Positions 1-37,819 of a stretch of 37,819 nt of DNA are shown in pieces (within the stretch, counting starts at the first letter, position 1; each line of letters starts with the position of its first letter). Source of the DNA: a virus; IMG/VR virus record IMGVR_UViG_3300046692_000184, positions 1 through 37,819 of that record. The stretch is one strand, 5' to 3'. A program made the translations under genes and the position numbers. The notes beneath the pieces are model-generated. The model saw only the letters and a list, made by a program, of their open reading frames with translations, searched no databases and was not told where the DNA came from.

Positions 1-2
1 AG

Positions 3-35
3 AAGGTCAAGCAGATTGTGAAGGAGTCGGCGTAA
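3..35 (+). CDS. 3' end of an upstream head-tail gene (partial)
   Basis: Only the last ten codons lie in the window; they read to a TAA at 33-35 and end in a Lys-rich tail (KVKQIVKESA). The TAA overlaps the ATG of the next gene by one base, which fits a tightly packed head-tail operon. By position just before a tail-terminator-like gene it could be a head-tail joining or tail completion protein, but nothing in this short piece identifies it. Confidence 0.5.
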   Translation, partial: KVKQIVKESA

Positions 36-421
36 TGCACCTCGAACCGATTGCGGCGTTGCTCGAGCAGGAAGGCATCGGCACGCGCGCGAAAACGATT
101 TTCATCAACACCATGCGCCTTGAGGATACGGGCATCCTGCTCAAGCCCGACTACAAGGGCACGGCGATCGACCCGGAGCTGCCGGGCTACTTCAAGGGCA
201 GCTTCGCACTGGTCGTGCGCGCGAAGAGCTACGCGGCGGGTGCGGCGCTCATCAAGCGGGCAATGGACGTGCTCTGGATCGAGCAGGAGACGGAGCTTGC
301 CGACGGGATGCTGGTGAAGTGGTGCCGCGCGCGCACGCTGCCGATCAACTACCCGGTGCCTGCCTCCGGGGTCACCGAGTTCGTGGCTAACATTGACTGT
401 TGCTATGTCGAGCCTGTATAG
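35..421 (+). CDS. tail terminator-like protein (minor tail protein U position)
   Basis: A 128-aa soluble protein starting at an ATG preceded by AAGGAG at 21-26. It lies directly upstream of the tail tube gene, where lambda-order siphoviruses encode the tail terminator that caps the tube and stops its polymerisation, and its size fits that role. The sequence is mixed alpha/beta with no signal peptide or membrane segment. The assignment rests mainly on gene order and size; a minor capsid or head-tail connector protein is the alternative. Translation is probably coupled to the preceding gene through the overlapping TAATG. Confidence 0.55.
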   Translation: MHLEPIAALLEQEGIGTRAKTIFINTMRLEDTGILLKPDYKGTAIDPELPGYFKGSFALVVRAKSYAAGAALIKRAMDVLWIEQETELADGMLVKWCRARTLPINYPVPASGVTEFVANIDCCYVEPV

Positions 422-422
422 T

Positions 423-440
423 TAAGTTACGAGTTACTTA
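423..440 (+). promoter_or_regulatory. dispersed operator-like site 1
   Basis: TAAGTTACGAGTTACTTA begins two bases after the stop codon of the tail terminator gene and lies before the tail tube gene. It matches the near-palindrome TAAGTWACGCGTWACTTA at 17 of 18 positions. No convincing -35/-10 pair surrounds it, so it may act as a roadblock or stoperator rather than a promoter operator. Confidence 0.6.
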
Positions 441-474
441 CCGTAGCTTGGACCTCTTTGCAAAGGAGTTTTGA

Positions 475-990
475 GTGGCAAGCGATACAAAGAACGTAAA
501 GATGGGCGTCTGCCTGGTCTATTACAAGGGCGTGGATCTGGGCTACACCCAGGGCGGCGTCCAAGTGACCGTGACCACGGAAACGCACAAGACGAACGTG
601 GACCAGTTCGGCAAGACCACCGTCAACGAGCAGATCATGAGCCGTGACGTGTCGGTGAAGGTGCCCTTGGCGGAAACCACGCTGGAAAACCTCGTCACGA
701 CCATGCCGGGCGCGACGATCAGTGGCACGGGCTCGGACAAGAAGGCGATCGTCACGACCGGCGTGGGCGTGTCCCTGCTCGATCTGGCGGGCGAACTGCG
801 TCTGCACCCGAAGGGCATCCCGGCCGACGACTACAGCGAGGACTTCGTGATCCCGCTGGCGGCGACCTCGGGCGGCCTGAACTTCGCCTACGAAGTCGAA
901 AAGGAACGCATCTTCGACGTGACCTTCCAGGGCTACCCGGACCCGGCCACCGAAGAGCTGTTCCAGATCGGCGGCGCGCCGACGCCGTAA
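475..990 (+). CDS. major tail tube protein
   Basis: A 171-aa protein beginning with GTG, chosen because AAGGAG at 463-468 sits six bases upstream. The sequence is beta-rich with many Thr/Val stretches and acidic loops, as expected of tail tube proteins that stack as hexameric rings. Its place between a terminator-like gene and a frameshifted chaperone pair is the classical position of the tube gene (lambda V). It is separated from both neighbours by operator-like sites and followed by a strong GC hairpin, so its mRNA may be processed or dosed separately to give high expression. No C-terminal Ig-like domain is apparent. Confidence 0.8.
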   Translation: MASDTKNVKMGVCLVYYKGVDLGYTQGGVQVTVTTETHKTNVDQFGKTTVNEQIMSRDVSVKVPLAETTLENLVTTMPGATISGTGSDKKAIVTTGVGVSLLDLAGELRLHPKGIPADDYSEDFVIPLAATSGGLNFAYEVEKERIFDVTFQGYPDPATEELFQIGGAPTP

Positions 991-993
991 GAA

Positions 994-1011
994 AAAGTTA
1001 CGCGTTACTGA
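994..1011 (+). promoter_or_regulatory. dispersed operator-like site 2
   Basis: AAAGTTACGCGTTACTGA lies four bases after the tail tube stop codon. Its core AAGTTACGCGTTACT is identical to that of the site at 27899. There is no clear promoter around it and it sits immediately before a GC hairpin. Confidence 0.6.
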
Positions 1012-1015
1012 CCAA

Positions 1016-1034
1016 GGCCGGCGAAACGCCGGCC
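1016..1034 (+). other. strong GC hairpin between tail tube and chaperone genes
   Basis: GGCCGGCG (1016-1023), loop AAA, CGCCGGCC (1027-1034) form a perfect 8-bp stem. There is no T-run after it, so it is not a standard intrinsic terminator. It could protect the 3' end of the tail tube message or attenuate transcription into the chaperone genes, giving more tube than chaperone. Confidence 0.55.
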
Positions 1035-1055
1035 TGCCTACATCGGATACCCATC

Positions 1056-1397
1056 ATGAGCAACGTGAAAGTCCTGAATCTCGACACTCTGCCGACCAGC
1101 GCGCCGCAGCGCGTGGTGACCATCGGCGGCGTCGAATACCCGGTGAAAGAGATGGACGTCGAGGGCTTCATCGAGACGAACCTCGCCGCCGACCGCCTGA
1201 AGGATCAAACCGACCCGAAGGTGCAGATCGAGGAAATGATCGCTTCGATCAAGCGCGCGGTGGAGATCCCCGACGCGGTGCTGAAAAAGCTTTCGCTGGA
1301 AAAGCTCGGCGTGCTGGTCGCCTTCCTGCGCGGTCTGTTCGACCCCGACAAGAAGGACGTCGAGGGCGCCGAAGGCGGAGAAGCTGAAAAAAACTGA
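1056..1397 (+). CDS. tail assembly chaperone, short form (G-like)
   Basis: A 113-aa acidic protein in the lambda gpG position between tail tube and tape measure. Such chaperones coat the tape measure protein and bring tube subunits to it, and are absent from the virion. The ATG lies 66 bases after the tube gene. The 3' end runs through GAA AAA AAC TGA, which contains the canonical slippery heptamer A AAA AAC immediately before the stop, so most ribosomes should release this short form and some continue into the -1 frame. The assignment is strong because position, size and frameshift signal agree. Confidence 0.85.
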   Translation: MSNVKVLNLDTLPTSAPQRVVTIGGVEYPVKEMDVEGFIETNLAADRLKDQTDPKVQIEEMIASIKRAVEIPDAVLKKLSLEKLGVLVAFLRGLFDPDKKDVEGAEGGEAEKN

Positions 1398-1738
1398 CGC
1401 CGCCGGGTGAGGAGAAAGAGCAGGAGCTCGACTTTAGTCTGCTCTTCACCCGGGTTCAGCGGCATTACCGCATGACGTATTGGGAAGTGATGAGACTTCC
1501 CATTCGCGCTTTCTGGACCCTGAACCGCAACATCAACCGGCTGCTCGCGGAAGAAGACCTCCGCGCCCTGATGCTGCACACGGCCCGCCAAAGCCGAGAG
1601 GGCGCGCAGGGCCATGAAACCAAGCTCCGAGCCGAGCTCTATCAGACGGAAGAGAAGCGATTCGATCCGCTGAACGAGGAAAGAGACGAAACGGGCTTCG
1701 CGGAGCTTAAGGCGATGGTGGCCCGTCCGACAAAGTGA
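1056..1738 (+). CDS. tail assembly chaperone, frameshifted long form (GT-like)
   Basis: A -1 shift at the heptamer 1388-1394 fuses the G-like protein to a downstream frame that is open from CTG at 1394 through the internal ATG at 1472 to the stop at 1738. The added T-like part is about 114 aa, beginning LTPPGEEKEQELDF and ending in a charged helical region. In lambda-like phages the T domain recruits tail tube subunits while the G part binds the tape measure. The internal ATG at 1472 has no good ribosome site, so the T part is unlikely to be a separate protein. It ends 12 bases before the tape measure start. Confidence 0.83.
1388..1453 (+). promoter_or_regulatory. programmed -1 ribosomal frameshift signal
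   Basis: The slippery heptamer A AAA AAC (1388-1394) is in the correct phase in the G-like frame. Eight bases later a stem can form between CCGGGTGAGGAG (1403-1414) and CTCTTCACCCGG (1442-1453): twelve pairs with one G-U, enclosing a 27-base loop. Slippery site, short spacer and stimulatory stem are the three expected parts of a -1 frameshift element. Confidence 0.88.
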
Positions 1739-1750
1739 CACAGGACGAAG

Positions 1751-4700
1751 ATGGCAAGCAACCTCGAAAACATTGGCTACAACCTGATTCTTGACGACTC
1801 GGGTTTTCGCGTCACGGCTCAATCGACCGCCGCCCAGCTGAAGGCGCTCGAAGCGCAGTTCGCGACCACGGGCCAGGGCGTGAAGGCCATCGAGGCGAAG
1901 ATCAACTCGGCCGGGGTTGCTTTCCATCAGTGGGTCACCACCATCGGCGCGGTCAAGTTCGCGCTGATGGACATCGATAGCGTGTTCCTCTCGCTGCCGC
2001 GCTCGATCATGGACACCGCGGGCGAGCTGGAGAAGCTCACCACCGTCCTCAAGGGCCTCTCAACTGCTGCGACCGACGCCGGCCGTAACGCCGACGCCGC
2101 GCTCGGCAAGCAGTTCATCCTGAACCTCGAACAGAACGCGCCGTTCAAGCTCGGTGCGCTCACGGACGCGTTCGTCAAATTCAAGACGGTCGGTATCGAC
2201 CCCACGAAGGGGTCGCTGGAAGCGCTCGTCAATCAGGTTGCCAAATACGGCGGCGGGTCCGAGCAGCTGAAGAGTGCGTCGCTCGCGATTCAGCAGATGG
2301 CGGGCAAGGGCACCGTCTCGCTGCAAGAGCTGCGCCTGCAGCTGTCGCAGGCGATTCCGAATGCCGCACAGGCAATGGCGACCGGCATGGGCATGTCGAT
2401 GGCCGCGCTCACCAAGGCGATCAGCACGGGCTCCGTGCAGTCGGCGGGCGCCATCAACAAGATGCTCGCGGTGTTTCAGAACGACTCGATGGGGGCGGCC
2501 GCGCAGCAGATGCGCACCTGGCAGGGCGAAATCGAAAAGCTGAACGTGCGCTGGGAGCTTTTCAAGAACGACGTCGCCGAAGCTGGCATGTTCGACGCCG
2601 CGAAGGCCGAGCTCGAAGAGCTCATGAAGCTCTTCGGCACGCCGCAGGCAAAAGCGTGGGCGACCGACCTGTCCGCTTCGTTCACGACCCTCATCGGCCT
2701 CTTTCACAGTGGCCGGGAGGCGCTCACTGAATACCTTCCGCAGTTGGTGACGCTCGGCAAGGTGCTGCTCGCAGTGTTCGGCACGAACATGGTCGGGAAC
2801 TTCCTGGCCGGCATGCGCAATGCGCTCGTGGGCATGAACGCATCGTGGCGCGAATACGCCGCCAACGCGATCATCGCTCAGGATGCGGTCGCGGCCAAGC
2901 AGCTGACGGTCACCGAGCAGATCCTCGCCGCTGACGCGCAGCGCCGCGCGAGCATCGCGCAGGAAAGCGAAATCCGGCAGGAAGCGCTCGCCAAAGAGAT
3001 CGGCGACAACCAGAAGCTCATTGCGGCCAACGCCGAGCGCTATGCCGCCGCCGACGCCGCGCGTCACGAGGAGTATGCGAAGGAAGTCGCCAACAATGAG
3101 GCGGTTCTCGCGCAGAAGATTGCGCTCTTCGAGGAGCTGCAGGCGCGCGAAGTCGCCGCCACGCAGTTCGTTGTCGCCGAGCAATACAAGCGCGCCCAGA
3201 TGGGCATGGCGAGCAACGCTGCGACCGCCGCCGAATACGCCGCGCAAGACGCCTATACCGCCAAGCTGGAACAGCGCCTCGCCTCGATGCGCGCGGAGAT
3301 CGCGCTGCTCGAGCAGGAGACGGTCGCCATCCTCACGCGCAACAATGCGCTCAAGCAGGCGATCGCGCTCGAGACGGAAGCGATCGTGGCGACCAACGGG
3401 CTGACCGCGGCCACCAGCGCTGAAAACGCCGCGCTGGTTGCGAAAAACGCCGCGCTTGCGACTGCAATCACCGCCGAGCAGGCGGCCGTCGCCAATATGG
3501 CCGAGATGACGCGCGGCGCGGCGATGCTCGAGTCCGGCATCATGAAGCTCAAGTTTGCCTTCAACGCGATGGGCGGCTGGATCACGGTCGTATCGGCCGC
3601 GATCATTGCCGGCATTGCGCTGTGGGAAAAGTATCGCGACACCGCCGCGCAGGCCGCGCGCGCCGCCGTCTCGGCTGCGACGCTCAACAAGGCGATGCAG
3701 CAAAACAAGGTCACGCAGGGCCAGATCGACGACGCGGACTCGGGCATCAAGAACAAGAAGGCCGAGATCGGCAACATCGACACGCAAATCTCGATGCGCA
3801 AGTCGGGGCTGGACGAGCAAGGCAACTGGGTCGGCCGGGTGGGAGACGACGACCCCGAGATCAAGGCGCTGAAAGCCAAGCGCCAGGCATTGCAGGGCGA
3901 GGTGAACAGCCTCTCGGACGTGCGCAAGCAGGCGCAGAGCTCGCTCGACAAGGCGAATTCGGTGCTGGAGAGCCACGCTTACGCGCAAGGGCTCCAGGAA
4001 AAGTCCGACGAGGAGCTGCGCACGCTGTCGGCTGCGCGTGCGAAGCGCATCGCCGACATTCAAGACGATTTCAAGGATCGCCTGAAGACGGTCAAGGTCG
4101 GCTCCGACCAGGAGAAGGCGATCCTGCAGCAGCAGGCCGACCAGTTGAAGGCGGTCGAGGTGGACATCACCGCGCAGCGCGTGGCAACGCTCACGCAACG
4201 CCGCGACGCGATCAACGATCAGATCAAGAAGGGCTTCGTCGGCAAGGATGCGCAGGCCCAGATGGCTGCGGCCGCGACCGAGCAAAAGCGCCTGAACGAC
4301 GAGATTTCGCAGGCGCAGTCGAGCATCGACGCGCTCAACGCGCCCAACCAGATCGGCACGAAGGGTAAGAAGACCGGCAGCGCGAAGCCGCCGACGGACC
4401 TCTTTGCCAAGAAGAACGCCGACATCAGGTCGCAGCTCGAGCAGGCGAAGGCGCAGCTCGCCCAGATCGTCTCGGGCGCCTCCGAATACGACCAGATCCG
4501 CACGCAGGCTGAAGCGAAGATCCGCGCGCTCTGGGAAAACGGCGAACTCGACACGAAGGGTCACGGTAAGGATGCGAAGAACACCCGGCCGGACTTCAAC
4601 GGCTCCAAGGTGCAAGGGCTCATCGACGACGAGACGATGCTCCAAATCACGGAGAACGCCAAGCAGCAGATGGAGTCGCTCAAGGGCAAGCTTGCGCCGC

Positions 4701-6235
4701 TCGCCGAGCAGTATCAGGAAAGCATCACCAAGCTGATGAACGGCGACGTCACGACGCCCGACTCGGACTCGAACAACGGACGCGGCGCAATCAAGTTCCT
4801 CGAAAAGCTCGCCACCAAGTCGACCGAAGCGGCCAAGGAGATCGCGCCGATCGTCGACTACATGAAGCGGGTCCAGCTCGCGGCCGACCAAATCGACCTC
4901 GTGAACTTCACGCGCGACATCGTGAAGAAGGACCAGGAGACGCAGGCGGCGCTCATCGAGAACGCGCGGGACCGCCTCAACGCGCAGATCGCGCTTGAGA
5001 ACGACGCGTGGGAGAAGGCGGCCAAGGCGCGGCTCGACAAGGTGAAGGCCGACGGCAAAGACCCTTCGCAGGAAGAGGGGCTGATCGCCGCCGCGCGTGT
5101 CACGCGCGACCTGGACAACATGAGGAAGCTGCGCACGCCGATGCAGCAGCTTGCGATCGACTGGCAGGACACGACCGAACAGATGCGCAAGAAGACGACC
5201 TCGTGGTCCGAGTCCACGATCGACGCCTTCGTGAACGTCGCCAAGACCGGCAAGCTCAACTTCGGCAACCTGCTCGAAACCATCGGCACCGACATTCTGC
5301 GCATTGGCCTGCAGAAGTCGATGGGCGGCGGCCTGCAGCAGCTTTTCGACGGCCTCACCAATAAGGTGACGGGCGCGTTCGGGGGCAACGGCAAGAGCGA
5401 TGCGGCGTCTGCCGCCGGCGAGGGTGTCGCGGGCGCGCTGCCGGCGTTTATTAAGGGTCCGCTCGAAAAGGTGGGTGACCTCTTCACGTCGCTCTTTGGC
5501 TCGGGTGAGAAATACAGCACGACGCTCGAAGACAACGTGAAGAACCTGATCGTCGGCCAGACGACTCAGACGAGCACGCAGAACTCTCTGGTCACGCTCG
5601 GCCAGGCGGCGCAATACGTCGCGGCCGCGCTCGCCTCGATCCAGGCGACCTCGGGCGGTGGCGGCGGTGGTATCGGCGGGGCGCTCGGCTCGATCGCGGG
5701 CGCGCTCGCGTCCGCCTACTTCGGCGGCTCGGCCACGGCCACCGACGGCATGCTCGCGCAGACCGCCTCGATGCAGTCCTCGAGCACACTCATGGGCGTG
5801 CAGGGCGGCACCAACACGCTCGGCAACTGGAACTACACCGGCGGCCAGATGAGCAACCAGTATGCATTCGCGGACGGCGGGATCATGACCCAGCTGGGAC
5901 CGCTCGCGCTGCGCAAGTATGCCAACGGCGGCATCGCCAACAGCCCGCAGGTCGCGGTCTATGGCGAAGGCAGCATGAACGAGGCGTTCGTGCCGCTGCC
6001 CGATGGCCGCAGCATTCCCGTGACGATTACCGGCGGCCAACAGCAGCAGAGCGGCGCGGCCGCAGGCGCCGGCGGCGTGACGGTCAACGTCATCAACCAG
6101 ACCGGCCAGTCGGTGTCGGCGCAGCAGCAGGGCCAGCCCCGCTTTGACGGCAAGTCGATGATCCTCGACGTCGTGCTGACCGCCGCCAGCCAGCCGGGCT
6201 CCTTCCGCGACGGACTCAAAGGCGCACTTCGATGA
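1751..6235 (+). CDS. tail tape measure protein
   Basis: At 1494 aa this is the second-largest protein in the window and sits directly after the G/GT chaperones. Tape measure proteins set tail length and are ejected with the DNA. The N-terminal third is helical; residues about 380-580 are a long Ala/Glu/Gln-rich coiled-coil stretch; a hydrophobic segment near 600-620 (GGWITVVSAAIIAGIALW) could cross a membrane during infection; further coiled coil follows. The C-terminal part has a Gly-rich hydrophobic patch and the FADGGI...ANGG...GEGSMNEAFVPLPDGRSIPV region typical of lambda-H-like proteins. It overlaps the next gene by ATGA. No lysozyme or peptidase domain is obvious. Confidence 0.93.
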   Translation: MASNLENIGYNLILDDSGFRVTAQSTAAQLKALEAQFATTGQGVKAIEAKINSAGVAFHQWVTTIGAVKFALMDIDSVFLSLPRSIMDTAGELEKLTTVLKGLSTAATDAGRNADAALGKQFILNLEQNAPFKLGALTDAFVKFKTVGIDPTKGSLEALVNQVAKYGGGSEQLKSASLAIQQMAGKGTVSLQELRLQLSQAIPNAAQAMATGMGMSMAALTKAISTGSVQSAGAINKMLAVFQNDSMGAAAQQMRTWQGEIEKLNVRWELFKNDVAEAGMFDAAKAELEELMKLFGTPQAKAWATDLSASFTTLIGLFHSGREALTEYLPQLVTLGKVLLAVFGTNMVGNFLAGMRNALVGMNASWREYAANAIIAQDAVAAKQLTVTEQILAADAQRRASIAQESEIRQEALAKEIGDNQKLIAANAERYAAADAARHEEYAKEVANNEAVLAQKIALFEELQAREVAATQFVVAEQYKRAQMGMASNAATAAEYAAQDAYTAKLEQRLASMRAEIALLEQETVAILTRNNALKQAIALETEAIVATNGLTAATSAENAALVAKNAALATAITAEQAAVANMAEMTRGAAMLESGIMKLKFAFNAMGGWITVVSAAIIAGIALWEKYRDTAAQAARAAVSAATLNKAMQQNKVTQGQIDDADSGIKNKKAEIGNIDTQISMRKSGLDEQGNWVGRVGDDDPEIKALKAKRQALQGEVNSLSDVRKQAQSSLDKANSVLESHAYAQGLQEKSDEELRTLSAARAKRIADIQDDFKDRLKTVKVGSDQEKAILQQQADQLKAVEVDITAQRVATLTQRRDAINDQIKKGFVGKDAQAQMAAAATEQKRLNDEISQAQSSIDALNAPNQIGTKGKKTGSAKPPTDLFAKKNADIRSQLEQAKAQLAQIVSGASEYDQIRTQAEAKIRALWENGELDTKGHGKDAKNTRPDFNGSKVQGLIDDETMLQITENAKQQMESLKGKLAPLAEQYQESITKLMNGDVTTPDSDSNNGRGAIKFLEKLATKSTEAAKEIAPIVDYMKRVQLAADQIDLVNFTRDIVKKDQETQAALIENARDRLNAQIALENDAWEKAAKARLDKVKADGKDPSQEEGLIAAARVTRDLDNMRKLRTPMQQLAIDWQDTTEQMRKKTTSWSESTIDAFVNVAKTGKLNFGNLLETIGTDILRIGLQKSMGGGLQQLFDGLTNKVTGAFGGNGKSDAASAAGEGVAGALPAFIKGPLEKVGDLFTSLFGSGEKYSTTLEDNVKNLIVGQTTQTSTQNSLVTLGQAAQYVAAALASIQATSGGGGGGIGGALGSIAGALASAYFGGSATATDGMLAQTASMQSSSTLMGVQGGTNTLGNWNYTGGQMSNQYAFADGGIMTQLGPLALRKYANGGIANSPQVAVYGEGSMNEAFVPLPDGRSIPVTITGGQQQQSGAAAGAGGVTVNVINQTGQSVSAQQQGQPRFDGKSMILDVVLTAASQPGSFRDGLKGALR

Positions 6236-6597
6236 GCTACACGACACTTCCGCACAACGACCTGCTGGACTCGAGCAAATTCCAGCAGGAGAAAGAGAAC
6301 CCCGCGATGGCCTCCAAGATGGACGGAGGCTACGTGGTCACGCGCCCGAAGCACACGCGAAAACCCCGGCGCACGTTCACCTGCGGCTTCACCGACTTCA
6401 CCGACGCGCAGCGCGCCGACATCGACGCGCACTTCGACGCGATGCACGGCGGCAGCGCGATCTTCTACTTCGTCCACCCGGTGAGCAAGGAGACGGTCTA
6501 CGTGCGCTTCTCGACCGACTCCACGCTGCAGTGGTCGTATTCCGGCTCCGGGCGCATGCCGCTCTGGAGCGTCACTTTCAAACTCGAAGAGGCGTAA
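6232..6597 (+). CDS. minor tail protein M-like (distal tail)
   Basis: A 121-aa protein overlapping the tape measure stop by four bases and followed one base later by the L-like gene. Size and place match lambda gpM, a tail tip component that joins the tube end to the tip complex. It is beta-rich with aromatic strands (AIFYFVHPVSKETVYVRF) and ends in WSVTFKLEEA, a pattern common in this family. Identification rests on order, size and general sequence character. Confidence 0.75.
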   Translation: MSYTTLPHNDLLDSSKFQQEKENPAMASKMDGGYVVTRPKHTRKPRRTFTCGFTDFTDAQRADIDAHFDAMHGGSAIFYFVHPVSKETVYVRFSTDSTLQWSYSGSGRMPLWSVTFKLEEA

Positions 6598-7233
6598 ATG
6601 CCAAACCTGATTTCCGTTGCGAGCATCATCGAGAAGAACAAGATCGGCTCGGACGTCCCGTATCTCGCCTTCATCGACGTAGGCGTGATCGACCCGACCA
6701 CGGGCGACGTGTCCGAGACGCTCTACTACGTGAACAACACCGAGGCGGTGGTCCGGCAGGGCATCACGTATTCGCCCATGCAGTTCTCGCTGGAGCTCAA
6801 GACACAAGCGGGCGCCGCGCCCCAGATCACCGTGTCGCTCATCGACTACACGCGCGCGGTGATCGAGAAGATGAACAACTACGGCGGCGGCACCGACTTC
6901 CCGGTGACAATTCGCGTGTGCCAAACGGGTGGGCTGAACGACACGCCCGATGTCGAGGAGCACTTCGTCATCACGCAAGGCGCGGTGGACAACTACGTCG
7001 TCACCTGGACGCTTGGCGCCGAGAACGCGCTCACCAAGCAGTTCCCGCGCCGGCTGCAACGGCGGGACTTCTGCCAGTGGGTTTACAAGGACGGGCGCAC
7101 CTGTCGCTACAACGGCTCGCTTGCATCCTGTGACCGCACGCTTGCCGGACCACTCGGCTGCCGCGCGCACAACAACGTAATCAACTTCGGCGGCTCGCCG
7201 AATCTGGTTTCAAGCAACCTCGTTGTCGCGTAA
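6598..7233 (+). CDS. minor tail protein L-like with four-cysteine C-terminal domain
   Basis: A 211-aa protein in the lambda gpL position. Four cysteines lie in the C-terminal domain at residues 159, 169, 178 and 188 (DFCQW, RTCRY, ASCDR, LGCRA). Lambda gpL binds a [4Fe-4S] cluster through four C-terminal cysteines, so a cluster here is likely by family knowledge, although the spacing is not the same. The N-terminal part is beta-rich and would form the ring at the tail tip. It starts directly after the M-like stop codon, and the next gene begins two bases after its own. Confidence 0.85.
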   Translation: MPNLISVASIIEKNKIGSDVPYLAFIDVGVIDPTTGDVSETLYYVNNTEAVVRQGITYSPMQFSLELKTQAGAAPQITVSLIDYTRAVIEKMNNYGGGTDFPVTIRVCQTGGLNDTPDVEEHFVITQGAVDNYVVTWTLGAENALTKQFPRRLQRRDFCQWVYKDGRTCRYNGSLASCDRTLAGPLGCRAHNNVINFGGSPNLVSSNLVVA

Positions 7234-7234
7234 A

Positions 7235-7627
7235 ATGGATAAGTCACCCATTACATATGTTGACCTGATCGGGACACCCTTTCGGCGCGGCGCGCGCGGG
7301 CCAGACGAGTTCGATTGCTACGGCCTCGTCAAGTTTCTGATCGAGCGCGCCACGGGCCGCGAAGTGCCGGATTACCAGAGCCCGACGGACAGCGGCGCGA
7401 CGCACGCGCTAATGATTACCTCGCGCGAGTTCTGGCACCGGCTGCCCGGCCAGCAGGTCGGCTCGATGGTGTTCTTCCGGATCGGCCGTGAGGTCTGTCA
7501 TGTCGGATATGTAATAAGTAACGGGTTATTCATTCACGCGTGGGAGCCATCGGGCGGCGTAACGATCGAGCGGCTCTCGGAGTGGGAAAAACGGATCGAC
7601 GGGTTCTATGAATACATCGAAGGCTAA
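7235..7627 (+). CDS. tail tip NlpC/P60 peptidoglycan hydrolase (K-like)
   Basis: A 130-aa single-domain NlpC/P60 cysteine peptidase. Cys28 lies in FDCYGLV, the catalytic His89 in VCHVGYV, and His101 is a plausible third residue. Tail-borne members cut stem peptides of peptidoglycan to help DNA entry. Lambda gpK carries an additional Mov34-type N-terminal domain that is missing here. An in-frame TTG at 7223 would overlap the L-like gene, but the ATG at 7235 is preferred; neither has a strong ribosome site, so translational coupling is likely. An operator-like site is embedded in its coding sequence at 7515-7532. The 3' end overlaps the I/J-like gene by 20 bases. Confidence 0.85.
   Translation: MDKSPITYVDLIGTPFRRGARGPDEFDCYGLVKFLIERATGREVPDYQSPTDSGATHALMITSREFWHRLPGQQVGSMVFFRIGREVCHVGYVISNGLFIHAWEPSGGVTIERLSEWEKRIDGFYEYIEG
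7515..7532 (+). promoter_or_regulatory. dispersed operator-like site 3 (inside the K-like gene)
   Basis: TAAGTAACGGGTTATTCA lies inside the coding sequence over the residues ISNGLF. It is read with ATA, AGT and TTA codons, which are scarce in the surrounding GC-rich genes, suggesting the DNA sequence itself is kept. It lies about 90 bases upstream of the I/J-like start. Confidence 0.5.
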
Positions 7628-10600
7628 GGCGGCACCGCAATTCATCAAGGTTCGACGGATCACCAACCCGTTCGAGCCGATGCGCGACGTGCGCGAAGAG
7701 CAATGGAAGTGGCGCAAGACCTACACGCTTGATCGCTACCTGCCGCTGGTCGAGGCAGCCGACTGCGTGGTGTCGCTCAACGGCCGCGCGATCGAGCGCG
7801 AGAAGTTCGCCAAGACTCGCCTGCAGCCGAACGATTTCATTGTGATCTGCCCGGTGCCGCGCGGCGGTGGCGGCAAGGGCATCTTCCGTATCGTCGGGAT
7901 GATCGCCATCGCGGTCGCCTCGGTCTACACGGGCGGGCTCGCCGCGATGGCCTATACCGGGGCGGCAACAGTGGGCGCCGCGACCGCGACGATGGGCGGG
8001 ATGATGGCGATGGCCGCGGCCTCGGCTGCCGTGACGATCGCAGGCTCGATGCTGCTCAATGCGATCCTGCCGCCGGCGGTGCCTACTGTCTCGACCGGCA
8101 GCGGCCTGGCCGCGAGCTCGACCTATGGTGTCGATGGCGCGAAGAACACTGCCGACGAGATGCTGCCGAACCCGGTGGTCTACGGCAACTTCCGCATGGC
8201 CGGCAACGTGATCGGCGTGCATACCGAGGCTGCCGGCAACAGCCAGATCCTCTACATGCTCATTAATGCCGGGGAGGGGCCGATTGCGTCCATCTCCGAC
8301 ATCAAGATCAACGACCGCGCCCTCTCCGAATACACGGAAGTTTCGGTGCAAACGCGCCTGGGCGACGCGCAGCAAACGCCGATCGACTGGTTCAGCTCTG
8401 TCATCACGCCCTATTCGAAGCAGTTGAAGCTCCCGGCCGACGGCACCTACCTCAATTTCACGACGCAGGGCAACGTCGAGGCGGTGCGCCTCGACTTCAA
8501 CTTCCCCTCGGGCCTCTTCTCGGTCAACACGAAGAACGGCGACATCCAGAACAACTCGGTGGCGCTCGAAGCCGACTACCGGGTGGCGGGAAGCAACTCT
8601 GCGTGGACGCCATTCTCGGCATCGGCCCCGCGCTACGTCACCGCGCGCGTGCAGCCGATCACGAATGTCGGCGTGGGTAACGTGCCCGGCGCGCTCTACG
8701 ATGGGATGACCTACCAGTTCGACGGCACGCAGGTCATCACGGACCTCAACATCACGACCAACGACGGCCAGGTGCTCGACACCGTGCGCGCCGCGGTGAT
8801 GGCGAAATTCGGCAGCTACGTGGGCCAGCAAGTGAGCGAGTGGCCGGTCGCACAGGCGGGCGCGGTGAGCATGACCGTGAGCATCCCGGCCGGCACCGCC
8901 GCGCTTGTCGTGACCGAAGCGCTGCGCTCGACTGCGCGGCGCACCTATCTCTCGCCGCAGCTGCAATCGGGCAAGTATGAAGTGCGCGTGCGGCGCAATC
9001 CGAACTACGTCGACTACTCGTCCAACTCGAGCGGCAAGAAGATTACGACCGACACGAGCACGACCGCCTCGTCGGACTGCTACCTCGGCGACCTGAACGA
9101 GGTCGTCTACGAAGGCGTCGGCTACAACCACACGGCGCTGCTCGCGATCCGCGTGAAGATGGACGACCAGATCAGCGGCGTGCCGACGGTCACCTTCAAG
9201 CACGGCGGGCGGGTCATTCCGACCTACACGCGCACCAACGGCGCGGTAAGCCAGATCAACCAGGCGAGCAACAATCCGGCATGGGTGTTGTGGGATGCCC
9301 TCACGCACTGGCGCTACGGCGGGGGCATCGACCCTAGCCGCCTGGACCGCTCGGCCTTCTTCGATCTGGCCGAACACTGCACGGCGAACAGCTTCACCTT
9401 CGACGGCGTGTTCGATACGAACATGAACATGTGGGACGCGTGCCAATACATCGCGCGCGCGGGCCACGCCCAGCTCGTGCCGGTCGGCACGCGCTACTCG
9501 GTCATCATCGAGCGCGCGTCGAACCCCGTGATGATGTTCGGCATGGGCAACATCGTCGAGGGCACGTTCAAGCAAAGCTGGATGAGCCGCACCGACCGCG
9601 CGACTGAGGTAGACGTCACCTTTTTCGACCAGGACGACGACTACAAGCAAAAGACCGTAAAGGTTGCCGACGCGTCCGCCGCGCTCGAAGGCCGCCCGCA
9701 GAACGCCGCGGCAATCACCGCCTACGGCGTGGTCGACATTCAGCGTGCATACAAAGAGGGCGCGCTCCAGCTCAACATCAACCGCTACCTCACGCAGACC
9801 TGTGAATGGCAGTCGCCGATCGAATCGATCGCGTGCGCGGCGGGCGATGTGGTGCTCGTGCAGCACGATCAGCCCGCATGGGCCGAGTCGGGACGTCTCG
9901 CGCCGGGCAGCACCTCCACCGTCATCAAGCTCGACAAGACGGTCACGATGGCCGCCGGCAAGAGCTACAAGCTCCTCATGCTCGCCAACACTGCCGTGCG
10001 CGGCACAGGCAGCGTGCGCTCGATTGGCGATCAGTTCATCGGCGTGCTGGGCACGCCCACGAACTACCGCGTGCGCCGCATCCGCAATTCGGCAGGCGTC
10101 GAAACGGGCGTGACCGCGGTTGTCTCCGATGGCGTCTATGTCGAATCGACCGCGGGCTTTGCCGTGGGGCAGGGCGTCACCTTCTACGACACGGACGTGA
10201 TCGAGGATCACGATGTGATTCTGCGCACGGGCGACACCGACACGGTGACGCTTTCGAGCGGCCTGTCGTTTGTGCCGGACGCATTCACGAACTACATGTT
10301 CGGCGAGACGACGAAGGTCAAGAAGCCCTTCCGCATCACCGAAATCTCGCTTGGGTCGAGCGATATGCACCGCGCGATCAAGGCGCTCGAGTATATCGAG
10401 GCGGTCTATGACCTGTCGTCATACGACGAAGTGGCAACGGGCCTCACGCCGCCGGCGCTCGACCCCTCGCAGGCGGCGATCGGCGTCGTGCAAAGCCTGA
10501 CCGCGTATGAGGAAACCTACGTGCAGGGCGCGCAGATCCTCTCGCAGGTGCGCACGACGTGGGCGCAGCCGGTCGCTGGCAACTACGCGGGCGCGAAGGT

Positions 10601-13193
10601 CTTCGTGCAGAAGAATGGCGGGGCATTCAACCTCGCGGGCACGGTCCGGGCCGACACGAGCTTCATCGTGCCGGGCGTGCAAAAGGGCGACCAGCTGACC
10701 ATCAAGGCGCAGGCGTTCGACATCTGGGGCAAGGACTCGTCTTACGACCAGTCGCCGATGGTGAGCTACACGGTGATCGGCACGGTGACGGCGCTTTCGA
10801 CCGCCGTCGTCTCGGGCGCCGATTACCTCTGGGCCGGGCGCGACTGCAAGCTCTTCTGGCGCTACAACTCGGTGACAGCCTCGTTCGAATTCGGCAGCGA
10901 GCCGAATGGCGCCGATTCGGGCGCGCGCGACCCGCACTTTCTCGACTACGAGATCCGCGTCTATGAGAAGCCCAACTACGGCACGAAGAACCAGAAGCTC
11001 CTGCGCACCGAGCACACGACGGACAACTCGTATATCTACACCTACGAGAAGAACTTCGCCGACGGCCTGCACCGGGAACTTGTGTTCGAGATCGCCGTGC
11101 GCGACCAGTTCGGCAACATCGGCAAGGCAGCCGTGCTCGACTGCTACAACCCGCCGCCGACCGTGCTGACGGCGTCCACCAGCGCGAATTTCGAGAGCAT
11201 CACGCTCAGCTTCACGCACAGCGACGACACGGACTACGCCGGCGCGCGCATCATGCTGCGCTGGTCAGGCGACGTCGGCGCGCCGACTACGCCCGCCTAC
11301 GACGGCCCGGACACGACCGTGCTGCTCTCGGGCCTGATGTTCAACGCGGACTACTACCTCACGATCATCCCGTATGACGCATTCGGGCTGGACAAGACGA
11401 TTCCGTCCAACGAGATCCACGTCCACACGCCGTTTCTGGACGTAGAGGCGATCGCCGAGGGCGTTCTCAAGGACAGCCAGCTCATCCCGGCGCTGAAAAC
11501 GCGCATCGATCTGGTGGACGCGCCCGAGTCGATCATCGGCTCGGTCAACCAGCGTCTCGCGGACGCCAAGTCGAAGCTCTCGGGCGACCTGACGGCTGCG
11601 ATCTCGCAGGAACAGCAGCTCCGCCAGGGCGCGGACAACAGCATGGCCGCGCAGATCACGACGCTCGTGTCGGCAAGCAACGCCAATACCGCGGCGATCA
11701 TCTCTGAGCAGACCGTCCGCACGACCGCCGACGCCGCGCTCTCGACGCGAATTGACACGCTCGCGGCGAACACCGGCAGCAACACGGCGGCAGTGCAGGC
11801 CGAGGCTACTGCGCGCACGAACGCCGACGCCGCGCTCGCGACGCAAATCAACACGGTCGCGGCCGCCTACGGGGTGGATGCGACGAACCTGTGCGCGAAC
11901 CCGGTCGCAGCAGGCGGGCTAAACACCGGCTGGAGCTCGGTGACGGCCCTCGCGGGCACCGCCGGCGACGTGCCGCTTGGGGCGCCTGCCGCCTACGTGT
12001 TTCGCTCGAACATTCGAGACAACCCCTACTCGACACGCACGGTCAACGTCTCGGGCGGCCAGTCGCACTATCTGGAGATGCGCGCGGCGACCCCTGTGGC
12101 AGCCGTCAACATCTCGCTCGGGCTGAAGTGCTCGGGCGCCGGCAAGTCCGATACGTGGGTGTGGGCCGGGTCGCTCGCGGCGACTTCGACCTGGACGCGC
12201 CTCGCAGGCAACGTGACGATCCCCGATGGCTACACAAGCGCGCAGCTTTACGTGCTGATCGACTTCGGCGCGGGCGTGAACAACGACAAGAACCGCTGGT
12301 ATTTCACGGACGTCGAGTGGCGGCCTGCCTCGCAAGTTCAGCCGGCGATGGCGGCGATCAGCGTCGAGCAGACCGCGCGCGCGAGTGCCGACGGGGCGCT
12401 TTCCACCCGCATCGATAGCGTGAACGCCTCGCTTGGCACGACCAACGCGAACGTGCAGACGGAAATCAACGCGCGCGTGTCGGGCGACAGTGCGAACGCG
12501 AGTTCCATCACGCAGATCAACTCGACGCTCGGCGGCCACACGGCCTCGATCAGCACGCAGCAGAGCTCGATCAACGGCCTGAACGCACAATATTCCGTCA
12601 AGATCGACAACAACGGCTTGGTGACGGGCTTTGGCCTCGCGAGCTACCCGATCAACGGCGGCATCGTGTCGGAGTTCGCCGTCCACGCGCAGCGCTTCTC
12701 GGTGTGGATTCCGGGTTACCCCGGCATTCAGCCGTTCACGATCGGCGTGGTCTACGGGCAGCCGCGCGTCATCATCAGCAACGCGCTGATCGGCGACGCC
12801 TCGATCGACAACGCCAAGATCGGCGACGCGCAGATCAACGGCGCGAAGATCGCTTACGCGGCGATCAACACCGCACACATCGGCGAGGCACAGATCGATA
12901 CGCTGCGCATCGGCCAGAACGCCGTCACGACCGGCGTGTTCGCGCAAGGCGGCTCGAACCTCCAGGTGAGCTACTACTCGTCGGGCGGCTCCTGCACGAT
13001 TCACTTCTCGGCGCCATTTTCGGCGGTCACCCTGTCTATCGACGGTGCGCAGCGCGCCAACTATGACACGGGCGGCGTCTCGGGCTACTACGCCGCCTAT
13101 GTCGCGGGGTTCTACGTGGTTACGCTCGCGCCGGGCTGGCACACGATCAAGACCTCGGGCAACCAACTCGCTATTTTTGAGGCAAAACGATGA
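7608..13193 (+). CDS. central tail tip / host specificity protein with I-like N-terminus (I-J fusion)
   Basis: An 1861-aa protein, the largest in the window. The first ~90 residues look like a lambda gpI-type small domain, followed by a Gly/Ala-rich hydrophobic stretch (about 95-155) usually found in gpI, and then the J-like body. The middle contains beta-sandwich and fibronectin-III-like regions. The C-terminal third has coiled-coil repeats built on STRID/ATQIN phrases, a carbohydrate-binding-like sandwich near 1430-1580, and a run of DASIDNAKIGDAQINGAKI repeats that should form a triple helix. J proteins build the tip hub and central fibre and contact the receptor. It overlaps the next gene by ATGA. 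Confidence 0.87.
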   Translation: MNTSKAKAAPQFIKVRRITNPFEPMRDVREEQWKWRKTYTLDRYLPLVEAADCVVSLNGRAIEREKFAKTRLQPNDFIVICPVPRGGGGKGIFRIVGMIAIAVASVYTGGLAAMAYTGAATVGAATATMGGMMAMAAASAAVTIAGSMLLNAILPPAVPTVSTGSGLAASSTYGVDGAKNTADEMLPNPVVYGNFRMAGNVIGVHTEAAGNSQILYMLINAGEGPIASISDIKINDRALSEYTEVSVQTRLGDAQQTPIDWFSSVITPYSKQLKLPADGTYLNFTTQGNVEAVRLDFNFPSGLFSVNTKNGDIQNNSVALEADYRVAGSNSAWTPFSASAPRYVTARVQPITNVGVGNVPGALYDGMTYQFDGTQVITDLNITTNDGQVLDTVRAAVMAKFGSYVGQQVSEWPVAQAGAVSMTVSIPAGTAALVVTEALRSTARRTYLSPQLQSGKYEVRVRRNPNYVDYSSNSSGKKITTDTSTTASSDCYLGDLNEVVYEGVGYNHTALLAIRVKMDDQISGVPTVTFKHGGRVIPTYTRTNGAVSQINQASNNPAWVLWDALTHWRYGGGIDPSRLDRSAFFDLAEHCTANSFTFDGVFDTNMNMWDACQYIARAGHAQLVPVGTRYSVIIERASNPVMMFGMGNIVEGTFKQSWMSRTDRATEVDVTFFDQDDDYKQKTVKVADASAALEGRPQNAAAITAYGVVDIQRAYKEGALQLNINRYLTQTCEWQSPIESIACAAGDVVLVQHDQPAWAESGRLAPGSTSTVIKLDKTVTMAAGKSYKLLMLANTAVRGTGSVRSIGDQFIGVLGTPTNYRVRRIRNSAGVETGVTAVVSDGVYVESTAGFAVGQGVTFYDTDVIEDHDVILRTGDTDTVTLSSGLSFVPDAFTNYMFGETTKVKKPFRITEISLGSSDMHRAIKALEYIEAVYDLSSYDEVATGLTPPALDPSQAAIGVVQSLTAYEETYVQGAQILSQVRTTWAQPVAGNYAGAKVFVQKNGGAFNLAGTVRADTSFIVPGVQKGDQLTIKAQAFDIWGKDSSYDQSPMVSYTVIGTVTALSTAVVSGADYLWAGRDCKLFWRYNSVTASFEFGSEPNGADSGARDPHFLDYEIRVYEKPNYGTKNQKLLRTEHTTDNSYIYTYEKNFADGLHRELVFEIAVRDQFGNIGKAAVLDCYNPPPTVLTASTSANFESITLSFTHSDDTDYAGARIMLRWSGDVGAPTTPAYDGPDTTVLLSGLMFNADYYLTIIPYDAFGLDKTIPSNEIHVHTPFLDVEAIAEGVLKDSQLIPALKTRIDLVDAPESIIGSVNQRLADAKSKLSGDLTAAISQEQQLRQGADNSMAAQITTLVSASNANTAAIISEQTVRTTADAALSTRIDTLAANTGSNTAAVQAEATARTNADAALATQINTVAAAYGVDATNLCANPVAAGGLNTGWSSVTALAGTAGDVPLGAPAAYVFRSNIRDNPYSTRTVNVSGGQSHYLEMRAATPVAAVNISLGLKCSGAGKSDTWVWAGSLAATSTWTRLAGNVTIPDGYTSAQLYVLIDFGAGVNNDKNRWYFTDVEWRPASQVQPAMAAISVEQTARASADGALSTRIDSVNASLGTTNANVQTEINARVSGDSANASSITQINSTLGGHTASISTQQSSINGLNAQYSVKIDNNGLVTGFGLASYPINGGIVSEFAVHAQRFSVWIPGYPGIQPFTIGVVYGQPRVIISNALIGDASIDNAKIGDAQINGAKIAYAAINTAHIGEAQIDTLRIGQNAVTTGVFAQGGSNLQVSYYSSGGSCTIHFSAPFSAVTLSIDGAQRANYDTGGVSGYYAAYVAGFYVVTLAPGWHTIKTSGNQLAIFEAKR

Positions 13194-13564
13194 ACGACAT
13201 GACGCAAACCGCCTTTGTGATGGCGGACGCGACCGGCAAGATCACCCAGCGCATGAGCATGCCGCGCTGGATGGCTGAGCACCAGGCGCCGCCGGAGGGC
13301 GGCTGTCTCGTATTCGAAGACGGCGACCTCGACGCTGACTACGTGAAGGAGGGCGCAGTCGTGCCGCGGCCCGCCAACTCCGCGACGCTCTCGGGCGCGA
13401 CGCTCGAAAACCTGCCGGTGCCGTGCACGGTGACGGTCGAAGGGGTCGAGCACGCATGCGAGGAGAGCACCGCCGAGCTCTCGTTCAGTCACCCGGGAAC
13501 CTACCCGGTCACCGTGTCGGCCTGGCCGATGCTCGACGCCACGTTTGAGGTGATCCAGCCATGA
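13190..13564 (+). CDS. small tail-region protein of unknown function
   Basis: A 124-aa protein overlapping the J-like stop by four bases and the next start by four bases, so the three genes are translated as a unit. The second half is beta-rich (PCTVTVEGVEHACEES and YPVTVSAWP) and may form a small Ig-like fold. There is no signal peptide, no membrane segment and no recognised catalytic motif. By context it may be a tail tip accessory or fibre attachment protein; function unknown. Confidence 0.7.
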   Translation: MNDMTQTAFVMADATGKITQRMSMPRWMAEHQAPPEGGCLVFEDGDLDADYVKEGAVVPRPANSATLSGATLENLPVPCTVTVEGVEHACEESTAELSFSHPGTYPVTVSAWPMLDATFEVIQP

Positions 13565-13749
13565 AGATCCACACGAAGATCGATGTCGCGCCACGGCGCG
13601 CCGCCGACTACATGCCGATTGGCGAGCAGCTCGATGCGCTGATGAAGGGGTTCGCGGCGCTCCAGGAGGCGGGCATCGCGCTGCCGGCCGAGACGCTCGC
13701 ATGGATCGAGCACTGCCAGTCCGTGAAAAACGCACACCCAAAGGCTTGA
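13561..13749 (+). CDS. small tail protein, XkdW-like
   Basis: A 62-aa protein translationally coupled to the gene before it (ATGA overlap). The phrase DYMPIGEQLDALMKGF resembles the GDQLDALWK motif seen in small tail-associated proteins of the XkdW type, often located beside fibre genes. It would be a helical adaptor or assembly factor. The assignment is by motif memory only; the gene itself is well supported by coupling and codon use. Confidence 0.6.
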   Translation: MKIHTKIDVAPRRAADYMPIGEQLDALMKGFAALQEAGIALPAETLAWIEHCQSVKNAHPKA

Positions 13750-13754
13750 TTAGA

Positions 13755-18756
<5,002 letters not shown>

Positions 18757-18767
18757 CAGGAGCAACG

Positions 18768-19232
18768 ATGAAAGTAGCGTTTTTTAAAGGGCGGCACCCG
18801 GGCATCAAAGGCTGGCTGGGTGTCATGACGAAGTGGTGGACGGACGGCCCCTATAGCCATGCGGAGCTGGTGGTGGGCGAGACGCCCGACGGCAAGAGCA
18901 TCTGCTGGAGCTCGACCTACCTCGACCGCGGCGTGCGCCAGGCCGAGCTCGAGCTGAACCCGGCCGACTGGGACGTGCGCGAGTTGCGTCTCACGTCCGC
19001 GGAGCAGGCCGCCGCGCTCGCCTGGTTCGAGCAGCATGCAGGCGAACCGTATGACGTGCTGGGCTTGCTCGGCTTCGTGTGGCGGCGGGAGGAGGGCGCA
19101 AAGAGCAAATGGTTCTGCTCGGAGGCGGTCGCGGCGGCTCTCGGCTGGCCGGAAGCCTGGCGCTTTGATCCGAACACGTTCGCTGCGATCCTCAAGCCGG
19201 TGCAAGTCGAGCCGCAGGGGGTTCCGGCATGA
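18768..19232 (+). CDS. papain-like (NlpC/P60 superfamily, YiiX/YebB-like) hydrolase
   Basis: A 154-aa protein with the permuted papain-like pattern: His31 in YSHAEL comes before Cys117 in WFCSEA, the order seen in YiiX/YebB-type enzymes rather than in classical NlpC/P60. Such proteins cut peptide or lipid amide bonds; the substrate here is unknown. The ATG at 18768 is chosen over the upstream GTG at 18753 because AGGAG lies six bases before it. It overlaps the next gene by four bases. Its place between fibre and lysis genes suggests a role in cell-wall breakdown or in host entry. It is distinct from the K-like enzyme at 7235. Confidence 0.72.
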   Translation: MKVAFFKGRHPGIKGWLGVMTKWWTDGPYSHAELVVGETPDGKSICWSSTYLDRGVRQAELELNPADWDVRELRLTSAEQAAALAWFEQHAGEPYDVLGLLGFVWRREEGAKSKWFCSEAVAAALGWPEAWRFDPNTFAAILKPVQVEPQGVPA

Positions 19233-19774
19233 CCTACGCGATCCTGACACTCGTCAACCTGCTCTTCACGGCGCTCGCGATGGTGCTCGCGCCGGTCGTC
19301 GCGATCTTCTGCAAGGACGACGGCTACCTGCCGAAGTGGCTGTCGTGGTTTCAGACTTTCGACGCGCCGCTCGACGCGGGCACGCGCGACGCCTACCCGG
19401 GGTTCGATCCAGGCAACTCCCGCTGGTGGAACCGCACGAAGTGGCTCTGGCGCAATCCCGCCTATGGCTTTGCTTACTGGCCGCTCGGGCAAGTGTTCGA
19501 CCCCGCGCAATGGATCGTGACCAAGTTCGAAAGCGGTGCCGACTACACGAATTTCCATGCGCGAACGCGCGACGGCCGCCTCTGGTGCGTGAGCTACAAC
19601 GGCGCATTCGGGCAATGGAAGCTCGGCTGGAAGGCGTGGAACTACTTCGACGGCATGGACGAGCACGGCAACGCCAAATGGAAGGGCGCGCCGTGGGGTC
19701 CGGAGTGGCGCGTGCCGATCTGCTTCACGCCGAACGTCGTCAAGGCCATCACGCGGCTTTTCTCTAAGGCGTAG
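19229..19774 (+). CDS. conserved phage protein of unknown function with N-terminal membrane segment (DUF7338-like)
   Basis: A 181-aa protein coupled to the hydrolase gene by a four-base overlap. Residues about 3-27 form one hydrophobic helix (ILTLVNLLFTALAMVLAPVVAIF), followed by a Trp/Tyr-rich soluble domain with phrases such as WFQTFDAPLDAG and WRNPAYGFAYWP. I recall this layout from phage proteins labelled DUF7338, with no known function. It is probably anchored in the inner membrane with the aromatic domain in the periplasm or cytoplasm. Proximity to the lysis genes suggests an envelope role; not certain. Confidence 0.65.
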   Translation: MTYAILTLVNLLFTALAMVLAPVVAIFCKDDGYLPKWLSWFQTFDAPLDAGTRDAYPGFDPGNSRWWNRTKWLWRNPAYGFAYWPLGQVFDPAQWIVTKFESGADYTNFHARTRDGRLWCVSYNGAFGQWKLGWKAWNYFDGMDEHGNAKWKGAPWGPEWRVPICFTPNVVKAITRLFSKA

Positions 19775-19775
19775 A

Positions 19776-19800
19776 TAAGTTACGAGTCACTTACTATAAT
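19776..19800 (+). promoter_or_regulatory. operator-like site 5 with adjoining TATAAT
   Basis: TAAGTTACGAGTCACTTA (19776-19793) is followed after one base by TATAAT (19795-19800), a perfect -10 box. No TTGACA-like -35 is seen 16-18 bases upstream (TAGATA). It probably drives the gene at 19859 and possibly the lysis genes. Confidence 0.6.
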
Positions 19801-19858
19801 GGTGGATAGGCGGTCATCCCGACGGCCCTCCCACTTCCCACATTCACAGGAGCCATAC

Positions 19859-20197
19859 ATGGCAATCAACAAGGACATCACCCAGGACGCTACCGGCGTC
19901 GTCGTCGGTTTTCACGTCGTCCAGAGCGTCACGCTCGACAAGGCCGGCCAAACGGCTACGGCCGCTGTGGTGAGCTACGTCTCCGCCGACGCAAAGGCTG
20001 CGGGCAAGCAGATGGTCGGCATGCCGACGCATATCACCGTCGCGGGCCTGCCGGGCGACAAGGAGAACGCCTTCAGCTTCGTCGAGAAGCAGCTGGTGGC
20101 CTCTGAACCGGCCGACGCCGACAAGACGAACCTCGTCTACGGGTTCGGCGGTGCGCGCTACATGTTCGCCGACGGCAAGGTGGTCGCGGACGTTTGA
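19859..20197 (+). CDS. small phage protein of unknown function
   Basis: A 112-aa protein starting at ATG 19859 with CAGGAG eight bases upstream; a longer in-frame start at 19799 lies within the promoter region and has no ribosome site. It is soluble, beta-rich and Ala/Val-rich, with no cysteines and no membrane segment. It is flanked on both sides by operator-like sites and has its own -10 box, so it forms a separate transcription unit between the tail and lysis modules. A decoration or regulatory protein is possible; function unknown. Confidence 0.7.
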   Translation: MAINKDITQDATGVVVGFHVVQSVTLDKAGQTATAAVVSYVSADAKAAGKQMVGMPTHITVAGLPGDKENAFSFVEKQLVASEPADADKTNLVYGFGGARYMFADGKVVADV

Positions 20198-20199
20198 AA

Positions 20200-20217
20200 T
20201 AAGTAATCGGTAACTGG
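20200..20217 (+). promoter_or_regulatory. dispersed operator-like site 6
   Basis: TAAGTAATCGGTAACTGG starts three bases after the stop of the 19859 gene and precedes the lysis cassette. It matches the consensus less well in the right half. No clear -10 box is attached to it. Confidence 0.45.
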
Positions 20218-20279
20218 ACAGAGGCGGTGCAGAATTGTTAACATCGCCTCTTCACACCATTCCGCGAGAGAGCGACGGC

Positions 20280-20609
20280 ATGAGTTTCGACCCGAAAGAC
20301 CAGGAGAACCTGATGACCATCGCCCGAGAAGTTGCCAAGGCGACCGTTGATGAAATGGGCCAGCGCCTGGACGAACGCGACAAGAAGTTGCGCGAGAGCA
20401 TCGTCGAGGACGTCCGAAAGGAGCTGAAGTCCTACTTTGGCGACCAGTCGGCCTCGCAGCACATGATCGAGCACTCGCGCATTGCCAAGTTCCTCACCTG
20501 GGTGGACGGGCTCGGCAACAGCTTCTGGAGCTCGGTCATCAGCAACGTCATCCGGTCGGCCATCGCCGGCGCATTCGCGGTTTTCGTCTACACCAAGTGG
20601 AAAGGCTAA
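20280..20609 (+). CDS. coiled-coil protein with C-terminal membrane anchor (possible holin partner)
   Basis: A 109-aa protein; the ATG at 20280 is preferred over a TTG at 20235 that has no ribosome site. The first ~65 residues are highly charged and helical (ERDKKLRESIVEDVRKELK) and a hydrophobic stretch near the end (VIRSAIAGAFAVFVY) could anchor it in the inner membrane, leaving a short basic tail. It is immediately upstream of the holin with a four-base gap. It may be an antiholin or an additional holin-like factor, but there is no motif to prove this. Confidence 0.62.
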   Translation: MSFDPKDQENLMTIAREVAKATVDEMGQRLDERDKKLRESIVEDVRKELKSYFGDQSASQHMIEHSRIAKFLTWVDGLGNSFWSSVISNVIRSAIAGAFAVFVYTKWKG

Positions 20610-20613
20610 CCCC

Positions 20614-20937
20614 ATGCGTTTTCTGAACTCTCTCAAGACCCTGCTGGACGATCGGCTCGTCATCATGGCGGTCCCAGCGTTGCTGGTCCTCATGACCGAT
20701 CTGCCAGTGCTCTTCAGCTTGGGCTATGCAGTGGCGATCGTGGTCGCGATCGTCGCGGTGGCCCACTCTCTGCGCCTCTTGATCCTGCCGCACATCAAGA
20801 TGGGCGAACTGGTCGGTTCGGCGCAGATGTCGCCAATGGCCTCCGCAATCATCTTTGCCACCGTGCTCAGCTTCATGGGCTTGATCGTGCATTCGATGGT
20901 TGCCTGGATTCAGGCCGCTGCCGGCCATGTTGCCTAA
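20614..20937 (+). CDS. holin
   Basis: A 107-aa membrane protein with three hydrophobic segments: about residues 17-35 (IMAVPALLVLMTDLPVLFS), 38-58 (YAVAIVVAIVAVAHSLRLLIL) and 76-97 (ASAIIFATVLSFMGLIVHSMVA). A class I holin (three spans, N-out) fits, which permeabilises the inner membrane on schedule and lets the endolysin reach the wall. It lies directly before the endolysin gene and overlaps it by 11 bases, the usual holin-endolysin-spanin order. Confidence 0.8.
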   Translation: MRFLNSLKTLLDDRLVIMAVPALLVLMTDLPVLFSLGYAVAIVVAIVAVAHSLRLLILPHIKMGELVGSAQMSPMASAIIFATVLSFMGLIVHSMVAWIQAAAGHVA

Positions 20938-21541
20938 GCTCGCGTCCCTTTACGTGCCCGTGCTCGCAGCGCAGATTACCGCGCTGTGGCCCACGATGCC
21001 CGCCCCGTCAACGCTCGCCGCGCAGGTCGAGCAAGAGACATGCGTCTCGCTCACGTCAACCCGCTGCTGGAACCCCAAGACCGAGCTCAAGACGAGCCGC
21101 GAATACGGGTTCGGCCTCGGCCAGCTCACCATCGCCCCGAAGTTCAACAACTTCGAGGCAGCGAAGGGCTGGGACAAGTCGCTCAAGACCTGGAAGTGGG
21201 AAGACCGGTTCGACCCGACGATGCAGCTCCGCGCGCTCGTCGCCTACGACCGCAACCTCTTTAACTCGATCAAGTTCGGCGCGACGCCCGACGACCGCCT
21301 GCAGTTCACCTTCTCGGCCTACAACGGCGGGCTCGGCGGCGTCATCAACGACCGGCACGTCTGCATGGCGACCAAGGGCTGCAACCCCGAAAAGTGGTTC
21401 GGCAACGTCGAGAAGACGAGCCTGAAGGTGAAGACCGCCGTCAAAGGCTACGGCCAGAGCTTCTTCGAAATCAACCGCGGCTACGTGCGCTCGATCTGGT
21501 TCGATCGGCGCCAGCGCTACACCTTCATGGAAGCGAAATGA
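20927..21541 (+). CDS. endolysin, lytic transglycosylase type
   Basis: A 204-aa protein with an SLT/goose-lysozyme-like pattern: VEQETC (Glu35/Glu37 is the likely catalytic acid), then EYGFGLGQLT and FSAYNGGLGG, which match the GLMQ and YN.G signatures of transglycosylases cutting the MurNAc-GlcNAc bond. The first ~22 residues (LPKLASLYVPVLAAQITALW) are moderately hydrophobic with one lysine and could act as a signal or SAR sequence, though they are less hydrophobic than typical. The ATG at 20927 is chosen inside the holin end; an upstream TTG at 20900 is possible. It ends in ATGA overlap with Rz. Confidence 0.8.
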   Translation: MLPKLASLYVPVLAAQITALWPTMPAPSTLAAQVEQETCVSLTSTRCWNPKTELKTSREYGFGLGQLTIAPKFNNFEAAKGWDKSLKTWKWEDRFDPTMQLRALVAYDRNLFNSIKFGATPDDRLQFTFSAYNGGLGGVINDRHVCMATKGCNPEKWFGNVEKTSLKVKTAVKGYGQSFFEINRGYVRSIWFDRRQRYTFMEAK

Positions 21542-22131
21542 GAAACGCCGCACTGATTCTCCTCGCCGCGCTCGCGGTGTTCCTCGCCGGCGTCATGGCC
21601 GGCATGTCGCATTCAAGCACCTCGGCGCTCAAGCAGGAAGTGAAGGCCGAGCACGTCACCGCTCAGCAGAACGCGACGAACGTCGCCAAGGCCCAGGACG
21701 CGAGCGTGAAGGTCGAGGCGAAGACCGCGGCCACGGCGGCCGCCGTTGACACCAACAAGGTCCAGATCAAGAAGCGCGTCACCGCGCAGATTCAGCGGCA
21801 GGCCGCTGTCACCTCTACGGAGAACCACCCCGATGCTGCAAGTCCTGAAACGAGCACTGCTGGCAACAGCTGCGGCTTTAGTCTCGACGTTGGCACTGTG
21901 CGCATGCTCAACGCCAGTCGTCAAGGAACCGCTTTTGATCCCGCCCGCGGCGGCAATGAAGCGAGCGACGCCGCTCCAGCCCTTTGCTTTACCGACTTCA
22001 TCGACGCCGACCAGGACCTGACGAAGCTCTACCTCGATTTGTCCGAGCGCCACAACGCGCTCGTTGATTCGGTGGAGCAGTTCCAGTCCGAGCAACGCTC
22101 CCGGCTCGGCATCAAGGAACAGAAAGACTGA
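21538..22131 (+). CDS. Rz: inner-membrane spanin (Rz-like)
   Basis: A 197-aa protein with an N-terminal membrane anchor at about residues 3-23 (NAALILLAALAVFLAGVMAG), then a long Ala/Lys/Gln-rich coiled coil, typical of i-spanins that span the periplasm and fuse inner and outer membranes during lysis. It overlaps the endolysin by ATGA and contains the Rz1 gene in the +1 frame. The region overlapping Rz1 (residues ~100-160) loses coiled-coil character, as expected for a nested arrangement. The gene ends just before a strong terminator. Confidence 0.83.
   Translation: MRNAALILLAALAVFLAGVMAGMSHSSTSALKQEVKAEHVTAQQNATNVAKAQDASVKVEAKTAATAAAVDTNKVQIKKRVTAQIQRQAAVTSTENHPDAASPETSTAGNSCGFSLDVGTVRMLNASRQGTAFDPARGGNEASDAAPALCFTDFIDADQDLTKLYLDLSERHNALVDSVEQFQSEQRSRLGIKEQKD
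21833..22021 (+). CDS. Rz1: outer-membrane spanin lipoprotein (Rz1-like), nested in Rz
   Basis: A 62-aa lipoprotein fully inside Rz in another frame. ATG 21833 has CGGAG upstream. It begins MLQVLKRALLATAAALV, a basic then hydrophobic signal, and the lipobox LCAC puts the lipidated cysteine at residue 25. The mature ~38 residues are Pro-rich (KEPLLIPPAAAM, PLQPFALP), as in o-spanins. It would sit in the inner leaflet of the outer membrane and pair with the Rz C-terminus. The nested Rz/Rz1 layout is a classic of lambdoid lysis cassettes. Confidence 0.85.
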   Translation: MLQVLKRALLATAAALVSTLALCACSTPVVKEPLLIPPAAAMKRATPLQPFALPTSSTPTRT

Positions 22132-22136
22132 GCACC

Positions 22137-22161
22137 GGCCCGGCACACGTCGGGCCTTTTT
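22137..22161 (+). terminator. rho-independent terminator after the lysis cassette
   Basis: GGCCCGGC (22137-22144), loop ACAC, GTCGGGCC (22149-22156) form an 8-bp stem with one G-T pair, followed by TTTTT. It lies six bases after the Rz stop and separates the late lysis unit from phoH. Confidence 0.88.
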
Positions 22162-22181
22162 ACTTCCGAGGAGCACTACTG

Positions 22182-22931
22182 ATGGCAAAGCAACCCCGAC
22201 GCGCCGAACAACAACCGCGCAATTCTAAGCGCCGCACCGAGACGATGCTGAACGAGCTCGAGATGGAGCAGAAGGTGCCGTTTCGCGCGCCGCCGCCCTT
22301 GGCGCCAAAGACCGACTCGCAACGCCGCTACATGAACGCCATCAAGCACTTCCGGCTCGTCTTCGGCACGGGGCCGGCCGGCACAGGCAAGACCTACATT
22401 GCGGGCGCCATCGCCGCACAGCGCCTCGCCGACAAGGAGATCGAGAAGATCGTGATCACCCGGCCGGCGGTTGACGCGGGCGAGAGCCTGGGTTTTCTGC
22501 CGGGAGAGCTCGAGGAGAAGTATGGCGTCTACATTCAGCCGTTTCGCGACGTGCTCGATGAGCGGCTCGGCAAGAGCTTCGTGGACTACCTGCTGCGCAC
22601 CGGCCGCATCGAGGCTGCACCGCTCGCATTCATGCGCGGCCGCACCTTCAAGAATGCGCTGATCGTGCTCGACGAGGCGCAGAACACGACGCCCACGCAG
22701 ATGAAGCTGTTCCTCACCCGCATCGGCGAGAACTGCACCGTGGTGGTCAACGGCGATTTGAAGCAGAAGGACATTTCCGGCCCGAGCGGCCTCGAGGATG
22801 CCCTGAAGCGCCTCTCGTTCATTCCGAGCGTCAAGGTGGTGGAGTTCGGCCGCAAGGATGTCGTCCGCAGCGGCCTGGTTCAAGAAGTGGTGGAGGCGTA
22901 TGAACAAAACGAGGCACTCGCCTATACCTAA
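22182..22931 (+). CDS. phoH: PhoH-like ATPase
   Basis: A 249-aa P-loop ATPase. Walker A is GPAGTGKT with Lys70, Walker B is ALIVLDEAQN, and a conserved PhoH block GDLKQKD follows. PhoH proteins are common in tailed phages; RNA helicase/NTPase activity has been reported for the family but the phage role is unsettled. GAGGAG upstream of the ATG is a strong ribosome site. The gene sits just after the late terminator, so it needs its own promoter or some readthrough; none is obvious in the 20-base gap. Confidence 0.92.
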   Translation: MAKQPRRAEQQPRNSKRRTETMLNELEMEQKVPFRAPPPLAPKTDSQRRYMNAIKHFRLVFGTGPAGTGKTYIAGAIAAQRLADKEIEKIVITRPAVDAGESLGFLPGELEEKYGVYIQPFRDVLDERLGKSFVDYLLRTGRIEAAPLAFMRGRTFKNALIVLDEAQNTTPTQMKLFLTRIGENCTVVVNGDLKQKDISGPSGLEDALKRLSFIPSVKVVEFGRKDVVRSGLVQEVVEAYEQNEALAYT

Positions 22932-23125
22932 AAGGCACGACACAGCGCAGCTTCGGCATCTAAGGCATCGTTGATCGCTTTGCAGGGCAGCGCGTCAAGC
23001 ATCAAGACGCGCCGGTTCGCCGGGCGCGACCGTGCCGAGCGGCTGAGTATTAAAGGTATTGACACCAGTGTCGTTATCTATCGTTACGGCCTTGTAGCCT
23101 CCAAACAACGAATTAGAGAAATGTG
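22932..23125. other. gene-free stretch after phoH
   Basis: About 190 bases without a supported gene. A GC-rich imperfect hairpin (CGCGCC ... GGCGCG, near 23008-23028) has no T-run. TTGACA at 23059-23064 is a consensus -35 box but no good -10 box stands 16-18 bases after it. It probably carries the promoter of the next gene. Confidence 0.4.
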
Positions 23126-23683
23126 ATGTCACTGATACCTTGTCCCGAATGCGAAGCTGAAGTCAGCACCAATGCCGCCGCGTGTCCCAAATGCGGGAAT
23201 CCTTTGGCGTTCAAAACGGCAGAGCCGCTGAAGAAAATGCCCAGTCGGCTATTTGAGGTGGTCCGTGGAGCGGTAATAATCCTCCTTGCGTTCATCGCAA
23301 TTCATTTTTACGTGGAATACGCAGGCAAGCAAACGACTACGAGCGTCGAACGCGAGCCCGCCGCGCGACCTGCCGTAACAGTCACCGCGGTCAGACTGCT
23401 GCACGACTACCAGGAGAATGAAGTAGCGGCTGACGACTACTACAAAGGGCGCGGCGTGTCCGTGGACGGAATAGTCCAAGGCATTAAGAAGGATTTTAGG
23501 GACAACACGTTCATTCAACTTCGCACCGCAGAACGGTTCTCACCAGTTCACGCCTACATTAAAGCGAGCCAAGGGAAGGTCGCGGCAGACCTTGAACGAG
23601 GAGATAAGGTTCACGTCGACTGCACTGGAGCTGGAATGATTGTTGGCTCGCCGATCCTGAACAACTGCGACGTATCGCGCTAA
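23126..23683 (+). CDS. zinc-ribbon, single-span, OB-fold-like membrane protein
   Basis: A 185-aa protein with three parts. Residues 6-23 hold a zinc ribbon (CPEC...CPKCG; Cys6, 9, 20, 23); a hydrophobic helix spans about 45-65; the C-terminal ~110 residues resemble the tRNA_anti-like OB fold (YYKGRGVSVDGIVQGIKKDF, then HVDCTGAG). ATG 23126 is preferred over the GTG at 23123. The gene stands alone, is less GC-rich than its neighbours and uses ATA and AGG-type codons, so it looks like a moron gained by transfer. Its role could be at the cell surface, for example altering phage or stress sensitivity, but nothing proves this. Confidence 0.72.
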   Translation: MSLIPCPECEAEVSTNAAACPKCGNPLAFKTAEPLKKMPSRLFEVVRGAVIILLAFIAIHFYVEYAGKQTTTSVEREPAARPAVTVTAVRLLHDYQENEVAADDYYKGRGVSVDGIVQGIKKDFRDNTFIQLRTAERFSPVHAYIKASQGKVAADLERGDKVHVDCTGAGMIVGSPILNNCDVSR

Positions 23684-23799
23684 ACCACTTCAGGCACCGA
23701 ACCCTCCCCGGGCCGCGTGATCTTGTAGGAAGGAGGGGAGTGGAACACTTGGGGCTCGGAAGCGCGTCCCTCTATATCTATCCCATTTTCAATTCTTTC

Positions 23800-23822
23800 T
23801 ATACTGATAAGTAGAAGCTTAT
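23800..23822 (+). promoter_or_regulatory. -10 box with inverted repeat upstream of the 23854 gene
   Basis: TATACT (23800-23805) lies in an AT-rich stretch, followed by ATAAGTAGAAGCTTAT, an inverted repeat of ATAAG/CTTAT around 23807-23822. No -35 consensus is found 17 bases upstream. The ATAAGT half resembles one arm of the dispersed operator, but the full site is not present. Confidence 0.4.
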
Positions 23823-23853
23823 TTTAATTTAGGGAACCGCGAGGAAGCCCCAA

Positions 23854-24555
23854 GTGATCCACCACACCACGTTTTACGGCAAAGAACTGACGGTCGCGGA
23901 CTGCGAAATCCTCGCGCTGACCCGCGTCGATCCCTCGCTGCGGGCGGCCGAGAGCCTGCTTTTCGGCCGCAAGTGGTTCGACTACCGCGTCTTCCACCCC
24001 GTGCAAGCCACCTATCTCTTCGCCCACGAATACGCGGAAAGCACCAAGCGCGCATACGCCCGCCAAAAAGACATTCGCACAGTCGCGGGCGTGCAGGGGT
24101 TCGATGTCGAAAAGCTTTTCGAGAACCGCGAACTCTCCGCGATGTGGCGGGCACGTCAATCCTTTGATGCGATCGGCTGCCGCTACGACTTCGCCATCGA
24201 CTTCATCATGAGGCGATTCTGTGAGCGCGGCTGGAGAGTGTGCCCCCGGCCCAACCAGCTCTACGCGGAGGAGGTCGTGCTCGACGTGCGCGACGCCTGG
24301 CAGCGCGAGTGCAAGGCAAAGATGCAGATCGCCAAGCAAGAGCGGTTCGATGCGCGCCGCTACACCGGCCACCCCGACCAGAAAGCCTACCAGGCGTGGC
24401 AAGTCGATCAGGTCAAAACCCGCGGCGGCAACCGAGCCATGCTGCTCGGACGACTGCTGCAGGAGAACGTGCTCGCCGAAGCGGTAGTGAGCGCGGCATT
24501 CGGCGAGGCGACCCTCTTACAAGCACGCAAGTTCGTTGTCTCATCCAATAAGTAA
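23854..24555 (+). CDS. phage protein of unknown function in the replication module
   Basis: A 233-aa protein starting with GTG, preceded by GAGGAAG. It is rich in Arg, Tyr and Trp, helical, with no membrane segment; notable phrases are FGRKWFDYRVFHPVQATYLF and a C-terminal basic region (RYTGHPDQKAYQAWQVDQVKTRGGNRA). The basic aromatic character would suit nucleic-acid or protein binding, but I do not recognise a domain. The last codons (AAT AAG TAA) lie inside operator-like site 7. Confidence 0.65.
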   Translation: MIHHTTFYGKELTVADCEILALTRVDPSLRAAESLLFGRKWFDYRVFHPVQATYLFAHEYAESTKRAYARQKDIRTVAGVQGFDVEKLFENRELSAMWRARQSFDAIGCRYDFAIDFIMRRFCERGWRVCPRPNQLYAEEVVLDVRDAWQRECKAKMQIAKQERFDARRYTGHPDQKAYQAWQVDQVKTRGGNRAMLLGRLLQENVLAEAVVSAAFGEATLLQARKFVVSSNK

Positions 24556-24569
24556 TTCGTTACTATACT
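24549..24569 (+). promoter_or_regulatory. operator-like site 7 overlapping a TATACT -10 box
   Basis: TAAGTAATTCGTTACTAT (24549-24566) overlaps the end of the 23854 gene, and its right arm runs into TATACT (24564-24569). No good -35 box is found at normal spacing. It should control the Hfq-like gene, the helicase and the primase. Confidence 0.65.
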
Positions 24570-24576
24570 GGTGAGC

Positions 24577-24592
24577 AGACGACCTAACGTCT
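24577..24592 (+). other. hairpin at the predicted 5' end of the Hfq-like mRNA
   Basis: AGACG (24577-24581), loop ACCTAA, CGTCT (24588-24592). The stem starts about eight bases after the -10 box, so it would be the first structure in the transcript. It may stabilise the message or be a binding site for the encoded Sm-like protein. Confidence 0.35.
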
Positions 24593-24617
24593 CATTCAAT
24601 TCAACCCGGAGTTTCAC

Positions 24618-25070
24618 ATGAGCCTTACCCCCGAACAAGCCCGCGCCGAACAAGTCGCATATGGCCGCTCGACGCTGCGCGCCAACCCCGACTACCCGCG
24701 TCGCATTCAGCAACCCGCACGCGAAGGTTACGGCTCGCGCCCGCCGCTCGCACGCAAGCCGAACACCGGTGGTCACGACGTGATCCTGAAGGCGATGCAA
24801 GAGGGCGGCCAGAAGGCGACGATTATCACGCAGGGCGACGGCGTTGCGTTCGAAGGCGTCATCACGGGTCGCGACAAATACACGATCACGCTCAAGACGG
24901 CGCACCCGGACAAAGAGCGTGCGGCTGCGGGCGAGACGGTTCGCCGTGTGTTCTACAAAAGCGCCATCGAGCAGTTCTGGGGCGAAGAGGTCCGTCGCAA
25001 CATTCACGACACCGAGCGCGACGAAGAAGGCTTCCGGTCGCTCGCTGAAATGACCAAGGCGGTGAACTGA
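24618..25070 (+). CDS. Hfq/Sm-like RNA-binding protein with an N-terminal extension
   Basis: A 150-aa protein whose residues 53-120 match the layout of bacterial Hfq. HDVILKAM aligns with the QDPFLNAL start helix, ATIITQGDGVAFEGVITGRDKYTITLK with the Sm1 strands (GIKLQG...FDQFVILL), and VFYKSAIEQF with the Sm2 strand MVYKHAIS. The Hfq Sm2 histidine is Ser115 here and the Q8 position is His53. Residues 1-50 are a basic Pro/Arg-rich extension and 120-150 an acidic tail. Hfq hexamers bind small RNAs and A-rich sequences. CGGAG precedes the ATG. It is the first gene of a replication operon and overlaps the helicase start by one base. The family call is by eye. Confidence 0.6.
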   Translation: MSLTPEQARAEQVAYGRSTLRANPDYPRRIQQPAREGYGSRPPLARKPNTGGHDVILKAMQEGGQKATIITQGDGVAFEGVITGRDKYTITLKTAHPDKERAAAGETVRRVFYKSAIEQFWGEEVRRNIHDTERDEEGFRSLAEMTKAVN

Positions 25071-26458
25071 TGACCGCAGCCGCTCCCGCACTCACCGTGG
25101 TGCCGGCGGCGAGGGCGGTCGAGGAACCTCCCAAGTTCAACTTTGACGCGGAGTTCCAGGCACGCATCGCCGCGCTGACGCTGCGCGACACGACCTTCAA
25201 CGGAATGGTCGACGGGCTTATCCGTCCCGAATATTTCGAGTCGGAGATCGAAGCCTACCTCGTGGGCACGACGCTGCGTTACTTCGGCAAATACAAGAAG
25301 GCGCCCTCGGGCTTGCCGATCTACGCCTCGCTCATTCGCGAGGACATTGATTCGAAGGTGCTGCCGAAGAACCTCGCGGCTGCCGCCATCGGCCGGCTGA
25401 AGGAGCTTTTCACCGAAGACATCTCGGATCGCAACTACGTTGTCGATCAGATCGCTACCTTCGCCCGCCACCAGGCGGTGCAAGAAGCGATGTTCAAGGC
25501 GATCCCGATGCTCGACAAGGGCAACTTCGATGCGATCTCCACGCTCATGCGTGGCGCGCTCGACGTGGGCGCGACGACCGGCGACGACGAGTATGACTAC
25601 GGCGCCGAGATCGACAGTCGCACGGCCACGCGCTTGCAGCGCGCCGCGGGCACCGCGCCGCCGAGCGGGATCACGACCGGTTACAAGGTGATCGACGAGC
25701 TCCTGTATCACAAAGGCTGGGGGCGCAAGGAGCTGCAGGTGATTCTCGGCGGCCCGAAAGCGGGCAAGACGACGAGCCTGATCGACTTCGGCCTGAACGC
25801 ATGGGCCGCTGGCTACAACGTGCTGTATGCGTCGTGCGAAGTGGGCAAGGACGTCATCAGCGCCCGGATGGACGCGAACGTCTCGCAGACGCTCTTCAAG
25901 GAGCTCGACCACCACACGCACGAAGTCCGGCAGAAGGTGTCGGACTACGTGAGCAAGTGCCTGCGATCGGACGGCACGAAGTCGGCATTCAAGGTCCACG
26001 AATACCCGACGGGCGGGCTGAAGCCTTCGGAGCTGCGGCGTCTCCTCGAGCGCTACAAGGCGAAGGGCGTCAAGTTCGATCTGGTGATCGTCGACTACGC
26101 CGACATCATGTGCCCGGAGCGGCACACCGACAGCGCCATCGAGAACAGCAAGTCGATTTACGTGGACCTGCGCGGTATCGCCATTCACGAAGACTGTGCG
26201 GTGCTGACGGCAACACAAGCGAACCGGGTAGGGGCGAGCGCGAACGTCATCAAGATGGATCACGTCGCGGACGACTTCAACAAGGTCCGTATTGCTGACC
26301 TCATGATTTCGATTAACCGCACCGACGAAGAGCGCGCAGCGGGCCGGGCCCGGTTGTTCTTCGCGGCGTCTCGCAATCAGGAGGGTGAATTCACCATCGA
26401 GATTGAGCAGGCGCTTGACCGCATGAAATTCATCACCCGAGTCCTCGGGTTCGTTTAA
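25070..26458 (+). CDS. DnaB-type replicative helicase
   Basis: A 462-aa protein with an N-terminal helical domain and a RecA-like core. Walker A is GGPKAGKTT with Lys233; Walker B is LVIVDYADIM with Asp342; a TQANR segment follows, as in the DnaB H3 motif. Such helicases form hexamers on the lagging strand and work with a primase, here encoded nearby. It starts at an ATG overlapping the Hfq-like stop, so the two are coupled. It is shorter than DnaB proper and lacks a clear DnaG-contact domain, like many phage versions. Confidence 0.85.
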   Translation: MTAAAPALTVVPAARAVEEPPKFNFDAEFQARIAALTLRDTTFNGMVDGLIRPEYFESEIEAYLVGTTLRYFGKYKKAPSGLPIYASLIREDIDSKVLPKNLAAAAIGRLKELFTEDISDRNYVVDQIATFARHQAVQEAMFKAIPMLDKGNFDAISTLMRGALDVGATTGDDEYDYGAEIDSRTATRLQRAAGTAPPSGITTGYKVIDELLYHKGWGRKELQVILGGPKAGKTTSLIDFGLNAWAAGYNVLYASCEVGKDVISARMDANVSQTLFKELDHHTHEVRQKVSDYVSKCLRSDGTKSAFKVHEYPTGGLKPSELRRLLERYKAKGVKFDLVIVDYADIMCPERHTDSAIENSKSIYVDLRGIAIHEDCAVLTATQANRVGASANVIKMDHVADDFNKVRIADLMISINRTDEERAAGRARLFFAASRNQEGEFTIEIEQALDRMKFITRVLGFV

Positions 26459-26468
26459 GGAGCACGTT

Positions 26469-26807
26469 GTGAAAGAGCGTTCGTTGATCCTGATTTACCG
26501 CGACTGGACAGCCCTCAAGGCGTTTCGTGATACGCACCGCCTTTACGGCGCAATCCCTGCACGCGCCGATCGCCTGCAGACCGACCTGATGGGTCGCATG
26601 GCGTTCGACTTCATGCTGGTGGACACCGAGCTCGCGCCGCACTGGGAGGACGAGCTCAATCGCCGTCAGTGCGTGCATGTGGTGCCGGTCGTGCGGCTGC
26701 GCTACCGCATCGTCGAGGCAATCGCCAACACCGTCGAGCGCGTGCTGCACCGCATTATCGCGGCCTTCTGCGTCGATCGCTGCCGGCGCGTGCGGGTGGT
26801 GCGGTGA
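26469..26807 (+). CDS. small basic protein between helicase and primase
   Basis: A 112-aa protein with a GTG start ten bases after AAGGAG. It is Arg-rich, especially at the C-terminus (CVDRCRRVRVVR), and has a mixed alpha/beta N-terminus (RSLILIYRDWTALKAF). It overlaps the primase start by four bases (GTGA). It may be a helicase or primase accessory protein from its position; no known domain was recognised. Confidence 0.65.
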   Translation: MKERSLILIYRDWTALKAFRDTHRLYGAIPARADRLQTDLMGRMAFDFMLVDTELAPHWEDELNRRQCVHVVPVVRLRYRIVEAIANTVERVLHRIIAAFCVDRCRRVRVVR

Positions 26808-27901
26808 ACGACGATCTCGGCGAGCTCCTCGAGCGCGTCGACATGGCTGCCTATCTCGACCGCGAGGGCATCTCCTACCGGGAGACGCACGGACGGTCGG
26901 GCCAGCAGTTGAACATTCGCGAGTGCCCGCTGTGCGGCAACAGCGATTGGAAGGTCTACGTCAATGCTGAGTCGGGCGTGGGCAACTGCTTTGCAGGCTC
27001 CCACCCGGCTGAAGAGCGCTTCTTCACGAAATACAAGTTCATCCGTGCCCACCTCGGCTCGCCGATGGGCGGTAAGGTGGTCGATCACATTCGCGTGTTC
27101 GCGCGTGAAATGGGCTGGCGGCCCGCGCGACGCGTCTCAGCCAAGGTCGAGAACGCACCGGGCGCGTGGGAGTTGCCCAAGCACGTCACGCTGCCGCACA
27201 ACGGGCAGAACATGCCGTATCTGGAGAACCGCGGGATCGACTCGGAGCTCGCCGCCTATTTTCACCTCGGCTACTGCGCGAACGGGGCGAGCTTCCGATA
27301 CCTGTCTGAGCGTGGCTGGGCCTCGCAGGACTGGTCCCGTCGCATTCTGATCCCGGTCTATGACCTCGACGGCAAGATCGCGACCTTCCAGGGGCGTGAC
27401 GTGACGGGCCGGGCAGAAAAGAAATACCTGTTCCCGCCGGGCATCGACGGCTCGGGCGTGCACCTGTTCAACGGGCTGAACGTCCGCGACACGAGACGTA
27501 TCGTGGTGGGTGAGGGCGCATTCGACGTGGCGGCGACCAAGATCGCGCTCGACGGCGACGCCGAGCTGCGCGACGTGGTGCCGGTGGGCACCTTCGGCAA
27601 GCACCTCTCCTCGGGCAGCGAGAACAGCCAGCTCGCAAAGTTCCAGACGTTGAAAGAGCGCGGCGTCGAAGAGGTAACGCTCATGTGGGACGGCGAGGTC
27701 CAGGCCACCGACGACGCGATTGTGGCGGGCCTGCTGCTCAAGTCAGTCGGCTTGCGCGTGCGCGTGGCGATGCTGCCGGCAGGGTGCGATCCGAACGAGG
27801 TGTCGGCCGACGTAGTGCGCCAGGCGTTCTACCAGGCGAGGCTGCTCGACCGCCGCTCGGCGCTGGAAATCATGACGCTTCGTCGCAAAATGAATGGATA
27901 A
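26804..27901 (+). CDS. DNA primase, zinc-ribbon plus TOPRIM (T7 gp4 N-terminal type)
   Basis: A 365-aa protein; the GTG at 26804 overlaps the previous stop and gives a normal N-terminus. The zinc-binding domain has Cys41, Cys44, Cys62 and His67 (ECPLCGNSD, NCFAGSH). The TOPRIM fold begins IVVGEGAFDVAATK with Glu237 as the likely metal ligand, followed by the TLMWDGEVQATDDA acidic block. It would make RNA primers for lagging-strand synthesis together with the DnaB-type helicase. Unlike T7 gp4, helicase and primase are separate polypeptides. The stop codon lies in operator-like site 8. Confidence 0.87.
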   Translation: MNDDLGELLERVDMAAYLDREGISYRETHGRSGQQLNIRECPLCGNSDWKVYVNAESGVGNCFAGSHPAEERFFTKYKFIRAHLGSPMGGKVVDHIRVFAREMGWRPARRVSAKVENAPGAWELPKHVTLPHNGQNMPYLENRGIDSELAAYFHLGYCANGASFRYLSERGWASQDWSRRILIPVYDLDGKIATFQGRDVTGRAEKKYLFPPGIDGSGVHLFNGLNVRDTRRIVVGEGAFDVAATKIALDGDAELRDVVPVGTFGKHLSSGSENSQLAKFQTLKERGVEEVTLMWDGEVQATDDAIVAGLLLKSVGLRVRVAMLPAGCDPNEVSADVVRQAFYQARLLDRRSALEIMTLRRKMNG

Positions 27902-27919
27902 GTTACGCGTTACTATACT
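27899..27919 (+). promoter_or_regulatory. operator-like site 8 overlapping a TATACT -10 box
   Basis: TAAGTTACGCGTTACTAT (27899-27916) includes the primase stop codon, and its right arm forms TATACT (27914-27919). It has the same arrangement as site 7. The -35 position (TGAATG) is poor. It probably drives the 27950-30766 unit. Confidence 0.67.
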
Positions 27920-27949
27920 GTTACATAACGATAAATCAGGGAGGGCGAA

Positions 27950-28426
27950 ATGCCAGGTTGTCAGATTCGCCGCAGGTTTTCGCACCACAAGCTCGGCACG
28001 AAGGCTTATCAGGTATGGGAAGTCCAGCACAACAACGCCGTGGTCGTGGTCTTCCAATACGGCTCTTTCACGATGGGTCGCGACGCGGTGACGATGGGCG
28101 GCACGATCGACGTGAACGAAGCGATGCACCCGATGAACGCCGACATGTTCGCGACGAAGAAGGTCACCGAGAAGAAGCGGCGCGGCTATGAGGAGTGGGT
28201 CGTCGAGACGTGCCCGTGCAGCGGCTACAACGACTTCCGCGAGATCCTCCAGACGGCATTCGGCAGCGGAAAGGCCAGCACGATCGTCGCGAAACTGGAT
28301 CAGTTCAACCTCGCTGTCGGGTCCAACCCCGCGCCAACGGTCGATCCCGAAAATGATGACAAGGGCAAAGCGAAAGCGCCCGCAATCGAAATCGAACAAT
28401 CCTCGCCCGAATGGGGCAGCTGGTAG
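27950..28426 (+). CDS. WGR-like domain protein
   Basis: A 158-aa protein with AGGGAGGG upstream of the ATG. Residues about 14-92 resemble a WGR domain: KAYQVWEVQHNNAVVVVF, then the degenerate QYGSFTMGRD in place of the W-x-R-x-G-R block, and the closing FATKKVTEKKRRGYEEW. WGR domains bind DNA ends in PARPs and some ligase-associated proteins; the DNA ligase lies two genes downstream. The C-terminal ~40 residues are acidic and disordered, ending EQSSPEWGSW, like the acidic tails of single-stranded DNA binding proteins. An SSB-like role is therefore an alternative. Family call tentative. Confidence 0.55.
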   Translation: MPGCQIRRRFSHHKLGTKAYQVWEVQHNNAVVVVFQYGSFTMGRDAVTMGGTIDVNEAMHPMNADMFATKKVTEKKRRGYEEWVVETCPCSGYNDFREILQTAFGSGKASTIVAKLDQFNLAVGSNPAPTVDPENDDKGKAKAPAIEIEQSSPEWGSW

Positions 28427-28437
28427 GAGAGAGAGTG

Positions 28438-29115
28438 ATGACCACCGAAACCGCCGTCGAAGCAAAACCGATTCTGCCGCCGTCCGTGTCTGCGGACGCG
28501 AAGCGCAACGCCTTCTACACGAAGTGCCCGGAGCAGCAATCGACCAAGCCCTACGCGATGTGCCAATACATCGCGGCCAATCAGGGCGACGACTCGATCA
28601 AGACGCTCTACGGCGATTGTCTGAGCGCGATTCACCGCGGCCGCTGCGTCGCGGTCGGTATGCGCGAGGAAGAGGAGCTCAAGGGCCAGGCAATTTACTT
28701 CGTCGAGCGCGTCAAAGGCGAGGCGCTGGTCGCCGCGCAGACGACGTGGGCCGCAAGCGCGCCGAAGCGCGGGTATCAGCGCAACAAGTATTCAGAGGGC
28801 GCGAGCTTGCAGCCCGCGCCGCGCGTCGCTATCCCGCGCCCGAGCACGCCTGCGCCCGCACCGAAGAAACCCGCGTTCGAGTTCGACGGCAACATCTACG
28901 CCGCCGCGCTAAACGCCGCAGTGAAGAAGGAGCGCAACGCAACTAACGATCAGGCTACGCCTGCAAAGGTGACGCCCGCCGCTGCCGCGCCGGTCGCACC
29001 GACCCCGGCTCCCCAGCCGGAAGCCGCACCCGCACCCATCAACATGACCAGGCGCGCGGGCGAGTCGCCTCTCGAAATGGCTCGCCGCCTTCGCGCACAA
29101 CAAGGGAGTAAGTAA
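28438..29115 (+). CDS. Cys-rich N-terminus, Pro/Ala-rich linker protein, unknown function
   Basis: A 225-aa protein; ATG 28438 is chosen because TAGGAGAGA lies just upstream, instead of an in-frame ATG at 28411 inside the preceding gene. Cys30, Cys42, Cys61 and Cys70 could bind a metal. Residues ~120-200 are a Pro/Ala-rich linker (PSTPAPAPKKPAFEF, PAAAAPVAPTPAPQPEAA), ending in a basic helix (SPLEMARRLRAQQ). It lies between the WGR-like gene and the ligase and may be an adaptor in DNA metabolism. No domain recognised. Its stop codon lies in operator-like site 9. Confidence 0.65.
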   Translation: MTTETAVEAKPILPPSVSADAKRNAFYTKCPEQQSTKPYAMCQYIAANQGDDSIKTLYGDCLSAIHRGRCVAVGMREEEELKGQAIYFVERVKGEALVAAQTTWAASAPKRGYQRNKYSEGASLQPAPRVAIPRPSTPAPAPKKPAFEFDGNIYAAALNAAVKKERNATNDQATPAKVTPAAAAPVAPTPAPQPEAAPAPINMTRRAGESPLEMARRLRAQQGSK

Positions 29116-29126
29116 CACATGACTTC
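29109..29126 (+). promoter_or_regulatory. operator-like site 9 overlapping the ligase start codon
   Basis: TAAGTAACACATGACTTC covers the previous stop codon and the ATG of the ligase gene (29119). It is more diverged than sites 7 and 8 but keeps both arms. No -10 box is visible. Confidence 0.42.
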
Positions 29127-30549
29127 GATGACATCCTGCCAGGCATTCAAGGCGATCGAGAAAATCGCCGCGACGTCCCGCAAGAAAGACAAGGAGGCGA
29201 TGGTCAAGCAGTTCCTCGCCTTCGACACGTTCAAGCGCGCGATCATCGCCGCGCTCGACCCGCTCGTGACCTACGGCATGCAGCAGGTGCCGGATCGCAT
29301 CGACGGCGCAGCACCGGGCGCCAACACGTTCGAGAACGCGCCGATCTGGGAGACGCTCGACAAGCTGGCAAAGCGCACGCTCACCGGCAACGAAGCGCGC
29401 GACGAGGTGCAGCGCCTGATGACCTTCCTCACGCCCGAGTCGGCCGAGCTCTTCAAGCGCATCATCCGCAAGGACTTGCGTGCGGGCTTTTCCGAATCGA
29501 CCGTCAATAAGGCATGGAAGGGCCTCATCCGCGAGTTCCCCTACATGCGCTGCGCGCTGCTCAAGGATGCGAAGCTCGACACCTGGACGTGGGCCGAGGG
29601 CGTCATCTCGCAGGAGAAGGCCGACGGCATGTTCATGAATATCGACCACGAGGAGGGCGGTGTGGTCCGCATGACTAGCCGGCAGGGCACGCCATTCGAT
29701 GTCGATGCGTTCGGCGAGTTTGCGGATCGCGTGCGTGCGCTGCTCACGCCGGGCACGCAGACGCATGGCGAGATGGTCGTGTTCGTCAATGGCAAGCTCG
29801 CTGCGCGTGAAATCGGCAACGGCATTCTGAACCGCGTAGCCGCGGGCGGCGCGTTCGGCCCGGACGAATCCCCGCTGTTCTACGCATGGGATCAAATCCC
29901 GCTGGCTGCGGTCGCGCCGAAGGGCAAATACGAAGTCGGTTATCGCGATCGGCTGGTCGCGATGGCGGCGGGCCTGAAGAAAGGTGTGCCCACGCTCCAG
30001 CTCGGTCAGGCGATGATGATTCAGGTGATCCCGACGAAGCTGGTCAAATCGCTGGAAGAGGCGATGGTTCACTACCGCGAGCTGCTGGCGAAGGGCAAGG
30101 AAGGCACCATCATCAAGAACGGGGCCGCGATCTGGCGCGACGGCACGAGCAAGGAGCAGATCAAGCTCAAGCTCGAAGTGGACGTCGATCTGGTCATCAC
30201 GGGCATCGCACCGGGACGCGTGGGGACGAAAAACGAAGGCCGCGCCGGCGCGTTCAACTGCTCGAGCTCGGACGGCCAGCTGCGCGTCGATGTGACGGTC
30301 AAGAACGAGGATCTCCGGACCGCGGTTGACGCGAACGGCGATGACTTCATCGGTCGCATCATCGCAGTGCGGGCGAACGCGGTGATGAAGCCGAGCGAGA
30401 GCAGCGAGTTTCATTCGCTCTTCCTGCCGCGCATGGTCGAGGCGAGCTACCGGACGGACAAGAGCGAAGCCGACAGCCTCGAGTCGATCCTCGCACAGTT
30501 CGACGCCGCGGTCGGCGCGTCGCCGGCGAAGGTTGCGGAGGCCGCCTGA
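29119..30549 (+). CDS. ATP-dependent DNA ligase
   Basis: A 476-aa ligase. The nucleotidyltransferase motif I is EKADGMF with Lys167 as the adenylated residue; HGEMVVF fits motif III, EGTIIKNG motif IV, and QIKLKLEVDVDLVIT motif V, followed by an OB-fold C-terminal domain. It seals nicks using ATP, useful for Okazaki fragments or for circularising the genome. AGGGAG lies nine bases before the ATG. An N-terminal helical region of about 140 residues precedes the catalytic core. The small next gene begins one base after its stop. Confidence 0.9.
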   Translation: MTSMTSCQAFKAIEKIAATSRKKDKEAMVKQFLAFDTFKRAIIAALDPLVTYGMQQVPDRIDGAAPGANTFENAPIWETLDKLAKRTLTGNEARDEVQRLMTFLTPESAELFKRIIRKDLRAGFSESTVNKAWKGLIREFPYMRCALLKDAKLDTWTWAEGVISQEKADGMFMNIDHEEGGVVRMTSRQGTPFDVDAFGEFADRVRALLTPGTQTHGEMVVFVNGKLAAREIGNGILNRVAAGGAFGPDESPLFYAWDQIPLAAVAPKGKYEVGYRDRLVAMAAGLKKGVPTLQLGQAMMIQVIPTKLVKSLEEAMVHYRELLAKGKEGTIIKNGAAIWRDGTSKEQIKLKLEVDVDLVITGIAPGRVGTKNEGRAGAFNCSSSDGQLRVDVTVKNEDLRTAVDANGDDFIGRIIAVRANAVMKPSESSEFHSLFLPRMVEASYRTDKSEADSLESILAQFDAAVGASPAKVAEAA

Positions 30550-30550
30550 G

Positions 30551-30766
30551 ATGGAACAGCTGACTCTCCCTGCGATCCTCGCAGCGTCGCCGGCGCCCTG
30601 GACCTCGCAGGTGAACTTCGACGGCATCGGCGGCTGCCGCATGATTGATGCGAAGGGTGCCGAAGTGCCGCTGCTGTCTATAATCGCGTTCGCGGGCATT
30701 CTCACCGCGACCATCGCCATGCAGAAGGCTTCACAACAGCCCGCGCAGGCACAACAGCCCGCATAA
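30551..30766 (+). CDS. small single-span membrane protein
   Basis: A 71-aa protein whose ATG follows the ligase stop by one base. One hydrophobic helix (about residues 36-54, VPLLSIIAFAGILTATIAM) is followed by a Gln/Ala/Pro-rich tail. It is the last gene before a strong terminator. The function is unknown; a membrane-bound regulator or inhibitor peptide is possible. Confidence 0.55.
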   Translation: MEQLTLPAILAASPAPWTSQVNFDGIGGCRMIDAKGAEVPLLSIIAFAGILTATIAMQKASQQPAQAQQPA

Positions 30767-30786
30767 CACAGCGCGTTGCACCACAG

Positions 30787-30811
30787 AAAGCCCGGCCAAG
30801 AGCCGGGCTTT
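30787..30811 (+). terminator. rho-independent terminator after the replication module
   Basis: AAAGCCCGGC (30787-30796), loop CAAGA, GCCGGGCTTT (30802-30811): a perfect 10-bp stem ending in T residues. Because A residues precede the stem, it can work on both strands. Confidence 0.8.
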
Positions 30812-30871
30812 CGCCGTTGCGGAACGTCGAAGCGGGGCCGTATCATGTGCGCAATTCAGGAGAAAGGGCAC

Positions 30872-31270
30872 ATGACCTACAAGACCTTCACGCTCGGCGA
30901 CCTACGCACGCTGCTCGCGCCGCTACCGACCACCCGCAAGCAAGCAGTTCTCTACACGCTCGACACGCGCGGCACGCTCGACTACACGACCGTCCTCGGC
31001 TGGAAGGAGGCGCTGCGCACGCCCGCGAGCGAGTTCGCGAAGGACATCATTCGCGCACAGCCGCGCCACCTGCGCCTGGACTACGTGTTCTGGGAGTATC
31101 ACGAGACGGGCCAGGCCGCGCCGCTTTTCGGGCTCGAGGATAGCCTGCGGGAAGTGACGATGGGACGGAGCTTTGGCGAGCTGCAGGAGCTCTACGACCG
31201 AATGATCTGGATCGACAGCAGGGTGGAAGCGGAGCACTTCGTGCACACGCTGCTCAAGGAGCTGAATTAG
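30872..31270 (+). CDS. small protein of unknown function
   Basis: A 132-aa soluble helical protein; ATG 30872 is chosen for the GGAGAAAGG upstream, although ATG 30845 is also in frame. It has many Leu, Arg and Asp residues and no cysteines in the mature region, with phrases such as TRGTLDYTTVLGWKEAL and RLDYVFWEYHETG. It is convergent with the toxin gene and overlaps its end by four bases. Function unknown; it may be a transcription-level or host-takeover factor. Confidence 0.62.
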   Translation: MTYKTFTLGDLRTLLAPLPTTRKQAVLYTLDTRGTLDYTTVLGWKEALRTPASEFAKDIIRAQPRHLRLDYVFWEYHETGQAAPLFGLEDSLREVTMGRSFGELQELYDRMIWIDSRVEAEHFVHTLLKELN

Positions 31271-31539
31271 AGATTGCGCCGGCGTGCGTGCAGGACGTTC
31301 AAGATGTCGATCCGCTTTAGCATGATGCGGTAGACGACGATGTAGTTCGGCAGAACGACCATCTCTCGCGTGTTCGGCCTGCGGCCCTCGCGATAGACAT
31401 AGGGGTGATCGGGAAGTGTGGCGGCCGCAGCAAGGATCGTCTCTTGCACGAAATCTGCGGCGTCGATGCTGTCTTTGCTTATGTGTTCGTGGATTTCGTC
31501 GAGTCGGCGTTCAGCACGCGGGGTCCAGTTAACCACCAC
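31267..31539 (-). CDS. ParE/RelE-family toxin
   Basis: A 90-aa protein with the ParE-like pattern: NWTPRAERRLDEIHEHIS, then a helix, then strands ending IVVYRIMLKRIDILNVLHARR. ParE toxins inhibit DNA gyrase and RelE toxins cut ribosome-bound mRNA; the closing LHARR favours the ParE side. The start chosen is GTG 31539, eight bases after GGAG and overlapping the antitoxin stop; a longer reading to 31584 would run far into the antitoxin. It is co-transcribed with the antitoxin upstream. In a plasmid-like prophage it should kill cells that lose the genome. Confidence 0.8.
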   Translation of the reverse strand: MVVNWTPRAERRLDEIHEHISKDSIDAADFVQETILAAAATLPDHPYVYREGRRPNTREMVVLPNYIVVYRIMLKRIDILNVLHARRRNL

Positions 31540-31726
31540 GCGCTTTTCTCCGCTCTGCGGCACGCGCGCGCAGGTTCGCGACAACCTGATCGTGCGGGAT
31601 CAACTCGCCGCGATCAGCTTCAGCCAGGCCCGCTTCGACCTCTTCACGGAACCACTTGTCGTAGGCTTCAGCCTCTTCCTTCGTGTCATGCCCGCTGACG
31701 GCGGGTTCGGTCCAGATATTTCCCAT
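31529..31726 (-). CDS. antitoxin of the ParE/RelE-type module
   Basis: A 65-aa acidic protein ending in HDQVVANLRARAAERRK, a form common in small ParD/RelB-like antitoxins paired with ParE toxins. GAGGTG stands before the ATG. The gene precedes the toxin and overlaps it by about 11 bases, the usual order and coupling. The N-terminal DNA-binding part is not a clear ribbon-helix-helix, so autoregulation is presumed from family habit only. Confidence 0.75.
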   Translation of the reverse strand: MGNIWTEPAVSGHDTKEEAEAYDKWFREEVEAGLAEADRGELIPHDQVVANLRARAAERRKARGG

Positions 31727-31734
31727 GAGTCACC

Positions 31735-31827
31735 TCATTCAGATGCCTTCATGATAGCGCGTGCAGCTTGGCACGTCACCGCGTCGTCTGCGGCGTGAAC
31801 CCCTACCTGGTCGTGTTTGTTGATCAT
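31735..31827 (-). CDS. 30-codon ORF upstream of the antitoxin
   Basis: An ATG at 31827 preceded by AGGAAG at a seven-base spacing opens a 30-aa frame (MINKHDQVGVHAADDAV...) that ends eight bases before the antitoxin start. It could be a leader peptide or a third small component of the module. Evidence is limited to the ribosome site, spacing and strand. Confidence 0.35.
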   Translation of the reverse strand: MINKHDQVGVHAADDAVTCQAARAIMKASE

Positions 31828-31947
31828 CGTTCTTCCTATGTCGTATTGATCAGGAGAAACGTGCTCGCGCTTGACGAAGCCACGATAGAATAAAGCGCAC
31901 CCACCGTCGCGGCCACGTGAGCCGTATGTTCAGCAAAGGCAGATGAC

Positions 31948-32496
31948 ATGAGCGTTGAGGAAGCAAAAAAGAGAGCGCTGGCAATCGTTCGGGAAAAGGG
32001 GCTGGACGTCGCCCTGATAACCGCGTTCCTTGAGACGCGGCATTACGCATCGTGGAGCAAACGGGACGATTTCGCCAAATACAATATTGGCCTGTCGAAC
32101 ATATCTGGCGGACCGATGCCCGTGACGGTCGGATTCGCGAGCGGGAACGGCAACTCTGTGACAGCACAGCTGGACGGCATCGTGTTCACGCTGCGGGGCG
32201 TGTGGTATCTGCCTATGTCGTTTGATAGCAGTATCGCGACCGACATCTATGAAGGCGTCGAACTGTTGCTCGGTAACGATGTCGTGCTTGCTGGGGTGTA
32301 TCAGGCGCGTGACCACGACGCGTGCATCCCGGCTCAATTTTCGCTGGTCAGCGTTGAGGGTTACCACTCAAGTCCGACGGCGGAACAGCTGCTCACGAAA
32401 ATTTCAGATTTGATCAAGGCACACAAAGCGAAGCAAGCGGCCGAGCGCCAGGCCGCGGAAACGGAAAAGTATCGTGGCAAGTTCTCCTTTGACTAG
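31948..32496 (+). CDS. accessory protein of unknown function
   Basis: A 182-aa protein with AAAGG upstream of the ATG. The N-terminal helix (EEAKKRALAIVREKGLDVALITAF) is followed by a beta-rich middle with a GNGNSVTAQLDGIVFTLRG phrase, and a Lys/Gln/Ala coiled-coil end (KISDLIKAHKAKQAAERQAAE). It stands alone on the + strand among - strand genes and is less GC-rich than the tail genes, so it is probably a late acquisition. No recognised domain. Confidence 0.6.
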   Translation: MSVEEAKKRALAIVREKGLDVALITAFLETRHYASWSKRDDFAKYNIGLSNISGGPMPVTVGFASGNGNSVTAQLDGIVFTLRGVWYLPMSFDSSIATDIYEGVELLLGNDVVLAGVYQARDHDACIPAQFSLVSVEGYHSSPTAEQLLTKISDLIKAHKAKQAAERQAAETEKYRGKFSFD

Positions 32497-32622
32497 GAGT
32501 TCCTCTGCGGTTTTCTTTTCACGCCTGCACAGGCTAGTTGACATAATACAAATTATCACCGTTTTGGGGCCAGATCATTTTTTGTCGTCCATGAGCTGGA
32601 CAAGGCCGGGGAAGCATTAGCG
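32497..32622. other. gene-free stretch between convergent genes
   Basis: This 126-base stretch is AT-rich. It contains TTGACA near 32538, ATAATACAAATTAT and several T-runs. The GGACAAG/CTTGTCC pair across 32591-32628 has a loop too long for a clear terminator. It probably holds the 3' ends of both converging units. Confidence 0.35.
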
Positions 32623-33285
32623 TTATTTTTGCTTGTCCGGTTTCAGTTTTATGCCTTGCAGTATGCACATAGCCTCCCTAAGGTCGTCACCTTCTCGTTT
32701 CGGCCGCGCTGCTCGCGCTGCTCGCGCTTCTGGGGTGCACACATCCGCCGAGGTCAGCTTTGTCGCTGAGGCGGGAGCGGGTGCGCTTGCTGGTGCGATT
32801 GGGGGTGCGCTTGCAGTTGCGGGTGCGGTTGCAGTTGTGGGTGCGGGTGCGGGTGCGGGTGGAGAACCTACAGCCTTGGGTGGTGGACCGGGAGACGGCT
32901 CAGCCGGCAGCAACCTATCTAACATCGCCATATACAACTCGGCCTTCTTATCCTTGTCGATGTTGTCTCTCGACATCATCTGGCAAAAGAGATAGAGCAG
33001 TCGATACTTTACATTCGCCTGCTCCGATGTCGGCACGTCGGCGAGATTTTGCGTCACCTGACTCATGTTCCTCTCAACGTTCCCGCCGATGTCTACAATC
33101 TTGTATAACGTTTTTGCTCCGGCGCGAGCCTTTTCCTCGGACCTCTGTGTGAGTTGGATGCGCGGGTCGAGTGGAGAGCAATCGTAGACGGGATCGTCGG
33201 CCAGCGCTTCGGTAGGACAAGCGACGGCGAAAACCGAAAACGCCGCAGCCGCGATGGAACGTTCCGTGTTCTTCAAATGACGCAT
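32623..33285 (-). CDS. exported Pro/Ala-rich protein of unknown function
   Basis: A 220-aa protein starting at ATG 33285 (AGGGG upstream). It has a signal peptide: basic start, hydrophobic AAAAFSVFAVA and cleavage expected after ALA at residue 29. The mature part has a helical domain, then a long Pro/Ala linker (PSPGPPPKAVGSPPAP and further), and a short C-terminal domain with VCTPEARAARA and MCILQG cysteines. It is probably periplasmic. It may be a lysogenic conversion factor. The codons for the linker create a GGTGCG-rich tandem pattern at about 32770-32870. Confidence 0.65.
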   Translation of the reverse strand: MRHLKNTERSIAAAAFSVFAVACPTEALADDPVYDCSPLDPRIQLTQRSEEKARAGAKTLYKIVDIGGNVERNMSQVTQNLADVPTSEQANVKYRLLYLFCQMMSRDNIDKDKKAELYMAMLDRLLPAEPSPGPPPKAVGSPPAPAPAPTTATAPATASAPPIAPASAPAPASATKLTSADVCTPEARAARAARPKREGDDLREAMCILQGIKLKPDKQK

Positions 33286-33332
33286 GATGTTTGCCCCTGC
33301 TAACTGGCATTGCCTGTCGGCAAAAAAAGACT

Positions 33333-33629
33333 TTACGCCACCCGGCACCACCATGATTGAGCGTAGGCAGTTCCGTCCACAAACTCAATGCCAGTCAGCA
33401 CAAACCCGAGCGGACCCATCCATGACAGCGCTGCGTCGTGCAGCGGCGGGAGCGGCTGCGGATCAGCTGCGCCGCCGGTCTGAAAGCGCGCGATGTTGGT
33501 GTAGCGGTTCAGCGCCGAGGACTTTTCCTGGCCGACCACCATGTCGCCCCGAACACCGGGCGCTCGCTGGACGTCGGCGTGATCTTGCGCCTTGCCGCGC
33601 ACGCGCATGGGTGTAGCTTGAATCAGCAT
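33333..33629 (-). CDS. small protein of unknown function
   Basis: A 98-aa protein that starts three bases after the stop of the gene before it on the - strand. It is mixed in character, with phrases GDMVVGQEKSSALNRYTNIARF and HDAALSWMGPLGFVLTGIEFVDG; the latter looks like a compact fold rather than random sequence. There is no clear ribosome site, so coupling to the upstream gene is likely. No domain recognised. Confidence 0.5.
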   Translation of the reverse strand: MLIQATPMRVRGKAQDHADVQRAPGVRGDMVVGQEKSSALNRYTNIARFQTGGAADPQPLPPLHDAALSWMGPLGFVLTGIEFVDGTAYAQSWWCRVA

Positions 33630-33631
33630 AA

Positions 33632-34051
33632 TTACCAGATGCGTTGAATTGCTGTGACCAGCGTGGCCGCCGCGAAAATAAACGCGTAAAAAGCAATCAT
33701 GGCTTTGACGATGCCAAGTAAGTGCCGGGTCGCGCGGCCCGTTCGTCGTGCCAAAATTTCGACGCCAGGGTCGACGGCCTTCTCCTCGGTTGTCTTCTGC
33801 TCAATTTTTGCGAGAGTTCCGTCAATGAGAGTCTGCTGCGGCTCGCTGACCTCCCGTCTTAACTCTTTCAGCTCGGCTACCAACTCGTTCATGTCCTTCT
33901 GAATTCTCGCTGCTTTCTCGTCTCGGAGCTTCTCAATCTCCAGCAGCCCTTTTTTGATCGTTATTGCACTAGAGAGGATTGTCGCAATTCCGACCAATGG
34001 GACGACGATTGCCGCTAGCACTTTAAGGACGTCGATCAAGCTATCGGGCAT
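33632..34051 (-). CDS. membrane protein with two spans and a coiled coil
   Basis: A 139-aa protein with a hydrophobic helix at about residues 8-30 (VLKVLAAIVVPLVGIATILSSA), a charged coiled coil (LLEIEKLRDEKAARIQKDMNELVAELKEL, in two parts) and a second helix near the C-terminus (AMIAFYAFIFAAATLVTAI). The layout resembles small phage inner-membrane proteins involved in exclusion or in holin-like functions. It lies in a - strand row after repA. Confidence 0.62.
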   Translation of the reverse strand: MPDSLIDVLKVLAAIVVPLVGIATILSSAITIKKGLLEIEKLRDEKAARIQKDMNELVAELKELRREVSEPQQTLIDGTLAKIEQKTTEEKAVDPGVEILARRTGRATRHLLGIVKAMIAFYAFIFAAATLVTAIQRIW

Positions 34052-34060
34052 GGTAACAAC

Positions 34061-34276
34061 TCAAAAATTCGATTCCAGCCATGCCCTCGCCCACGCGATC
34101 CCGCGCTCGAAGGCCGCGGCCTCGGTGTCGAAGTAGCCGATGTCGGTGAAGTGGAAAATGTGCCCCATGTCGTCCTCGCCCAACGAGCCTCGCTCGACCT
34201 CGACCCACGCGTGCCAGTGATGGCCCTTCTTTTGGGGAACCGAGTGGATCGTCCACTCGTGATGCTCGACCTTCAT
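34061..34276 (-). CDS. small His/Trp-rich protein of unknown function
   Basis: A 71-aa protein with GGAGAG before the ATG. It contains HHWHAWVEVERG and IFHFTDIGYFDTEAAAFERG. The sequence is compact and reads like a conserved small fold, of the kind seen as hypothetical proteins in Burkholderiaceae plasmids and phages. No metal-binding role is proven despite the histidines. It follows repA on the same strand. Confidence 0.6.
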   Translation of the reverse strand: MKVEHHEWTIHSVPQKKGHHWHAWVEVERGSLGEDDMGHIFHFTDIGYFDTEAAAFERGIAWARAWLESNF

Positions 34277-34308
34277 TGAAAACTCTCCACAGGCTTACCC
34301 ACCGTTTC

Positions 34309-34317
34309 TGTGGATAA
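34309..34317 (-). promoter_or_regulatory. DnaA box downstream of repA
   Basis: TGTGGATAA on the + strand is TTATCCACA on the - strand, an exact DnaA box. It is one arm of a TCCACAG/CTGTGGA inverted repeat (34286-34314) just past the repA stop, which might also work as a weak terminator. Confidence 0.55.
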
Positions 34318-34349
34318 GTCGATACGTTCGGGCCTGACAGTTAGTTGCA

Positions 34350-35093
34350 TCAAAGCGGCAGCGTGCCTTGGGGATTGCGCCGGAATTCGAACCGAATGTC
34401 CGTCACCTTGCGCCCCTCCTTAATCGGCGACCACGTAATGTCCCATCCGTCTTTCTCCTGCAACTCCTTCACGGCGACCTCGATGATCTGCTTGCGAGCG
34501 TCCTTGAAGTTCTGCAGATGGCTCGGCTTCGCGTCCATCGCGTGCAGGAAGTCCTTGATGGGCATCTGACGCCAGCCGGTGTCTTTGAACTGCATGAGGA
34601 GCTCGAGCAGCCGCCACGAGTAGATCGAGCGAAGCTCCGACGCCTGGCGCAAGAGATAGGTCGTGTGGTTGCCTCGCAGCACCATCAGATACGGCGTCGC
34701 TTCCGGCGAGAAGCGCAGCTCCACCCACCCTGCCCTGTCCACGTAAGTCGCCCCGCTCACCCACCGATCCTTGTGGGCCGCGATCGCACCGCGCTGCACC
34801 GGCTCGGTCCAGGTGATCCATCGCTCCGCGAGCCCCTCGACGCCGGACTTCAGTTGCTCGTAGGCGGTCGTGGGATCGAGATTGAATGTCTCGGCGTATT
34901 CCTTCGCTGTCAGTCGCACCTTGTAGCGGTTGTGACTGTCAAGGCGCACACTGTCGATCTTCGCGGCGCACGACTTGACGATGCGCTGCTCGGCAAGCGT
35001 CTTGAGCCCATGCGAGGCGACCAGGAGGTCGTTGTGCATGGAGACGTGTCGATCAACGAGACTCAGCCCAGGAGTGGCGTGCTTGAGCTTCAT
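34350..35093 (-). CDS. repA: plasmid replication initiator, Rep_3 family
   Basis: A 247-aa protein with the two winged-helix domains typical of Rep_3 (RepA/RepB) initiators: the first runs from MHNDLLVASHGLKTLAEQRIVKSC to the LRGNHTTYLLRQASELRSIYSWRLLELL block, and the second ends with GRKVTDIRFEFRRNP. Such proteins bind iterons as monomers to open the origin and repress their own gene as dimers. Iteron-like repeats lie directly upstream and one overlaps the start codon. The gene lacks its own ribosome site, but a 19-codon leader ORF with a strong one ends across its ATG, so translation is probably coupled. Confidence 0.88.
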   Translation of the reverse strand: MKLKHATPGLSLVDRHVSMHNDLLVASHGLKTLAEQRIVKSCAAKIDSVRLDSHNRYKVRLTAKEYAETFNLDPTTAYEQLKSGVEGLAERWITWTEPVQRGAIAAHKDRWVSGATYVDRAGWVELRFSPEATPYLMVLRGNHTTYLLRQASELRSIYSWRLLELLMQFKDTGWRQMPIKDFLHAMDAKPSHLQNFKDARKQIIEVAVKELQEKDGWDITWSPIKEGRKVTDIRFEFRRNPQGTLPL

Positions 35094-35149
35094 TGGGAGG
35101 AATTCCGGTTTCGCGGGAGCGGCTTATTGGGAGTGATCGGATTTTGCAC
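35090..35149 (-). CDS. 19-codon leader ORF coupled to repA
   Basis: On the - strand AAAGGAGAAAAGGGG is followed by GTG (35149), opening a frame MQNPITPNKPLPRNRNSSQ whose TGA (35092-35090) overlaps the repA ATG as ATGA. RepA itself has no ribosome site, so ribosomes finishing this peptide would reinitiate on repA. This is like the leader peptides used by some plasmids to set initiator levels. Confidence 0.6.
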   Translation of the reverse strand: MQNPITPNKPLPRNRNSSQ

Positions 35150-35226
35150 CCCCTTTTCTCCTTTGTCACTGGGAGGATTTCCGATTCAATGGGAGGAAAA
35201 CCGGGTTACTGGGAGGATTTCCGGGT
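35092..35226 (+). repeat. iteron array 1 (five forward copies) of the plasmid origin
   Basis: Copies start at 35092, 35126, 35168, 35188 and 35208 and share the pattern ACTGGGAGGATTTCCGGGT. The last three are exactly 20 bp apart, about two helix turns, as expected for iterons. The first covers the repA start codon. Confidence 0.85.
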
Positions 35227-35235
35227 CCGGGAGCC

Positions 35236-35244
35236 TGTGCATAA
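35236..35244 (-). promoter_or_regulatory. DnaA box in the origin
   Basis: TGTGCATAA on the + strand reads TTATGCACA on the - strand and fits TTATNCACA. It follows the forward iteron array. A weaker copy (TTGTTCACA on the - strand) lies at 35421-35429. Confidence 0.6.
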
Positions 35245-35275
35245 CCCTACTTCGACCGGCTTTTCTCCCAATGCG

Positions 35276-35309
35276 TGACCGGTCGCCCTCCTACTTTGAC
35301 CGGTCGCCC
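35276..35309 (+). repeat. direct repeat TGACCGGTCGCCC within the origin
   Basis: Two exact copies at 35276-35288 and 35297-35309, 21 bp apart, lie between the iteron arrays. Each contains the palindrome GACCGGTC. They could bind a second origin factor. Confidence 0.6.
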
Positions 35310-35374
35310 ACCCATTTAACCCGGAATCTCTCCCATTACCTGCCTGCAAACCCATGCTGGGTAAGGCTTTGAGC

Positions 35375-35405
35375 CGTATACAAACGTTTAAGAACGTATA
35401 CAAAC
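35375..35405 (+). repeat. direct repeat CGTATACAAAC in the AT-rich part of the origin
   Basis: Two exact copies at 35375-35385 and 35395-35405, 20 bp apart, each with a GTATAC palindrome, in the most AT-rich part of the origin. This is a good candidate for the DNA unwinding element. Confidence 0.55.
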
Positions 35406-35556
35406 CACGCGCGAGTAGGCTGTGAACAACTTCTCGCATCTCTTTGATTACCCGGGATTCCTCCCAATCCAAATATCCCGGGAATCCTCCCAATTCGCGT
35501 AACCCGGAAATTCTCCCAATAGGACAAGTCCTAAAAGGCAGTCTGCAAAGGGGTGG

Positions 35557-35928
35557 TCAGTCCATGCCCAGGCGCTTCTTCTCGCGCGCGACTTCCTTGG
35601 CTACCGCCTCGGCGATGAAGTCGTTCTTGGTCTTGCCGAGCGCGAAGCAGAGCAGGTTCAAATCCTCCTTCAGCGCTGGCGGGATGCGAACCGGCTGCTG
35701 CACCGGCGTCTCCTTCTTCGGCAGCGCCGCGCGGATGGCCTGCAGATCCACACCTTTACCCACGCGAACCGGCGCCCTCCTCTCTGCAACGACCACCGGC
35801 TCAGGTGCTTGGTCCTCTATCTCCCCCGCCTGAGCTGCGGGCGCCGGCTCATCAATGGCCGCCGTCTCTGCATTCAGGCTGTCGAGCCACGCTTTGCTTT
35901 TCGGTGCGCTCATCGGGTCTTTGCTCAT
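35557..35928 (-). CDS. ribbon-helix-helix partition protein (ParB/ParG-like)
   Basis: A 123-aa protein overlapping the parA stop by ATGA. The N-terminal ~75 residues are acidic, Pro/Ala-rich and probably flexible. The C-terminal part (residues ~77-115, QQPVRIPPALKEDLNLLC...KNDFIAEAVAKEV) has the strand-helix-helix shape of RHH proteins such as ParG and CopG. In type Ib systems such a small protein binds the centromere repeats, contacts ParA through its flexible arm and represses the operon. No canonical ParB HTH is present. The context strongly supports partition. Confidence 0.78.
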   Translation of the reverse strand: MSKDPMSAPKSKAWLDSLNAETAAIDEPAPAAQAGEIEDQAPEPVVVAERRAPVRVGKGVDLQAIRAALPKKETPVQQPVRIPPALKEDLNLLCFALGKTKNDFIAEAVAKEVAREKKRLGMD

Positions 35929-36581
35929 GAAAACACTCCAAGGTAAAGGTCTTTCATTTCGTTGGCAGCGGCACTATCCCAATCCCGGCCCGAGAGCTCG
36001 GACACCGCCCTCCCCTGCGCATTGGCGAACTTGTAGGTTTCACGCGTCGCGACCAGCTTCGTCAGGACCGGCAGCTTGTCCTCGAACGGCTCCAACTGTT
36101 TGATCATCGACTTGGTGAAGCGCTTGCGCGGATCGGCCTGATTGAGCACCACGCGAATGTCGATCTGGCGTTTGTAGCTGCCGACCAGTGCGTGTAGATC
36201 GGGCACCGTGTCGAGGTCCATCTGCGACGGGATCAGCGGCGCGAGCACCTTCTCAGCGACGGCCAGGCCGTAGCGGAAGCCGTCCGAGTCCTTGCCGCCG
36301 ACGTCGATGAAAACGTCCTGATACTGATCGGTGAGACGATCGAGCACCTCGGCGAATTCCTGCTTCGTGATCGGCTTGCGCGGTTCCCACCGCTCGACAT
36401 GGACCTGCGGAAGAGCCGGGTCGTTAGCGCGGCGTGCCGCCCACTTCGCGGTGCTGTTTTGTCCGTCGAGGTCGAATACGGCAACCGTGCGCTTGAGCGA
36501 TGCCCGGATCGCTGCCAAATTCTGGGTGAAGGTAGATTTGCCCACGCCTCCCTTCTCTGTTCCCACCATAATTACGGCCAT
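35925..36581 (-). CDS. parA: ParA-type partition ATPase
   Basis: A 218-aa deviant Walker ATPase: MVGTEKGGVGKST holds the signature Lys10 and the Walker Lys15; VFDLDGQNS is the Walker A' block and FIDVGGKDSDGFRYG the Walker B region. It lacks an N-terminal HTH, which marks the short type Ib class. ParA binds nonspecific DNA with ATP and moves the replicon along the nucleoid. ATG 36581 is chosen, since it gives the family-standard MAVIMVGTEKGG start and has GAGG upstream; ORF extension to 36635 adds an unlikely tail. It is followed by its RHH partner. Confidence 0.9.
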   Translation of the reverse strand: MAVIMVGTEKGGVGKSTFTQNLAAIRASLKRTVAVFDLDGQNSTAKWAARRANDPALPQVHVERWEPRKPITKQEFAEVLDRLTDQYQDVFIDVGGKDSDGFRYGLAVAEKVLAPLIPSQMDLDTVPDLHALVGSYKRQIDIRVVLNQADPRKRFTKSMIKQLEPFEDKLPVLTKLVATRETYKFANAQGRAVSELSGRDWDSAAANEMKDLYLGVFS

Positions 36582-36694
36582 AGAAGCCTCGATTGAATGT
36601 GTGAATTGTGCGTAGAGTAAAGGCTTGCGCCCCACACTTCAAGTAGATTATGAGCATTTGGAACTACGTCGGAGCAATGCAAGCCACTATTCAA

Positions 36695-36748
36695 CCGAGG
36701 TATCAAGGTATGTTGGTATCAAGATACCAACCGAGGTATCAAAATACC
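36695..36748 (+). repeat. centromere-like (parS) repeats and operator upstream of parA
   Basis: GGTATCAA occurs at 36699-36706, 36715-36722 and 36735-36742. CCGAGGTATCAA is repeated exactly at 36695 and 36731. The middle copy forms the inverted repeat TTGGTATC-AA-GATACCAA (36713-36730). In type Ib par operons such repeats upstream of parA are both centromere and operator for the RHH protein. Confidence 0.7.
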
Positions 36749-36996
36749 GCCGGACGGAGAAACGCCGTTGTAGCCGAAGCAAGGTAGATCGGTCTGAGGC
36801 GAGGCAACGCGCAACTAAGTTTGTTTGGTCAGTAGGTCGGTCTGCCGAGAGCGAGCGTGAGACGATTCTCTCTATTGTGCGAGCGCGCACACAAGCCCCA
36901 ACGCTACAGAGAGATCAATCGATGGCCCTAAGAAGCTGGCAAGGTGAGAGTAAAGCTTGATCGGCAGAACGCGATCAAAGAAGGGACCAGCCAAAC

Positions 36997-37022
36997 AAAA
37001 AACCCACGTCTGAGCGTGGGTT
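36997..37022 (-). terminator. rho-independent terminator of the HTH repressor gene
   Basis: On the - strand AACCCACG, loop CTCAGA, CGTGGGTT form an 8-bp stem that runs into a T-tract (TTTTTT at 37002-36997). It lies 35 bases after the repressor stop codon. Confidence 0.85.
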
Positions 37023-37056
37023 CATATCCAACAAGTATGCGCCAATGGGTGCTCCC

Positions 37057-37476
37057 TTATTTGTCTGTTCGCTTGTTGTAATCCTTCAGAACATGGCGAA
37101 TTGCTCCATTGAACTCAGGATCGTCAAAGTCCACGTCAGCACCTTTGAGCTCTTCCGAGACTATCCGCTGGAAGTCTTTCTGCGATTTCGTCACGAACTT
37201 GTCGCCGAGCACCTCGTCGATGACCTTCCATGCATCCGGCATGTATTCGTTCATCACGAGCTTCAGTAAGTGCGCCGGATCGACTCCCAACACGATCGCC
37301 ATTGCTCGGACCTTGTTGATCGGCAGCTTGGTCTTGCCTTGCTTGAACAGCGTGATGACGTTGCGGTTCGGATATTCGAGCGCATCGCATATCTCAGCCT
37401 GCGTCTTGCCGCTCAAGTCGATCGCGCGAGTGATGTATTCCGCCACCGAGAGTGGCTGCTGTTTCTTCGTGGTCAT
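37057..37476 (-). CDS. HTH (XRE/Cro-like) regulator, probable phage repressor
   Basis: A 139-aa protein with an N-terminal helix-turn-helix (residues ~24-50, KTQAEICDALEYPNRNVITLFKQG) and KLPINKVRAMAIVLGVDPAHLLKL, the standard five-helix XRE arrangement. The C-terminal ~70 residues are acidic and may form the dimer interface; there is no LexA-type peptidase, so it should not self-cleave. GGGGGAAAC precedes the ATG. It is transcribed away from the + strand gene at 37719, and its leader carries two of the dispersed operator-like sites. It is the best candidate to bind the whole set. Confidence 0.78.
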   Translation of the reverse strand: MTTKKQQPLSVAEYITRAIDLSGKTQAEICDALEYPNRNVITLFKQGKTKLPINKVRAMAIVLGVDPAHLLKLVMNEYMPDAWKVIDEVLGDKFVTKSQKDFQRIVSEELKGADVDFDDPEFNGAIRHVLKDYNKRTDK

Positions 37477-37718
37477 GTTTCCCCCAGATTGTTAGTAATT
37501 AGTGACATACAGATTGTGAGAACAAATTGGTAACCGCTAACTTTCCCTCATGTGTTTGATTATAGAACGCAAAATTGGTTGCCGAGAAAAAAACACTGCC
37601 GATGCTGATGGCGATGCTGTTTGCTGAAGTTGCATCGTGTTCGGTCGCGCACACTACAATATAAGTTAGACGTTACATAACAAGTGACGTAATTCTAACC
37701 CTACCGAGGAGTTGCCTG
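37477..37718. promoter_or_regulatory. divergent immunity control region
   Basis: It has three dispersed-operator copies: TTAGTAATTAGTGACATA (37492-37509), TTGGTAACCGCTAACTTT (37527-37544) and TAAGTTAGACGTTACATA (37662-37679). A perfect TATAAT on the - strand (37564-37559) would start the repressor message at about 37552, just upstream of the first two sites. Rightward, TTGCAT (37630) and TACAAT (37655) with a 19-base spacer are a weak promoter next to the third site. A partial arm (AAGTGACGTAATTCT) lies at 37682. Confidence 0.62.
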
Positions 37719-37819
37719 ATGTTGCAGAATTTCACCATCGTGTCCCTGAGCCAAGACCAGGCGATCGTTCTGTTGGCCGAGACGATCGAGGCCGGGAGCA
37801 CGTTGGATGGGGGTTCGGT
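37719..37819 (+). CDS. 5' end of a rightward gene (partial)
   Basis: GAGGAG at about 37706-37711 precedes the ATG at 37719. The first 33 codons (MLQNFTIVSLSQDQAIVLLA...) are open to the window end. It is transcribed divergently from the HTH repressor and is probably the first gene of an early or lytic operon. Nothing in the visible part identifies its function. Confidence 0.65.
   Translation, partial: MLQNFTIVSLSQDQAIVLLAETIEAGSTLDGGS

Follow-up and report, generated by a model that had tools for sequence, protein, structure and literature searches.

Dispersed 18-bp near-palindromes as probable immunity-repressor operators in an SSU5-supergroup phage-plasmid

Introduction

The repressor of the Streptomyces phage phiC31 acts at conserved palindromic inverted repeats of about 17 bp dispersed at early promoters, and among mycobacteriophages of the L5/Bxb1 kind D29 is a virulent derivative without a functional repressor. 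In the phage-plasmid P1 the C1 repressor binds 22 dispersed operators, each an asymmetric 17-mer (ATTGCTCTAATAAATTT), and so precedes the circuit that an earlier sequence-only reading of the present DNA had thought new for a proteobacterial phage-plasmid (PMC8546580). In mycobacteriophage L5 the sites follow the direction of transcription, and most of them have no associated promoter (PMC6550527). MrpR, the master repressor of the Bacillus phage SPbeta, binds an element that recurs in promoters across the genome; this was noticed in silico first and confirmed by ChAP-seq later (PMC10516654). Some elements of the SSU5 supergroup carry antibiotic resistance (PMC9600943), and in Cyrano, a related phage-plasmid, a repressor gene in the same slot as the one described here is expressed in lysogens (PMC9928086). 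Our literature search on SSU5-supergroup phage-plasmids found no account of dispersed operators; the circuit principle is already known from P1, and it is the family-wide palindromic network that appears undescribed in the literature searched.

The element analysed here resembles P1 as a proteobacterial phage-plasmid in which one repressor would serve many operators over the genome (about 95 kb in P1), at lytic promoters and in the immunity region, while plasmid replication goes on; it differs in its 18-bp palindrome, its 139-aa Cro/C1-type HTH protein and its range of 22-55 sites. With L5 and Bxb1 it shares tens of sites at gene borders, a phage-specific motif that diverges with the repressor, and virulent derivatives without a working repressor, of which SSU5 appears to be the example here. 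Sites in L5 are short, lack symmetry, point one way and mostly have no promoter, whereas those described here are palindromic and largely at promoters. SPbeta likewise has a master repressor and a repeated element (SPBRE) in dispersed promoters, but MrpR is recombinase-like and has a 15-bp motif with about 10 sites, and SPbeta is an integrated element. The phiC31 system differs in its unrelated host and repressor and its integrated lifestyle.

Results

The window, meaning the whole stretch of 37,819 nucleotides that was analysed, covers 38 kb of a 108.9-kb SSU5-supergroup phage-plasmid and matches one full genome, copy A, at 3625-41438 with 99.9% identity; megablast of the window against phages gave no match. 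Copy A and a second copy, B, meet at a junction in record IMGVR_UViG_3300046694_000296, which may be a co-integrate or a chimera. Membership in the supergroup was judged by a genome of about 100-120 kb, an SSU5-type terminase, plasmid replication and partition genes, and the gene order tail-lysis-helicase-primase-ligase-DnaE. Most relatives encode homologues of the Cupriavidus terminase and of 18 further Cupriavidus proteins, the gene order agrees with annotated SSU5, Cyrano and Cupriavidus, and a Rep3 RepA and a ParA are present (Table 1). SSU5, Cyrano/pLF82, AB-type Acinetobacter elements and pLM21S1 have gene order, terminase and repressor slot in common, and sites were found in all of those examined.

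Table 1. Operator-like sites, repressor locus and plasmid genes in the window
Feature	Coordinates	Strand	Remarks
TAAGTTACGAGTTACTTA operator-like site	423..440	.	adjoined by promoter TTGACT (393-398)-N18-TATAGT (417-422)
AAAGTTACGCGTTACTGA operator-like site	994..1011	.	no visible -10; kept in copy B
TAAGTCACCCATTACATA operator-like site, thirteenth	7240..7257	.	overlaps start of gene 7235-7627; TAAAAT at 7231
TAAGTAACGGGTTATTCA operator-like site	7515..7532	.	within gene 7235-7627; next start 76 bp on
TAAGTAACCCGTGAGTTA operator-like site	13762..13779	.	end overlapped by -10 TACAAT 13778-13783
TAAGTTACGAGTCACTTA operator-like site	19776..19793	.	-10 TATAAT 19795-19800
TAAGTAATCGGTAACTGG operator-like site	20200..20217	.	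no visible -10
TAAGTAATTCGTTACTAT operator-like site	24549..24566	.	end overlapped by -10 TATACT 24564-24569
TAAGTTACGCGTTACTAT operator-like site	27899..27916	.	end overlapped by -10 TATACT 27914-27919
TAAGTAACACATGACTTC operator-like site	29109..29126	.	ligase gene start; no visible -10
repA, Rep3-family initiator	34350..35093	-	plasmid block; no nearby site
parA/MipZ-like ATPase	35925..36635	-	plasmid block; no nearby site
Predicted repressor gene, 139-aa Cro/C1-type HTH protein	37057..37476	-	recognition helix 39-46, specificity residue N37
TTAGTAATTAGTGACATA operator-like site	37492..37509	.	repressor start codon 16 bp downstream
TTGGTAACCGCTAACTTT operator-like site	37527..37544	.	within repressor leader
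Probable repressor-promoter -10, TATAAT on minus strand	37559..37564	-	sites 37527 and 37492 downstream, in leader
TAAGTTAGACGTTACATA operator-like site	37662..37679	.	just 3' of rightward -10 TACAAT (37655-37660), divergent lytic operon
Putative divergent rightward gene start, cut by window end	37719..37819	+	RBS GAGGAG

All twelve near-palindromic sites of the sequence-only reading were found in place, and a scan of the window with a symmetric matrix derived from them added a thirteenth (7240-7257). All 13 scored at least 16.9 bits, the top non-overlapping runner-up reached about 8, and each listed site stayed within the top 13 when left out of the matrix. Simulated sequence gave 0.02-0.08 hits at 12-14 bits; fewer than 0.1 sites are expected by chance against 13 in the window, and TAAGTWACGCGTWACTTA with at most three mismatches matched 7 times against 0.02 expected. 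The description of the sites as lying at gene borders needs correction for 7515, as for the added 7240, both of which overlap the tail peptidase gene 7235-7627; of the two sites described as promoter-less, 994 is so and 423 is not. In the full genomes 38 (copy A) and 36 (copy B) sites were counted (chance, <0.4). Copy A has 34 of its 38 sites in intergenic DNA, though this makes up just 15% of the genome, with a median distance to the next gene start of 52 bp, and 33 of its 34 alignable sites are kept in copy B.

The sites recur in relatives, a scan of which the sequence-only reading had proposed as a check. In each of the 26 repressor-bearing relatives examined, a palindrome specific to the lineage is dispersed in 22-55 copies, all in a common 18-bp register (TAAGTMA-N4-TKACTTA), and annotation-free palindrome searches retrieved AGTAA-N4-TTACT or AGTCA-N4-TGACT. 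Orthologous genes carry the sites: 17 are in common between copy A and Cupriavidus (p=1e-6) and 8 between copy A and SSU5 (p=0.006). SSU5 has lost the repressor and retains 25-28 sites; phiK7B1 has neither repressor nor sites, though both ParBs and the core genes are present. No clear operator was found near the orphan repressor relatives of Thauera and Lichenihabitans. A seemingly separate site type in period-4 motifs, with the centre shifted by 2 bp, was set aside, being the loci already counted, extended by a repeat on one side.

The predicted repressor is assigned by profile searches and its modelled fold to the Cro/C1-type (HTH_3) class, in which helix 3 touches DNA at its start, and no S24 peptidase domain was found in its 139 residues. 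HTH_3 was matched in 13 of 17 family members (Pfam), the window protein alone giving no Pfam match; profile searches, in which closer sub-alignments served as queries, matched 434 Cro and the immunity repressor 8bny. The structure model (pLDDT 89.7) resembles the DNA-binding domains of 434 Cro and P22 c2 (TM 0.77-0.81 by target); since all E-values exceed 0.001, the HTH class alone is claimed.

Several observations tie the sites to this protein. At least one site lies 5' of the repressor gene in 25 of 26 genomes, Cyrano having no called site there, and such sites total 46 (summed by hand) against 5.7 expected. Repressor and motif distances correlate when terminase is controlled for: the partial Mantel test gave r=0.44 (p=2e-4), and its reverse gave r=-0.07. 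The partial correlation is significant with any of 19 other proteins as the control, and DnaE, ParB2, NrdA and RecA show weak partial correlations with the motif given the repressor (0.19-0.28). Residue 37, just before the recognition helix, is K or R in all 9 genomes with C (at least 0.90) at motif position 6 and is neither in the 17 remaining genomes, with three changes on the terminase tree. This rule was first spotted on the initial genomes and then tested on the rest. A two-way form (N37 with AGTAA, K/R37 with AGTCA) fitted the first genomes and broke one way on new ones, where N does not always go with A (G021, G022; L171-L173), so only the step from K/R to C is claimed. Together, repressor-adjacent sites, covariation, Mantel tests and the joint absence of repressor and sites from phiK7B1 strongly support the proposal of a single repressor acting at dispersed operators, and from these sequence comparisons we infer that the sites are very probably operators bound by the HTH protein at 37057-37476. 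As in dispersed-operator systems, one element is repeated over the genome, occurs at the repressor locus and overlaps promoters; the 18-bp palindromes set the element apart from the P1 C1 system proper, with its asymmetric 17-bp operator.

Promoters and alternative explanations

A -10 box lies on or beside at least 81 of 146 sites (55%), against about 28 (19%) after flank shuffling and 15% of intergenic controls; most other genomes also show an excess over shuffles (mean 0.58 vs 0.32). With a -10 box at about half of them, the sites would for the most part be operators of promoters, as those of P1 are, and probably not stoperators of the L5 type. The comparison with L5 was the weaker part of the sequence-only reading, and the idea that most sites are repressor-dependent roadblocks halting elongation within operons is rather unlikely. 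It would suit the promoter-less sites 994, 7515, 20200 and 29109, which keep their position in copy B, the placement of nearly all sites between co-directional genes, and the two sites 3' of the -10 in the repressor leader. Against it stand the -10 excess, far beyond controls, and the symmetry of the sites, whose half-sites are near-symmetric once oriented by transcription, whereas L5 sites are one-way and mostly without promoter (PMC6550527). The 45% of sites at which an E. coli matrix recognised no sigma70-like -10 make a mixed system possible, in which the promoter-less remainder might act as roadblocks.

Two further readings are very unlikely. On the first, a ParB of the phage would bind the sites as dispersed parS-like elements, much as N15 carries centromere sites away from its par locus; an 18-bp palindrome is similar in form to parS, two ParB-like proteins are encoded by family members, and ParB2 distance correlates with motif distance (r=0.58). 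But phiK7B1 lacks sites although both ParBs are present, with 39% and 35% identity to Cupriavidus, so that sites do not accompany ParB as in N15; the sites concentrate at promoters and the repressor rather than at par, and the partial correlation of ParB2 given the repressor (0.20) is below that of the repressor given ParB2 (0.28). Recognition by an activator, phage sigma or antitermination factor, as a late-gene promoter element, is similarly improbable: many late and middle genes do have a site 20-100 bp upstream and -35 elements are often poor, but offsets of -7/-4 and +16 place the sites over or downstream of the -10, fitting a blocker, the repressor gene is itself flanked by sites, and SSU5, a viable phage without the repressor, fits the loss of a silencer. 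It is hardly credible that the sites are an artefact of terminators, iterons or repeats arising from codon bias, since the codon-bias palindrome GAGCT-N5-AGCTC is intragenic in 54 of its 54 copies in copy A against 34 of 38 operator sites intergenic, and the latter evolve with the repressor and are missing from phiK7B1, a virulent relative. It was on phiK7B1 and these gene-internal palindromes that the ParB, iteron, terminator and codon-bias readings were rejected.

Proposed circuit and distribution

Taken as a whole, the 18-bp near-palindromes are in all likelihood best explained as operators of an immunity repressor. The HTH protein would be the immunity repressor of this SSU5-supergroup phage-plasmid, binding, presumably as a dimer, about 38 sites over the 109-kb genome. 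Where sites overlap a -10 box or transcription start, as many do, the local lytic promoter would be blocked, and the three sites between the repressor gene and the divergent early operon would serve both repressor autoregulation and early promoter shut-off. With no site of their own, repA and parA would stay on, and the element would thereby persist as a plasmid. The sequence-only reading had the phage silenced with repA and par active, which is compatible with the data, and the plasmid block free of copies, which holds in the window (no operator-like site at 29127-37491) and in copy B; the absence is statistically weak, as an 8.4-kb gap is unremarkable for 38 sites in 109 kb and a second of 8.5 kb lies elsewhere, and it was rejected as evidence by itself.

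More tentatively, the SSU5 supergroup of alpha-, beta- and gammaproteobacteria may share one ancient immunity design, in which a small non-cleavable HTH repressor and 25-55 palindromic operators form a hybrid of promoter operators and promoter-less roadblocks; lineage-specific co-evolution of residue 37 and half-site might set which elements can co-reside, and the wild virulent phages SSU5 and phiK7B1 might have arisen by loss of the repressor, the one less and the other more advanced in the decay of its operators. A known operator code would make superinfection immunity, co-residence and induction predictable from sequence alone and would quickly show if a given element can still be repressed, and the family offers a proteobacterial counterpart to L5 for studying the joint change of specificity in a repressor and its dozens of operators. 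A protein related to the repressor is present in 901 of 72,556 public plasmids, mainly from Klebsiella, Escherichia, Acinetobacter and Enterobacter.

Results and Discussion

The window, a linear IMG/VR record, aligns at 99.9% to positions 3625-41438 of the 215,656-bp contig L009 (IMGVR_UViG_3300046694_000296), which consists of a pair of colinear phage-plasmid genomes arranged in tandem: copy A spans 1-108,902 and copy B 108,903-215,656, the aligned blocks being 77-90% identical and the rep/par/repressor block diverged. As the match lies inside copy A, the window is one third of a ~109-kb phage-plasmid; the head-to-tail arrangement arose either by co-integration of two elements resident in one cell or as a chimera of the assembly. 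Among its relatives are a Cupriavidus plasmid (circular, 107,329 bp) that carries phage genes along with TrfA and MipZ, and two elements with the gene order in common, Salmonella phage SSU5 and the E. coli phage-plasmid Cyrano. The SSU5 supergroup as published takes in these enterobacterial types, to which the AB-type Acinetobacter elements are distantly related (PMC12977533).

All twelve 18-bp near-palindromic, operator-like sites of the sequence-only reading were found in the window, and scanning with a symmetric 18-bp matrix recovered them plus a thirteenth. The 13 sites score at least 16.9 bits and the next independent match ~8 bits; simulated sequence gave 0.02-0.08 matches at 12-14 bits, and an exact-pattern search (≤3 mismatches) returned 7 matches vs 0.02 expected. 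Copies A and B carry 38 and 36 sites, respectively (chance <0.4). The sites are also conserved in relatives: a motif search seeded with AGTMA-N4-TKACT reached a single 18-bp register in 26 repressor-bearing genomes (22-55 sites each), and the half-site emerged in most genomes from a search for over-represented gapped palindromes that used no annotation. The motif varies by lineage, being TAAGTAAC-NN-GTTACTTA in the window, TCAGTCAG-NN-CTGACTGA in Cupriavidus, TAAGTCAGCGCTGACTTA in Methylobacterium, TTAGTAAGCGCTTACTAA in Acinetobacter ZW85p2, and TAAGTAAGTACTTACTTA in the enterobacterial genomes.

Operator-like sites in the window
Start	-10 box	Remarks
423	present
994	absent
7240	present	thirteenth site, 7240-7257
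7515	absent
13762	present
19776	present
20200	absent
24549	present
27899	present
29109	absent
37492		repressor leader, downstream of TATAAT 37564-37559, minus strand
37527		repressor leader, downstream of TATAAT 37564-37559, minus strand
37662	present

Intergenic sequence makes up only 15% of copy A and holds 34/38 of its sites, whereas a codon-bias palindrome of equal frequency, used as control, fell inside genes in 54/54 cases. The next start codon follows at a median of 52 bp (gene starts in A, B, and the compared genome G003 come from a simple purpose-written caller), and the preceding stop codon is often the TAA of the site. A B site stands at the same position for 33/34 alignable A sites, with identity peaking at informative positions and lowest around positions 6 and 9-11. 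Orthologous genes tend to retain their site: 17 site-bearing orthologues are common to A and Cupriavidus (p=1e-6), 8 to A and SSU5 (p=0.006), and 9 to Cupriavidus and SSU5 (p=0.0015).

With 146 sites oriented by downstream gene, -10 hexamers peak at offsets +16/+17 (site over the spacer, overlapping the -10) and -12 to 0 (site over the start point). A -10 is within reach in 81/146 sites vs 28 with flanks shuffled, and among intergenic stretches that hold no site the figure is 15%. The mean over all genomes is 0.58 vs 0.32 shuffled, with a weak signal in a few. Two sites had been read as lacking a visible promoter, which holds for 994 and not for 423. The data point to promoter blocking as the main action of the sites, with roadblocking perhaps at a minority. 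The proposed analogy to the L5 stoperators is weaker, as those differ from the present sites in being asymmetric, oriented, and mostly without promoters (PMC6550527). The closest precedent is P1 C1 with its 22 dispersed operators (PMC8546580), and therefore the principle, thought novel in the sequence-only reading, is not new in proteobacterial phage-plasmids. No description of dispersed operators in the SSU5 supergroup was found in the open-access literature searched. SPbeta MrpR/SPBRE offers a precedent for an element predicted in silico and proven later (PMC10516654).

The putative repressor (139 aa; gene 37057-37476, minus strand) is a Cro/C1-type HTH protein, with HTH_3 detected in 13/17 relatives and profile matches including 8bny and 434 Cro. 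Its structure model (pLDDT 89.7; recognition helix 39-46) has a DNA-binding part similar to those of 434 Cro and P22 c2. The gene slot is constant in most relatives examined, beside a divergent or adjacent small gene, a CobT/porphyrin-like gene, and DnaE. At least one site lies within 600 bp 5' of the gene in 25/26 genomes (46 sites by hand sum vs 5.7 expected).

Motif distance correlates with repressor distance (r=0.60), also given terminase (r=0.44, p=2e-4; terminase-motif given repressor, -0.07). The repressor correlation remained significant with any one of 19 other proteins controlled for (0.26-0.51), and weaker partial correlations with the motif persist for some few of these proteins. 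Residue 37 is Lys/Arg in 9/9 genomes with C at half-site position 6 (frequency ≥0.90) and a different residue in the remaining 17; on the terminase tree this distribution requires three changes, each accompanied by a motif change. The rule, spotted on the initial genomes, held in new ones for its K/R-to-C half and is one-way, as N37 occurs mostly with A and in some genomes with C-rich motifs. We infer that the repressor dimerises, binds the sites, and represses through them; this system would confer immunity and divide the element into silent phage and active plasmid.

Natural losses occur. phiK7B1 retains core genes and both ParBs, lacks the repressor, and yielded no sites. SSU5 retains 25-28 sites, and no repressor homologue was found in it; where the related Salmonella plasmid AnCo3 has a 6.6-kb stretch with repressor and integrase (13294-19872), SSU5 has 74 bp, the break falling at the tRNA-Asn end (SSU5 position ~42600). 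SSU5 looks like a natural repressor-deletion derivative. Thauera and Lichenihabitans plasmids with orphan repressor relatives are without the SSU5-type terminase, and no dispersed sites of this kind were found on them.

Other repeats were seen. GGTATC / TTGGTATCAAGATACCAA repeats cluster upstream of parA (window 36690-36760), likely a partition site or par operator, and a dense CATATCATATCATATGATATG-like array upstream of MipZ in the Cupriavidus plasmid (NZ_CP083720.1, 87609-87984) is likely a partition site or operator. Another palindrome, AGAAAACAA-N-TTGTTTTCT-like, is dispersed over intergenic regions (17-23 copies) in SSU5, Cyrano, E. coli S56 plasmid B, Citrobacter, AnCo3, and Klebsiella JP20, and may represent a second regulon in the enterobacterial clade; in SSU5, 0/21 copies are inside genes and most lie 18-92 bp upstream of starts. 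Dispersed or clustered palindromes also occur in Sinorhizobium pLM21S1 (TAGCTA-N2-TAGCTA, 17 copies) and Acinetobacter ZW85p2 (AGATATCTATATAGATATCT, 14 copies).
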